Of a stretch of 49,110 nt of DNA, positions 1-49,110 are shown one piece after another. The stretch is taken from assembly GCA_937140905.1 (NCBI GenBank), contig CAKZQO010000321.1, positions 1 through 49,110 of the forward strand, read 5' to 3'. The notes under the pieces were generated by a model that was not told the DNA's origin, ran no database searches, and worked only from the letters and a program-made list of their open reading frames with translations. The stretch is from an uncultured Spirochaeta sp. Lineage in GTDB: Bacteria > Spirochaetota > Spirochaetia > DTKZ01. Each line of letters begins with the position of its first letter. Position 1 is the first letter of the stretch. Both the position numbers and the translations under genes were made by a program.

Positions 1-516
1 GACCAGAACTGTGTCGCTGATGCCTAACTCTGCCACTCGGACCGCATGGAACCCTACGGAAAAGGGTTCTACCAACGCTGCTTCTTCATGGGAGAGGGTA
101 TCGGGTATGGGGTACAGGATCCGTTCCGGCACCACGATGTATTCCGCAAAAGCACCGTCCAGCTTGTACTCTTCACAGGAAACTCCAAATACCTTTCTAG
201 TATCGCATAGGTTTATCTGTCCGTGCAAACAGTAATCGCATTTTCCACAAAACAGGGTAGAGTTAAAGACGATCCGATCTCCTTTCTTAAAAGAACATAC
301 TTCTGCCCCTACCTCCGCTACCACTCCACTTCCCTCATGCCCCATGATAATGGGAGGGATCCTCCTTCCCGTAGACCCATCCATCCCATGCACATCGCTA
401 CCACAAACACTCACAGCCTTTACCTTGATCAACACCTCGTCAGGAGCTTTGATCTTGGGAGCCGGTACATCCGTATAGACAAGCTTATTATAACCTTCCA
501 AAACCAGCGCTTTCAT
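1..516 (-). CDS. Zinc-dependent medium-chain alcohol/polyol dehydrogenase (3' end beyond window)
   Basis: N-terminal 172 residues of an MDR-family dehydrogenase; the reading frame runs off the left edge, so most of the NAD(P)-binding domain is missing from view. Seen: catalytic zinc ligands C38 (VCGSD) and H60-E61 (MGHEGSG), and the structural-zinc cysteines C90, C93, C96 and C104. These are typical of sorbitol/threonine dehydrogenase-type enzymes that oxidise a secondary alcohol with NAD(P)+. The ATG follows an AGGAG site and lies 14 nt after the stop of the FGGY kinase, so the two form an operon. By context it should oxidise a polyol or sugar acid handled by the neighbouring kinase; the substrate cannot be read from sequence. 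Confidence 0.9.
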   Translation of the reverse strand, partial: MKALVLEGYNKLVYTDVPAPKIKAPDEVLIKVKAVSVCGSDVHGMDGSTGRRIPPIIMGHEGSGVVAEVGAEVCSFKKGDRIVFNSTLFCGKCDYCLHGQINLCDTRKVFGVSCEEYKLDGAFAEYIVVPERILYPIPDTLSHEEAALVEPFSVGFHAVRVAELGISDTVLV

Positions 517-530
517 CTTCGTTCTCCTTC

Positions 531-1889
531 TTACAGTTCTCCTTCCTTCTTTCCTTCCGGGTCAATCCATCTTGGATCGATGGTCACTCCGAGGGTTTCG
601 AATCCTAACAATGCAGCGCCCCGTTCCGCTGTTTCACCAATGGGGATGAACTTGTACTCTGCCATCATGCGCTGCTTGAGGGATGTGTATCCTTCGTTGG
701 CTCCACCCCCTACATGGTAGATCCGTTTTTGTAAGGGACAACTTGCCTCCCATTCAGGAAGCACACTGGCAATGAACCGGATGTTATAGTAGCAGAGAGC
801 GTAGAGGAAATCGTCCCGGTTGGAATCGATGGTGATGTTGGAGAAAGAAGCCTTCAAAGGCTCAACCCGATGCCTGTCTCCCGTCAGATACGGTTCGAAC
901 ACAATGGTAGGAGGTTCTGTTCGTTTCAACACTTCCTCGATGTGAACCGAGTAGAAGTGCTCATAGCTGAGATCGGGGTAGAAATTCTTTCGGAACCATT
1001 CGATCGAAGCTCCTCCGGCACCCAGAGTTCGCATCAATAGCCATCGGTTCCGGTACGCGTGAGTCCGAATAAGGAAGTTGGGACTCGTGATGGGCTTATC
1101 CGTACAGAGTACAAGAATCTCTACGGTTCCGGAGGTATTCAAGAGTCTCCCCGGTTCCCGGATCCCAGAACCCGCTACCGCACAGGTTGTGTCGTTTGCC
1201 CCTAGAATGACGGGCAGTCCCGAAGGAAGTCCTAAAGCGTGTGCCGCTTCTGGCAGTAATTTCCCGGCTACCGAGAGAGAATCCCGCACATCCGCAAGAG
1301 AAGATTTTGGGATACCAAGGGTTTCTGTCAACTCCTCACTCCAATCTCCATAGGCAATGGTTTCATAAAGACCAGTGAAGGAAGCGTTGGAAGGATCGAT
1401 AAAAAAGTTTCCTGTAAGCTTTTTTATGAGATAGGTTTCTACATGACCAAATATTGCGTCTCTTGGGAGAGGGATGTTCTCCTTTAGCCACAGCATACTG
1501 GTCACCGACATCCCACCCGGTATGGGAGGATTCCCCGTGATAGAGCGGAAACGTTCCATTCCCACTACTTGCAAAATCCATTCGGCCTGTTTCTGACTTC
1601 GCCTATCCAAATGCAAAATCACTGGATGCAGGGGTTCTCCCTGTCGATCCATCACCACTAAGGAAGGACAGAGAGTAGAAAAAGCGATTCCCTCTATCCC
1701 TTCCAACGGCAACCGACGCGATACTTTCTGCAAGGCCTCCCAAAAAATTGGGGCATCGATTTCAACGCAGTTTCCAGAATGGGTTTTTGGTTGATAGCGT
1801 TCTCTCTCGCGGGCTAGACATTGTAATTTTTCGTTGTAGATCGAAGCTTTCAAGGATTGAGTTCCCACATCTATGGCCATCAATTTCAT
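531..1889 (-). CDS. FGGY-family carbohydrate kinase (module A)
   Basis: A 452-residue ATP-dependent sugar/polyol kinase, in the length range of xylulokinase-like FGGY proteins though somewhat short. Seen: phosphate-1 loop DVGTQS (residues 7-12), substrate-loop HLDRRS (93-98), GAND with the expected catalytic base D233, and a C-terminal VGGGAN adenosine motif. It is a paralogue of the kinase at 8152-9495: LKENIPLP against LKENEPEV, IDPSNAS against IDPSSAS, and IREPG in both. AGAGGA precedes the ATG. The dehydrogenase follows 14 nt downstream and a GntR/FCD regulator is divergent. Known for the family: phosphorylation of a keto-sugar, polyol or related substrate. Which one is not evident, so no gene symbol is given. 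Confidence 0.92.
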   Translation of the reverse strand: MKLMAIDVGTQSLKASIYNEKLQCLARERERYQPKTHSGNCVEIDAPIFWEALQKVSRRLPLEGIEGIAFSTLCPSLVVMDRQGEPLHPVILHLDRRSQKQAEWILQVVGMERFRSITGNPPIPGGMSVTSMLWLKENIPLPRDAIFGHVETYLIKKLTGNFFIDPSNASFTGLYETIAYGDWSEELTETLGIPKSSLADVRDSLSVAGKLLPEAAHALGLPSGLPVILGANDTTCAVAGSGIREPGRLLNTSGTVEILVLCTDKPITSPNFLIRTHAYRNRWLLMRTLGAGGASIEWFRKNFYPDLSYEHFYSVHIEEVLKRTEPPTIVFEPYLTGDRHRVEPLKASFSNITIDSNRDDFLYALCYYNIRFIASVLPEWEASCPLQKRIYHVGGGANEGYTSLKQRMMAEYKFIPIGETAERGAALLGFETLGVTIDPRWIDPEGKKEGEL

Positions 1890-1967
1890 ACGAGTTGTTT
1901 CCTCTTGATCTGGGTTTTCCCTTGTTTTTTCGAAGCTCCGCCCGTTTTTGACTTTGATACCTGACTT

Positions 1968-1996
1968 ATTATAATATCTACCTCAGATATCTATAA
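1968..1996 (-). promoter_or_regulatory. Putative promoter of the module A kinase-dehydrogenase operon
   Basis: A perfect -10 TATAAT lies at 1973-1968 on the minus strand. The hexamer 17 bp upstream (TTATAG) matches a -35 poorly. A poor -35 with a perfect -10 suggests an activated or tightly repressed promoter. Confidence 0.45.
1974..1990. promoter_or_regulatory. Candidate GntR operator: ATATCT-N5-AGATAT inverted repeat
   Basis: A perfect 6-5-6 inverted repeat fills exactly the 17-bp spacer between the -10 and -35 positions of the kinase-operon promoter. It lies 22 bp upstream of the regulator's own -35. Its symmetry and position fit an operator for the divergent GntR/FCD protein; the assignment is inference. 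Confidence 0.45.
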
Positions 1997-2011
1997 AAAT
2001 CAAAGGATAGC

Positions 2012-2045
2012 TTGACAGAGCCCAAATCCTGTATATCATTGCCTT
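2012..2045 (+). promoter_or_regulatory. Promoter of the GntR/FCD gene, apparently leaderless
   Basis: TTGACA at 2012-2017, 16-bp spacer, TATCAT at 2034-2039, then 6 nt to the GTG start at 2046. The expected transcription start coincides with the start codon. No Shine-Dalgarno sequence precedes it. Confidence 0.65.
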
Positions 2046-2765
2046 GTGGGGTTGTCAATCGATAAAATAAAGAAATTGGAAAACCGTGATCGGATAAATC
2101 AGATCGTGGAATTCCTCCATTCGCTGATTTTAGACCAGGGGCTTGCGCCGGGCACCGAACTTCCTTCCGAGAAAGAGCTCGCCCAGCGCCTCGGGGTGAG
2201 CCGGTTCAGCCTACGGGAAGCTTTACGGATCGCGGAAACGCAAGGGTTGATCAAGATATCCCAGGGCAAACGCCCTACTGTCGCTACCCCCTCCTCCCAT
2301 ACCATCTCCAATATTCTTCGAATCGCCCTGAAAAGATCCACTAAAAACCTAATCGACCTCGCCATCGCCCGTGCGGGTTTGGAATGCAAGATTGTGCGCA
2401 TAGCAGCGGAAAAAATATCTTCTCAAGACTTGGCGGCATTGGAAGAAAATTTAAAGCTGATGGAGATTCCGAACCGTAAACTGGATTACTACGTTCAAAA
2501 AGATGTGGAATTTCACGAGATCATCCTGAGATCGACGGGTAGTATGGTGTTCGAAATCATGCTTTCCTCTGTCACCCCTCTCCTCTATGAATCCCGAACG
2601 CAAACTCTAGCCACTGGTGGGGTAGAGAGGGCTTTACAGTTACATCGGGAAATCTACGTTGCACTGAAGGATCATGATCCTGATAGAGCAGAGGAGAAGA
2701 TGGAACGTCACATGCAAAATGCAGTGGAAGATATCCTCGCCTCCCACCTACCTGAGGAGAGCTGA
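2046..2765 (+). CDS. GntR-family transcriptional regulator, FadR-type FCD domain
   Basis: A 239-residue one-component regulator. Residues about 10-85 form a winged helix-turn-helix (LPSEKELAQRLGVSRFSLRE), followed by an all-helical FCD ligand domain with metal-site residues such as DVEFHE and LQLHREIY and a late His in MERHMQN. FCD regulators usually bind carboxylated or sugar-acid ligands and repress adjacent catabolic genes. It is divergent from the FGGY kinase-dehydrogenase operon and very probably controls it. The start is GTG at 2046, with no ribosome site but a promoter placed for a leaderless transcript. TTG at 2052 is an alternative start, with GTGGGG too close to act as its SD. Confidence 0.93.
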   Translation: MGLSIDKIKKLENRDRINQIVEFLHSLILDQGLAPGTELPSEKELAQRLGVSRFSLREALRIAETQGLIKISQGKRPTVATPSSHTISNILRIALKRSTKNLIDLAIARAGLECKIVRIAAEKISSQDLAALEENLKLMEIPNRKLDYYVQKDVEFHEIILRSTGSMVFEIMLSSVTPLLYESRTQTLATGGVERALQLHREIYVALKDHDPDRAEEKMERHMQNAVEDILASHLPEES

Positions 2766-2816
2766 AGCACAATATAGTTCCTTTGAGGTGTTGCCTTTCA
2801 TGCGGACCCCCCGCTC

Positions 2817-3572
2817 CTATTCCAGAACCCGTACATAGAGGCAGGAAATATTGTCTACGCCTCCCACGTCCAGACCCGCCTTCAATAGATAGGGAACAGG
2901 ATTTTCCGGATACTGTATCAAGAGGTCCTCTATTCGACGATGGGAAACATAGTCATGTAGACCATCGCTGGTAAGGAGAAAGGCATCCCGTTCGGGTTGA
3001 ACAGAGGGAAGGACGCCCACGTCACAGTACACAGCTTCGCTACCGCCTCCAAAACAGTTAGCTAAAATATTGGGTGGGATCCGCTGGTCTCCCGAGAGTT
3101 CCCTCAAGGTATGATCCCTCGACACTTGACTGAGATTGTTATCTCGAAATCTATACAGACGAGTATCACCCACATGAACCCAGTACCAGGAACCTTGAAA
3201 GATCAGTACCCCGGTAAGAGTCGTACCCATGCCCGAAAGGGACGGATCCTTATATCCCATTCGGTGAAGGGTTTCCTGTGTTTTTTTTGTTAGTTCCCTG
3301 AATAGCCGTTCGATATCGCTAGGCGGCGTATCAGTTCGCAGAGCAGATAGCCCTTCCCGAAATACTTGTACGGCCACTTCACTAGCCACTTCACCCGCTG
3401 CTGCGCCCCCTAAACCATCTGCCACTGCAAAGAACAGCGGTGTTTCCGGACGTACCAATATCTCGTGCGCCGCCTCATCATCCCTAAGAGTGCGAAGGCC
3501 GGTAAAAACAAAATCCTCGTTTCTATCCCTTTTATAGCCCACGTGCGAGACGGACTGGATCTGTAACCTCAT
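2817..3572 (-). CDS. PP2C-family serine/threonine protein phosphatase
   Basis: A 251-residue stand-alone PPM/PP2C domain, about the usual size for bacterial Stp1/PrpC-like enzymes, which are Mn2+/Mg2+-dependent and remove phosphate from Ser/Thr residues. Seen in order: RDRNED (15-20), ADGLGG with metal-binding D52, SGMGTTLTG, GDTRLYRF, LTSDGLHDYV and a terminal GVDNISCLYVRV. All the usual acidic metal ligands appear present. No kinase partner lies beside it, so its targets are unknown. It sits between the two sugar modules, convergent to the GntR gene with only 51 nt between. The ATG has no SD but lies 7 nt after a -10 hexamer. Confidence 0.92.
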   Translation of the reverse strand: MRLQIQSVSHVGYKRDRNEDFVFTGLRTLRDDEAAHEILVRPETPLFFAVADGLGGAAAGEVASEVAVQVFREGLSALRTDTPPSDIERLFRELTKKTQETLHRMGYKDPSLSGMGTTLTGVLIFQGSWYWVHVGDTRLYRFRDNNLSQVSRDHTLRELSGDQRIPPNILANCFGGGSEAVYCDVGVLPSVQPERDAFLLTSDGLHDYVSHRRIEDLLIQYPENPVPYLLKAGLDVGGVDNISCLYVRVLE

Positions 3573-3579
3573 GGGGTCT

Positions 3580-3608
3580 AGTGTATTTCACCCGATTACA
3601 GCTTGCAA
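3580..3608 (-). promoter_or_regulatory. Promoter of the PP2C gene, apparently leaderless
   Basis: On the minus strand: TTGCAA at 3608-3603, 17-bp spacer, TACACT at 3585-3580, then 7 nt to the ATG at 3572. The upstream bases (AGACCCC) contain no ribosome site. Confidence 0.6.
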
Positions 3609-3622
3609 GGGGAAGGTAGAGT

Positions 3623-4660
3623 TTAGCCTTCTCTTACTGGTTCCAATAGAATCTTGATCCCCTTCCGGTCTTCGAACTCTTTAAAGGCTCGTTCCCATTC
3701 TGTGAGAGGGTACACAGCCGTAATAAGGGGAGCCAGACGAATCTTACCCTGCGCAACAAGGGATAAACCGCGCTTCCATGCATTCCAGGTATGGGACATG
3801 GAACCCACGATACGAATTTCCCTCGTCACGATGGTATCCAGATCAACAGGCACCTTCTTTCCGAACAAACCGACTTGGGTGAAGGTTCCTCTCTTCTTAA
3901 TGAGAGAAACACCGCTCGTAACCGCTCTCTCGGAGCCCGAACATTCGATCACCACGTCCACACCCCTTCCCTCAGTAAGATCCCCCACTATCCTCGGTAG
4001 ATCTTCCCGTTCCACATTAACTGTATGAGGGATCCCCAACTTCCGGGCTACTTCAAACCTCTCTCGGTCAGCGGTAGTACCCGTCAGGATCACAAGCCCC
4101 CCTTCTGCCATGGCTGCCTGGGCAGCGAGTAAACCCATGGCACCCGGTCCTGTAACTAGCACCACATCTCCTGCTCTTACCTTTGTTTGATCTATCACCG
4201 CGTGCGTGGCGCATACCAGAGGCTCGGCCAAGGCAGCTTCCTGCAGGCTCACTTCGGAAGGAATGGAATACACGTTCTGTTCCTTGCACACGATGTAGCG
4301 GGCAAAGGCACCATCCAGATCTAGCCCCTGAGCCCCCCTCTGTATGCAGATGGCATAATGTCCGGTACGGCAGAGGTAGCAGTCCCCACAGGTACTGCAC
4401 ACATTCTCTGCCACTACCCGATCGCCTACCCTGAACTTAGTTACCTTGGAACCGATCTCTACCACCGTTCCGGAAAACTCATGCCCTATGATGACCGGAG
4501 GATGGGTGGGAAACTCATCCTTCAGGATATGGATATCCGTTCCACAAACCCCACAGTAGGCTACTTCGATCTTTAGTTCATCCTCTCCGCAAACCGGTTC
4601 AGAAACATCCAGGACTTGCAAGTTTCCAGGCCCCCGGGCAGTTTTAACCAGGGCTTTCAC
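3623..4660 (-). CDS. Zinc-dependent medium-chain dehydrogenase (sorbitol/threonine dehydrogenase-like)
   Basis: A complete 345-residue MDR enzyme oxidising a secondary alcohol with NAD(P)+. Seen: catalytic-zinc residues C39 (GVCGTD) and H60-E61 (GHEFSG), structural-zinc cysteines C91, C94, C97 and C105, and the Rossmann loop GPGAMG at 171-176. It starts at GTG 4660, inside the stop of the hydroxyacid dehydrogenase (GTGA overlap), with GGGAGG upstream, so the two are translationally coupled. It is related to the truncated dehydrogenase at the left edge, so each kinase-containing module carries one. The substrate is unknown; a polyol or sugar acid is likely from the neighbours. Confidence 0.92.
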   Translation of the reverse strand: MKALVKTARGPGNLQVLDVSEPVCGEDELKIEVAYCGVCGTDIHILKDEFPTHPPVIIGHEFSGTVVEIGSKVTKFRVGDRVVAENVCSTCGDCYLCRTGHYAICIQRGAQGLDLDGAFARYIVCKEQNVYSIPSEVSLQEAALAEPLVCATHAVIDQTKVRAGDVVLVTGPGAMGLLAAQAAMAEGGLVILTGTTADRERFEVARKLGIPHTVNVEREDLPRIVGDLTEGRGVDVVIECSGSERAVTSGVSLIKKRGTFTQVGLFGKKVPVDLDTIVTREIRIVGSMSHTWNAWKRGLSLVAQGKIRLAPLITAVYPLTEWERAFKEFEDRKGIKILLEPVREG

Positions 4661-5634
4661 AAAACCTCCCGGTTCACAACACTCTTAGGCGTCTGACCTT
4701 CTAACACCATAGCCGCGTAGAGAGCCGCTTTTCTCCGGAGTTCTTCCATAGATTCCTCTGAGTACCACCCGCGATGATCCGAAAGAATCACATTCTCCAG
4801 CTGGCAGAGAGGATAGTTCGATGGAATCGGTTCCTGCTCGTGCACATCGATCCCTGCCCACGCGATTTTACCTGTTTTTAATGCCTCATACAGGGCGCCC
4901 GTGTCCACCAAACCTCCCCGGGATGTATTGATGAACACAGCGGTAGGTTTCATCTTTGCGAATTGTTCCCGACCAAACATATGGTAGGTTTGTTCCATCA
5001 AAGGTGCGTGGACGGAAATATAATCCGATTCTCGTAATAGGGTATCTAGATCCACCTTTCTTGCTCCGTTAGCTTCCACTACCTCTGTGGGCACGAAGGG
5101 ATCATACACTAAAACTTCCTTCAAATCGAACCCTTTTAGCTTCCGGTGCAACACCTTAGGGATATTCCCATACCCTACCAATCCAAAAATTTTGCCCGCA
5201 ATGCGGCGCATCGGGCCCCACTCGCGGGTATCCCATCTACCCGTCCGCACCGCTTTGTCCCGTAAAGGGATTTGTCGTACACACGCCAAAAACAGCGCAA
5301 TGGCCTGATCGGAAACCTCTTCCATGCAGTAATCAGGGACATTCACCACTCGGATCTTTTTCTCTGTCGCTGCCTTTATATCCACGTTATCGTACCCTAC
5401 CCCGTATCGGGAAATAACCCTGCACTTCGAAAGACCTTCTATTACAGTTCGATCTATCTTAGCCAAGTTTACCACGATGGCATCCGCATCCCTGCAGAGC
5501 TGAAGGATCTCTTCCGCCTTTGGGTTTACGGTTCGGAGTTCCATCATCGAGGCTCCAATCCGTTCAAACTCCTTCCTCTCTATCTCGTGATCCGGATACC
5601 GATCATCCACGATTACCGCTTTGAACTTTGCCAT
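4657..5634 (-). CDS. D-isomer-specific 2-hydroxyacid dehydrogenase, NAD-dependent
   Basis: 325 residues from the ATG at 5634, chosen because GGAGGAAG lies just upstream; the frame opens at 5661 but the extra nine residues have no such site. It belongs to the phosphoglycerate/hydroxypyruvate reductase family, which interconverts 2-oxo and D-2-hydroxy acids. Seen: NAD loop GLVGYGNIPK (151-160; the third glycine of GxGxxG is Pro here), D178 at the end of the second Rossmann strand, and catalytic R239 (NTSRGG), E268 (HEQEP) and H287 (SDHRGW). It heads a two-gene operon with the zinc dehydrogenase. Its exact acid substrate cannot be assigned. Confidence 0.9.
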   Translation of the reverse strand: MAKFKAVIVDDRYPDHEIERKEFERIGASMMELRTVNPKAEEILQLCRDADAIVVNLAKIDRTVIEGLSKCRVISRYGVGYDNVDIKAATEKKIRVVNVPDYCMEEVSDQAIALFLACVRQIPLRDKAVRTGRWDTREWGPMRRIAGKIFGLVGYGNIPKVLHRKLKGFDLKEVLVYDPFVPTEVVEANGARKVDLDTLLRESDYISVHAPLMEQTYHMFGREQFAKMKPTAVFINTSRGGLVDTGALYEALKTGKIAWAGIDVHEQEPIPSNYPLCQLENVILSDHRGWYSEESMEELRRKAALYAAMVLEGQTPKSVVNREVL

Positions 5635-5653
5635 GTTCTTCCTCCAAATGTAA

Positions 5654-5682
5654 TATATCACATATCAGCTTATGTCATGCAA
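5654..5682 (-). promoter_or_regulatory. Putative promoter of the hydroxyacid dehydrogenase operon
   Basis: TTGCAT on the minus strand at 5682-5677, followed either at 17 bp by GATATA or at 19 bp by TATATT. The spacing is ambiguous. The transcript leader would be short but includes the GGAGG site. Confidence 0.4.
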
Positions 5683-5687
5683 GGGGT

Positions 5688-5700
5688 AATGTTCCACATT
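5688..5700. promoter_or_regulatory. AATGT-TCC-ACATT inverted repeat, candidate GntR/UTRA operator
   Basis: A perfect 5-3-5 inverted repeat just upstream of the -35 of the hydroxyacid dehydrogenase operon. Its core TGTTCnnCATT recurs at 6574-6584 over the -10 of the UTRA regulator gene itself. Two copies in one locus suggest a shared operator. Confidence 0.35.
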
Positions 5701-5774
5701 CAACTCCTAACGATCCTTTGGCCGGACAGATAGATCCAACCGTGGACAACCCCTTTTCCTAGTTCGTTTACTTC

Positions 5775-6572
5775 TTAAAAGGCCGACTTCCCCTTTTCCG
5801 GGGAGAGGAGGATCCGTTCCTGTAGGCGTTTCTCGTGCCGGTAAGGTCGGACTTGACAACGGAAGGCCAATCCATCGGGTCTATAGAGGGTTCGTTCGAA
5901 CCAGAGGGGCAGGGAGTTATCCACGTACCCTACGGCCGTGATGAGGAAAGCGGCTCTCCCCTGCTCCACTTCTAGTAACCTCGCTTCCTCTTCTCCTAGG
6001 GTGACCGCCTGGATCGTTTCCTCGGATCCGGTAATGTTCAACTTGTACTTCTGGATGAACAGTTCATAGAGGGACCCTTCCACATGTTCCCTTTCAAGAC
6101 CCGGACAAAACTGAACTCGCACGAACCTCCGTTCCAACACCATGGGGATGTTGTCGGCAAACCGAAGTCTCTTGAGTAGAAGAACCTCTTCTTCCCCTCC
6201 TAGTTCCAAAACCTCCGATACCTCGGCTTCCACTTCCTTACCCAGTAGACGCTTGAACTCTAACACCCTCGAGCTAGGAATCATCCCGGCGGCTTTCGTG
6301 TTAAGAGTGAAACTAGCGATAGAGGGAGTGGGATCCTCTTTCGGTTTAGAACGGACGAAGGTACCCACTCCCTTCTTGAACTGTAGAAGTCCTTCCGCTA
6401 CAAGACTGGATAGAGCTTTGTTAGCCGTTACCCTACTTACATTGTACAACTCACAGATCATGCGCTCCGTCATGAACTTGTCCCCTACCTTATACTTATC
6501 GGAGGCGATGAGTTCACGGAGTATCTTGTTTAGCTGTTGGTAGATAGGATCCGTTACCAGGCCCGTTGCCAT
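5775..6572 (-). CDS. GntR-family transcriptional regulator, HutC-type UTRA domain
   Basis: A 265-residue regulator with an N-terminal winged helix-turn-helix (about 8-75; MTERMICELYNVSRVTANKA) and a UTRA ligand domain (about 95-245) with the usual PMVLERRFVR and LPLWFERTLYR segments. UTRA members sense sugars, sugar phosphates or amino acids and mostly repress nearby operons. It lies inside the minus-strand module B cluster, 46 nt after the aldolase stop and upstream of the two dehydrogenases. It should respond to an intermediate of that pathway. It also has its own promoter ending 6 nt before the ATG, with a TGTTCnnCATT motif over the -10 that fits autoregulation. Confidence 0.93.
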   Translation of the reverse strand: MATGLVTDPIYQQLNKILRELIASDKYKVGDKFMTERMICELYNVSRVTANKALSSLVAEGLLQFKKGVGTFVRSKPKEDPTPSIASFTLNTKAAGMIPSSRVLEFKRLLGKEVEAEVSEVLELGGEEEVLLLKRLRFADNIPMVLERRFVRVQFCPGLEREHVEGSLYELFIQKYKLNITGSEETIQAVTLGEEEARLLEVEQGRAAFLITAVGYVDNSLPLWFERTLYRPDGLAFRCQVRPYRHEKRLQERILLSPEKGKSAF

Positions 6573-6573
6573 G

Positions 6574-6584
6574 TGTTCATCATT
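6574..6584. promoter_or_regulatory. TGTTCATCATT motif over the UTRA-regulator -10
   Basis: Shares 9 of 11 positions with TGTTCCACATT at 5690-5700. A second TGTTCA follows at 6588-6593, making a direct repeat. It could be an autoregulatory operator; this is inference from two copies only. Confidence 0.3.
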
Positions 6585-6607
6585 GCATGTTCACCCCTGC
6601 TTGTCAA
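6579..6607 (-). promoter_or_regulatory. Promoter of the GntR/UTRA gene, apparently leaderless
   Basis: Perfect TTGACA at 6607-6602 on the minus strand, 17-bp spacer, AATGAT at 6584-6579, then 6 nt to the ATG at 6572. Confidence 0.6.
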
Positions 6608-6618
6608 TTAAAGTGTTT

Positions 6619-7998
6619 TTACTTTTGACCCCGGGCCGCGTTGAGAAACCTTCTCTGATAGGAGATTACCAAGTTCGAGCTAGTAAACCGGGCTAGATAC
6701 TCAGGCTCGGCCGTGATGAGAATCCTATCTCCCATATCGGCGAACTCTGGTTCTGTGAGGAGTCGATCGATGTCTGGATAGTTGTAATCTCCCTCCATAC
6801 TGCAGATGATCAATCGAGTATCGGGAAGATTGGCATGGCGTAACAAACGCAGGTTATAACGCACGCCATCCAACCCATCGTACCTCTCCTCCTCCTTAAC
6901 CTGCCGATACTCCAGGATCCTCTCCGCTAGTTTCTTCACTTCCAAAAGATCCATTTCTCGATCTTTAGGAGGTAGGTAATCCTTTTCCACCAAAAAGGTT
7001 CTGAGGGTCTTTAGGTAACTAGGATCCTCAGTGTTTTGGTACAGGGAGAGAAGCTTACGGATTTCAAGGCTTTGATTCTGCCTGTGCCGAATGAAGCTAT
7101 TGATAAAGTACGGCTTGGCCTGTAAGGCGAGGGCGGTCTGGTAGGGTTCGAACATGAGGGTAAAGTTCACCCGATACCCATGCTCCCGCAAGAGAAGGGC
7201 TAAATTATGCCCCCGGAGGAAGTCCTTCGTACTGCCCTCGTTGTACCTCAGGCTGAACTGTTTCGCTCCTTCCAACAACTCGTGATAATTCCTCACGTTG
7301 ATCGGTCCCGTATGGGGTACCTTGATCACCACTCGATAGGGCGAAAGAATTTCCCGAAATCGAGCCGCTTCTTCCAGTAATTTCGATGTATCTTCTTCGT
7401 AAGGATTGTTCAGCTCCACACTAATGTCACATCCCGGCCCTAGGATGTTCCCGATCTCTCTCATTACTTCATCTCGGGTCTTGAACTTTCCTCCCACGTT
7501 AGCTTTGGGATTGTTGATGAACAAGTCATAGATGATGCCAGGGTTACAGGTTAAGTTCGCGATCAATCCTTTTATTTCCGCTACTTCGTAGGGATTTGCG
7601 CTATCAGCAGAGAACAAGAAACGGGTAGGGCGTTTGACTCCATTCTTATCATACGATATATCCCGTACCAAGTCGGCCCGAATCACGCCATCGCGATCTA
7701 GGAGGAATTCGATTCGAAACCCAGGGGGCGTCTCATCCGGTGGGACCTGGAAATAGTCAATGATTTCCCGGAAATTCTTTGTTACTCCCAAGCGCTTTCC
7801 GATAGACCGGATCTGCTGGTACAGAGAAAACGGGATCTCCACATCTTGGACCCGTTTTACGTACTGTTCCTCTTCCGAAACTATCTTCAAACCCTCTCCA
7901 TTGGTAGATTCTTGGAGCAAAGAACGGATAGGAATCCTCAACGAAGGTTCGCCCTGGTTAATAACGAATTTTTGCATACTAGGAGTCTTATCCAACAT
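6619..7998 (-). CDS. Transaldolase / fructose-6-phosphate aldolase-like protein with extra N- and C-terminal regions
   Basis: 459 residues from the ATG at 7998, chosen for the AAGGGGGAGA site just before it; the frame opens at 8013. The centre resembles class I transaldolase/FSA enzymes. Visible are an early Asp strand (FLFSADSAN, D132), NLTCNPGII matching the family TTNPS segment, a VVIKVPHTG strand with a probable Schiff-base lysine K226, and a later NFTLMFEPYQTALAL strand like the family's NVTLIFS segment. About 125 N-terminal and 120 C-terminal residues are additional, making it roughly twice FSA length. Likely role: carbon-carbon cleavage or dihydroxyacetone transfer on the kinase product. 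It is divergent from the FGGY kinase and upstream of the UTRA regulator. Confidence 0.72.
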   Translation of the reverse strand: MLDKTPSMQKFVINQGEPSLRIPIRSLLQESTNGEGLKIVSEEEQYVKRVQDVEIPFSLYQQIRSIGKRLGVTKNFREIIDYFQVPPDETPPGFRIEFLLDRDGVIRADLVRDISYDKNGVKRPTRFLFSADSANPYEVAEIKGLIANLTCNPGIIYDLFINNPKANVGGKFKTRDEVMREIGNILGPGCDISVELNNPYEEDTSKLLEEAARFREILSPYRVVIKVPHTGPINVRNYHELLEGAKQFSLRYNEGSTKDFLRGHNLALLLREHGYRVNFTLMFEPYQTALALQAKPYFINSFIRHRQNQSLEIRKLLSLYQNTEDPSYLKTLRTFLVEKDYLPPKDREMDLLEVKKLAERILEYRQVKEEERYDGLDGVRYNLRLLRHANLPDTRLIICSMEGDYNYPDIDRLLTEPEFADMGDRILITAEPEYLARFTSSNLVISYQRRFLNAARGQK

Positions 7999-8040
7999 AT
8001 TCTCCCCCTTCATTCCCTTATGACAATTGGCCTATACGTC

Positions 8041-8069
8041 TTGTGGCTAAGCCACCATGTATGTATAAA
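8041..8069 (+). promoter_or_regulatory. Promoter of the module B FGGY kinase
   Basis: TTGTGG at 8041-8046, 17-bp spacer, TATAAA at 8064-8069. The leader would be about 75 nt. The -10 abuts and overlaps by one base the -10 of the opposing aldolase promoter. Confidence 0.5.
8043..8055. promoter_or_regulatory. GTGGC-TAA-GCCAC inverted repeat, candidate operator
   Basis: A perfect 5-3-5 palindrome that overlaps the -35 of the kinase promoter. It also lies just downstream of the expected start of the aldolase transcript, so one bound repressor could shut both directions. Confidence 0.45.
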
Positions 8070-8097
8070 ATATAGACCTGTTCGACCGCTCTGTCAA
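8069..8097 (-). promoter_or_regulatory. Promoter of the aldolase-led operon
   Basis: Minus strand: perfect TTGACA at 8097-8092, 17-bp spacer, TATATT at 8074-8069. This is a strong consensus match. The leader would be about 60 nt and carry the GTGGC/GCCAC palindrome near its 5' end. Confidence 0.65.
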
Positions 8098-8151
8098 GGT
8101 ATGGACGAAACATCGTTCCTATCGGTATAAACAAGTGAGAGAGGTGTTGGA

Positions 8152-9495
8152 ATGCATATTCTTGCTGTCGATGTAGGGACAACCTCCCTTAAAATGGGAG
8201 TCTTTCAGGATCAGGGAAACACATTAAAATGTGTACAGGAGTTTTCTAAGTCCTATCCGATCAACGTATACAATCAGGGACTTTTCGCAGATATAGAGCA
8301 GGAAAAATGGAAAACCGCTTTTCTGGAAGGATGCAAAGCATTGGAAGCGTTCCTTCCTCACATAGATGCAATTTCGTTCTCAGGGACTACCCCGGGGTTG
8401 ACTGCAATGGACAAGGAAGGGAACGCCCTATATCCAGCGATTCTCATGCTGGATCAGAGATCTAGAAAACAGGCGGAGGATATTATCCGAATCATTGGAT
8501 TGGAAAGGATCCTACAGGAAACCGCCAATATGCCTGTCGCGGGAGGTTGTTCCCTTGCTAGCATCCTATGGTTGAAAGAAAACGAACCAGAGGTATTTCG
8601 GAAAGCGGCTTGTTTTGGACATTCCAACACGTATATGGTGAAATGGTTGACAGGAACATTTGCCATAGATCCTTCCTCGGCCTCCCTTTCGGCTCTTTAT
8701 AATACAGCAAAAAACGATCTAACCTGGAATGTCGAAATCGCAGACACCTTCGGACTCGATCCTGCACGACTCCCACTCCTTCTTCCTTCACAGGAAAGCG
8801 CCGGAAAAATGAATCCTACACTAGCTCGGAATCTCGGTTTCAAGAAAGAACCCCCGGTGATCATTGGAGGAAACGACGCGGTGCTAGCCGCTTATGATGC
8901 GGGGATACGGGAACCGGGCGAAGCAATCAACGTGAATGGCACCTGTGAGATTACCCTCGTATGTCTTCCTAGATGCCTACCCTCGACAGAATACAATATT
9001 CGGGCTCATGTAATAAAGGATCGTTGGCTGACCCTCTATGTGATGAACGCGGGAGGCAAAGCTTTCGAATGGTTCCAATCCGTATTCTGCTCAGAAATGT
9101 CTGCTGAAGAGTTCTGGACCTCCTTCATACCCCGAGCTGTGGAGCAGTGGATCCATAAGGAAAGCACTGTCCGGTATGTACCCTTTCTCATGGGCTCGAG
9201 ATACTCCTTAGAGCCCTTAAAGGCAGAGTTCAAGGGAATGAATCAAGAGACTACCCGCGAAGAGCTTTTTGTGGCGATGGTGCGAGGATTGGCCGAATAC
9301 CAGAGGGCTCATTTGAAAGAGATAGCCCTCGAAGTTCCCCTCAAACCAGAGATATTCGTAACAGGTGGTGCCGTAACCGATGCATTGATCCGGGTAAAGC
9401 AAAAGTGGATGCGGAACTGTTCCTACCTATATCGTGAACAATCTAGCCTTCGAGGGGCCGCTCTCTTGGCAAAGGAGTATCTGGAGACACACTAA
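8152..9495 (+). CDS. FGGY-family carbohydrate kinase (module B)
   Basis: A 447-residue ATP-dependent kinase, paralogous to the one at 531-1889. Seen: DVGTTS phosphate loop (7-12), MLDQRS (99-104), GGND with catalytic D242, and a C-terminal VTGGAVTD adenosine motif. AGAGGTG precedes the ATG. It is transcribed away from the aldolase operon, with overlapping divergent promoters and a shared palindrome. Together they suggest co-regulation of kinase and aldolase: substrate oxidised by the dehydrogenases, phosphorylated here, then cleaved by the transaldolase-like enzyme. The substrate remains unknown. Confidence 0.92.
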   Translation: MHILAVDVGTTSLKMGVFQDQGNTLKCVQEFSKSYPINVYNQGLFADIEQEKWKTAFLEGCKALEAFLPHIDAISFSGTTPGLTAMDKEGNALYPAILMLDQRSRKQAEDIIRIIGLERILQETANMPVAGGCSLASILWLKENEPEVFRKAACFGHSNTYMVKWLTGTFAIDPSSASLSALYNTAKNDLTWNVEIADTFGLDPARLPLLLPSQESAGKMNPTLARNLGFKKEPPVIIGGNDAVLAAYDAGIREPGEAINVNGTCEITLVCLPRCLPSTEYNIRAHVIKDRWLTLYVMNAGGKAFEWFQSVFCSEMSAEEFWTSFIPRAVEQWIHKESTVRYVPFLMGSRYSLEPLKAEFKGMNQETTREELFVAMVRGLAEYQRAHLKEIALEVPLKPEIFVTGGAVTDALIRVKQKWMRNCSYLYREQSSLRGAALLAKEYLETH

Positions 9496-9519
9496 ACCGA
9501 TTCAAACTATCGTAAACAT

Positions 9520-9548
9520 TTGAGATTTCAGAGGATTCTTGGTATCTT
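9520..9548 (+). promoter_or_regulatory. Promoter of the receiver-led cluster
   Basis: TTGAGA at 9520-9525, 17-bp spacer, TATCTT at 9543-9548. The leader of about 21 nt contains the AAGGAAG ribosome site. Confidence 0.5.
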
Positions 9549-9575
9549 TTAAGTAAATATCTCTCGAAGGAAGTC

Positions 9576-9965
9576 ATGAAAAAGCGCACGATTCTTTGCA
9601 TAGATGATGAAGCCATTATCCTCCTAGCCTTGAAACAGGAACTCAAATTGCACTTCCGCGATCGATATACGATTGCCACCGCGCTGAACGTGGAACAGGC
9701 GAAACAGATACTGGAATCGTTACAGAAGGAAGGACGGACGGTAGAACTTATCATCTGTGATTGGCTAATGCCCGGTACGAAAGGAGACACGTTCCTGGCA
9801 GAACTGAGGGCCCAGAATCCCAAGAGAAAACTCCTGGTGATTACTGGCCATGCAGACCAGGATGCGATAGAAACTTTTCAATCGAAAGTGCAGGCCAGGA
9901 TCCTGTACAAGCCCTGGAAATCCGAGGATCTCATTACAACTGTCACCGAGCTCCTGGAAGAGTAA
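9576..9965 (+). CDS. Stand-alone response-regulator receiver domain
   Basis: A 129-residue CheY-like protein with no output domain. Seen: acidic pair D10-D11 (CIDDE), phospho-acceptor D62 (ICDWLMPG), T90 (VITGH) and K112 in YKPW. All positions needed for phosphorylation are present. The LMPGTKG and YKPW signatures resemble receivers linked to complex hybrid kinases or HD-GYP systems. No cognate kinase is adjacent; the next gene is nucleotidyltransferase-like, 46 nt downstream. The start is supported by AAGGAAG. Confidence 0.93.
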   Translation: MKKRTILCIDDEAIILLALKQELKLHFRDRYTIATALNVEQAKQILESLQKEGRTVELIICDWLMPGTKGDTFLAELRAQNPKRKLLVITGHADQDAIETFQSKVQARILYKPWKSEDLITTVTELLEE

Positions 9966-10011
9966 GAAAACGATACCGGTGTGATAAACCGTTAGAGGAA
10001 ATGGAGGCGTC

Positions 10012-10788
10012 ATGTTCAATACCCTGCTCAAAATCAAAAATTTAAAAACCGGCTGGGAACGAGTACGGAAGGATATCGAAGAGGAGTTCGTCCAACTAGC
10101 GAAGGATTGTTTTGGTCCAGAGCTCTACGCCATCCTTCTGTATGGAAGTGCTGCGCGAGGGATGTACCGGGAAGGAATCTCTGATATCAACTTGTTGATT
10201 CTATATAGGAAAGCAACTCCCCTTCAACTGGCTCAATTCGGGGAAAAAGCGGGACCCATGATTCGGAAACGGCGCATCACTCCCCTGCTCATGAGTCGAG
10301 AAGAGTTCCTTCAGTCCTCAGATGTTTTCCCGTTAGAATACATCGATATCCGAAATGCCCATAAAGTTCTCTTTGGCCCGGACGATACCACAGCCCTAGA
10401 TTTAACCTTAAAAAACCTTCGACACCAAACAGAGGAAAGACTGAGAGGAAGCCTGAATCAGCTTCGCCAGATCCTCGTTGCCTCAGAGGGAAGGCCCAAA
10501 CTCCTTTCCTCCTACCTCCGTTCCTGGTCTGGAATAAGCAACGCCCTGTTCCGGGCTCTCCTCCTTCTTCGGGGGAAAGATTCCAGCATCACAGACCCAG
10601 AGCAACTCGTTAAGGTTCTAGAAAACGAGTACCAGCTTCCCCAAGGAGTATTCAGCGCCTTCCAACGGTTCCGCTTAGGGGAAAAACAGGATCCCATGGT
10701 ATTGGCTGGGAATCTATTGCGTTCATTAGAGCGCCTTACCCAAGTAGTGGATAGTCTTCCAGAAAACCCTCTGGAGGAGGCGGTATGA
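10012..10788 (+). CDS. Nucleotidyltransferase-fold protein with altered catalytic DxD
   Basis: 258 residues. The N-terminal half (about 35-110) has the pol-beta-type nucleotidyltransferase signature YGSAARG (44-50) followed by SDINLLI, where the second metal-binding Asp of the usual DxD is Asn (D58-I59-N60). The rest is mainly helical and resembles no family I can name. It may have weak or no transferase activity, or it may be a regulatory or substrate-binding variant. GGAGG precedes the ATG. Its last codon overlaps the next gene (ATGA), so it is coupled to the TPM-domain protein. Function unknown. Confidence 0.75.
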   Translation: MFNTLLKIKNLKTGWERVRKDIEEEFVQLAKDCFGPELYAILLYGSAARGMYREGISDINLLILYRKATPLQLAQFGEKAGPMIRKRRITPLLMSREEFLQSSDVFPLEYIDIRNAHKVLFGPDDTTALDLTLKNLRHQTEERLRGSLNQLRQILVASEGRPKLLSSYLRSWSGISNALFRALLLLRGKDSSITDPEQLVKVLENEYQLPQGVFSAFQRFRLGEKQDPMVLAGNLLRSLERLTQVVDSLPENPLEEAV

Positions 10789-11591
10789 ACCGTCAACTCC
10801 TCGGCTCGACTTTTATCATGATTCTATCCATCCTCCTACTTGTCCTTGTAGGGGGGGGCCTATCCGCTCAAATCCCCTATAAACCTATTGGCTTCGTGAA
10901 CGACTTTGCCGGTGTGATTGATCCGGATTCGGCTCAGTTAATGGAACAGATTGCCCGCTCGATCCAGGAAAAAACGGGTGCTCAAGTGGCGGTGGTAACG
11001 GTGGAGTCCATCGCCCCCTACCCCACCATCGAAGAGTTTTCCATCGAACTAGCCCAGAACTGGGGTATTGGAAGAAAAGGAAAAGACGATGGGGTGCTCC
11101 TTGTGCTCGCCATGAAGGAACGAAAGGTTAGGATTGAAGTGGGGTATGGGCTGGAAGGAGCCATTCCCGATTCTGTGACGGGTAGAATTCTGGATGAACG
11201 AGTGATTCCCGCGTTAAAGCAACAGCAGTGGGGCAAAGGCCTTCTCCAAGGACTTATCGGAGTGGGCATCCGGATCGCCCAAGAAAAGGGTATCGATCCC
11301 AAGGACCTAATGATCCCTGCCTCACAGATCGCATCCCGCCCCAAACGTTCTAAAGAAGGGATTGATCTAGGACCCCTGATCTTTGTCCTGATCTTTCTCT
11401 TCATTGGTGGTGGACGGTTCTTCTGGCCCCTTTTATTCATAAGCGGATTCAGGACTCGAAGGGGACGATTCGGGGGTGGATTTGGATCCGGAGGTTTCGG
11501 TAGTGGTGGCTTCAGCGGGGGAGGCGGAGGCAGTTTCGGAGGATTCGGAGGAGGTTCTTTTGGGGGCGGAGGCTCCTCCCGAGGGTTCTAA
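10785..11591 (+). CDS. TPM-domain (YgcG-type) secreted/membrane protein
   Basis: 268 residues: signal segment (about 8-28) ending in LSAQ, a TPM_phosphatase-type domain (about 35-165; FVNDFAGVID and VRIEVGYGLEGAIPDS are typical), a transmembrane segment (about 200-220), and a Gly/Ser/Phe-rich tail built of GGFGSGG-like units. This architecture commonly sits next to LemA, as it does here (LemA starts 66 nt downstream). Members are linked to envelope maintenance; the enzymatic claim in the domain name is not well established. It overlaps the upstream gene by 4 nt. Confidence 0.9.
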   Translation: MNRQLLGSTFIMILSILLLVLVGGGLSAQIPYKPIGFVNDFAGVIDPDSAQLMEQIARSIQEKTGAQVAVVTVESIAPYPTIEEFSIELAQNWGIGRKGKDDGVLLVLAMKERKVRIEVGYGLEGAIPDSVTGRILDERVIPALKQQQWGKGLLQGLIGVGIRIAQEKGIDPKDLMIPASQIASRPKRSKEGIDLGPLIFVLIFLFIGGGRFFWPLLFISGFRTRRGRFGGGFGSGGFGSGGFSGGGGGSFGGFGGGSFGGGGSSRGF

Positions 11592-11657
11592 CTTTATGCA
11601 TCCTTACCAAAATGCTTCTAATAAAACTAATTTTATAAGAGGAGAATGAAAAGTACT

Positions 11658-12233
11658 ATGGAACAACGAAAAATGAACCTTTTAATCGGACTAGCCATCC
11701 TAGTTCTTGTGTTTGTGGGATACGGAATCTTTTCCGTATCGGTAAAGAACGATCTGGTTCGGTTGGATGAACAAGTGAGCGCTGCTTGGTCTGAGATTGA
11801 TAACCAGTTGAAACGGCGCGCGGACCTGATTCCAAACCTAGTGGCAACGGTAAAAGGGTACGCTACCCACGAGGAAGAAGTATTAACGAAGATCGCTGAT
11901 GCTAGATCCCGGCTTTCGGGAGCCCGAACCGTGGAAGAGAAGGCTGCGGGGTACAACGAACTACAATCTGCCCTATCCCGCCTATTAGTGGTGGTGGAAA
12001 ACTATCCAGCCCTGAAAGCCAACGAAAACTTTACCCGGTTAATGGATGAACTGGCTGGTACGGAAAACCGGATCGCCGTAGCCCGGAAACGGTACAACGA
12101 TGGGGTACGGGAGTTCAACACCCGAATTCGCACCTTCCCTGGATCTCTGTTCGCGGGAGGGATGGGGTTTTCTCCCCGGCCATACTTCGAGATCGATGCA
12201 GCTTCCCGGGAAGCTCCCAAGGTGAAGTTCTGA
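11658..12233 (+). CDS. lemA: LemA family membrane protein
   Basis: 191 residues from the ATG at 11658. AGGAG at 11640-11644 is too close to the earlier ATG at 11646, though 13 nt from this one is long, so the start is not settled. One N-terminal transmembrane helix (about 8-27) is followed by the LemA helical domain, with VRLDEQVSAAWSEIDNQL, RRADLIPNLVATVKGYA and AVARKRYNDGVREFNT, all family hallmarks. LemA proteins are membrane-anchored coiled helices of poorly known function, often paired with TPM proteins. The length is normal. It ends the cluster, converging on the TRAP permease. Confidence 0.93.
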   Translation: MEQRKMNLLIGLAILVLVFVGYGIFSVSVKNDLVRLDEQVSAAWSEIDNQLKRRADLIPNLVATVKGYATHEEEVLTKIADARSRLSGARTVEEKAAGYNELQSALSRLLVVVENYPALKANENFTRLMDELAGTENRIAVARKRYNDGVREFNTRIRTFPGSLFAGGMGFSPRPYFEIDAASREAPKVKF

Positions 12234-12243
12234 CCCTTCACCC

Positions 12244-14136
12244 TTAAAAGAATAAAAACAGAACTGGTGGCACCGCTCCCAACAGGTTCGCATAGATATT
12301 GGGAACTAACTGGAGAGCTCCAGCTATGAGGAGAAGTCCAGAACGAAGAATCCCTAGCTCTTTTCGCCAGTACTTCATAAGACCTGCGGAAAGAAAGACC
12401 GTAGCGGCACCTGTTCGAACCACTACCGAGAGGATCTCGATTAGCCCTCCTCGAAGAAGGAGGGCTTGATCATACACGAACACGAAAGGAACGAAGAAAG
12501 CTGCAAAGCAGAGCCGCATGGCCAGAAGGGCTGTTTTGAACCAATCGGATCCTGCCATCCCAGCCGCGATATACACAGCCCCACAGATGGGAGGAGTAAT
12601 GGCAGAAAGGATGGCAAAGTAGAACACGAAGAGGTGAGCCACTAGGGGAGGAAGACCGAAGTTCACCAACACAGGTCCGCCAATCACTACCGCCATGATG
12701 TACGCAGCGGTGGTAGGTACCTGCATCCCCAGTACGATACTGGTAAGAGCTATCAGTACCAGGGACAAGAAAAGCTTCCCCTGACTTACCGAAACAATGA
12801 AGGAACTAATCTTGACCCCCAATCCAGTTAGTGCGATTACGGCAATGATGATCTGAGCGCAGGCTGAAATGGAGGCGATGACTGCAGCTTGCCTCGCTCC
12901 ATCCAGAACAGCCTTCCTCATTTGCTGTAGAGCTTCTCGAAGGCTCCACCGCAGATCCTCGGTAAAAAAGGCGAACACCAATGTAACGAGACTCGCCCAA
13001 AAGGCTGCGTACTGGGGTGTGTATCCCGCCACCATCCAAGCAATAAGCACTCCAAAGGGGATTAAAAAGAACACACTGGACCGAACCGTTTCTCCCAACT
13101 GGGGCAATTCTCTCGCCGGAAGGCCTACATACCCTTTTCGCTTAGCGTAGAAATGGATTCCCACACCCACGGAAAGGAAGTAGAACAAAGCGGGTAATAA
13201 GGAACGAATGGCTACTTGAAGATAGGGAGTCTCGGTAAGTTCCGCTAACACGAAAGCGCCGGCACCCATGATGGGAGGCATGATCTGTCCTCCCGTACTG
13301 GCAGCTGCTTCTACTGCAGCAGCTACTTCGGGAGAGTACTTGAGACGTTTCATCATGGGTATGGTGAAAGCGCCGGTGGTAGCCACGTTGGCGCTGGCGC
13401 TCCCCGATATGGAACCAAACAACGCACTGGCTACTGTAGCTACTTTAGCGGGCCCTCCCGAGTATTTCCCGGCTAGCCAGATAGAAAGCCGCATGAATCC
13501 CGTGCCCCCACCGGTAGCGAACATAAAGGCCCCAAAAAAGACGAAAATGGCAATCACATCCGTACTGACCCCTACCAACAGTCCCCAGATCCCTCCGGTT
13601 GTGAGAAACAGTTGACCAGCAAGAGTGGGTAAATCGTATTGGGGATGGCCGAAAGTTCCCGGAATCAAATGTCCAAAAAGGGCATAGAGGAGAAAGAGGA
13701 AAGCTAAAACCGGTAGAGCAGGCTGAATTTCTCTACGGGTCGCCTCGATCACTAGGAGCAGGAACAGGAAAGCCAGCGCCGTTTGTCCCCAACCCGTAGG
13801 CACTCCATACTGTTCCGATATTCCTTCGGCAGATAGGAACACGTAGAAAGAGATTCCAACTCCAGATAAAAAGAGGAAGAGATCCCAGTAAAGAGACCTT
13901 TTCAGTGAAAAAGCCGTGCGTATAGTAACTGGAGCCCTTTGTTCTGTGTCTTTTGTGGATGCGCTATTCAGAACCTTTTTCAGCATCCCTCCCCCGAAGA
14001 TGATCCAGAACATGAACAGGAGGTGTATTGCCCTCGCTTGGAGAGCGGGAAGGAACGCATACACGGGAAGGAGAAGTTGAAAGAGAGCAAATAGGAGGGA
14101 CCCTATCAGGATCCCTACTTGTAGGATTCTTGCCAT
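12244..14136 (-). CDS. TRAP-TAXI transporter fused permease (DctQM-type)
   Basis: A 630-residue multi-spanning membrane protein. A small-subunit-like N-terminal part (about 1-120) is fused to a DctM-type large permease (about 120-540; GTGFMRLSIWLAGKYSGGPA and SASANVATTGAF are typical). A C-terminal block of further transmembrane helices follows, as in many TAXI fused permeases. It uses an ion gradient to import an organic acid or amino acid delivered by the binding protein, whose gene lies 39 nt upstream in the same operon. No clear SD precedes the ATG. A weak TTGATT-16-TATGAG lies 6 nt before it, so it could also have its own leaderless transcript. Confidence 0.93.
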   Translation of the reverse strand: MARILQVGILIGSLLFALFQLLLPVYAFLPALQARAIHLLFMFWIIFGGGMLKKVLNSASTKDTEQRAPVTIRTAFSLKRSLYWDLFLFLSGVGISFYVFLSAEGISEQYGVPTGWGQTALAFLFLLLVIEATRREIQPALPVLAFLFLLYALFGHLIPGTFGHPQYDLPTLAGQLFLTTGGIWGLLVGVSTDVIAIFVFFGAFMFATGGGTGFMRLSIWLAGKYSGGPAKVATVASALFGSISGSASANVATTGAFTIPMMKRLKYSPEVAAAVEAAASTGGQIMPPIMGAGAFVLAELTETPYLQVAIRSLLPALFYFLSVGVGIHFYAKRKGYVGLPARELPQLGETVRSSVFFLIPFGVLIAWMVAGYTPQYAAFWASLVTLVFAFFTEDLRWSLREALQQMRKAVLDGARQAAVIASISACAQIIIAVIALTGLGVKISSFIVSVSQGKLFLSLVLIALTSIVLGMQVPTTAAYIMAVVIGGPVLVNFGLPPLVAHLFVFYFAILSAITPPICGAVYIAAGMAGSDWFKTALLAMRLCFAAFFVPFVFVYDQALLLRGGLIEILSVVVRTGAATVFLSAGLMKYWRKELGILRSGLLLIAGALQLVPNIYANLLGAVPPVLFLFF

Positions 14137-14175
14137 AAAAGACTCATAAGCTCACAGTCGGAAAAATCAACACGC

Positions 14176-15117
14176 CTACTGTAGTGCTGATGCCACCTTG
14201 AATCCGATTTCCCGGTAGTAGCGAAGGGCTCCCGGATGTAACTTCGCTTCCATGAAGTTCACATCCTCCATCGTAATGAGTTTCATGGCAGGATGTACCG
14301 TTTCCCATTTGGATCGACTTTCCCAGAAGGTTTTTGTAAGCCTATACACTAATTCTTCCGGCAGGTTCTCCACAGCGTACAGAGCCACAGGTTCACTGAT
14401 GGTCTTCACTGGCGCATCTATGCCGGAATACATCCCCGCTGGAATCACCGCTCGAGCGTACTTTGTTTTAACCCGTTCATAGTCCTGATCGGAAAGTTCC
14501 AGCAAGCGGATAGGAACCGTGGCAGCGATCTCCTGGATCATCGATGCAGGAGGAGTGCTGGATGTGGCAAATCCCACTGCCCGCTTGTTTCGCACCGCTT
14601 GGACTCCCTCACTCAAGTCTACCCGCACGAGATCCACTTTATCGAGAATTCCCATAGCACCGAGAACATCCCGGGTAATTCGTTCACCCGCAGACCCTGC
14701 TCCGCCCGGCACGAACTTCTTGCCTGCTAAATCAGCCAGACTTTGTACCCCACTATCTTGTCGTACGACCCAGTGCATTACCAGACCCGGAATTGGCCAA
14801 AGGGAACGGATCCTTCCATATCCCCCTTCCTTGAACTGCTCTCCCCCTCCCAGGGCGGCCTTCACGAGTGAGGGCGGAGAGGTAAAGAGGTAATCGTTTC
14901 GGGTACGGGAGAGTTTCACGTTTTCCACAGAGCCCGCGCTCGTTTCCACTGTGATCTGAACTCCAGAAACTCCTTCCATCAACGCTTTTGCGATTCCCAC
15001 GGCAAAGGCGTAGTAGGTTGAAGTTTCCCGTGCCGACTTCAGAGCAATCTGGGTTTGCGCCGTCGCGAGACTAATGACAGAGAAAATGGTGATAAGTACC
15101 AAGAACGCTCGTTTCAT
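14176..15117 (-). CDS. TRAP-TAXI solute-binding protein
   Basis: 313 residues from the ATG at 15117, chosen because it exposes a standard signal peptide (MKRAFLVLITIFSVISLATA); the frame opens at 15171 but would bury it. The mature part shows TAXI-family features: LKSARETSTYYAFAVGIAKAL, TAGSVENVKL, and KFVPGGAGSAGERITRDVL. It captures the substrate in the periplasm for the fused permease encoded next. The AAAGG before the ATG is only 1-2 nt away. A six-codon ORF at 15134-15114 with a better SD overlaps the start (ATGA) and may couple translation. Confidence 0.9.
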   Translation of the reverse strand: MKRAFLVLITIFSVISLATAQTQIALKSARETSTYYAFAVGIAKALMEGVSGVQITVETSAGSVENVKLSRTRNDYLFTSPPSLVKAALGGGEQFKEGGYGRIRSLWPIPGLVMHWVVRQDSGVQSLADLAGKKFVPGGAGSAGERITRDVLGAMGILDKVDLVRVDLSEGVQAVRNKRAVGFATSSTPPASMIQEIAATVPIRLLELSDQDYERVKTKYARAVIPAGMYSGIDAPVKTISEPVALYAVENLPEELVYRLTKTFWESRSKWETVHPAMKLITMEDVNFMEAKLHPGALRYYREIGFKVASALQ

Positions 15118-15230
15118 ACCTTTGAAGTTTCCATGTTTCTTTTCCTCTGTCAAGGGGAATTGAACGACCAATGAGTCGGCCCAATAGGTCTACTCGGGAA
15201 TTAAGTCCATAGACGTTCAGCGTGCTTCTT

Positions 15231-15258
15231 AAAATATTTTGCTCCTTTTGGTTGACAA
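15231..15258 (-). promoter_or_regulatory. Putative promoter of the TRAP-TAXI operon
   Basis: Minus strand TTGTCA at 15258-15253, 16-bp spacer, TATTTT at 15236-15231, giving a leader of about 105 nt. Its -35 overlaps the -35 of the opposite promoter at 15252-15257. Confidence 0.4.
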
Positions 15259-15280
15259 CCTCTAGGGGGCGTATTTTAAT
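15252..15280 (+). promoter_or_regulatory. Promoter of the membrane protein/Nudix operon, apparently leaderless
   Basis: TTGACA at 15252-15257, 17-bp spacer, TTTAAT at 15275-15280, then 6 nt to the ATG at 15287. No SD is present (GGTTCC precedes the ATG). Confidence 0.6.
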
Positions 15281-15286
15281 GGTTCC

Positions 15287-15724
15287 ATGGAAAAGGAGCA
15301 TACTCTATCCGATAGGGAACGAGAATTACTGGAAGAGATCCAGGAGTTCAACCGGGAGCGGGATAGGATCCGAAAAGTAATCGGAGAAATCGGGGGTACT
15401 AGGTATTCCCGGAGGGATACCATTGTCAATGTCGCCTTCCTCACCGTCATTCTTCTCCTTTTTATCAGCGAAGTGTTGACTATGTGGCTTCCAACCTTCA
15501 TCTCCATCGAAGTCGGTATCCTTCTGGTATCCATCAAGATCATCTGGATGATTCACGCCCAGCAGAAGTACAACCACTTCGTCTTTTGGGTACTGAACTC
15601 GATCGAGTTCCGTCAAAACGATATGACGATGAAACTACGATCGATCGAAAAGAAGCTGGAATCCCTTTCCCTAGAACCGAAACATGTTTCTTCTGAGCCC
15701 CATATGGGAAACACCCCTCCATGA
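15287..15724 (+). CDS. Small membrane protein of unknown function
   Basis: 145 residues, family not recognised. A charged N-terminal helix (about 8-40, rich in Glu and Arg, likely coiled coil) leads into two hydrophobic segments (about 46-66 and 72-90), then a charged helix with IEKKLESLSLE and a short polar tail. The topology suggests both ends are cytoplasmic. It is the first gene of a two-gene operon and overlaps the Nudix start by 4 nt. Transcription is expected to start at the ATG itself. Confidence 0.7.
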   Translation: MEKEHTLSDRERELLEEIQEFNRERDRIRKVIGEIGGTRYSRRDTIVNVAFLTVILLLFISEVLTMWLPTFISIEVGILLVSIKIIWMIHAQQKYNHFVFWVLNSIEFRQNDMTMKLRSIEKKLESLSLEPKHVSSEPHMGNTPP

Positions 15725-16488
15725 AGCAAAATCAAGGAATCATTCCGGAATTGGAGTATCTACGCACCCTTCCCCTTCTGCCCGATCGGGTAATTGGACG
15801 TCGAAAGTATCCCCACTACGCGGTATTCGTCCCCTTTCTATCCATCGACGGAGAAACCCACTGGCTTTTCGAGAAACGATCGGAAGGGATTCGACAGGGA
15901 GGTGAGGTTTGTTTCCCTGGAGGTGCTGTAGAATTGGAGAATGGAGAAGATCCAAAGGAGGCAGCCCGAAGGGAAACAGCGGAGGAGTTGGGGATTCCCC
16001 TAAACGCGATAGAACTAACCGGTTACCTAGGCCACCTCTTAACCCGATGGGGTGGGTTGATCGATGTGTTCTATGGAACCCTTACGGAACCTTCCCATCC
16101 ATCGTCTACTATAGACGAGAACGAATCGATCCTGGGCGATTTTCCCGATGAAAAAACCCTTGCTTCGCGGCCCATTCAATTCGATTCCCTAATCCTATAT
16201 CCCAAAGCGGACGAAGTGAAGGAGGTGTTTACCGTTCCCCTATCCTTCTTTCGAACCGTGGAACCAGAGGTCCACCTGTTTCGGCAGTTGATTCAACCTC
16301 GATTCAAAGACGCGAAAGGGACTCGCCATGTGCTTCCCTGGAAGCGATTGGGCCTTTCTTCCCAGTATTCCCGTTCCTTCAGCCTCCATACCTACCCTGT
16401 CTACTTCTATCGCTACAAGGGTGAAACCATCTGGGGAATCACGGCTGACATTATAAAAGAGTTTCTGGACGTATTGAATTTTATCTAA
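15721..16488 (+). CDS. Nudix hydrolase, CoA pyrophosphatase-like
   Basis: 255 residues. The Nudix box is intact: GGAVELENG with the following Glu-rich helix RRETAEELGI (about residues 81-104). The upstream RSEGIRQGGEVCFPGG resembles the NudL/CoA-diphosphatase signature (HxGQIxFPGG-like). Such enzymes cleave CoA or other nucleoside diphosphate derivatives in a Mg2+-dependent way. The C-terminal 90 residues, with no named domain, are typical for the group. Translation is probably coupled to the preceding membrane-protein gene (ATGA overlap); no separate SD is seen. Confidence 0.85.
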   Translation: MKQNQGIIPELEYLRTLPLLPDRVIGRRKYPHYAVFVPFLSIDGETHWLFEKRSEGIRQGGEVCFPGGAVELENGEDPKEAARRETAEELGIPLNAIELTGYLGHLLTRWGGLIDVFYGTLTEPSHPSSTIDENESILGDFPDEKTLASRPIQFDSLILYPKADEVKEVFTVPLSFFRTVEPEVHLFRQLIQPRFKDAKGTRHVLPWKRLGLSSQYSRSFSLHTYPVYFYRYKGETIWGITADIIKEFLDVLNFI

Positions 16489-16523
16489 ATTGGGGTACAC
16501 TACCTTTTAGGAGGAAAACAGTC

Positions 16524-17573
16524 ATGAAACGGAAAAGTATTTTGGTTCTAATGGTTTTACTTCTATTGGGGCAGACAGTGGGGGTGTTTGCCCAAACAAC
16601 GGTAGATCTGATCGCAGACTTTAAAGATGGTTTCCAGACCTTTTCTGATGATGTTGCGTCGGTTCTTCCCATGAACTCCACCATCGGTCTTAACTGGTCC
16701 GATGCTTACATCGGCCAACTCATCGCCATCCCCCCAAGTCTTGGAGTAGGCCTCACCGTAGGGGTAACAGGGATCCCCTACGATTCGGTTAAAAAGATCC
16801 TGGTGGATACGTTAGGAGGAAGCGAATCTGAAATCCCGCAAGTCATTCGGGATTATGGGTTGCCCCTCCCTGCCATGGCAGTGGATGCGCGATTGGGTGG
16901 CTTTATCCTGCCCTTCGATATCGGCTTCAAGATCGGTTTTTTGCCAAAAACCTTAGCGGACCAGGTAGGTGATAATGTTAAGGTAGACTTTCTCCTTGTG
17001 GGAGGAGACATCCGCTACCTTTTAATGAAGCAGCGCTTCGTGGTGATTCCCGAAGTATCGGTAGGGGTGGGATACAACTACTTGAAAGGATCGGTAGAGT
17101 TCGGTGGGGTGTTACCACCTCTAACGATCAGCCTCCCCAACACGGTTAATGGCGTTACAGCCCCTTGGCCCGCGAATAGCAACCTTTCCCTCTCTTCCCC
17201 AGACTTTTACATCGAGTGGGAAACGAAGGTGATCGATTTAAAGGCTCAAGCGAGCTGGAGCCTCCTGATCCTCCAACCCAGTATAGGGATTGGGGCCAGT
17301 TATGGGAGTTCCCACGTGGGTGGGGGAGCGAAGTCCACGTTACAGTTGAATGGATCTCCCATTTCCACCACTGCTCTCCAGGCCCTTCGGACCCTCGGCT
17401 TCGACGTGGATAATGCTAGCATCGCCGTGTTCTCCGATGTAACCGGTTGGTCCTTCCGCCTCTTTGGGGGTGTGTCGGTGAATATCCTGGTCCTGAGGAT
17501 CGACGCGGGGATCCAGTACAACCTTATTGGAAAGAATCTAGGGGCTTCGATCGGGGCACGACTCCAGCTGTAA
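16524..17573 (+). CDS. Secreted beta-rich protein, probable outer-membrane protein
   Basis: 349 residues with a clear signal peptide (cleavage after VGVFA, about residue 23) and AGGAGG before the ATG. The mature part alternates hydrophobic and polar residues with many Gly and aromatic positions (for example FGGVSVNILVLRIDAGIQYN), as in beta-barrels. It ends in ...IGARLQL, a hydrophobic last strand. No named family is recognised. It is followed by a hairpin terminator. Confidence 0.65.
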   Translation: MKRKSILVLMVLLLLGQTVGVFAQTTVDLIADFKDGFQTFSDDVASVLPMNSTIGLNWSDAYIGQLIAIPPSLGVGLTVGVTGIPYDSVKKILVDTLGGSESEIPQVIRDYGLPLPAMAVDARLGGFILPFDIGFKIGFLPKTLADQVGDNVKVDFLLVGGDIRYLLMKQRFVVIPEVSVGVGYNYLKGSVEFGGVLPPLTISLPNTVNGVTAPWPANSNLSLSSPDFYIEWETKVIDLKAQASWSLLILQPSIGIGASYGSSHVGGGAKSTLQLNGSPISTTALQALRTLGFDVDNASIAVFSDVTGWSFRLFGGVSVNILVLRIDAGIQYNLIGKNLGASIGARLQL

Positions 17574-17654
17574 AACAGCAAACCTTCATCCGCGAACACG
17601 CGAAGGATCCAATTGGTCCTATCAGCGATTCGCGCGCACGAAGTTTAATCCCAA

Positions 17655-17687
17655 AAGGACAGGGGGCTTCAAAAGCCCCTTGCCCTT
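17655..17687 (+). terminator. Hairpin terminator after the secreted protein gene
   Basis: GGGGCTT-CAA-AAGCCCC stem-loop at 17663-17679, extendable outward by AAGG/CCTT. The run of T after it is poor (TTGCCCTTATT), so termination may be partial. Confidence 0.5.
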
Positions 17688-17709
17688 ATTGCCATAAAAT
17701 CACTATCCT
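17680..17709 (+). promoter_or_regulatory. Promoter of ridA, apparently leaderless
   Basis: TTGCCC at 17680-17685, 18-bp spacer, TATCCT at 17704-17709, then 6 nt to the ATG at 17716. The -35 overlaps the 3' flank of the terminator hairpin. Confidence 0.45.
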
Positions 17710-17715
17710 TAATCC

Positions 17716-18096
17716 ATGAAAAAACAAGTGATCCATACGGACAAGGCTCCCAAGGCTATCGGCCCTTATTCTCAGGCCGTTCGGTTCGGGCATCTTCTGT
17801 TCATCTCTGGGCAGTTGGGAATAGACCCGGCTTCCGGGAACTTAGTAAACGGCGGATTCGAAGCAGAGGCCCGTCAAGTATTAGCGAATATTCAAGCCAT
17901 CTTGGAAAGTCAGAAATCTGGAATGGATAAGATCCTAAAAACTACCGTTTTTCTTACGAACATGGAGGACTTCGCCGTTCTCAATGGGATCTACGGCACC
18001 TTCATTCCTGAACCGTACCCTGCCCGAAGCACGATCCAGGTAGCAGCCCTGCCCAAAGGGGCTCGGATCGAAATGGAAGTGATCGCCGAAGTGTAA
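17716..18096 (+). CDS. ridA: RidA/YjgF reactive enamine/imine deaminase
   Basis: 126 residues, the standard length. Seen: KAIGPYSQAV, LFISGQLGIDP, the FVEI-type DFAVLNGIYGTF, the conserved Arg in YPARSTIQVAALPKGARIEMEVIA, and the closing Glu. RidA hydrolyses reactive 2-aminoacrylate and related enamines made by PLP enzymes, protecting the cell; it forms cytosolic trimers. It is monocistronic, converging on the GNAT-kinase gene 44 nt away. No SD precedes the ATG, and the -10 ends 6 nt upstream. Confidence 0.95.
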   Translation: MKKQVIHTDKAPKAIGPYSQAVRFGHLLFISGQLGIDPASGNLVNGGFEAEARQVLANIQAILESQKSGMDKILKTTVFLTNMEDFAVLNGIYGTFIPEPYPARSTIQVAALPKGARIEMEVIAEV

Positions 18097-18140
18097 ATAA
18101 TAGCCCCAGCAGGGTGAAAACAGCAATACTAAAAAGCGCC

Positions 18141-20186
18141 TCAATCTGAGGAAAGCCCTCCTACCCATTCTTCCTCCACACACACGAGGCACCGTTCCAA
18201 TTCTGAATCCTGCGTATCTGCCAATTCTCCTAAAGTAAGGGTGATATAGGTGTTCAGGTCCAAGGGTCCCTGCACAAAGGTACTGGCGTAGAAACCCAGC
18301 CGCTTCTCCCGCTTAACACCCATCCGGATCAACGTTTTCGCACCTTCCCGTACAAGGGTGACTTTTCCTAGAGCGTCCTCTTCCCCTAGAACCGACCATA
18401 CCCCTAACATGAGGGGACGTTTGGGATCGCTCACGTCACCGGAGAACTCTCCCCGTAAGAGTTCTTCTCGACTCTTCTTTAGATAGGGAACGAAATCAAG
18501 GTGCTCAGCTAGCTTCCGATCGGTAGCCATGAATCGTCCCGTTGCGGGATCCATCGTAAAGATCACTGTTCGGTCTGTGGCTTGTCCATAACTTTTGAAG
18601 AGGATCCCCCCATACTCTGCTAGAGGCGCATGGTTCTCTAGATACTCCTGATCATCTCTCACCCGAACCGCCATATCGAACAACCAGTCTCGGAACTCGG
18701 TATGCTCCGTCCTGAGAGAGTCCACATATTCCCGTAACCCTTCTGCTACCATGTATCCTTGTTGGAAAGAGAGGAAGGTTCGAAAAATCTCTCTGATGTT
18801 GTGGTACCGGGAAAAATGAAGGATCAAATCCCAGAGAAACACCTCCATTTTTCGAAGCCGCCAGATAAAAGAACCCAGAACACTTCGGCTCGGAACCGCA
18901 TTCCGATCCAGTTGCTCCGTAAGCTCCGTGAACTCCCGGTACCGGAGTTCGTATTCTTGCAGGAAGGACGAATCCCCTTTGGGCTTCTTGGGCAAACGGA
19001 TCCTCCATCGGGTACCTTTCCCCACCCGGCTTTCCACCCGAATGTTCTCCTTCCCGAAAACGGCAAAAATCTGCCGGGTCCCAATTCCTTGCCCCTGAGA
19101 AGGCAATTTTGGGGAAACCGTCCTATGACCTGCATGAAATCCGAAAGATTGTTTTGATTCCCCAAACGGCATCCTTGGCTCTGATGGAAAAGTTCGGGTC
19201 TTCGTAGTCCGACCCACAAACATAGGGAGTCCGTCTTCTCTCAAAGTCAACCGTTCCGGTTCGATCCCTACTCCATTGTCCATAAACGTAAGGAGGATAT
19301 GATCCTTCTCTTCCTTCAATTCAATGGTAATTCTTCCTCTCCTGCCTGCCTCCTTGATAGCATCCAATGCATTGGAAGCTAAGTTGATCAACGCCCGCCC
19401 AAAATCCACATAAGGCCCATAAGCTTCGGGAATCCGCCCCTTCACTATGAGATGCACGTCACAGGGTATGGGAGACAACTCGATGAAGGGAAGAATCCGC
19501 TCGAGGAGCAGGGTTTTAATGTTAACCTCATGATACCGCTCTACAGAATCCCGGTAGGCGTTCAGCATGTTGATGAGGGCGGTGGTTTCCCGATTGATGT
19601 CTTCGATGATTTTGTGACAATTATCTACCGATAAACGGTCTACCATGTCGGAGAGAAGTCGAATCGTTTTCCGCGCGTCATGCCGGGTTTTCCCCAACTC
19701 TTCCGCAAAGGAAGAGGTCGACTCTTCGACTCCTTCCGCATCCTTCAGGTCAGAAGCTCTACAGACCATATGGATGAACACCAGACCCCGATACACGATT
19801 CGATCCAATACTGTAAAGCCTTTTTTCGCAAAAAAGAGAACCGCCTCCTGCTGTTTTTCCCAAATGTAGAGGTATAGGAGAGCATCTGAGCGAACTTCGG
19901 AGGCTAGCCGGCGAATGAAAGCCGACCCTATGCCTTTCCCCCGCCCGAAGGGGCTTGTTACCTGCTTGTATAGGTGAAATCGGGTACGTTCTGGATTGGA
20001 GTACACCAATAAGTATCCAAGGATTTCCCCCTCCTCCTCCCAAACGTAGCTGTGCTCATAGTCCTTTTCCAGTGCTTCATCCTTTATATAGGGGGATGGG
20101 ATGATGAAGGTGTCGATGTTCAACGAATGATTACGCTGGATCCGTTCTTCCAGAGCTGGGGTTAGCTTCTGAATGAAATCTATCAT
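18141..20186 (-). CDS. GNAT acetyltransferase-histidine kinase fusion
   Basis: 681 residues. Residues about 1-145 form a GNAT fold, with the acetyl-CoA loop FGRGKGIGSAFI (R82-G87) and a VLFFAKKGF strand. Next comes a dimerisation helix with TRHDARKTI (H169, of the RHD-type H box), then a GHKL ATPase with N-box NLASNALDAI (268-277), DNGVGI (303-308) and GQGIGTRQIF (365-374). The ATPase has a 35-residue Ser/Pro/His-rich insert before the second Gly box. Residues 410-681 match nothing I recognise. There are no transmembrane helices, so it is probably cytosolic. A small molecule or acetyl-CoA may gate kinase activity. No adjacent response regulator. The start ATG has no SD. Confidence 0.85.
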   Translation of the reverse strand: MIDFIQKLTPALEERIQRNHSLNIDTFIIPSPYIKDEALEKDYEHSYVWEEEGEILGYLLVYSNPERTRFHLYKQVTSPFGRGKGIGSAFIRRLASEVRSDALLYLYIWEKQQEAVLFFAKKGFTVLDRIVYRGLVFIHMVCRASDLKDAEGVEESTSSFAEELGKTRHDARKTIRLLSDMVDRLSVDNCHKIIEDINRETTALINMLNAYRDSVERYHEVNIKTLLLERILPFIELSPIPCDVHLIVKGRIPEAYGPYVDFGRALINLASNALDAIKEAGRRGRITIELKEEKDHILLTFMDNGVGIEPERLTLREDGLPMFVGRTTKTRTFPSEPRMPFGESKQSFGFHAGHRTVSPKLPSQGQGIGTRQIFAVFGKENIRVESRVGKGTRWRIRLPKKPKGDSSFLQEYELRYREFTELTEQLDRNAVPSRSVLGSFIWRLRKMEVFLWDLILHFSRYHNIREIFRTFLSFQQGYMVAEGLREYVDSLRTEHTEFRDWLFDMAVRVRDDQEYLENHAPLAEYGGILFKSYGQATDRTVIFTMDPATGRFMATDRKLAEHLDFVPYLKKSREELLRGEFSGDVSDPKRPLMLGVWSVLGEEDALGKVTLVREGAKTLIRMGVKREKRLGFYASTFVQGPLDLNTYITLTLGELADTQDSELERCLVCVEEEWVGGLSSD

Positions 20187-20217
20187 GCCTATAGGGAATA
20201 TACCGAATATTACCTAA

Positions 20218-20646
20218 TTAAAAAAGAAGGTGAACCTTCAAGCCAGGAAACCTTAAAAAATCTCTGTCCCCGGTAACTATTGTAGCATCAAATTCCAGCG
20301 CAAGAGCTGCTAGATGAGCATCGCTTACCAGATTGCCGGCTGTTCCCGACAGAAGAAGCAAGTGCCGGAGTATGCTTCGGTGAGATTTCCCTGGATTCAG
20401 TAAAAAAGTGGTAGGTTGATTAAGTAAGGCATCTAGCCATGAGATAGCTTGTTCAACCGTTAAAGGAGTATTAAACAATCGTCTCGAGGTGGTAAGACGG
20501 ATAAACCCTAAGTACACGGCCCACGGCAATCCTACTTCCTTTTCTTCTTTATTTAGAATCTCCTCTAACCACGCACTTGCCTTTCTATGATGCACGGAAG
20601 ATCGATCCACTGCGTATAGGAGGATGTTCAAGTCGGGAATAATCAT
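20218..20646 (-). CDS. vapC: PIN-domain toxin, VapC family
   Basis: 142 residues of PIN-type ribonuclease. Seen: N-terminal strand with D5 (IIPDLNILLY), a central helix with PWAVYLGFIRLTTS, the conserved VSDAHLAALALE Asp, and TGDRDFLRFPGL near the end. This pattern fits the mycobacterial-type VapC subgroup. VapC toxins cut tRNA or rRNA when released from the antitoxin. It overlaps the antitoxin stop by 4 nt (ATGA), as in most VapBC operons. Confidence 0.9.
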   Translation of the reverse strand: MIIPDLNILLYAVDRSSVHHRKASAWLEEILNKEEKEVGLPWAVYLGFIRLTTSRRLFNTPLTVEQAISWLDALLNQPTTFLLNPGKSHRSILRHLLLLSGTAGNLVSDAHLAALALEFDATIVTGDRDFLRFPGLKVHLLF

Positions 20647-20906
20647 TTTTGTAAATCCAATTTTTCAGATACTGCCTCTTCCTCTAAGTGGTCTATCATT
20701 TCCCAAGCTCTTTCATACCTGTAGGAGGTAGGCCCTAACTCATAGGATATGCATTTCCATCTTTTTCTATTCTTCCGGCTAGAGGTTTTTTTAAGAGCCT
20801 CCGATAGAAGAGAATTGATTAGTTCCTTCAGTGTTTTCTTTTCTTGAACAGACTTGAACCGTAATTCTTGCATTAAATCATCACTTATATCGATCGTTGT
20901 ACGCAT
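20643..20906 (-). CDS. vapB: VapB-type antitoxin, ribbon-helix-helix
   Basis: 87 residues. MRTTIDISDDLMQELRFKS followed by a second helix (KTLKELINSLLSEAL) is a MetJ/Arc-type DNA-binding fold. The basic C-terminal half (KKTSSRKNRKRW onward) would wrap the PIN toxin. It precedes and overlaps vapC, so it is made first and represses the shared promoter. Apparently leaderless: TATTAT ends 6 nt before the ATG. Confidence 0.88.
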   Translation of the reverse strand: MRTTIDISDDLMQELRFKSVQEKKTLKELINSLLSEALKKTSSRKNRKRWKCISYELGPTSYRYERAWEMIDHLEEEAVSEKLDLQK

Positions 20907-20912
20907 AAAAGC

Positions 20913-20941
20913 ATAATAGATGGATATTCATTCGACGTCAA
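20913..20941 (-). promoter_or_regulatory. Promoter of vapBC, leaderless layout
   Basis: Minus strand TTGACG at 20941-20936, 17-bp spacer, TATTAT at 20918-20913, then 6 nt (GCTTTT) to the ATG at 20906. This is one of the best examples of the pattern in the window. Confidence 0.65.
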
Positions 20942-20971
20942 CATACAATTATCCAATCCAAACAACACCTC

Positions 20972-21000
20972 TTGATGTTTCCTAGTATTCATAGTATTTT
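20972..21000 (+). promoter_or_regulatory. Promoter of the thiamine operon
   Basis: TTGATG at 20972-20977, 17-bp spacer, TATTTT at 20995-21000. It would start transcription near 21007, just before the riboswitch. The 317-bp gap 20907-21223 holds this promoter, the vapBC promoter, the riboswitch and its terminator. Confidence 0.55.
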
Positions 21001-21010
21001 AATATCAAAT

Positions 21011-21111
21011 AGCGGGAGCTCGGACAAACCGGGCTGAGAGGTTCCCTTGCAGTTTGCTGTGGGAATGACCGATGGACCTGATCCGGATAATGCCGGCGTA
21101 GGAAGCAAACT
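21011..21111 (+). ncRNA. TPP riboswitch (THI element)
   Basis: The conserved core is plain: GGGCTGAGAGG at 21030-21040, a long P3 arm closed by TTCCC/GGGAA, then ACCTGATCCGGATAATGCCG and GGCGTAGGAAGC. This aptamer binds thiamine pyrophosphate. It precedes an intrinsic terminator and thiE/thiD/tenA, so high TPP should stop transcription before the genes. The P3 loop AGTTTGCT (21051-21058) is exactly complementary to AGCAAACT (21104-21111) at the 3' edge, a possible tertiary or switching helix. Confidence 0.95.
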
Positions 21112-21123
21112 AGTTGAATTGAA

Positions 21124-21149
21124 GCCGCCCTAGCCGGGCGGCTTTTTTT
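21124..21149 (+). terminator. Intrinsic terminator of the TPP riboswitch
   Basis: GCCGCCC (21124-21130), 5-nt loop, GGGCGGC (21136-21142) and seven T residues. It lies 13 nt after the aptamer and 75 nt before the first gene, as expected for transcriptional attenuation. Confidence 0.93.
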
Positions 21150-21223
21150 GTGACATCCTTGCTCTCCTCCAGTCCGTCCTTCGCCCGCAATTACTCAATT
21201 AACCTACTATTGCGGAGGGATGT

Positions 21224-22303
21224 ATGGAAATAGGGAAAATCGGAAAGATCGATCTATCGGCCTTTGAGCAATTTTTACTACACCGATTAGGCAAACCGGA
21301 TGATCGGTTGATCGTCCCCCCCCTAACAGGTGTGGATGCAGCGGTGATCAAGGTGAACGCAGAACAGGTGCTGATCCTGGCAGAGGATCCTATTTTCCCC
21401 ATGCCCGGAAAAGGGTACGAAGATTTTGGGTACTACACGGTTCATATTGGAGCTTCCGATGTGGCGGTGATGGGAGTAAAGCCGGAGTTCATCTCGTACA
21501 CCCTACTGATGCCCCCTCAAACCACGGACGCAGAGTTCAGGCAAATCATAGATTCCATCCACACAACCGCACTCGATCTTGGGATGAGTATCGTAGGCGG
21601 GCATACCGGATACTACCCCGCGGTTACCGTTCCTACCATTGGCGGGATCACGGTGTTTTCCTTTGCCAGGGAAGGGGAGTACGTGACCCCGAAGGGAGCT
21701 AAAGTAGGGGATGCTGTGATCGTAACCAAAGGCCCGGCCGTAGAAACAGTGGGGATTCTGGCAACTATATATGAAGAAGAGCTTAACCGAACGTTTACCG
21801 AATCCTTCATCGAACAGGCAAAAGGGTACATGAAAAAGATGTCCGTCGTTACCGACGCCCTTACTGCCATGGAAGCGGGAGGAGTGCATGCCATGCATGA
21901 CGCTACCGAAGGAGGGGTGCTTGGAGGATTGTTCGAAGTGGCCAACGCTTCCAACGTGGGGATGTGGATCGATGAATCCAATTTCATCTGGACAGAGGAG
22001 ATCGAAGGAATCTGTCGATACTTCCAGATCGATCCTCTCCTCTCCATCGCCGAAGGAACCCTCATCATTTCCTGTGAGTCTAGTGCAGCTCCCCACATTC
22101 TCAACTCCCTAAAGGAAAAGGGCATTCCCGCTAGTATCGTGGGGGAAGTGGTACCTCCACACAAAGGGAAAAAGATCAAACGCCGAACAGGCATCGTTGA
22201 AGACCTTCGGATCCCTGAACAGGATCCCTTCTGGCCCTGTTTCTTTAGAGGGATCGGCGCAAAGGGAGAAAAAGCACAAGGAGAAAAGGAGGGCAAGTCA
22301 TGA
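21224..22303 (+). CDS. PurM/HypE-like AIR-synthase-related protein, possible thiamine-phosphate kinase analogue
   Basis: 359 residues in the PurM superfamily (AIR synthase, HypE, ThiL, SelD). Seen: GVDAAVI near residue 37, ILAEDPIF, the GASDVAVMGVKP helix, SIVGGHTGY, and HAMHDATEGGVLGGLFEVA, typical of the ATP-binding dimer interface. It lacks the C-terminal Cys of true HypE. It is the first gene of the TPP-riboswitch operon, where no classical thiL or thiM occurs, so making TPP from TMP is a reasonable guess but unproven. GGAGGG precedes the ATG. It ends 4 nt into thiE. Confidence 0.75.
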   Translation: MEIGKIGKIDLSAFEQFLLHRLGKPDDRLIVPPLTGVDAAVIKVNAEQVLILAEDPIFPMPGKGYEDFGYYTVHIGASDVAVMGVKPEFISYTLLMPPQTTDAEFRQIIDSIHTTALDLGMSIVGGHTGYYPAVTVPTIGGITVFSFAREGEYVTPKGAKVGDAVIVTKGPAVETVGILATIYEEELNRTFTESFIEQAKGYMKKMSVVTDALTAMEAGGVHAMHDATEGGVLGGLFEVANASNVGMWIDESNFIWTEEIEGICRYFQIDPLLSIAEGTLIISCESSAAPHILNSLKEKGIPASIVGEVVPPHKGKKIKRRTGIVEDLRIPEQDPFWPCFFRGIGAKGEKAQGEKEGKS

Positions 22304-22941
22304 AAAAAGTGCCGGATCGTTTGTCCTATCCTCTGCTCTACCTGGTGACTGATCGGGACCTGTCCCTAGGTAGACCTCTTCTGGACGTGATCACTCAGGC
22401 AGTGGAAGGAGGGGTCAATGTCGTACAGATACGGGATAAGAATCTTGGCACCCGGGCATTTATCGAAGAAGCATTAACGATTCAAGCGTTTCTTAAGACC
22501 AAAGGGATCCCCCTACTCATCAATGACCGGGTGGATGTGGCTCTAGCGATCGAGGCGGATGGAGCGCATATCGGACAGGGTGATATGCCTTACCCCCTAG
22601 CCCGAAAACTTTTAGGCCCTCAAGCGATCATTGGCCTTTCCGTGGATACCTACGATGAGCTCCTCCAAGCAGAAGACTTCGATGTGGATTATCTAGGGAT
22701 CGGTCCGGTATTCCCCACCTCCACAAAAACAGACCACAAAGGATTTTTCTGGGGTATAGAGGGGTTGCGATGGGCAAGGGAGCATTCTCGACATCGCCTC
22801 ATTGCCATTGGGGGAATCAACGAAACGAACGCTTCCGATGTGGCAAAGACAGGGGTGGATGGAATCGCAGTCGTTTCCGCTATTGTATCAGCCTCCAATC
22901 CCAAAGAAGTTGCGATTCGGTTGCGCCGAGTCTTTTCCTGA
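22300..22941 (+). CDS. thiE: Thiamine-phosphate synthase
   Basis: 213 residues, a TIM-barrel enzyme joining hydroxymethylpyrimidine diphosphate and thiazole phosphate to give thiamine phosphate. Seen: YLVTDRDL, GGVNVVQIRDKN, LINDRVDVALAIEADGAHIG, DYLGIGPVFPTSTKTD and IAIGGINETNASDVAKTGVDGIAVVSAI, all family hallmarks. It overlaps the preceding gene by 4 nt and is followed by thiD after 15 nt. Confidence 0.96.
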   Translation: MKKVPDRLSYPLLYLVTDRDLSLGRPLLDVITQAVEGGVNVVQIRDKNLGTRAFIEEALTIQAFLKTKGIPLLINDRVDVALAIEADGAHIGQGDMPYPLARKLLGPQAIIGLSVDTYDELLQAEDFDVDYLGIGPVFPTSTKTDHKGFFWGIEGLRWAREHSRHRLIAIGGINETNASDVAKTGVDGIAVVSAIVSASNPKEVAIRLRRVFS

Positions 22942-22956
22942 TACGGAGGCGCAGGT

Positions 22957-23802
22957 ATGAAAGGAGATAGTAAACGTTACAAACGCCTATTGACTATTGC
23001 GGGCTCGGACAGTGGAGGAGGAGCGGGTATCCAGGCAGACCTGAAGACCTTCTCTGCCCTTGGATGCTTCGGCATGTCTGTGATCACCGCTCTTACGGCC
23101 CAGAACACCCATTCTGTCACGGGAATCCATCCCGTACCGCCTGAATTCATCCGCCTTCAGATCGACACGGTGATGGAAGATATAGGGGTGGATGCTGTAA
23201 AGGTGGGAATGCTCCATTCGGCAGAGGTGATTCGCACCGTAGCAAACTCCCTACAATCTTACCCCATTCCGTATATAGTAGTAGATCCAGTGATGGTGGC
23301 AAAAGGTGGGGCCAAACTGTTGCAGGATGAAGCGGTAGAGGCTCTCCGTACCTACCTTCTGCCCTTAGCAACGGTGATCACCCCTAACCTTCCGGAGGCC
23401 CGTGTCCTCCTCGGGCTCGACACGAATCCATCGAATCGGGAAAAAGATTCAGATCTTGCCGTCCTCGAGCATCTAGGCCGCCAGCTTGCTTCCTTAGGCC
23501 CAAAGGCTGTGTTGGTGAAGGGGGGGCATCTCCAGGGTTCTGAAAGTTCTGATGTACTGTACCTTGCCGTAGAGGATCGGTTCGTCCACTTCCCCTCTCG
23601 CCGGATCCCTACCCAGAACACCCATGGAACGGGTTGTACCCTCTCTTCGGCCATCGCTGCGTATCTGGCGCATGGTTTACCCTTGGAGCAAGCCGTTGGA
23701 TCGGCAAAGGAGTACCTAACCCAAGCTCTTATAAAAGGAGCTACTTATCGGTTGGGTAACGGCCACGGCCCCGTCCATCATTTCCATGCCTTTTGGAAGT
23801 AG
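22957..23802 (+). CDS. thiD: Hydroxymethylpyrimidine/phosphomethylpyrimidine kinase
   Basis: 281 residues of ribokinase-fold enzyme phosphorylating HMP and HMP-P. Seen: [49 protein letters not shown] and the anion-hole/catalytic segment [20 protein letters not shown] precedes the ATG. It sits between thiE and tenA, forming a salvage set that supplies the pyrimidine half. Confidence 0.96.
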
Positions 23803-23810
23803 GAGGCGAC

Positions 23811-24485
23811 ATGAGTCACCCGCAATTCCTTCCAAGAAACGCCCCGGACTTCTGGAACCATATACAGGACCTATATACTGCCATTATCCATCACCCTTTT
23901 AACCAGGAACTTGCTGAAGGAACCCTCGCTCGGGATCGGTTCCTCTACTACATTCAGCAAGACGCCCTCTACCTTATCGAGTATGGGAAAGCCCTTTCCC
24001 TTTTAGCCGCTCGTTCGGATTCTCCTAAAAGAATGCGGGACTTTATACGGTTCGCTTCGGGCATTTTCACCGTAGAGGAGGCAATGCACCAGATCTACTT
24101 CACCGAGTATGGCGTGAAGGATCCCATCCAGATCAAATCTCCCGCGTGTTTTGCCTATACACACTTCCTACTAGCCACAGTTTCTTTGCGTTCTTACGAA
24201 GAGGGGGTAGCGTCCATCCTGCCCTGCTTCTGGGTGTACCGAGAGGTTGGCCTTTTTATATATCGCGCAGCCGTAAAACCCAATCCGTTCGAGTGCTGGA
24301 TCGAGACCTACGCGGGGAAAGATTTCGGAGAGGCAACCGAGCGGGCCATCGAAATCCTCGAGGAAGCAGTAGGATCCACATCCGAATTAACCCGGAGTCG
24401 CATGCTTGATGCCTTCGTTACCTCTACCCGGTTGGAATGGCTATTCTGGGATTCTGCCTATAGGATGGAAAAATGGAAACCGTAA
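23811..24485 (+). CDS. tenA: Aminopyrimidine aminohydrolase / thiaminase II
   Basis: 224 residues from the ATG at 23811, which has TAGGAGG just upstream; an earlier frame start at 23793 is less likely. TenA hydrolyses 4-amino-5-aminomethyl-2-methylpyrimidine to HMP for ThiD. Seen: FLYYIQQDALYL with the substrate Asp (D51), ILPCFWVYREVG with the catalytic Cys (C139), and TRLEWLFWDSA with E209. It is therefore the Cys-type (TenA_C), not the Cys-less TenA_E type. The next gene begins inside its last codons. Confidence 0.93.
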   Translation: MSHPQFLPRNAPDFWNHIQDLYTAIIHHPFNQELAEGTLARDRFLYYIQQDALYLIEYGKALSLLAARSDSPKRMRDFIRFASGIFTVEEAMHQIYFTEYGVKDPIQIKSPACFAYTHFLLATVSLRSYEEGVASILPCFWVYREVGLFIYRAAVKPNPFECWIETYAGKDFGEATERAIEILEEAVGSTSELTRSRMLDAFVTSTRLEWLFWDSAYRMEKWKP

Positions 24486-25438
24486 AAAAAGCAGAGTCCA
24501 ATCGGCTCATCATTCTCGACTTCGCGGGGACATTGAGTATACAGACCGTTCTCTTTGGCCGAAAAGACCGATTGGCGCGAGCATTACGAACATCCGGGCT
24601 TGCCCAACTAGGCTTTAGAGATCCTACTATGTTCTGGGAAGAACTAGTATTCCCCACCTGGGAGGAAGGGGGGCTTACTTCCAAGGGATACGCAGAGGTC
24701 CTTGCTCAGAGAATTGGGGAGCTTCTTTCGCGAGATTCCCTTCCTTTTATGGGAAGGCTTGGAAAAAAGTTCGTGCACCGAAGTCGGTATCCCTTCCTCA
24801 TCGATATCACCTACAGATTCGTTCAGCTATACTTCCAGAACTCCCGAATCGATCCTGGTTGGAAAGCCTTGTTAAAGGGCCCCTACTTTAAAGAAAGGAT
24901 GAGGAGCGATGAGCCTTTGGATACCTTTTTAATCGCTACCGATCACTACGCAGAATGCACGGCTTTCCTCCGCTGTAACTTGCGGCGGTGGGGAATCAGG
25001 AGTACGCCGATACGGAGAGGGATTTATCCTGAGCAGGCCTGTCTATCGCAAAACACTAGTGATAGCCCTTCTCTATCCCCAAAACCCACCCCAATCGTTT
25101 TCATTGCCAACTCAGCCGACTTAGGATGCTGGAAGAAGGATCCTGCGTTTTGGGAACAGGTGAACAAGAAACTGCCCCTCAAAACTTTCCAGCGTATCCT
25201 TCTGATAGACGATTTTGGACACAACGAGCATCGAGGGGATCCCTACTCGGATCGCCAGCGAATAGAACAGCGGAGGGATTCCATCCTCCGCTGCCTTGCT
25301 TCTTTTAGTCCTGCGAAAGTAGAGGTATTCCCTTTCTTCCTTGAGTCTCCGGTGAGCGAAACGCCCCCTGCCGACATCTACCTGGAATACCGAAGGTTAT
25401 TGGACGAGGCCCTCCTGTTCTTTCGGAACCATTGGTGA
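24473..25438 (+). CDS. HAD-superfamily-like protein in the thiamine operon
   Basis: 321 residues, family not recognised. The N-terminus reads IILDFAGTLS (13-22), a HAD motif I whose second Asp is Ala, as in phosphonoacetaldehyde hydrolases. FLIATD (152-157) may be motif II and ILLIDD (242-247) motif IV. Being in the TPP-controlled operon, its start overlapping tenA by 13 nt, it probably acts on a thiamine-pathway phosphate. Plant TH2 is a TenA-HAD fusion with thiamine-monophosphate phosphatase activity, a suggestive parallel. AGGATGG serves as SD. Its last 42 nt overlap the convergent membrane-protein gene. Confidence 0.65.
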   Translation: METVKKAESNRLIILDFAGTLSIQTVLFGRKDRLARALRTSGLAQLGFRDPTMFWEELVFPTWEEGGLTSKGYAEVLAQRIGELLSRDSLPFMGRLGKKFVHRSRYPFLIDITYRFVQLYFQNSRIDPGWKALLKGPYFKERMRSDEPLDTFLIATDHYAECTAFLRCNLRRWGIRSTPIRRGIYPEQACLSQNTSDSPSLSPKPTPIVFIANSADLGCWKKDPAFWEQVNKKLPLKTFQRILLIDDFGHNEHRGDPYSDRQRIEQRRDSILRCLASFSPAKVEVFPFFLESPVSETPPADIYLEYRRLLDEALLFFRNHW

Positions 25439-27994
25439 TTCCGTAGACTCCGTCCCTGATTCCGTACCTTTCTCTGTCGGCCCCTCCATAGGTTCCTGTC
25501 GAACTAAGCTCTGGAACATCCACCAGGCCAGCAGGTAGAGGAGGATCGCTCCTAATAAAACCAGCCTGTAACCGAAGGAAACCGAAGCTAACCGCGCCAG
25601 AACCGAACCTGTAACCGATAGACACCCGTTCACTCCCCACGCCCACGGGATCAGGTTGGGACGCTTCTGGGAAACATAGGAGAGTCCTGTGGGGAAGGGC
25701 ATTCCCAGGAAAAAGGCCGAAGGAGCGATGAACAGGATCGAAAGGAGGATCTTCACGAAAAGCGGTGCCCCTAGAAGAGCATCCAGAATCGGAGACAAGA
25801 GTAAGATATAGAAAAGGATGGAAAGGCTAATTCCTGCCACGGCAATAGTAAGGAGTCGGTTACGAGGAAGAGTTAACCGACCGCTTGTCAAGCTACCTAC
25901 ACCAGAAAGAACCAGCATGGCCGTGATTACAACAGAGGTAGAAAAGATGGGGTCCTCTAAGAAGAAGGAAAGCCGCTGGATAAGGAATATTTCCACCAGC
26001 ATGTAAGCGATCCCCAAGCAGGAAAAGTACACTAGGACCTGAAGGGTTCCCTTCCGGTTCTGGAACAGTTCTTCCCAACGGCCAATGGCTGGTACTGCGA
26101 TGATCAACGCCCCAAACAGAATGGACACGAGGAAGGTGGCTACCAGAAGGATATACCCCCATTCCTCTGATAGATCCTTCAGGTTCTTTACAACGAGGGG
26201 AACGGAAGCGGGTTTCACGTAGGCGGTATAGTACGGCCGGTCATCTGTCGCGGGATCGATATTGAACACGTACCGTTTGTACAACTCCCTTTCCTTCCCT
26301 TGGGTAAGCCAGGAAACCGTATACTGATACAGCTCTTCAGGAAGAAGATCGGTAGAGGCAGTGCCTCCCTTCATCTGCTTGTCGTACCCCTCGAGGATCT
26401 CATCGAAAGTTCGTTTAGGATCCGACTTGCCCGGGTAGAAACAGGGGGTGAAAGACATCTTTTTACAGAATTCGAGAAGGGTTTCGATCTCCTTGGGTTC
26501 AAAAGGAGTCTTCTTCACCAACACTGTGGCGGTAGACAGAAGAAGATCGAAAACAAAGATCTGTTTCTCTGGTTGGGCAGCCCCGTCCATCTTCAAAGCG
26601 GCGACAATGGTTGAAAGCAATTTGGGCACGTTCCGGGGAGGGTTCAACCGGTTCCATACTGTCACTGCCAAAACCCCGGTGGGCTCCAAACAGGACAGGT
26701 AGGATCGGATCCCTTCCGCCGTGTAGATGAAGTTCTCCGTGATGGGATACCCTCCCGCAGAAGAAAGTCCAATGGAATCGATCAGACTGATCTCTACCAG
26801 GTCGAATCGCTCCTTCGTACTACCCGTAAAGGCCCGAGGTTCCGTCTGTACGACTCGGACTCGAGGATCGTACAGGAGATTGTCGGTAAACTCCCGGAAG
26901 TAGGGGTCATGCTTCAGCATTCGTAGGAGGTATGGGTTATTCTCGACCACAGTGACCTGTTTTGCACCATGATGGAGGGCGCTGAAAGCGCCGATCCCTC
27001 CCCCTAACCGGAGAAGTAGCACCTTCGGTTGTTTCAATAGAAGGTAGGGGGCTGCCATAGGAAGGTAGTTCATGTAGGCTTCTTCCCCTGGTTTCAGCTT
27101 GCGCATGATTCCAATGGGCCCATCCCCGTCGATGTACAGTCCTAGGAAGGCGTTCTGTGGCATACGGGCAATGTTAGAGCTGGCATTGTCGCTCAATCCC
27201 GGAGCGAAATGAAAGAAGGAACTGCTAAAGGCGTCGAACTCGCCCAACGGCCCGTAAGCGTGGTATACCTGTTTGGAATCGGGGAACTGCCGGGCGTAAC
27301 TGATAGGCTTAAAATCGGATACTCGAATCTCTCCGGCTACGAGAAGGACCACTACCGAAAGAAGGGAGGTCAATCCCACGGTAGAGACCTTCCAGGGATT
27401 CAGAATCGGGCTACGCAATTCCCATCGGTATTCGAGAGTACATAGGTAGGTGGCAACTGCTGCTAGGATCACAAGGGGTCCTACCAAGCGATCCGGAGGA
27501 AGGACATACATCAAACCCAGAATGAAGAACCCTCCGATTCCTGAACCGAGCATGTTCCAGAAGTAAAGTTGATGGATCTTGTCCCGGAAAGCGATGAAGG
27601 ACACTCCAATGAATACCGCGCCGATGAAGAAGGGGACCGAATACACCACATAGTAGGAAGCAATCCAAAGGATCTGCTTCGAATCCATCGTAATGAGAAG
27701 AGGATTGAAGGGTACCCATTGAGCCACGATATGAGCGGCAGCCATCGCCGGGGTTAGCAACAAAGCGGATACTAGCAACCACGCATCCGCGTTCTTCCGG
27801 ATGCGCTCCTCAAGGAAGGTCAGGAGAGTGCCTGCAAGGCCATACCCCAACAAAGCAATGCTAATCACCATGGCGCCGAAATTGGACCAGCTTCCTACCG
27901 CAAAGGTCCGCATTACTGACAATTCGTACGCAATGAGGGTCACAGACAGCACGAACAGTGCCGCCAACCGAAAGGAGGAGAGTTTGATACGCAT
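25397..27994 (-). CDS. Membrane-embedded spermidine-synthase-like protein
   Basis: 865 residues from the ATG at 27994, one nt after the upstream stop (TAGGATG); a longer frame start at 28084 overlaps that gene and is rejected. About seven N-terminal transmembrane helices are followed by a soluble Rossmann methyltransferase-like domain (about 330-560; LLLRLGGGIGAFSALHHGAK, TVVENNP, TENFIYTAEGIRSYL), then more helices. This SpeE-like domain normally transfers aminopropyl or methyl groups. No polyamine decarboxylase gene is nearby, so the substrate is unknown. It is co-transcribed with the isoaspartate methyltransferase. Its tail carries repeated Thr/Glu/Gly (about 840-858). Confidence 0.82.
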   Translation of the reverse strand: MRIKLSSFRLAALFVLSVTLIAYELSVMRTFAVGSWSNFGAMVISIALLGYGLAGTLLTFLEERIRKNADAWLLVSALLLTPAMAAAHIVAQWVPFNPLLITMDSKQILWIASYYVVYSVPFFIGAVFIGVSFIAFRDKIHQLYFWNMLGSGIGGFFILGLMYVLPPDRLVGPLVILAAVATYLCTLEYRWELRSPILNPWKVSTVGLTSLLSVVVLLVAGEIRVSDFKPISYARQFPDSKQVYHAYGPLGEFDAFSSSFFHFAPGLSDNASSNIARMPQNAFLGLYIDGDGPIGIMRKLKPGEEAYMNYLPMAAPYLLLKQPKVLLLRLGGGIGAFSALHHGAKQVTVVENNPYLLRMLKHDPYFREFTDNLLYDPRVRVVQTEPRAFTGSTKERFDLVEISLIDSIGLSSAGGYPITENFIYTAEGIRSYLSCLEPTGVLAVTVWNRLNPPRNVPKLLSTIVAALKMDGAAQPEKQIFVFDLLLSTATVLVKKTPFEPKEIETLLEFCKKMSFTPCFYPGKSDPKRTFDEILEGYDKQMKGGTASTDLLPEELYQYTVSWLTQGKERELYKRYVFNIDPATDDRPYYTAYVKPASVPLVVKNLKDLSEEWGYILLVATFLVSILFGALIIAVPAIGRWEELFQNRKGTLQVLVYFSCLGIAYMLVEIFLIQRLSFFLEDPIFSTSVVITAMLVLSGVGSLTSGRLTLPRNRLLTIAVAGISLSILFYILLLSPILDALLGAPLFVKILLSILFIAPSAFFLGMPFPTGLSYVSQKRPNLIPWAWGVNGCLSVTGSVLARLASVSFGYRLVLLGAILLYLLAWWMFQSLVRQEPMEGPTEKGTESGTESTESPMVPKEQEGLVQ

Positions 27995-27995
27995 C

Positions 27996-29162
27996 CTACT
28001 TCTGTTCCTTTTTTTCTGAGTCTTTTTTCTGTAAGTCTTTTTCGATGGAATGCACTTCCCCTTTACCGGCAGTAAAGGGAACAAAAATCACTTTCCGTCG
28101 GCCATGGAAGATATCTTCCCGTTCTAGGGTTACCGAGCCATCCGGCGCGACGTTCTTCGTCACCTTCATGACCGTCTGGCCAGAGGGTGGCCCGACCGGG
28201 ATCACCATGATTCCTCCCGGTGTTAACTGCTGGAGAAGGGGTGGAGGAATGTGATCGATTCCACAGGTCACGATGATCCGATCGAAGGGAGCGTACTCCT
28301 CCCAACCATAGTACCCATCGGCATTCTTCCGCTTGATGTTCTTGTACTGGGGATAGTCTGCCTCCAACTTTTTATAGATTTCGTCTGTTTCCTGGGTGAG
28401 TTCTGGAACGATCTCGATTGTGAACACGAAATTGGAGAGTTCCGCTAACACCGATGCTTGGTACCCGGAGCCTGTACCGATCTCCAATACTCGATGATGG
28501 GGTTCCACCCGGAGGTTCTGGGTCATTCGGGACACCATGTGAGGACCCGAGATGGTCTGCCCATACCCGATGGGCATAGCGGCATCCGCGTATGCGTTCT
28601 TCCGGTTGTAAGGGCGACAGAACTCCTCTCGGGGAGCCATCAGGAAAGCCTGTAGCACCCGTTCCTCCACGATATCCTGCCGTTGCAGAATTTCCCGGGA
28701 TCGCTCCCATTTCGCTTTCAAAAAAGGTTCCGTCTGTTTAGTGTTCTTTAGCATCCATTGGAGGTACCGCTCATACGAATCGGTAGGAGGTAGTTCTTTC
28801 CTCTGGGTGATATCGAAAGCCGGGACAAGGGTATTCTTTCCTACCTTTCCCAGATTCCCTGTCATTCCCATCGAAGGAGAAGCGGCTTGTCCCACGTTGG
28901 GAGAAACACTTCCGCCTTGTTCCCCTCCCACCACGGAGGGAGATTGCAATACCCTTCGATAGGGCGTACCGAGGTACACTCCCACTGCCACTGCAAGAAA
29001 AAGGATCGATAACGCGAAGGAGATCCTTAACGATCGAAATGATGAGGTGGGAGGAACAGGCTGATGAGAGGGTGTTTTCCCCCTGCCTTGTTCCTGGAAC
29101 CCGCAAACCCCACAGCCTTCTTCGGGTACGAATTCGAACCCGCACTCTGGACAACTAGTCAT
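27996..29162 (-). CDS. pcm: Zinc-ribbon membrane-anchored protein-L-isoaspartate O-methyltransferase
   Basis: 388 residues, well above the roughly 210 of classical PCMT because of the N-terminus. There is a C4 zinc ribbon (CPEC...CGVC at C4, C7, C17, C20), a single transmembrane helix (about 46-64), a linker, then the SAM-dependent PCMT domain (about 150-360). That domain has MPIGYGQTISGPHMVSRM, VLEIGTGSGYQASVLAEL and IIVTCGIDHIPPPLLQQL. It repairs isoaspartyl residues in damaged proteins by carboxyl methylation. The membrane anchor leaves it unclear which side of the membrane it acts on. It heads a two-gene operon. Confidence 0.9.
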   Translation of the reverse strand: MTSCPECGFEFVPEEGCGVCGFQEQGRGKTPSHQPVPPTSSFRSLRISFALSILFLAVAVGVYLGTPYRRVLQSPSVVGGEQGGSVSPNVGQAASPSMGMTGNLGKVGKNTLVPAFDITQRKELPPTDSYERYLQWMLKNTKQTEPFLKAKWERSREILQRQDIVEERVLQAFLMAPREEFCRPYNRKNAYADAAMPIGYGQTISGPHMVSRMTQNLRVEPHHRVLEIGTGSGYQASVLAELSNFVFTIEIVPELTQETDEIYKKLEADYPQYKNIKRKNADGYYGWEEYAPFDRIIVTCGIDHIPPPLLQQLTPGGIMVIPVGPPSGQTVMKVTKNVAPDGSVTLEREDIFHGRRKVIFVPFTAGKGEVHSIEKDLQKKDSEKKEQK

Positions 29163-29172
29163 ACTGGTACGG

Positions 29173-29201
29173 ATTATGCAATAACTTTCATGAATTGTAA
29201 A
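29173..29201 (-). promoter_or_regulatory. Promoter of the pcm operon, near-leaderless
   Basis: Minus strand TTTACA at 29201-29196, 17-bp spacer, CATAAT at 29178-29173, then 10 nt to the ATG at 29162. The leader would be 3-4 nt, with no SD. Confidence 0.5.
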
Positions 29202-29230
29202 TTAGAATTTTGATATTCGGTATGTACTGA

Positions 29231-29482
29231 AAGTTCCCAGGATCATCACCCCTTGGCTGGATTACGGCACGGCCCGGATACCTTCGATTACACGGTCCAA
29301 GCAAGTGGTACTCTCACCAGTGCACCCATGGAGAACTTCTCGAGATCCTTTCATGGTTCCAAAGGATGTTCGTCTCACGCGTCCGCGAAATCTACGTTTT
29401 CTTCAATAACGATTTCGCGGCCTACGCGACACAAAACGCGGAGGAACTAAAAAAACTCCTTCCCCTCATTAGGGAGCCTTAG
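29231..29482 (+). pseudogene. Remnant of a DUF72 (YecE-type) gene, C-terminal fragment
   Basis: An 83-codon frame with no plausible start: it opens just after a TGA at 29228-29230 and ends at TAG 29480-29482. It encodes YLRLHGPSKWYSH, then HGELLEILSWFQR, then IYVFFNNDFAAYATQNAEEL and a short tail. These are the closing motifs of DUF72 proteins (RLHG; FNND-like; A..NA..L). The missing N-terminal two-thirds is not found upstream. It fills most of the 306-bp gap before the LuxR gene, overlapping that gene's 3' end by 14 nt. Confidence 0.7.
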
Positions 29483-30758
29483 CCCTTAATAGAGGTTGCA
29501 TACTCTTGCTTGGATAGGACTCGAACGGCAGGTTCGAGTCTTTGATCATCTTCAAAAGCTCCACCCTGTTCCGGACGCCTAGTTTGTTGTAGATATGAGT
29601 TACGTGGGATTTCACGGTGCGCTCCGTGATAGAGAGATGATCAGCGATACATTTGTTTGTGGCCCCGGAAAGAACCTGCTGGATGATTTCCCATTCCCTC
29701 CAGGTAAGATGAAATCGATGTAAGAATTGCTTCAGTCCCCGGACTTCCTGCCCGATGAGAAGGACTCCCAACAATTCCCCCATCCAGTCCCGCACAAGGG
29801 AAAGGGTAAGTTCCAGCCCTTCCAGTTCATTCGTTCGCGGAACTTGCACCATATAGGAAAGCTTTTCCAGTTTACCTTCCAATAATCGTCGGAATCCCTC
29901 TCGAAGGAGCGTATCGTCCCCTATCACGGTAGTTATATCTTTCCCAATCACTTCCTCCATCGATTTCTGTAGAAGCGCTTGGGCACGCTTATTGATCATC
30001 ATGATGCGGAGTCCGGGATCGAGAAGAAGAACCGCCACGTTCATGTTTTCCAGAATATCCTTGCACACCGTCTTATGCGTGATGGAGAGAAACCGATACT
30101 TCACGATAGCGTACCAGGTTCCCGCGAGGAAAATGACGAAGTAGAAGGGGCTGATCACGGGTATTCCCACCCGATACGCGATAAGGAGATCATTCGCCGA
30201 GGCCCCTACAAAGAACAAGAGCATGGAATAGAAGATGATCCGGGCCTGTCTTCGGACTCGTTCCGAATCCGCCCGTTTCCACCATCGATACAGGAGAATC
30301 AAAGAGAGAATAACCGAACCATGGGAATAGAGGATCCAATAATTAACCCAGAGGGAGTGGAGAGCCGGATAGAAGACCCAAGTACTTCCCGCTCTCTCGA
30401 TTCGTTCGAAGACAAAGAAGGAAGTCCAGTTCCGGTAGTGTACGGGTAGAGAAAGGAGGTAGTGCAGGGGAATCAACCACCTGTGATGCCTATGGCGAGT
30501 GAGCATAAGGACAAAAGGTAAAACATTAGATACAAAAAAGATCCCGAACGTGGCGCCCACACGGAATCGAGGCCATAACGTCTCAAGGGTGTCCGCGGAA
30601 AAAACGAAAACCGTGAAGAAATTCCAGAATGCCTCGCTCAAAGATAGGAGAAAAAACATTCGATGAGTTCGATCTCGCGGATCCAGCACGAGAACGTAGA
30701 TTCCAAAGGCGAGGGAAATATGGAACATGCTTAGGGAAATGGCAGCATAGATATCCAT
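29469..30758 (-). CDS. Membrane-bound LuxR-family regulator with 7TM and PAS domains
   Basis: 429 residues. Seven hydrophobic segments fill residues about 5-225, like the N-terminal sensor of 7TM histidine kinases. A PAS domain follows (about 235-345; NMNVAVLLLDPGLRIMMINK). The C-terminus (about 355-410) is a LuxR helix-turn-helix (LTWREWEIIQQVLSGATNKC, LSITERTVKSHVTHIYNKLG). So it is a membrane-tethered one-component regulator, with no kinase domain. It is divergent from glpK, with an inverted repeat between. A TATAAT promoter gives a leader of about 19 nt, with only a weak GAG as SD. Confidence 0.88.
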   Translation of the reverse strand: MDIYAAISLSMFHISLAFGIYVLVLDPRDRTHRMFFLLSLSEAFWNFFTVFVFSADTLETLWPRFRVGATFGIFFVSNVLPFVLMLTRHRHHRWLIPLHYLLSLPVHYRNWTSFFVFERIERAGSTWVFYPALHSLWVNYWILYSHGSVILSLILLYRWWKRADSERVRRQARIIFYSMLLFFVGASANDLLIAYRVGIPVISPFYFVIFLAGTWYAIVKYRFLSITHKTVCKDILENMNVAVLLLDPGLRIMMINKRAQALLQKSMEEVIGKDITTVIGDDTLLREGFRRLLEGKLEKLSYMVQVPRTNELEGLELTLSLVRDWMGELLGVLLIGQEVRGLKQFLHRFHLTWREWEIIQQVLSGATNKCIADHLSITERTVKSHVTHIYNKLGVRNRVELLKMIKDSNLPFESYPSKSMQPLLRAKAP

Positions 30759-30783
30759 ATTTCAGGATCTCGGTACAGGTTAG

Positions 30784-30812
30784 ATTATACTTCCATTTTT
30801 TCTTCCTCACAA
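30784..30812 (-). promoter_or_regulatory. Promoter of the LuxR-type gene
   Basis: Minus strand TTGTGA at 30812-30807, 17-bp spacer, perfect TATAAT at 30789-30784. Confidence 0.6.
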
Positions 30813-30844
30813 GAAAAAACCTCTTTCATGTTCCGGATTTTCCT

Positions 30845-30862
30845 TTTACACTATCGTGTGAA
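30845..30862. promoter_or_regulatory. TTTACAC-TATC-GTGTGAA inverted repeat, candidate operator
   Basis: A 7-4-7 repeat with one mismatch in the 236-bp gap between the LuxR-type gene and glpK. It might be bound by the LuxR-type protein or another regulator of glycerol use. A second palindrome, CCATT-A-AATGG, lies at 30901-30911. No convincing glpK promoter is seen. Confidence 0.3.
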
Positions 30863-30994
30863 CAGCTCTTTTGATTTGCTTTAAATAGACATGGGCCTTC
30901 CCATTAAATGGTTAGCATTTGTGAAGAACATGGGACAAAGCTCGCGTCAATGGCAAAGAGCGTTATCCTTACTGAATCAAAGGAGTGAATACTT

Positions 30995-32506
30995 ATGCCA
31001 TCCTACATTCTTGCGTTAGATCAAGGAACCACCAGTTCCCGGGCCATCCTGTTCAACCGGGAAGGGGAAATCGTGGCTACGTCGCAGAAAGAGTTCCCCC
31101 AGATCTATCCCCAAGCGGGATGGGTGGAACACGATCCCATGGATATCCTTAACTCCCAGCTCACGGTGATGCAAGAGGCGGTGATCAAAGCGGGGGTCTC
31201 CTGGAAGGACTTAGCGTCGATTGGTATCACCAACCAGCGGGAAACCACTATCCTCTGGGATCGAGCAACGGGGAAGCCTGTATACAATGCCATTGTCTGG
31301 CAATGCCGACGAACCGCTCCCATCTGCGACCAGTTGAAGGCAGAGGGGCTGGAACCGTACATCCGGGAAGCCACAGGACTCGTTGTGGACGCGTACTTTT
31401 CAGGGACCAAGGTAAAGTGGATTCTGGATAACGTAAACGGAGCGCGCAAGAAAACCGAAGAAGGGAAACTCGCCTTTGGAACCGTCGATACCTGGCTCCT
31501 GTGGAACCTCACGGGGGGGAAGGTTCATGCGACCGACTTTTCCAACGCTTCTCGTACCCTGTTATACAACATTGCTTCCCTACGGTGGGACGCTAAGCTT
31601 CTGGCGGCTCTTAAAATTCCATCGTCGATCCTTCCTGACGTAAAACCTAGTAGCGGTCGTTTCGGATTCACTGATCCTAAACTAACCGGTGGCGTCGAAG
31701 TACCCATCGATGGGATCGCCGGCGATCAGCAGGCCGCCCTGTTTGGCCAGACCTGTTTCCGGCCCGGAATGGCAAAGAACACGTACGGTACCGGATGCTT
31801 CCTCCTGATGAACACGGGGAAAAACCGCGTGCCTTCCCAAAGCGGCCTTCTTACCACCATCGCATACGGGTTGGGCAAGGAAGTGTACTACGGTCTGGAG
31901 GGGAGCGTGTTCATCGCCGGCGCGGTAGTACAGTGGCTCCGGGACGAACTGAAGATCATTTCAACCGCCGCGGAGACGGAACCTTTGGCTCTCCAAGCGG
32001 GGTCCAACAATGGGGTGTACATCGTGCCCGCCTTCGCGGGACTGGGCGCTCCCTATTGGGACATGTACGCTCGGGGCGCCATATTCGGCCTTACCCGGGG
32101 ATCCAACCGGGCCCACATTGCGCGGGCAGCTCTCGAATCCATCGCGTATCAAAGTCGGGACGTGCTGGACGCCATTGAAAAGGATTCAAGAATTAAGCTG
32201 GCCGAACTTCGGGTAGACGGAGGAGCCTCGGCAAACAGCTTCCTCATGCAGTTCCAAGCGGATATCCTGGGGGTTCCCGTTTCGCGGCCCAAAGTCACGG
32301 AAACAACTGCATTAGGAGCGGCTTACCTCGCCGGGTTAGGATGCGGATTCTGGAAGGATCTGGAAGACCTTACCCACCACTGGAAAGAAGAGCGACGATT
32401 CCATCCGACCCTTCCGGCACAAGAACGAGAACGGCTCTATGCGGGATGGAAAAAGGCTGTATCCCGAAGCGGCAAATGGATAGATAGCCAACCAGACAAA
32501 GAGTAA
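30995..32506 (+). CDS. glpK: Glycerol kinase
   Basis: 503 residues, the normal GlpK length. Seen: [60 protein letters not shown] with the catalytic Asp, GTYGTGCF-type [14 protein letters not shown], and [18 protein letters not shown]. It phosphorylates glycerol to glycerol-3-phosphate. AAAGGAG precedes the ATG. No glpF or glpD follows; the next gene is a chemoreceptor. It is divergent from the membrane LuxR regulator. Confidence 0.97.
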
Positions 32507-32557
32507 TGCGGGTAGATCCTGAGGGCATATACCTATTCATTATTTAGGTATTGTTAG

Positions 32558-32563
32558 TATACT
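32558..32563 (+). promoter_or_regulatory. -10 element of the chemoreceptor gene, leaderless layout
   Basis: TATACT ends 6 nt before the ATG at 32570. No good -35 is visible 17 bp upstream (ATTCAT), so an alternative sigma factor or activator is possible. Confidence 0.45.
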
Positions 32564-32569
32564 ATCCCA

Positions 32570-34705
32570 ATGCTGAACACAAGTCTAAGGTACAAAATGT
32601 TGGCCCTACTCTTGGGGCCTGTAGTGCTCATTTCCATTATAGTGGCCTTTGTATCGTATATTCAGATACGGAATACCGTGGAACCAATTATTTTCAACCT
32701 TTCTCAAGAGGTAGCCAATCGGGGCGCCGACGTGGTGGATCAATGGCTCATCGGGCTTATTCGGGAAGTCCGAGCCCAAGCAGAACGGAATATCACTCGA
32801 ACGATGCAATGGGATGCCATCAAAGAAGACTTTATGGAACGCTTACGGGAACGACCCGATTTCGAAATGTTCTTCATCGCTTATCCCGATGGATCTTCGC
32901 CTAATGTGTACAGGAAAGAACAGGGTGCAGACATCGTTTCTGGTCCCACTGCAAATGTTTCGGATCGAACCTACTTCCGGGCCATATTCCAGGACAACGA
33001 ACCCTACGATATCAGCAACCCCGTGATTTCCAAAGCAACGGGGCAGAAGATCTTCGTCATCGCGTATGGAGTGAAAGACAATCAGGGCAGAAAAGTAGGG
33101 ATTTTCGGAGGCACCGTTCTTCTAGACACCATCAGCAAAATTGCCGGAGACATCAAAATCGGAAAAAATGGGTACGGTTGGATCGTGGATGGTTCTGGAC
33201 AGGTGATAGCCCATCCCAATCAAGATATGGTACTGAAACTGAACGTCCTGGATTCCAGCAAGGTAGGGTTCAAGGGTCTAGAGGAAGCAGGGAAACTAAT
33301 GCTTGCCAAGAAACCTGGTACTGCTCGGATCACCCGACCGGATGGGGAGGCAGAACAGTTATTTTTTGCCCCCATTCTTAGTTCCCCGGGATGGGTGCTA
33401 GGGGTAGCCGTGCCTATCTCGCAACTATTGGAACGGGTATTCTACCTACTGCGAACCGTCATCATCGTGTTTTCTGCCCTTATGGTTATGATTGCCCTTC
33501 TTGTCCTTTGGGTGAGCAACCTCATCGTTCGTCCCATCCAGCAAACGGCGCTGATTGCTAAAGACCTAGCCGAAGGGGCAGGAGATCTCACCATTCGTCT
33601 AGGTGTGCACACGCAGGACGAATTGGGAGAAATGGGGCAACGGTTCAACACCTTCCTCGATCACCTCGAAAGTCTCGTCAAAAGTATCCGAGAAGCGGTA
33701 CGAAAATTGAAACAGATCGGAGAAGATCTGGCCAGCAATATGACAGAGACGAGCGCTGCGGTTACGGAAATCGCAGCCAATATCGAATCGGTGAAGAATC
33801 AGGTAGTGAATCAGTCTTCCAGCGTAACCGAGACTCTCGCTACCGTTGAGCAGATCAATCGTAACATTGAATCCTTCAACCATCTCATTGCTAGCCAAGC
33901 GGCCAGCATTACCCAGGCTTCCTCCGCCATCGAGGAGATGGTAGCCAACATCCGTTCCGTGCACTCCACGGTCGAGCGTAACAAGGAGAACATCGAACAT
34001 CTTCTATCTGCCTCTGGAGTGGGGAAAGAACGTCTACAGGGAATGGTAGAGTTCGTGCAGAAGATCTCCGCAGCTTCGGAAGGGATGATTGAAGCCAACC
34101 GGGTGATCATGAACATTGCCCAGCAGACGAACCTCCTGTCTATGAATGCCGCGATCGAAGCGGCTCATGCGGGAGCCGCAGGAGCGGGTTTTTCCGTGGT
34201 GGCCCAAGAAATCCGAAAGTTGGCCGAAAACGCGGGAGAACAGGCAAAATCTATCTCTCGAGTACTGAACGAGGTGCGGAAACTCATTGCCGAAGCGGTT
34301 TCCTATGCCCAGGACGCAGAATCAAAGTACGAAGAAGTCTTAGGAGGAGTCCAGAAGGTTCGGGACCAGGAATTAGAAATTCGAAACGCGATGGAAGAAC
34401 AGAGCGCGGGAAGTTCTCAGGTTCTTCAGGCCATTCAACAGATAAACGAGATTACTTCGGAGATCAAGAATGGCTCCAACGAGATCCTCCTTGGGAGTAA
34501 AGCTATCCTAGAGGAAATGCATCGCCTTTCGGATATTACCCGGCAGATCAACCAGAGCGCCCAAGAAATGGCCGCCGGAGCTTCCCAGATCAATACCGCA
34601 GTTGTCCATGTGAGGGACGAAAGTCAGATAAGTAGAGATACTATCGAATCTGTGGATGCTCTGGTAGGGAGGTTCAAGGTTCGGGAAGGAAAGGAGGCTT
34701 CCTAA
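32570..34705 (+). CDS. Methyl-accepting chemotaxis protein
   Basis: 711 residues. An N-terminal transmembrane helix (about 10-33), a periplasmic Cache-type sensor (about 35-280; VSDRTYFRAIFQDNEPYDIS and GKNGYGWIVDGSG are typical of dCache), a second helix (about 290-312), HAMP (about 313-365) and a long signalling coiled coil. The hairpin tip is plain: NIAQQTNLLSMNAAIEAAHA and GFSVVAQEIRKLAE. It senses a small ligand outside the membrane and signals to CheA/CheW. No CheW pentapeptide tail is obvious. No SD; the -10 ends 6 nt before the ATG. Confidence 0.94.
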   Translation: MLNTSLRYKMLALLLGPVVLISIIVAFVSYIQIRNTVEPIIFNLSQEVANRGADVVDQWLIGLIREVRAQAERNITRTMQWDAIKEDFMERLRERPDFEMFFIAYPDGSSPNVYRKEQGADIVSGPTANVSDRTYFRAIFQDNEPYDISNPVISKATGQKIFVIAYGVKDNQGRKVGIFGGTVLLDTISKIAGDIKIGKNGYGWIVDGSGQVIAHPNQDMVLKLNVLDSSKVGFKGLEEAGKLMLAKKPGTARITRPDGEAEQLFFAPILSSPGWVLGVAVPISQLLERVFYLLRTVIIVFSALMVMIALLVLWVSNLIVRPIQQTALIAKDLAEGAGDLTIRLGVHTQDELGEMGQRFNTFLDHLESLVKSIREAVRKLKQIGEDLASNMTETSAAVTEIAANIESVKNQVVNQSSSVTETLATVEQINRNIESFNHLIASQAASITQASSAIEEMVANIRSVHSTVERNKENIEHLLSASGVGKERLQGMVEFVQKISAASEGMIEANRVIMNIAQQTNLLSMNAAIEAAHAGAAGAGFSVVAQEIRKLAENAGEQAKSISRVLNEVRKLIAEAVSYAQDAESKYEEVLGGVQKVRDQELEIRNAMEEQSAGSSQVLQAIQQINEITSEIKNGSNEILLGSKAILEEMHRLSDITRQINQSAQEMAAGASQINTAVVHVRDESQISRDTIESVDALVGRFKVREGKEAS

Positions 34706-34727
34706 AGCTTCCCCGATCCTGTACAAT
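34699..34727 (+). promoter_or_regulatory. Weak promoter candidate for purK
   Basis: TTCCTA at 34699-34704, 17-bp spacer, TACAAT at 34722-34727, with the ATG at 34738. A transcript would have only about 4 nt of leader; no SD is present. Low confidence because of the poor -35. Confidence 0.3.
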
Positions 34728-34737
34728 AGAGCATCCC

Positions 34738-35916
34738 ATGAATACACCCATTTCAGGCAATCTGCCTCGTGCCATAGGAATCATCGGAGGGGGGCAGTTG
34801 GGTCGTATGTTGATCTACTGTTCCTGTAAGCTAGGATTCCAGTACGTGGTGTTAGACCCTGATCCTTTCGCCTCTGCCAAACCTTTAGCCAACCACTTCA
34901 TTCAAGGGAGCCTGTACGATCCTGTCTCCTTACGCAAACTTCTAGAGCATTCTGATCTAGCTACCTATGAAATTGAGCATATCGACACGAAGACCCTACG
35001 GGAAGCAGAGGATGCGGGGTATCAGCTCTACCCTTCCCCACGCCTTCTGGAAACGATCCAGGACAAGTTGGTACAGAAAGAGGTCCTATCCAAAGCCGGG
35101 GTACCGATGCCTCGGTTCTTCCGGTTCGATGGAACCGGTAAAGATCCGGGGAACACTCTCTTAAGTCTTACCCAATCCAATGGGATCTCCTACCCCCTGG
35201 TACAGAAGAGCCGTAAGGGCGGGTACGATGGGAGAGGAGTAAAAGTCCTTAGATCTCCCGCTGATCCCCTCACGGACGTCCCATCGATCATAGAGGAGTA
35301 TATACCCTTCCAGAAAGAGCTGGCAGTTATCGTGGCTAGAGACCGGGAGGGAAATACAGCCCTCTACCCCGTGGTGGAGATGGTGTTCAATCCCGATCAC
35401 AACATCTGTGACACTGTCCTTGCTCCCGCCCGCGTTCCATCCGATGTAACAAATGAAGCCTATAGGGTAGCTCGCCTGGCCGTGGAGGCTTTAGAAGGGG
35501 TAGGGGTGTTTGGGGTCGAACTTTTTTTAACCTCCGAAGGAAAGGTACTTTTAAATGAGGTAGCTCCCCGGCCTCACAACTCCGGGCATTACACCATCGA
35601 AGCTTGCCTTACCTCCCAGTTCGAACAACACATCCGAGCTATCACGGGCCTACCCTTAGGAGCGACTGACCTGATTCGGCCCGCGATAATGCTCAACTTG
35701 TTAGGAGAATCAGATGCACTAGGCGTTCCGTTCGTGGAAGGATTCAAGGAAGCCTTATCCATACCAGGGGTTTCCATCCATCTGTATGGGAAACGGGAAG
35801 TCCGACCCTTTCGCAAGATGGGGCACGTCACGATTCTGGGAACCACAACCGAAGAAGTCCTTCGGAAAGCGGAACAGATTCGAGGTATACTTAAGGTGAG
35901 GAGTGTTGAAACGTAA
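34738..35916 (+). CDS. purK: N5-carboxyaminoimidazole ribonucleotide synthase
   Basis: 392 residues of ATP-grasp enzyme that carboxylates AIR to N5-CAIR in purine synthesis. Seen: IGIIGGGQLGRMLIY, LATYEIEHIDTKTL (family VxTxExExV-like), LVQKSRKGGYDGRGVKVL, PSIIEEYIPFQKELAVIV and GVFGVELFLT...VNEVAPRPHNSGHYTIEA-type ending. It is paired with purE 6 nt downstream, together performing AIR to CAIR. Confidence 0.96.
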   Translation: MNTPISGNLPRAIGIIGGGQLGRMLIYCSCKLGFQYVVLDPDPFASAKPLANHFIQGSLYDPVSLRKLLEHSDLATYEIEHIDTKTLREAEDAGYQLYPSPRLLETIQDKLVQKEVLSKAGVPMPRFFRFDGTGKDPGNTLLSLTQSNGISYPLVQKSRKGGYDGRGVKVLRSPADPLTDVPSIIEEYIPFQKELAVIVARDREGNTALYPVVEMVFNPDHNICDTVLAPARVPSDVTNEAYRVARLAVEALEGVGVFGVELFLTSEGKVLLNEVAPRPHNSGHYTIEACLTSQFEQHIRAITGLPLGATDLIRPAIMLNLLGESDALGVPFVEGFKEALSIPGVSIHLYGKREVRPFRKMGHVTILGTTTEEVLRKAEQIRGILKVRSVET

Positions 35917-35922
35917 GAACCT

Positions 35923-36429
35923 ATGAAGAAGAAAGTCCATACCCCCATCGTGGGAATCATCATGGGAAGTGATTCGGACCTTCCGGTGATGGAAGAGGCG
36001 ACGGAAATCTTGAAACAGGCATCGGTTCCCTATGAGATCACCATCGTATCCGCTCATCGCACCCCTCTTCGAATGGTGCGTTACGCCCAGCAAGCAGAGG
36101 AGCGGGGCATCCAGGTGATCATCGCGGGAGCAGGGGGAGCCGCCCACCTTCCAGGAATGACCGCTTCCCTTACCCGGCTTCCCGTGATCGGGGTACCCAT
36201 CCGGACTACCTCTTTTTCCGGCTTGGATAGCCTCCTGTCCATCGTGCAGATGCCCAATGGAGTCCCCGTGGCAACCGTTGCGGTAAATGGGGCCAAGAAC
36301 GCAGCCCTTCTGGCTCTTCGGATTCTGGCATTGTCGAATCCCTCCTATAAAGAATGGCTTAGGAGTTTCACCGAATCTCAACAAGCGGTTGTGGAGGAGA
36401 AAGCAGCGAAATTAGAGGAAGGTACATAA
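35923..36429 (+). CDS. purE: N5-carboxyaminoimidazole ribonucleotide mutase
   Basis: 168 residues, class I PurE length. Seen: [77 protein letters not shown] and [14 protein letters not shown]. It converts N5-CAIR to CAIR. Translation is probably coupled to purK. The next gene starts 5 nt after its stop. Confidence 0.97.
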
Positions 36430-36434
36430 AACAG

Positions 36435-38537
36435 ATGAGTTCCCAGAAATCCTTAAAAGAATCCATTCGGCAGTTCGTATTTGGGTGCAGGAAGAAGTTC
36501 CGGTACGTGGATCTACAGGATTACCTTAAAAAACAGGGAATCCCATTCGAGAACGATAAAACCGTCCTGGATCTCTTAGAATCCGAAGGGTTAGTTTTTT
36601 CGACGGATTTCACCCTGTTCCAACCAAGGCATCTATTCTTCAAGAACGCTCAGTTCCTCATTTCTCCTACCGATGAAGAGTTGAGTAGCGGGTACCTCAT
36701 TCCAGGGCACCGGTTTCTTCCCTTCCTAAACCCTTATATCAAACCCTGGGAAGTAGAGTTACTGGATCCCAATTCCCAGCCGATCCCATCCTGTAGAGTT
36801 CGAAAACGAGTTCGGGATCTCTACGTGTTTTATAGTCTCTTTAGTCGGGGCAACCCCCACAACCGTTACGTAGAAGAAAGTGCCCGCGGTGATGAAGGCA
36901 GGATGGTAGAAGTGGAGGCGTTCGACCTCACCGAACGAATTAAACGATGGAAGCTCAAGAGCGGGAGTGGTTTCCTTGTCACAGTTCTCGATTGGGTGAA
37001 AGGCTCCTATCAGATAGATCCCATTTCCAAGCGAAAACGCCAGAGCCTGTTGAAAGCGGGAACCGAGTGGATGCGCGCGTTAGAACAGGGGTTTTATCAG
37101 AGTTTCGAGGATCTAGACCTAAAATACCCTATCGAAGAGCAGATTGCCTATGCCTACTATTACGCGGGGAAAAAAGTTCTATCCAACCCACCCATTCATT
37201 TAGGTGGGTTTATCGAATCTTCCTCCCTTATCCATTTCGTCGATGTGGGACTCGAGAATCGTCTTTGGCACACTCCCCATGTGGCCAACGAAGAGTTGGA
37301 TCTACCGAATCCCGAAGAGCCCCAGGGGAAATCCGGAACAATGGGGGAAATCCTCCAAGATATTGGATTGTCCTTGGAGGAAAGTTCCATCGAAGCTTAC
37401 ATTCGAGACGCCTTTTTCCAAGGGAACGCAACCCCTGAACAGGTGCTGAGTAGAATTTTCGCCGGTCGGGGAACCTATTTCCACTCTCAAGAACAGATGG
37501 ATTCTTTCTTTAAATTCTTCGACGACCTCTGGAAACGGGTGAAACGATCCTACAATTCTTTTACCGACCGGCATACGGGGACGGTAAGAAGTCAGATCCT
37601 TCAGATCTTGGACCAACATATCGCTTGGCTTCGGGATCTGGATCGTCGACAGGTAAACCCAAAGGATCTACCCAAGAATGAGTTTCTAAGTCTGGCTCAG
37701 ATGTTCGATTTTCTGGAACGGTATCTACAGATCTTGAACCGGAAGAATCCGGGCACAGAAACAGAGCTTTCGGAAACCCTGTCCGTCATTCCGTTGATGG
37801 AGCAGACTTTTCAGGAAATACGCACCCGGGTGGAAAACGCCCTGAAAAAAAACGCCTCACCCCCTTTATCAAAGGACAGTGTTCCCAAGCCGCAGAAGGA
37901 GAAGGCAAAACCAAAACAACAAGAAGCTCAGAAGGAGGGAGCGGAAGCATCCTCTCTAAGCGCGAAAAGCGCCAAGAGAAAAAAACTCCCCTATTATGTG
38001 CTGAAGATTCAGCTCCAGTATATTCGTCCCCCTATTTGGAGACGCGTTCAGGTCCCTGGGAACTTGACGTTAAGCGATCTTCATAGGGTGATTCAGATCG
38101 CAATGGGATGGAAAGATTACCATCTATATGAATTCCTGATCGATCATAAATCATACGGGCCGCCCGACACGGAAGGGTTTGAAGTAATTTCTGATGAATC
38201 CGTTACGTTGCAGAAGTTGAATCTACAACCCAAGCAACGATTCCTTTACACGTACGATTTTGGCGATAACTGGGGGCACACCATCATCGTAGAAAAGGTT
38301 CTTTCGGAAGAAGATGTAAAAGAGGAGAGTCGTGGCAAATCGATTTGTTTAGCGGACAAACGAGCCTGCCCTCCCGAAGATTGCGGAGGGTATTCGGGAT
38401 ACGAGGAAATTTTGGAGGCGCTGCATTCCCCCAACAAGAAAAAGTATCGGGAGCTTCTCGATTGGGTAGGCGATTATAATCCAGAAGTGTTCAATCCCGA
38501 GGAAATCAACCAGAAATTAAAGAGCATCCATAGTTAA
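36435..38537 (+). CDS. Large protein with C-terminal pRiA4b-ORF3-like domain
   Basis: 700 residues. The last roughly 180 (about 515-700) match the plasmid pRiA4b ORF-3-like domain: YVLKIQLQYIRPPIWRRVQV, DLHRVIQIAMGWKDYHLYEF, YTYDFGDNWGHTI and CPPEDCGGYSGYEEIL. That domain is of unknown function despite its association with mobile elements in name. A Lys/Gln/Glu/Pro-rich linker (about 475-512) precedes it. The first 470 residues are not recognised; they begin with a helical segment that could be winged-helix (RYVDLQDYLKKQGIPF). Coupled closely to purE by spacing, though function need not be shared. No transposase or inverted ends surround it. Confidence 0.75.
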   Translation: MSSQKSLKESIRQFVFGCRKKFRYVDLQDYLKKQGIPFENDKTVLDLLESEGLVFSTDFTLFQPRHLFFKNAQFLISPTDEELSSGYLIPGHRFLPFLNPYIKPWEVELLDPNSQPIPSCRVRKRVRDLYVFYSLFSRGNPHNRYVEESARGDEGRMVEVEAFDLTERIKRWKLKSGSGFLVTVLDWVKGSYQIDPISKRKRQSLLKAGTEWMRALEQGFYQSFEDLDLKYPIEEQIAYAYYYAGKKVLSNPPIHLGGFIESSSLIHFVDVGLENRLWHTPHVANEELDLPNPEEPQGKSGTMGEILQDIGLSLEESSIEAYIRDAFFQGNATPEQVLSRIFAGRGTYFHSQEQMDSFFKFFDDLWKRVKRSYNSFTDRHTGTVRSQILQILDQHIAWLRDLDRRQVNPKDLPKNEFLSLAQMFDFLERYLQILNRKNPGTETELSETLSVIPLMEQTFQEIRTRVENALKKNASPPLSKDSVPKPQKEKAKPKQQEAQKEGAEASSLSAKSAKRKKLPYYVLKIQLQYIRPPIWRRVQVPGNLTLSDLHRVIQIAMGWKDYHLYEFLIDHKSYGPPDTEGFEVISDESVTLQKLNLQPKQRFLYTYDFGDNWGHTIIVEKVLSEEDVKEESRGKSICLADKRACPPEDCGGYSGYEEILEALHSPNKKKYRELLDWVGDYNPEVFNPEEINQKLKSIHS

Positions 38538-38550
38538 AAAGCGGGAACAT

Positions 38551-38579
38551 TTGACTTTTACCGTGTACATGCATATTCT
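38551..38579 (+). promoter_or_regulatory. Promoter of the 49-residue Pro-rich ORF
   Basis: TTGACT at 38551-38556, 17-bp spacer, TATTCT at 38574-38579. A leader of about 15 nt contains AGAGGT, so this small gene is leadered. Confidence 0.6.
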
Positions 38580-38600
38580 TGTAATATAGAGGTAACTTAT

Positions 38601-38750
38601 ATGGAAATTAATCCCGTGAATCCCGCCCCCATCCCGGTAGATCCTGCCCCTGCTCCACCGGCTACTCCAGTGGCCGAAAACACATCCCCTCCTCCTGCTG
38701 AACCAGTGACCGACCAATCCGTAGGGCAGGCAGTAGATATACAAGCATAA
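38601..38750 (+). CDS. Small Pro-rich protein, 49 residues
   Basis: ATG at 38601 with AGAGGT 7 nt upstream and a strong promoter before it; stop TAA at 38748-38750. Composition is 14 Pro and 9 Ala with few charged residues. It begins MEINPVNPAPIP and ends DQSVGQAVDIQA. The Met-Glu/Asp-Ile start, Pro-rich middle and GxxVDIxA end recall short proteins seen near flagellar or motility genes in other bacteria, but I cannot name the family. Promoter, SD and clean frame argue that it is a real gene. Confidence 0.65.
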   Translation: MEINPVNPAPIPVDPAPAPPATPVAENTSPPPAEPVTDQSVGQAVDIQA

Positions 38751-38911
38751 AGATTCATTTCCAATTCATTTTTTCCCGCTTAATTTCTCATGATTGCAGT
38801 TAAATGAAAAACAGAGAGGAATTATCCTTTCTCATCGTGTTCCGGCGAAAGTTAGACTTTTTTCTGCTTTCAGTCAATTCTTATAATTCGGTCAATGGCC
38901 GATAAAACGGC

Positions 38912-38939
38912 TTGACGACTGGCGATTTTTCGTTAATCA
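38912..38939 (+). promoter_or_regulatory. Possible promoter of the outer-membrane protein gene
   Basis: TTGACG at 38912-38917, 16-bp spacer, TAATCA at 38934-38939, leaving about 41 nt of leader with AAGGAG. A lone TATAAT at 38882-38887 lacks a good -35. The rest of the gap 38751-38986 shows nothing clear. Confidence 0.35.
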
Positions 38940-38986
38940 TAGGTAGTAGCGAAATGCTGAATCTTTATCATGCAAGGAGAAAACCT

Positions 38987-40003
38987 ATGAAAAGACTCTG
39001 GATCCTGATCGTACTGGCAAGCCTTGTGTTGCCCGTATTCGCCGACGACGCCCTCGTGTTGCCCCAGGGGGTGCTCCGGATCTCGATAGCCCCAAGCTAT
39101 GGTTTTGCCAAGGAACAATGGGACAAGGATGGGGAGGCGCAGGATATTACGAGCGCTGTCGGAACTAAATCAGACGGTATTCAATACTTCAATGTGGGGA
39201 TCGCTTTTGAATACGGCGTGACCGACTGGATCACCGCGGCAATCCAGTGGACTCCTGGGTGGAACCTCTGGTCCACGATGGGATTCGATAAAACAACGGT
39301 ACCTGCGGGCGCATTGGGCCTTCCTCTTCCTCCTACCACTCCTGTTCCCTTTTACCTCGATCAGGCTACCCTCGGATCCTTTTTCGACTTATTTGTAGGG
39401 GCAAAGATTCAGATTATGGGTAAGAAGGCTCCGGTCTTAAATGATACTATGCGCTTTTCTGTCGCCCCCGGCATCAAGATCCCTTTGCCTGGAGCGAGTG
39501 CCGCTGATGTAAAACCCACATTAGACGAAGCCTTTGTTGCCAAAGAACCAGACAACCATCTATGGGGGTTAGGGGCTAGGTTGTACTTCGACTATAACGT
39601 GACCCCCGAGTTCTTCGTGAACCTCTATAGCGAGTTCATCTATTACCCAGAGCAGAAGGTTTCTGATAGTGTGAACTTCGGAGATGATAAGAAAGTAGCT
39701 AAGGGTTACGATTGGACCATTGAGATCGAACCCCAGTACTGGGCGCCGGTCGCGGATGGGCTTGTGTTCAAAGCTTTCCTCCCCTTCACCTACAAGATGA
39801 CCCCCGATTACAAGATCGAAGGAACGAAAATACCGGATTCCGCGTCCAGCATCCTCTCCGTAACCCCTGCCCTTGGTCTTTTCTTCACCAAGACTTTCAT
39901 GCCCATTGAACTGGAAGTCGGGTACCGCTGGCCCTTGATGGGAACCAACAACCCCATCACGAACGTGGTCTACATCCTCGGCAGATTCTACATGAAGTTC
40001 TAA
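38987..40003 (+). CDS. Probable outer-membrane beta-barrel protein
   Basis: 338 residues from the ATG at 38987, chosen for AAGGAG upstream and because it exposes a signal peptide (MKRLWILIVLASLVLPVFA); the frame opens at 38912 but that start has neither. The mature part has alternating strands rich in Trp, Tyr and Gly (FNVGIAFEYGVTDWITAAIQ; LWGLGARLYFDYNVTPEFFV) and ends YILGRFYMKF with a terminal Phe, the usual barrel-assembly signal. It may be a porin or transporter; the family is not recognised. It is followed by a strong terminator. Confidence 0.75.
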   Translation: MKRLWILIVLASLVLPVFADDALVLPQGVLRISIAPSYGFAKEQWDKDGEAQDITSAVGTKSDGIQYFNVGIAFEYGVTDWITAAIQWTPGWNLWSTMGFDKTTVPAGALGLPLPPTTPVPFYLDQATLGSFFDLFVGAKIQIMGKKAPVLNDTMRFSVAPGIKIPLPGASAADVKPTLDEAFVAKEPDNHLWGLGARLYFDYNVTPEFFVNLYSEFIYYPEQKVSDSVNFGDDKKVAKGYDWTIEIEPQYWAPVADGLVFKAFLPFTYKMTPDYKIEGTKIPDSASSILSVTPALGLFFTKTFMPIELEVGYRWPLMGTNNPITNVVYILGRFYMKF

Positions 40004-40077
40004 AAGCCTAGATCCCTGGAGTAGACATGTCAACAAGAACGAATCTTGTTTGACGCGTGCTTATTTTTCGAACCATC

Positions 40078-40104
40078 AAGCGCCCTCTAGAGGGCGCTTT
40101 TTTT
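40078..40104 (+). terminator. Strong intrinsic terminator
   Basis: A perfect 22-nt palindrome (AAGCGCCCTCTAGAGGGCGCTT, 40078-40099) runs into seven T residues (40098-40104). It ends transcription of the outer-membrane protein gene and insulates the next promoter, 18 bp on. Confidence 0.93.
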
Positions 40105-40121
40105 GTTCCCTTGTTCTCCAG

Positions 40122-40150
40122 TTGACAGCCTTACCTCGCAAACCGATACT
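40122..40150 (+). promoter_or_regulatory. Promoter of the binding lipoprotein/kinase operon, leaderless layout
   Basis: Perfect TTGACA at 40122-40127, 17-bp spacer, GATACT at 40145-40150, then 7 nt to the ATG at 40158. No SD (TTTTAGT). Confidence 0.6.
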
Positions 40151-40157
40151 TTTTAGT

Positions 40158-41324
40158 ATGAACAAAGCTCTGACTGAGCGAACCTCAAGTTCGATTGGAT
40201 TCTACTCTACCATCCTTATCATTGTAGGAATCATCGCTTTTCTACTTGCCTCTTGTAACCAAAAAACGGATTATTCAATAGGGTTTTCTACCTCTCTCAC
40301 GGGGAGAGGAGCGAGCCTTGGAAAAGATCTATACGAAGGGACCCTCTTGGCAGTTGAAGAAATAAACCAAGAGGAAGGTCCGTTTCGGATTAAACTAATC
40401 GTTCGAGACGATGGGGGGGACAAAGGAAGAGCGTTGGCCAACGCGAAAGAGTTCGCGGAAATGGGTATTGAAGTCGTTATGGGGTACGCGACTAGCGCTA
40501 TAGCGGATGCCGTACTCCCTTTCCTCACCGAAAAGAAGATTGTGTTGTTGGGTGCATCCATCTCCTCGCCGATCTTCGATAAGAAGGATGATTTCTTGTT
40601 CCGAGTCGTCAACTCTTCCACATCTGAAGCCATAGCGGTTGCGGATCATATCATCGAAACCATTGGTCCAAAAGTATTTGTGGGGATCTTCGATCAAGGG
40701 AATGCGGCCTATGCAGAGGCCTGGGCCAAAACGTTCCGAAACCGCTACCAGGTTCGGGGAGGAGTCGTTTCCCTTATTCTTCCGTTCCTGACCCGAACTC
40801 CTCCTCCGTATCAGGAAGTGATCGATGATGCCCTGCAAAAAGAACCAAGCGCCACAGGGATATGCGTGGTGGCTAGTTCGATCGACACAGCCGGATTCGC
40901 CCAAGCTTTTAAACAACGGGTGCCGAATGGAATCATCGCGGTAAGTGGTTGGGGAAACAACCTGGATCTCATCACCTATGGAGGCAAGGCCGTAGAGGGG
41001 GCTATTATCGCTCAATCCCACAATCCTCTCGACTCTTCTCCCAGGTTCCTCCGGTTCAAGTCTAAATTCCAGGAAGCTTTCGGCCGGATTCCACCCTTTG
41101 GAGCGGTTCACGCGTACGAAACAGTAAAATACCTTGAAACTGCTCTTCGGCAGCGGAAAACCGGAGAACCATTGAAAGAAGCATTGAAACGGATCAAGGA
41201 AGTACAAGGAGTCCAACGAAAGATCCGTTTTGACGAAACAGGAGACGCGTACCGCCCCTTGTTCATTCTAACCGTACGGGAAGGAGTTTTTACCTTGATC
41301 TCGGAGAGGGAGCCAGAGTGCTGA
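40158..41324 (+). CDS. Periplasmic-binding lipoprotein (Leu/Ile/Val-binding type)
   Basis: 388 residues from the ATG at 40158; the frame opens at 40050 but that would span the terminator. A hydrophobic segment and lipobox LLASC put the lipidated Cys at residue 33. The mature part is a type I periplasmic-binding fold (SIGFSTSLTGRGASLGKDLY, GTLLAVEEINQE, IRDDGGDK-like LIVRDDGGDKGRALANAKEF, VMGYATSAIADAVLPFL). No ABC permease or ATPase gene follows. Instead it overlaps a histidine kinase gene, so it is likely a ligand sensor feeding that kinase. Confidence 0.9.
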   Translation: MNKALTERTSSSIGFYSTILIIVGIIAFLLASCNQKTDYSIGFSTSLTGRGASLGKDLYEGTLLAVEEINQEEGPFRIKLIVRDDGGDKGRALANAKEFAEMGIEVVMGYATSAIADAVLPFLTEKKIVLLGASISSPIFDKKDDFLFRVVNSSTSEAIAVADHIIETIGPKVFVGIFDQGNAAYAEAWAKTFRNRYQVRGGVVSLILPFLTRTPPPYQEVIDDALQKEPSATGICVVASSIDTAGFAQAFKQRVPNGIIAVSGWGNNLDLITYGGKAVEGAIIAQSHNPLDSSPRFLRFKSKFQEAFGRIPPFGAVHAYETVKYLETALRQRKTGEPLKEALKRIKEVQGVQRKIRFDETGDAYRPLFILTVREGVFTLISEREPEC

Positions 41325-43897
41325 TCTTTAGGGGTGTTGGAAAATCGAATAAACCCACCAACCTTGGCGCGTACTTCATCTACCGCACCGCGTTGGTCAT
41401 GATCCTTCTCTTTGCCGTTATCACGCTTATCACCCTACTCTTCTTGCGAAAGAGTTCCAAGGAACAGTTATTATCCCTTCAACGATCAGCCACCCAAATA
41501 CTTGCCGAAGAGGCAAGGGTACGTGGAGCTTCCTTGAAGATTGTTTTGCAAACCGCCTCGGCCTACTGGGCTAGCGGAACCTTTTCCACAGCCCTTCATG
41601 AAGGGTTCCAATCCTTTGGGCAAGCGTTGATTCAAAGTGAACCATCTTTTCTTTCCCTCTGGATCGTGGATGGGAGTACCGGCAAGGTAAAAGGAGCTAC
41701 TCCCATGGACCGAGCAATCCTCGGGTACGATTGTTCTTACCTCTTGCCCGCAAAACAAGTTAATTCCCGACAAATCCACTGGTCTCCCATTGGGTTAAAC
41801 CCATTTTTTGCCAACCCCGTGTTTTCCCTGAGTTTGGAAGCGGGTAAAGACATCTGCATAGGTTGGATCGATCCTCAACTGTTTCTACAGGATTTTACTC
41901 TCCCGCGGTATGGAGAAGCCCATTTCCTTGATGTATTTGCCTGTGACAGTGAAGGCAACTTGGTGGTACATCGGGAACCGCGATTCGTGATCCGACGGGA
42001 AAACATTCGAGCCGTGCCCGCAGTCCGACACACCCTGGAAAAGCATGTTCCCTCTTTCTCGATCGTGGAATCCTCCATCTTTGGGGAAGGCAGAATGATC
42101 GTAACCACTGCGCCCGTGGAGGAATCTGAATGGGTAGTAGGGGTAGTACAGGAGGAAAAAAGAATAGAAATCCACCCTTTCACTCTCATAGCTTGGGGGT
42201 CTGCGTTTTTTATCGTCTTCTCCCTTCTTTCCCTCTTCACCGCTCGGCAGGTGAGCCGAGCGGTGTCCAAAGAGTTCCAACCTTTCACAGAGAGCATCGA
42301 GGCGGTCTCTAAGGGAAACTATATGCTTCCCATCCCACCTCAACGATTCGAAGAACTGGAAGCCCTTAGGGTTTCCTTTCAATCCATGGCCGAAGCTGTC
42401 CAGGAACGGGAGAAGCAGTTGGCCGAATCCAACACCTTCATTCGTACAGTCCTCGATACCATCCCGGTAGAAGTTTTCTGGAAAGATCTGGATCTGAAGT
42501 TCCAGGGGTGTAATCGGCTTTTTCTGCGTGACACGGGAAAAGAAAGAATCGAAGAATTTGTAGGTTTAGACGATTACGCCATGCCCTGGAAGGATCAGGC
42601 GGAACTGTATCGATCGGAGGATCGGGAAGTGATTCGAAGTGGCCAGGCTAAGGTAGGATTGGAGCACTTCCATACGTTGGCGGATGGAAGTCGGGTTTGG
42701 CACCTAACCACCAAGATTCCCTTGAAGAATCCAAAGGGAGAGATCATAGGAGTTCTGGGGACTACCATCGATATCACAACCTTAAAGGAACGGGAAGAAG
42801 AAATCAGGGCTCTCAACGCAGAACTGGAGCGTCGGGTAGAGGAACGAACCGAAGATCTATTGAAGGCAAACGAAGAGCTAAGGAACGTTCTCGCCAATCT
42901 TTCCAAAACGCAGGAACGCCTCCTCCAAGCAGAAAAACTTTCTGTCCTTGGTAGGCTCTCTGCTGGGATTGCGCATGAATTGAATACCCCACTGGGCGCG
43001 ATTCTCTCCTCCACCCATTCCTTTGGCCAACTGATGGAGCATTTCATTGAAAAAGAACTCCCCTATTTCTGCTCCCTTTTGGAAGAAGATCGTGAGTTCT
43101 ACCTATGGGTCTTCAAGACGATCCGCTCCACCCCCGCTTTTACGCATCTTCTTTCCGAAGAGGAGATTTCTCTCTTAACGAAACAGCTCAGAGAAGCGGG
43201 GGTTTACGATCCAGAAGAGGCGGTGGAACTCCTGGAAGATCTTTCTCCCTCCATTTCTCCCTACCTTGATATCCTTGTCACTGCGCTTAAAGACCCGCAC
43301 AAGAGGGAACTCCTTCACCATATCAGCCAAAGCTTGAACCTGTTCCGTTCTATCCAAGTGATTGATCTGGCTGCCCAGAAAGCCTCCTCGGTAGTTCAGG
43401 CCCTCCGACGGTACTTAAAATCCGAACCCCAGTTAGAGCGAGGTATGGTCGAGGTAGAGCGGGACATCGAGACAGTACTGGTTCTTCTCCAGAATCGAAT
43501 CAAAGATGGGGTGCGGATCGTACGAAGGTATGGGGGAGTCCACGCGTGGGGGTCCTCCGCACAACTCACCCAAGTGTGGTTGAACCTGATCAACAACGCC
43601 TTGCAGGCCATGAACTATCAGGGGGAGTTGATTTTGGAGACGAAACAGGAAGGAGCCCTTGTTTTGGTTTCGGTCATCGACAATGGTCCTGGAATACCGG
43701 AAGAAATCAAACCCTTCATCTTCGAGCCCTTCTTTACCACCAAGAAGCAGGGAGAGGGGATTGGAATCGGGCTCGAGATCTGTCGATCCATCGTGCGCGA
43801 GCATGGGGGCTCCATTACCTTCGAGAGCTCACCCGGTCGCACCCGTTTTACCGTTACCCTTGCGGCTTTCGAGCCTGAAGTTCCGCCCCATACATAG
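41318..43897 (+). CDS. Membrane sensor histidine kinase (Cache-like, HAMP, PAS, HisKA, HATPase)
   Basis: 859 residues from GTG 41318, inside the end of the lipoprotein gene (7-nt overlap), with GGAGAGGGAG upstream. Transmembrane helices at about 24-43 and 286-307 bound a periplasmic sensor. HAMP-like (308-360), PAS (about 372-490), a coiled coil, and a HisKA domain with H553 (GIAHELNTPLG) follow. N-box NLINNALQAM, DNGPGI and GEGIGIGLEI complete the ATPase. About 150 residues, mostly helical, lie between the H box and the ATPase, longer than usual. No response regulator is adjacent. The end overlaps the MFS gene by 44 nt. Confidence 0.92.
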   Translation: MLIFRGVGKSNKPTNLGAYFIYRTALVMILLFAVITLITLLFLRKSSKEQLLSLQRSATQILAEEARVRGASLKIVLQTASAYWASGTFSTALHEGFQSFGQALIQSEPSFLSLWIVDGSTGKVKGATPMDRAILGYDCSYLLPAKQVNSRQIHWSPIGLNPFFANPVFSLSLEAGKDICIGWIDPQLFLQDFTLPRYGEAHFLDVFACDSEGNLVVHREPRFVIRRENIRAVPAVRHTLEKHVPSFSIVESSIFGEGRMIVTTAPVEESEWVVGVVQEEKRIEIHPFTLIAWGSAFFIVFSLLSLFTARQVSRAVSKEFQPFTESIEAVSKGNYMLPIPPQRFEELEALRVSFQSMAEAVQEREKQLAESNTFIRTVLDTIPVEVFWKDLDLKFQGCNRLFLRDTGKERIEEFVGLDDYAMPWKDQAELYRSEDREVIRSGQAKVGLEHFHTLADGSRVWHLTTKIPLKNPKGEIIGVLGTTIDITTLKEREEEIRALNAELERRVEERTEDLLKANEELRNVLANLSKTQERLLQAEKLSVLGRLSAGIAHELNTPLGAILSSTHSFGQLMEHFIEKELPYFCSLLEEDREFYLWVFKTIRSTPAFTHLLSEEEISLLTKQLREAGVYDPEEAVELLEDLSPSISPYLDILVTALKDPHKRELLHHISQSLNLFRSIQVIDLAAQKASSVVQALRRYLKSEPQLERGMVEVERDIETVLVLLQNRIKDGVRIVRRYGGVHAWGSSAQLTQVWLNLINNALQAMNYQGELILETKQEGALVLVSVIDNGPGIPEEIKPFIFEPFFTTKKQGEGIGIGLEICRSIVREHGGSITFESSPGRTRFTVTLAAFEPEVPPHT

Positions 43898-45077
43898 TGA
43901 ACATGGCGGCTACATAACACAGTCCCATCGCCCAGAAGACGCTACTCAACCCAAACCGGTCAGCCAGCCACCCGGAAAACGCGGCTGCCACAGAACCGAT
44001 TCCAAAGGTCATAAAAAACATGAATCCATACCCTACCCCCTGTCGTCTCTTTGGAAGGATACGAGCAACGATGGTGTTTTGCATGGGTTGAATGGCAAAA
44101 CTGAAAAAGCCAAAACCTACCGCCCCCAACAGCAGAGGAATACCACGGGTGAAGGCCATCAATAGGATACTGGCGGCAGAGATCAGAAGGGTGATAATGT
44201 ACAACTGTTGAGGTCGATACCTATCAACTAGAGCTCCCGCGATATATTGCCCAGCCGCTCCTGCGATGAGGGTGACCGTGGCAAAGATTCCCCCGACCCG
44301 CACCGGATCCAAGCCCTTGAGCACTTGGGAAAACTCCCTCCCCAGATAGGTAGGCAAAAAGGTCAATACTCCCCGGTTCCCCATTCCCCCCAGAGCGCAA
44401 GAGAGGTAAAAGAGCACGAGGGAAGTAGTGATGATCCCTTTTCGTTGGGAAGAGAGTGTTTCCGTTGAGGGAATAGCTCCCTGATCTTCGTTAGGATCCT
44501 TAGGCTCCTTCCGCTCAATAGGTTCCATCCGATAGGAAGGAAGGGAAAGAGCGAAGAAGCCTACGATCAATACACCGATTCCAAACAGGATGTAGGGTGA
44601 TTTCCACCCCCACCTAGCCCCTAAGAAAGCCGCCACGAAGGGTACGGTAGAGGTTCCGAGACTGCCGGCAATCCCATTGACCCCAAAAGCCTTTCCCCTT
44701 TCTTTGATTCCCAGACTGATGATGGTATTGGCAGCCGGATGGTAGAAACTACCTAGGATACCGAGAAATCCCATTAGGATAGCAAAGGGAAAGAGTTTCC
44801 GCACGAACAATACCGAGATACAAAGGATCCCCGCACCAAAGAGGTAGAGAACCAAAAGTCGGGTAGGTCCCACCCGATCAGCCAACGCTCCAGAGGGAAA
44901 CGCCCCCAATCCAAAGGTATAGGAAAAGACCGACATCACCATTCCTAGGTGAAAATAATCGGTACCAAACACCCCTAACAGAAGGGGTATGAGAGGGGGG
45001 AGCGCTCCTTCTATGAGATGCACCAAGGTATGAGCCGCGCTAACCACCGCGAGAGTCTTACGATCCTGGGTATCCAT
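43854..45077 (-). CDS. Major facilitator superfamily transporter
   Basis: 407 residues from the ATG at 45077, preferred because a -10 element ends 7 nt before it; GTG 45113 and ATG 45086 in the same frame are alternatives. About 12 transmembrane helices are seen with the loop 2-3 motif GALADRVGPTRLL (MFS motif A) and its C-terminal repeat GALVDRYRPQQLY. A central charged loop (RKEPKDPNEDQG) divides the halves. The substrate is unknown; the pattern resembles fosmidomycin-resistance/sugar-type MFS antiporters. Its 3' end overlaps the histidine kinase gene. Confidence 0.88.
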   Translation of the reverse strand: MDTQDRKTLAVVSAAHTLVHLIEGALPPLIPLLLGVFGTDYFHLGMVMSVFSYTFGLGAFPSGALADRVGPTRLLVLYLFGAGILCISVLFVRKLFPFAILMGFLGILGSFYHPAANTIISLGIKERGKAFGVNGIAGSLGTSTVPFVAAFLGARWGWKSPYILFGIGVLIVGFFALSLPSYRMEPIERKEPKDPNEDQGAIPSTETLSSQRKGIITTSLVLFYLSCALGGMGNRGVLTFLPTYLGREFSQVLKGLDPVRVGGIFATVTLIAGAAGQYIAGALVDRYRPQQLYIITLLISAASILLMAFTRGIPLLLGAVGFGFFSFAIQPMQNTIVARILPKRRQGVGYGFMFFMTFGIGSVAAAFSGWLADRFGLSSVFWAMGLCYVAAMFTMYGAELQARKPQG

Positions 45078-45084
45078 ACCTGGC

Positions 45085-45113
45085 ATAGTAACAAGTTTTA
45101 CTCCGCTTGACAC
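45085..45113 (-). promoter_or_regulatory. Promoter of the MFS gene, leaderless layout
   Basis: Minus strand GTGTCA at 45113-45108, 17-bp spacer, TACTAT at 45090-45085, then 7 nt to the ATG at 45077. The -35 shares bases with the opposite aconitase -35. Confidence 0.45.
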
Positions 45114-45135
45114 CCCCTAGACCTCCCATTACTCT
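45107..45135 (+). promoter_or_regulatory. Promoter of the aconitase gene
   Basis: Perfect TTGACA at 45107-45112, 17-bp spacer, TACTCT at 45130-45135. The leader of about 24 nt includes CGGAGG, so this gene is leadered. Confidence 0.6.
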
Positions 45136-45165
45136 TGGGGAAAACCTTTTCCCAACGGAGGCTGT

Positions 45166-47889
45166 ATGTCCTACACCCGTTCTTTCAACCGGTTGCCTAA
45201 GGATTCCTTCTCTTGTTTGTCCCAATTTTCCTTTGAAGGGAAGGAGGTGTTTTACCTGAGCTTGTCTAAATTAGCCACAAAATTTCCTCAGATTCGTCGG
45301 TTCCCATTCTCGATACGGATTCTGCTGGAGTCTGTTCTTCGATCGGAGAATGGGAAAGAAGTGACCGAAAAAGATATCGAAAAGTTTCTCTCGTATGATC
45401 CTGCCTCTCCTTCCTCAATTGAAGTTCCGTTTAGCCCAGCAAGAGTCCTCCTGCAGGATTTCACCGGAGTCCCCTGTGTGGTAGACCTAGCCGCCATGCG
45501 CTCGGCGGTAGCCCGATTAGGAGGAGATCCCTCTCGAATCAATCCCCAGATTCCCGTAGAACTAGTGATCGATCATTCCCTCCAGGTGGATGTGTGGGGT
45601 CGGCCGGACGCGGCGGAAGAAAACCTAAAGATCGAATTTCAACGAAACCGGGAACGGTACGAGTTCCTCCGATGGGGACAAAAAGCTTTCCAAAATTTCA
45701 GGGTGATCCCCCCCGGGGGCGGAATCTGCCACCAGGTGAATTTGGAATATCTCGCTACCCTGATACGAACCCTGGAAACTCCTCAGGGTACGCTCGTGTT
45801 TCCCGACTCCGTGGTAGGAACCGACAGCCATACCACCATGATCAACGGGCTGGGGGTCCTGGGATGGGGCGTAGGGGGGATCGAAGCAGAAGCTACCATG
45901 CTGGGGCAGCCCCTCTACATGGTTGCTCCTTCTGTGGTGGCTGTCCGCCTTTCCGGATCCCTGCAATCCGGTGTGACCGCTACGGATCTAGTACTCACCC
46001 TCACTCAGATGCTTCGTTCTGAAGGGGTGGTGGATAAGTTCGTGGAGTTCATTGGCCCAGGAGCCCGATCCTTGTCTATACCTGACAGAGCTACCCTGTC
46101 CAACATGGCACCCGAATACGGCGCCACCATGGGATTCTTCCCGCCAGATGAGCGATCCATCCAGTACCTACGAGATACAGGAAGGCCTACCTCCCTGATC
46201 GAACTAGCGGAACAGTACTTCACCCTGCAGGGATTCCTCAGGATGGAACAAGAGGAGGAACCCCTTTACGAAAAAGTGTTGGAACTGGATCTTTCCACCA
46301 TTGAACCTTCCATCGCAGGACCCAAGCGCCCGCAGGATCGGATTCCCCTCCGCACTGTCCAGAAAGAATGGAAAGACGCTTTGATGCGCCCAGTGGAAAA
46401 ACGAGGATACGGATTGACCAAGGAGGAACTGAACAAAAAAGCTGTTTTTGATATTTCAGGTAAGGGGAGAAGAGAAATAGGCCATGGTGCGGTAGTGATC
46501 GCCTCCATCACTAGTTGTACCAACACGAGTAATCCTTCGGTAATGCTCGCTGCAGGGCTTCTCGCTAGAAGGGCCGTGGAACTGGGACTCGAATCCAAGC
46601 CATGGGTGAAGACGAGTCTCGCACCTGGATCCCGCGTAGTGACTCGATACCTGGAATCCAGCGGTCTTCTGCCATACCTGGAACGCTTGGGATTCCACGT
46701 GGTAGGGTACGGATGCACCACCTGTATCGGGAACTCTGGGCCGATCCCCGAACCTATTGCGGAGGCTATCTCCGAAGGAGGACTCGTGGCCGTATCGGTC
46801 CTTTCTGGAAACAGAAACTTCGAAGGAAGAGTACATCCCCTCACCCGCGCCAACTTCCTTGCTTCTCCTCCATTGGTCGTAGCCTACGCTCTGGCAGGAA
46901 GAATCGACATTGACTGGGAAAAGGAACCCATTGGATACTGTGGAACGGACAAAGCGATCTATCTACGAGACCTGTGGCCAAAGGAAGAAGAGATCATCTC
47001 CCTCCTCAACCGCACGTCAGGATTGTTCCGATCTGCCTACGAAGGGATCGAAACCGCTAGTCCTCTCTGGAATGCCATCCCCCTTAGGGGGACATCACTG
47101 TACGAGTGGGACCCTTCCAGTACCTATATCCAGGAACCTCCCTTTTTCCAGAACCTGTCCAAGAAAGCCCATACCATCCGTCCTATAGAGAAAGCACGAG
47201 TGCTGGTGATGGCAGGGGACAGCATTACCACCGATCACATCAGTCCAGCCGGATCTATTTCCCCCTCTAGCCCCGCAGGGAAGTACCTGCAAGAATTGGG
47301 CGTGGCTCCCAAAGATTTCAATTCCTATGGGGCCCGGCGGGGTAACGATCGAGTGATGACTCGGGGAACTTTTGCTAACCCCCGTTTCAGGAATCTCCTA
47401 GTCCCAGGAACCGAGGGGAGTGTTACCCTTCATATTCCCAGTGGGGAGACCTCCGATATCTTCTCTGTGGCGCTTCGATACCAGAAAGAAGGAACCCCCA
47501 CCATCATTCTGGCGGGCAAGGACTACGGGATGGGATCTAGTCGGGACTGGGCTGCCAAGGGGGTGATGCTTCTAGGGGTTCGGGCCGTCATCGCTGAATC
47601 CTTTGAGAGGATCCATCGGAGTAACCTCGTTGGAATGGGAGTACTACCCCTTCAGTTCCTTCCTGGTCAGAACCGTGAAACCGTCGGATTGGAAGGAACC
47701 GAACTGTACTCGATCCCGATCACGGATAAGATTCAACCTGGAGAGGAACTCGAAGTCTCTGTTACTTCGCGTGATGGAAAAACGAAGAAATTCCGGGTCC
47801 TCTGTCGGCTGAATAGTTCCGTAGAGGTAGAGTATTACCGGAACGGAGGAATCCTCCCAACCGTTTTACGAAGGTTACTATTCGAATAA
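45166..47889 (+). CDS. acnA: Aconitate hydratase, AcnA/IRP type
   Basis: 907 residues, the normal AcnA length. Seen: VGTDSHTTMINGLGVLGWGVGG, the cluster Cys in SITSCTNTSNPSV and the pair in YGCTTCIGNSG, SVLSGNRNFEGRVHP, GDSITTDHISPAGSI, SYGARRGNDRVMTRGTFAN and GKDYGMGSSRDWAAKG. The enzyme isomerises citrate to isocitrate with a [4Fe-4S] cluster. No other TCA gene is adjacent. CGGAGG precedes the ATG. The last 12 nt overlap the convergent nadE. Confidence 0.97.
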   Translation: MSYTRSFNRLPKDSFSCLSQFSFEGKEVFYLSLSKLATKFPQIRRFPFSIRILLESVLRSENGKEVTEKDIEKFLSYDPASPSSIEVPFSPARVLLQDFTGVPCVVDLAAMRSAVARLGGDPSRINPQIPVELVIDHSLQVDVWGRPDAAEENLKIEFQRNRERYEFLRWGQKAFQNFRVIPPGGGICHQVNLEYLATLIRTLETPQGTLVFPDSVVGTDSHTTMINGLGVLGWGVGGIEAEATMLGQPLYMVAPSVVAVRLSGSLQSGVTATDLVLTLTQMLRSEGVVDKFVEFIGPGARSLSIPDRATLSNMAPEYGATMGFFPPDERSIQYLRDTGRPTSLIELAEQYFTLQGFLRMEQEEEPLYEKVLELDLSTIEPSIAGPKRPQDRIPLRTVQKEWKDALMRPVEKRGYGLTKEELNKKAVFDISGKGRREIGHGAVVIASITSCTNTSNPSVMLAAGLLARRAVELGLESKPWVKTSLAPGSRVVTRYLESSGLLPYLERLGFHVVGYGCTTCIGNSGPIPEPIAEAISEGGLVAVSVLSGNRNFEGRVHPLTRANFLASPPLVVAYALAGRIDIDWEKEPIGYCGTDKAIYLRDLWPKEEEIISLLNRTSGLFRSAYEGIETASPLWNAIPLRGTSLYEWDPSSTYIQEPPFFQNLSKKAHTIRPIEKARVLVMAGDSITTDHISPAGSISPSSPAGKYLQELGVAPKDFNSYGARRGNDRVMTRGTFANPRFRNLLVPGTEGSVTLHIPSGETSDIFSVALRYQKEGTPTIILAGKDYGMGSSRDWAAKGVMLLGVRAVIAESFERIHRSNLVGMGVLPLQFLPGQNRETVGLEGTELYSIPITDKIQPGEELEVSVTSRDGKTKKFRVLCRLNSSVEVEYYRNGGILPTVLRRLLFE

Positions 47890-49110
47890 ACGCCGAGCCA
47901 ACCAGGCAGCTACCGAAGCATCACTGGGCATTCGCCAATCCCCTCGGGGGGACAGGTTGATACTCCCCACCTTTGGCCCATCCGGGACACAGGAACGTTT
48001 GTACTGCTGGCTGAAAAACCTACGAAGGAATACCTCGAGCCATTTTTGGAGGGTATTCTCATCGTATTGATCCCGAAAGGCAACAGTCGCCAAGAAAAGG
48101 ATCTTGTCTGGAGGAGCGCCGTACCGAAGAAAGTGGTACAGGAAGAAATCGTGGAGCTCATAAGGCCCGATGATATCCTCGGTTTTCTGCTGGATCCTGC
48201 TCTTGGGGTCTGGAGGTAACAACTCGGGAGTAATGGGAGTGGAAAGGATCCGATGCAGCACCTCTCGGGTAGACTCCTCTATCGCATGATCCGCGATCCA
48301 TTGGACTAGATAGCGGACCAACGTTTTCGGAACTCCACTGTTCACTCCATACATGGACATGTGGTCTCCATTGTAGGTGCACCAACCTAGGGCGAGCTCG
48401 GAAAGGTCGCCAGTTCCCACTACCAACCCCTTGTGCTTGTTGGCCAGATCCATCAAGATCTGGGTCCGTTCTCGAGCCTGCACGTTTTCATAGGTTGTGT
48501 CGTGTTCCTTCGGATCATGCCCGATGTCTTCGAAATGCCTAAGACAGGCAGCTTTGATATCGATCTCCCGAATCGCTACACCCAGCGAGCTCATCAACTG
48601 GAGAGCGTTCTGGTAGGTATTGTCCGTGGTTCCAAAACCCGGCATTGTTACGGCCAGTATGCGCTTGCGAGGGATCCTCAATAGATCGAAGGTCCTTACC
48701 GTAACCAAAAGGGCCAAGGTGGAATCTAGACCACCGGAAATCCCAACTACGGCGGTTTCACTCTTCGTGTGTTCCATCCGCTTGGCTAAACCTGCTGTCT
48801 GAATGGAAAAGATCTCTTCGCATCGTTCATCCCGTTCCGTAAGACTTGAAGGTACGAAGGGGTGTGGATCGATGGTGCGCAGGAACTTCCCCCGCTTTAT
48901 CCTTCTGGAGGAATCTTTCCATCCTGCAAGCACAGGAACGATCCGATAGGGAAATCCATTGGAAGATTCTTCTTTATCCATAAAGGGCGTCAACATCCTT
49001 CGCTCCGCCAAAAGCCTATCCAGATCCACCTCTACTACTACCAGTTCCAATTCCCGGGAGAATCTCTTTCCCTCGGCCAGAATTACCCCATTCTCCGCAA
49101 TGAAGGTAGA
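47878..49110 (-). CDS. nadE: Glutamine-dependent NAD+ synthetase (N-terminus beyond window)
   Basis: A 410-residue C-terminal portion; the frame stays open to the right edge. The visible start holds the end of the nitrilase-like glutaminase domain (FIAENGVILAEGKRFSREL). The ammonia-dependent synthetase domain follows, with VVGISGGLDSTLALLV (PP-loop), MPGFGTTDNTYQNA, VGTGDLSELALGWCTYNGDHMS and GVPKTLVRYLVQW. It amidates nicotinic acid adenine dinucleotide to NAD+. It converges on acnA with a 12-nt overlap. Confidence 0.95.
   Translation of the reverse strand, partial: STFIAENGVILAEGKRFSRELELVVVEVDLDRLLAERRMLTPFMDKEESSNGFPYRIVPVLAGWKDSSRRIKRGKFLRTIDPHPFVPSSLTERDERCEEIFSIQTAGLAKRMEHTKSETAVVGISGGLDSTLALLVTVRTFDLLRIPRKRILAVTMPGFGTTDNTYQNALQLMSSLGVAIREIDIKAACLRHFEDIGHDPKEHDTTYENVQARERTQILMDLANKHKGLVVGTGDLSELALGWCTYNGDHMSMYGVNSGVPKTLVRYLVQWIADHAIEESTREVLHRILSTPITPELLPPDPKSRIQQKTEDIIGPYELHDFFLYHFLRYGAPPDKILFLATVAFRDQYDENTLQKWLEVFLRRFFSQQYKRSCVPDGPKVGSINLSPRGDWRMPSDASVAAWLARRLFE

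Follow-up and report, generated by a model that had tools for sequence, protein, structure and literature searches.

Promoters abutting the start codon suggest leaderless initiation alongside Shine-Dalgarno-led initiation in an uncultured spirochaete

Why do some genes of this spirochaete lack a Shine-Dalgarno (SD) sequence and carry instead a promoter that ends a few nucleotides before the start codon? The window, i.e. the whole stretch of 49,110 nucleotides that was analysed, is the complete contig C321 of a Spirochaetota draft genome of 3.57 Mb in 324 contigs. The RpoB of the host is nearest to that of the Spirochaetaceae MAG T3Sed10_257 (82%), followed by those of other Spirochaetaceae and Treponema MAGs, which makes the host an uncultured representative of Spirochaetota. 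The first-pass annotation had listed nine SD-less genes of the window with a -10 hexamer 6-7 nt before the start codon and three more with leaders of about 4 nt. Re-examination of these start regions gave the following features:

2012..2048, + strand: GntR/FCD regulator, predicted leaderless; TTGACA (2012-2017), 16-bp spacer, TATCAT (2034-2039), 6 nt, GTG at 2046
3570..3608, - strand: promoter of a PP2C phosphatase; TTGCAA, 17-bp spacer, TACACT (3580-3585), 7 nt, ATG at 3572
6570..6607, - strand: candidate promoter of a GntR/UTRA regulator; TTGACA (6607-6602), AATGAT (6584-6579), 6 nt, ATG at 6572
15252..15289, + strand: 145-aa protein with no match to a family, candidate promoter; TTGACA (15252-15257), 17-bp spacer, TTTAAT (15275-15280), 6 nt, ATG at 15287
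17680..17718, + strand: ridA, predicted leaderless; TTGCCC, 18-bp spacer, TATCCT (17704-17709), 6 nt, ATG at 17716
20184..20202, - strand: sensor-like protein, candidate very short leader; TATATT (20202-20197), ATG at 20186
20904..20941, - strand: small antitoxin-like gene (vapB), predicted leaderless; TTGACG (20941-20936), 17-bp spacer, TATTAT (20918-20913), 6 nt, ATG at 20906
32555..32572, + strand: chemoreceptor, predicted leaderless from its -10; TATACT (32558-32563), 6 nt, ATG at 32570
34722..34740, + strand: purK, predicted very short leader of ~3-4 nt; TACAAT (34722-34727), ATG at 34738
40122..40160, + strand: promoter of a substrate-binding lipoprotein; TTGACA (40122-40127), ATG at 40158
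45075..45112, - strand: MFS transporter, predicted leaderless; TGTCAA, 16-bp spacer, TACTAT (45090-45085), 7 nt, ATG at 45077

The coordinates of the nine -10 hexamers were right, and seven of the nine hexamers are TANNNT with a gap of 5-7 nt to the start codon, but two are imperfect and one is ambiguous. The candidate at 6572 is weaker, its AATGAT lacking the first T and hence not being TANNNT, and the TTTAAT of 15287 matches TATAAT at five of six positions and is not TANNNT either; each of the two is nevertheless paired with a perfect TTGACA at -35. The -10 of 40158 can be read as GATACT (17-bp spacer, 7-nt gap) or as TACTTT (19-bp spacer, 5-nt gap). The -35 elements were found as reported, with TTGACA at 2012, 6607 (-), 15252 and 40122 and TTGACG at 20941 (-). 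At the chemoreceptor, TATACT overlaps TAGTAT and TACTAT and a clear -35 is absent; upstream of 3572 the SD scorer flagged a chance GGTGA just before the -10. The remaining gene, given a start at 29162 in the first-pass annotation, was called at 28991 by our coding-score caller. Two neighbourhoods are of separate interest: 20218-20906 holds a VapBC-like toxin-antitoxin pair, in which the small first gene, predicted to be leaderless, overlaps a PIN-domain gene by 4 nt, and in 12244-15171 a DctM-like membrane protein adjoins an NMT1-like solute receptor, as in transporters of the TRAP-TAXI type.

A sharp peak in the distance from TANNNT to the start codon, confined to SD-less genes, had been put forward as the check on this reading. 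We called genes in contig stretches that together with the window span 1.26 Mb, about 1/3 of the genome, using a hexamer coding model that placed each start by its coding score and start codon and took no account of upstream sequence; the caller reproduced the genes of the window. Among 1078 genes with readable starts, 560 were first genes, i.e. preceded by 40 nt or more of intergenic sequence or by a contig end, and 518 were operonic. First genes were scored as SD-less (274) if their complementarity to the anti-SD did not exceed 3 nt and as SD-led (286) if it reached 4 nt or more. TANNNT at -12, which leaves a gap of 6 nt, was found in 46 of the 274 SD-less first genes versus 6.8±2.6 across 200 dinucleotide shuffles, the highest of which gave 18, whereas SD-led first genes showed no peak (4/286 vs 5.3 expected) and operonic genes no excess (7/518 vs 6.9). 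The peak recurred in contigs picked without a GntR hit (30 vs 3.9), and in the window alone TANNNT lay at -13 to -11 in 6 of 12 SD-less first genes versus 0.064 expected per gene (P = 4e-5). Flanking positions were raised as well, with 25 hexamers at -13, 16 at -14, 20 at -15 and 14 at -11 against a background of 5.8. Summed over -16 to -10 the excess above background amounts to ~98 genes, which corresponds to ~9% of the whole gene set and ~18% of first genes. SD motifs of the GGAGG type are common at gene starts of this genome. The peak is thus sharp and confined to the SD-less class, and the pattern is real in this spirochaete, in which about one gene in 11 appears to be leaderless or nearly so. 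Together with the orthologue comparison described below, the distance test bears out the proposal of a mixed genome in which SD-led and leaderless genes stand side by side.

TANNNT is a loose pattern, with a background of 2.1% per position, and the genes at 6572 and 15287 were admitted with relaxed hexamers. Even so, that the hexamers arose by accident in AT-rich upstream regions of SD-less genes deserves almost no credence: the dinucleotide shuffles, the register between -35 and -10, the conservation among orthologues and the spacing controls in 198 genomes refute chance for the class as a whole. Individual members may nevertheless be fortuitous, since chance alone should supply about 6 of the 46 hexamers at -12.

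The composition of the elements reveals their nature. At the three free positions of the hexamer, genes of the -12 class had T in 54%, A in 52% and A or C in 76%, compared with 34%, 28% and 56% in the background, i.e. the middle bases lean to TAA or TAC and hence towards TATAAT. Moreover, the peak of TTG fell precisely on -35 relative to the start codon (16/46 genes; 6 and 3 at the adjacent positions). Because the hexamer bases lean to TATAAT and TTG peaks at -35, we concluded that the signal is a promoter, more than AT-richness. As in sigma-70-type promoters, a TTGACA-like -35 lies 16-18 bp upstream of a TATAAT-like -10. A pyrimidine at -1 was considered as an initiator signature and dropped, the difference (74% vs 59%, P = 0.07) being a trend only. 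It might be argued that transcription starts further upstream and that the hexamers act as operators or as secondary promoters, since some upstream regions contain inverted repeats, e.g. the one preceding an FCD regulator gene of contig C116 (L126:3564-4265). This we regard as very unlikely, given that the paired -35 and -10 elements keep one fixed register to the ATG and that SD-less genes bearing the signal would in that case possess leaders but no SD. Some 50 bases upstream of this FCD regulator gene (L126, 3564-4265, - strand), palindromic motifs of the GCTATA type recur between TTGACA and the ATG and are probably an autoregulatory operator.

Taken as a whole, the register of these promoters makes it highly probable that two modes of initiation coexist in this spirochaete, one led by SD sequences and the other driven by leaderless sigma-70-type promoters that abut the start codon. 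At some 9% of genes, or 18% of those following an intergenic gap, the -10 ends 6-7 nt before the start codon, so that RNA polymerase would begin at the A of the ATG or 1-3 nt from it. The resulting SD-less mRNA would be translated in the manner described for other leaderless mRNAs, the ribosome and initiator tRNA recognising its 5'-terminal AUG directly. GGAGG-type sites serve downstream operon genes and most other genes. How far the polymerase starts from the ATG bears on a possible, though doubtful, variant in which the majority of these genes carry a leader of 1-5 nt, not zero, and initiation takes place on a near-terminal AUG. The excess of TANNNT at -13 to -15 besides -12 speaks for it, as does the purK hexamer, held at -15/-16 across two genera; against it, the mode falls sharply at -12, which with the usual 6-nt spacing places +1 on the A of the ATG, and the GntR and RidA orthologues hold the exact -12 register. 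The shoulder at -13 to -15 may reflect a part of the class with leaders of 1-3 nt or with a longer distance from -10 to start site.

The start codons themselves could be misplaced, the true starts lying downstream behind leaders of their own and the -10 elements belonging to ordinary promoters. The gene at 2046 does open with GTG, TTG and GTG codons follow in the same frame, and the shift from 29162 to 28991 by the coding-score caller points the same way. We consider this explanation very improbable, as the start codon is ATG in 42 of the 46 genes of the -12 class, the alignments of RidA, MFS and PurK with their orthologues begin with the first residue on a shared ATG, and SD-led genes are without such a register.

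Conservation was followed for four genes, encoding the GntR regulator at 2046, RidA, PurK and the MFS transporter. At the GntR gene, TTGACA and the TATCAT at -12 are retained in G001 and G002 while the spacer diverges. RidA keeps TATNNT at exactly -12 in G001-G003, which belong to the same genus, and in G004, a member of another genus (69% identity), although the remaining upstream sequence differs; in the distant genomes G014 and G039 the hexamer at -12 is TATTAT or TATAAT, and in most other genomes of the class RidA has a GGAG-type SD instead. Upstream of PurK (34738), TANNNT lies at -16/-15 in all family members in which the region is covered (G001, G002, G005, G006 and G007), a register retained across two genera down to about 55-57% identity. 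The MFS gene (45077) retains the register -13/-12 in G001-G003 with diverged flanks, whereas in G004 of the sister genus its TTGACA promoter is followed by a GGAGG-bearing leader (L270, compared with L267-L269 and L271). Given that the -10 register is conserved and that the MFS gene is SD-led in G004, we concluded that the leaderless arrangement is maintained and at times gives way to an SD leader. Orthologues that use different modes, such as those of the MFS gene, offer natural material on the advantages of each mode.

The first-pass annotation had further described the leaderless set as rich in regulators and in single genes rather than operons. Neither description was supported as worded. 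Leaderless-like and SD-led first genes stand at the head of operons equally often (29/69 vs 107/262, P = 0.89), and 62% of the former, compared with 41% of the latter, are divergent from their neighbour. A Pfam scan of 79 leaderless-like and 79 SD-led proteins showed, among the top 25 families, a weak trend towards regulators, and of 10 FCD/GntR first genes about 3 have no leader or a short one, which is near the genome rate; enrichment is therefore unproven.

Promoters immediately before the ATG, beside SD-led genes, are likewise found in Deinococcus and Mycobacterium tuberculosis, in which a larger share of genes is leaderless and the -35 is less conserved than in the host. The numbers of leaderless mRNAs, as cited in PMC5243855, are 1174 for Deinococcus and 505 for M. 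tuberculosis. Such a mixed system had been called noteworthy here, leaderless mRNA being listed for Actinobacteria, Deinococcus-Thermus and archaea, yet spirochaetes had already been implicated. Zheng et al. 2011 (PMC3160421) recognised bacterial leaderless genes by a TANNNT ~12 bp upstream and predicted them in 6 of 18 Spirochaetes genomes, at a mean of 3.9% (range 1.8-6.9%); transcription genes were over-represented in their data pooled over all genomes with leaderless genes. Our genes resemble these TA-led genes of the same phylum in having TANNNT ~12 bp before the start, in lacking an SD and in being first rather than operon-internal genes; the share in the host is somewhat higher (~9%), but it is a different estimate. 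In Leptospira interrogans, dRNA-seq placed a start site at most 10 nt from the start codon in 430-450 genes and exactly on it in 170-184 (Zhukova et al. 2017, PMC5243855). The same mixed system thus exists in the same phylum, with starts measured there and inferred from register here, and whereas an E. coli-like promoter motif was not found in Leptospira, the leaderless set of the host has clear TTGACA/TATAAT-type elements. In the literature searched, no leaderless transcripts had been mapped for Treponema or Borrelia. With the mixed system already known, the host adds another lineage, one in which the sigma-70-type elements are clear and footprints are seen among orthologues; it is a good confirmation and not a new kind of biology, and a reason for gene finders to model leaderless starts in spirochaetes.

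The arrangement recurs beyond the host. In 198 genomes of the class, TTGACA-N16-18-TANNNT-N6-ATG occurred 2221 times compared with 540 times for a control with N12 in place of N6, a ratio of 4.1, and N6 exceeded N12 in 180 of the 198 genomes. The N6 pattern is also present in genomes of other classes of the phylum, the N12 control covering the one class only. Exact matches numbered 0-5 in named genomes from other phyla, a contrast that is not firm as G+C content and promoter consensus differ. On balance we lean towards mixed leaderless and SD-led initiation being a general and probably old trait of Spirochaetota and no peculiarity of Leptospira, in which single genes would have switched mode by gaining or losing an SD-bearing leader; the mode differences of the MFS gene in G004 and of RidA across the class are the cases in point.

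One genome and one genus stood out. G161, of family f42 in the same class (L256-L266), has 72 exact matches, more than twice those of the next genome in the class sample, and in a 112-kb sample of it the -12 peak comprised 10 of 33 SD-less first genes versus a background of 0.76; G161 seems to rely heavily on leaderless genes. In genus g100 of the same phylum (G241, G230, G304 and others), many members have 20-43 exact matches per genome and AT-rich promoter regions, and G241 carries recurrent near-identical promoters (TTGACAAATAAAATTATTCTGTTATAATATTCTTATG).

Follow-up and report, generated by a model that had tools for sequence, protein, structure and literature searches.

The gene at 18141-20186 on the minus strand of the window (the window being the whole stretch of 49,110 nucleotides that was analysed, from an uncultured Spirochaeta sp.) encodes a GNAT domain and a histidine kinase in one protein. 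This GNAT-kinase fusion is a new kinase family. By motif and fold, its product is an orphan cytosolic histidine kinase, which would autophosphorylate and hand on the phosphoryl group. Both the input and the tail domain appear to be new for histidine kinases.

The preliminary description of this DNA had proposed a single 681-residue frame joining the two domains. This is confirmed: 18141-20186 (-) is one open frame with an ATG start and 681 residues, and both domains score above their Pfam cut-offs. There is no transmembrane input domain before the kinase; the protein begins with the GNAT domain. The parts of the gene are:

18141..20186, minus strand: whole gene, GNAT - DHp - GHKL ATPase - C-terminal module (single ATG frame, 681 aa)
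19752..20186, minus strand: GNAT domain, residues 1-145 (PF00583, E 1.7e-10)
19521..19706, minus strand: DHp, residues 161-222, with H169 at 19680-19682 (RHD and K173 invariance)
18987..19520, minus strand: GHKL ATPase (CA), residues 223-400 (PF02518, Foldseek, motif invariance)
19095..19199, minus strand: Ser/Pro/His-rich ATP-lid expansion, residues 330-364 (length comparison)
18582..18986, minus strand: C-terminal helical part, residues 401-535 (modelled helices)
18144..18581, minus strand: C-terminal alpha/beta part, residues 536-681 (conservation)

A short, variable linker (residues 146-160, mean pairwise identity 13%) separates the GNAT domain from the DHp. The AlphaFold2 model of the whole protein, made with the 35-member alignment, has a mean pLDDT of 75. 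In NCBIfam, only the kinase-core or GNAT portions of known families are matched, with scores far below the cut-offs.

Kinase core, ATP lid and C-terminal module

The GHKL ATPase was correctly recognised in the preliminary description. HATPase_c (PF02518) matches residues 262-401 with an E-value of 8.1e-11, over its curated cut-off, and the same model is matched in 35/35 members. All boxes are present: the N box (N268/N272), G1 (D303-N-G-x-G307), the F box (F323..K329) and G2 (G365-x-G-x-G369). Residues N268, N272, D303, G305, G307, K329, G365, G367 and G369 are invariant in the 35 aligned members, and the first half of the ATPase has a mean pairwise identity of 50%.

The RHD-type H box claimed at H169 is there too, and reads K166-T-R-H-D-A-R-K173. 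R168, H169, D170 and K173 are invariant in all 35 members. No domain of the protein is more conserved than the DHp, which has a mean pairwise identity of 68%. It is modelled as two long helices (160-183 and 190-215) at low confidence (pLDDT ~50). No known DHp family (HisKA, HisKA_2, HisKA_3, SPOB_a, etc.) was matched at E 1 in the window protein or at E 0.01 in the 35 members. The residue at H+4 is a Lys. Phosphatase-competent kinases use Asn, Thr or Gln at this position, so the output of the kinase may be unusual.

In fold, the kinase core resembles HK853, YycG/WalK, ZraS, KinB and CckA (Foldseek, E 1.9e-10), and its sequence profile matches KinB (E 6.8e-14), ZraS and HK853. Since the motifs are complete and invariant, an active kinase is predicted with good confidence. 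The best solved relative is KinB (PDB 3d36), which like the NtrB/ZraS-type cores has the same N, G1, F and G2 boxes, including a TTK-type F box. KinB and ZraS have membrane inputs and a HisKA DHp with HE, and they end after the ATPase. The window protein, in contrast, has an RHDxRK DHp, a GNAT domain at its N-terminus and a module of ~280 residues after the ATPase. The Arg-His-Asp phosphoacceptor is shared with the RHD-type DHp proteins, which comprise Spo0B, DcuS/CitA and related proteins; unlike these, the window protein has no SPOB_a match, and Lys rather than Asn at H+4.

Between F-box K329 and G365 of the second Gly box there is a Ser/Pro/His-rich insert of 35 residues. Its size and position had been described correctly, but it is not part of the conserved design. 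It is a genus-specific and fast-changing expansion of the ATP lid: the three congeners have 35, 38 and 72 residues here, against 2-6 in every other member, and dN/dS is 0.46-0.82 where computable. The insert is probably disordered, as its pLDDT in the AlphaFold2 model is ~32-38. That it forms a functional domain is ruled out, given that it is limited to the genus and changes fast.

The C-terminus (~401-681, ~280 residues) had been left unassigned. Pfam indeed matches nothing there in the window protein, and no match recurs across the 35 members, yet few parts of the protein are better conserved. Modelled alone, it reaches a pLDDT of 88.4 and a pTM of 0.83, and consists of helices followed by an alpha/beta part. 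The about six helices of the first part mostly have a pLDDT of ~90, and contain the invariant residues W442, R445, N463, R465 and R469. An invariant S532-Y533 and Q535 precede the alpha/beta part, the core of which reads IFTxDPxTGxFxATDRKLAEHLDFxPYL...LLRGExxGD...GVW. Here D556-R-K-L-A-E-H562, D564, R578-G-E580, G583-D584 and W597 are invariant. Mean pairwise identity over residues 526-640 is 61%. The invariant D/R/K/E/H cluster suggests a ligand site or an active site.

Several assignments for the C-terminus were tried and rejected. Response_reg or Hpt, which would make this a hybrid kinase, was not found there by Pfam in any of the 35 members; more generally, reading it as a receiver, HPt, PAS or any other known domain was rejected for lack of a Pfam match. 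CHASE3 (0.01) and PSS (0.0004) each turned up in a single one of the 35 members, and were taken as chance. A weak PDB profile match to the transcriptional regulator 3kkd (E 0.037) found no support in the fold search. Foldseek against the PDB returned nothing significant (best E 0.5), and neither did the viral fold library (best E 0.14). A gelsolin/cofilin-like alpha/beta fold was dismissed, as the Foldseek hits to cofilin, villin and adseverin have E-values of 0.5 or more and TM scores of 0.35 or less.

Because there is no significant PDB or viral fold, and no convincing Pfam or PDB sequence match, the C-terminus looks like an undescribed conserved domain when compared with Pfam, the PDB and viral models. 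Its role may be that of a second sensor, or it may serve as output. Whatever its ligand, the module merits a family entry and a structure.

Recurrence and constraint

A search of 60 relatives found 13 other genomes with the same one-frame architecture, with an overall identity of 45-90% by alignment. In a sample of the class, 64 of 297 genomes and 24 of 112 genera carry the fusion, nearly always at full length and once per genome. One family has it in 22 of its 26 genomes. One further copy comes from a fragmented genome of the same phylum that does not belong to the class.

Scanning 84,980 bacterial and archaeal species, with one genome per species, yielded 38 loci, all labelled spirochaete, and Candidatus Marispirochaeta associata is among them. 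Since the scan relies on a short conserved peptide, it could have missed very distant relatives. Neither a plasmid search nor an anti-phage defence library gave a match for the protein.

The arrangement had been held to be rare, and this stands: no relatives were found outside the spirochaetes. There is also no description of a GNAT-histidine kinase fusion in the literature searched, most subscription journals lying outside it. Among the members the GNAT always accompanies the kinase, in fixed order and position. Close stand-alone relatives of the GNAT or of the C-terminus were absent from the 393 phylum genomes searched for each, with only weak matches for the GNAT.

The preliminary description had named a sequencing error joining two genes as a threat to its reading. 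This is ruled out, because dozens of genomes that were assembled separately carry the fusion in a single open frame: 13 further relatives, ~60 genomes of the class and, within one family, 22 of 26. There is also purifying selection across all domains. Nothing was found in favour of a sequencing or assembly artefact, or of a decayed fusion, and the chance of either is negligible.

Conservation was measured over 35 aligned members, 34 of which reach the GNAT region. The dN/dS ratios were computed between three congeners, where synonymous sites are near saturation, so the values are rough: 0.05-0.06 for the whole gene, 0.012-0.028 for the GNAT, 0.007-0.022 for the DHp and 0.03-0.06 for the alpha/beta part. 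Within the genus, purifying selection on the GNAT domain, which has a mean pairwise identity of 59% among members, is very strong. The domain is as constrained there as the DHp, as would be the case if the two work as a unit.

Role of the GNAT domain

Acetyltransf_1 (PF00583) matches residues 35-124 (E 1.7e-10, over the curated cut-off), and in total three Pfam GNAT models score above cut-off in the window protein. An intact acetyl-CoA loop had been reported at residues 82-87. This loop is R82-G-K-G-I-G87, it agrees with the [Q/R]xxGx[G/A] CoA loop of the GNAT superfamily, and all 34 members reaching the region retain R82, G85, I86 and G87. The worry that the domain might lack the GNAT fold is answered as well: the AlphaFold2 model predicts a GNAT-like order of strands and helices, at moderate confidence, and the sequence matches solved GNATs.

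The fold and the CoA loop are like those of RimI and Naa50, and the closest solved sequences are 3ld2 and 6yzz/6z00 (Naa50). Different from these, the spirochaete GNAT is always fused to a kinase, and it has an invariant Phe (F119, 34/34) at the position where the solved GNATs 3ld2, 3fb3 and 6yzz have the Tyr of YxxxGF. This Tyr is the general acid, a usual but not a strict requirement, and it is absent from all 34 members. The change hints, weakly, that the domain senses rather than catalyses. It is weighed lightly because Tyr is also missing from two of three further GNATs that could be read in this genome; the three have Tyr, His and Phe at this position, one each.

The reading we prefer, to which we give an even chance, is that of a family of soluble orphan sensor kinases of the Spirochaetia in which the GNAT domain is the input that tunes autophosphorylation. 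The preliminary description had likewise suggested signal input through this domain, which would tie phosphotransfer to acetyl-CoA or an acetylated substrate. An input domain is normally found N-terminal in a kinase, before a short linker and the DHp. Taking the GNAT for the input rests on its place before the short variable linker and the DHp, on its being inseparable from the kinase and on its conserved CoA loop; overall, including the putative acetyl-CoA binding and the coupling to the kinase, this could go either way.

In such a mechanism, acetyl-CoA, another acyl-CoA or an amine-bearing partner would bind at the intact pyrophosphate loop. Binding would shift the linker (146-160) and hence the DHp helices, so that the acetyl-CoA/CoA state would set the activity of the kinase. 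The core would autophosphorylate on H169, and the phosphoryl group would pass to a response regulator, of which the genome encodes many at other loci. A second binding site, for a ligand or for a partner, could be provided by the C-terminal module, where the charged motif is invariant. These proposals, including the direction of the coupling, are drawn from sequence and models. A narrower version is plausible to a lesser degree, in which the kinase reads the acetyl-CoA pool through a catalytically retired acetyltransferase fold, and the C-terminal fold is one not in the PDB.

The GNAT might instead be an active acetyltransferase, which acetylates the kinase, a response regulator or a third protein, leading to cross-control between phosphorylation and acetylation. 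The intact CoA loop and the clear Pfam GNAT match above cut-off agree with this, and W109, E110 and Q112, almost invariant among members, suggest a kept pocket. There is also a precedent in Pat and the orphan RprY of Porphyromonas gingivalis (PMC5706477). The invariant Phe in place of the usual general-acid Tyr speaks against catalysis, as does the lack of a conserved neighbouring substrate gene, and we regard an active enzyme as a minority possibility. Acetylation of the protein itself, for example on a lysine in the lid or the RHDxRK motif, is similarly tentative.

It is a good deal less probable that the protein works in an unconventional way, with the kinase core switching a C-terminal enzyme or binding module, or with the GHKL domain as an ATP switch without phosphotransfer to a receiver. 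Residues 526-640 do rival the GNAT in conservation and hold a dense cluster of invariant D/R/K/E/H residues, the module after the CA is neither a receiver nor an HPt by Pfam, and no dedicated response regulator is nearby. Distant regulators, however, are common for orphan kinases, and an invariant H169 within RHD in the most conserved domain, the DHp, is hard to explain without phosphorylation. The sensor kinase with a GNAT input remains our preferred reading.

GNATs linked to signalling proteins have been described before. In cAMP-PatA and AAPatA, which are allosteric, the GNAT is joined to a cAMP or amino-acid domain (PMC8007912). There the small-molecule domain controls the acetyltransferase, whereas the spirochaete GNAT occupies the position of a kinase input. 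In P. gingivalis, Pat is co-transcribed with RprY, an orphan response regulator, so that here too a GNAT is tied to a two-component protein (PMC5706477). Those are a separate acetyltransferase and response regulator, while the spirochaete protein is a fused kinase. No described case of a two-component kinase reading acetyl-CoA through a GNAT domain was found in the literature searched.

The status of acetyl-CoA and acetyl-phosphate strongly affects bacterial signalling. If the narrower version, with a catalytically retired GNAT fold, is true, this protein would be a direct sensor of central carbon status which feeds two-component signalling. Given that one conserved gene brings together the fold of an acetyl-CoA-binding enzyme, a histidine kinase and an unassigned tail, the fusion may link metabolism to signalling in spirochaetes in a manner not described before. 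Being conserved and single-copy, it is a ready protein for measuring such a link.

Genomic setting

No neighbour of the kinase gene is conserved across families. A response regulator in the same operon is common for such kinases but not required, and no conserved receiver gene lies beside the kinase in the 38 loci. The genome has 60 receiver-domain matches, which makes an unlinked partner plausible. A CBS-domain-like gene adjoins the kinase in four loci, and an ABC-type ATPase gene does so in six.

Within the window, the kinase gene converges on a RidA-family gene, and a PIN-domain (VapC-like) gene lies 31 bases upstream of it. This PIN gene (20218-20906, minus strand) has a 4-base overlap with a small gene that weakly matches VapB/ribbon-helix-helix. 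In congener L032 the kinase has a homologous PIN gene as its neighbour; in congener L031 no PIN gene was seen at that place.

A stand-alone receiver (PF00072) is found at 9576-9965 on the plus strand, beside a nucleotidyltransferase-like gene, an order kept in one congener. It is a possible candidate partner for the orphan kinase. At 29469-30758 (minus strand) there is a HisKA_7TM region with PAS and a LuxR-type HTH, without a kinase domain; its product is apparently a membrane receptor wired straight to DNA binding.

The stretch 21004-24485 (plus strand) is an ordinary thiamine operon, with a TPP riboswitch (RF00059) followed by AIR-synthase-like, thiamine phosphate synthase, phosphomethylpyrimidine kinase and TenA genes. 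An 895-residue frame without Pfam match (25397-28084, minus strand) is conserved in congener L032. Finally, at 12244-15171 (minus strand), a DctM-type TRAP transporter gene adjoins the gene for an NMT1-like (TAXI-type) solute-binding protein.
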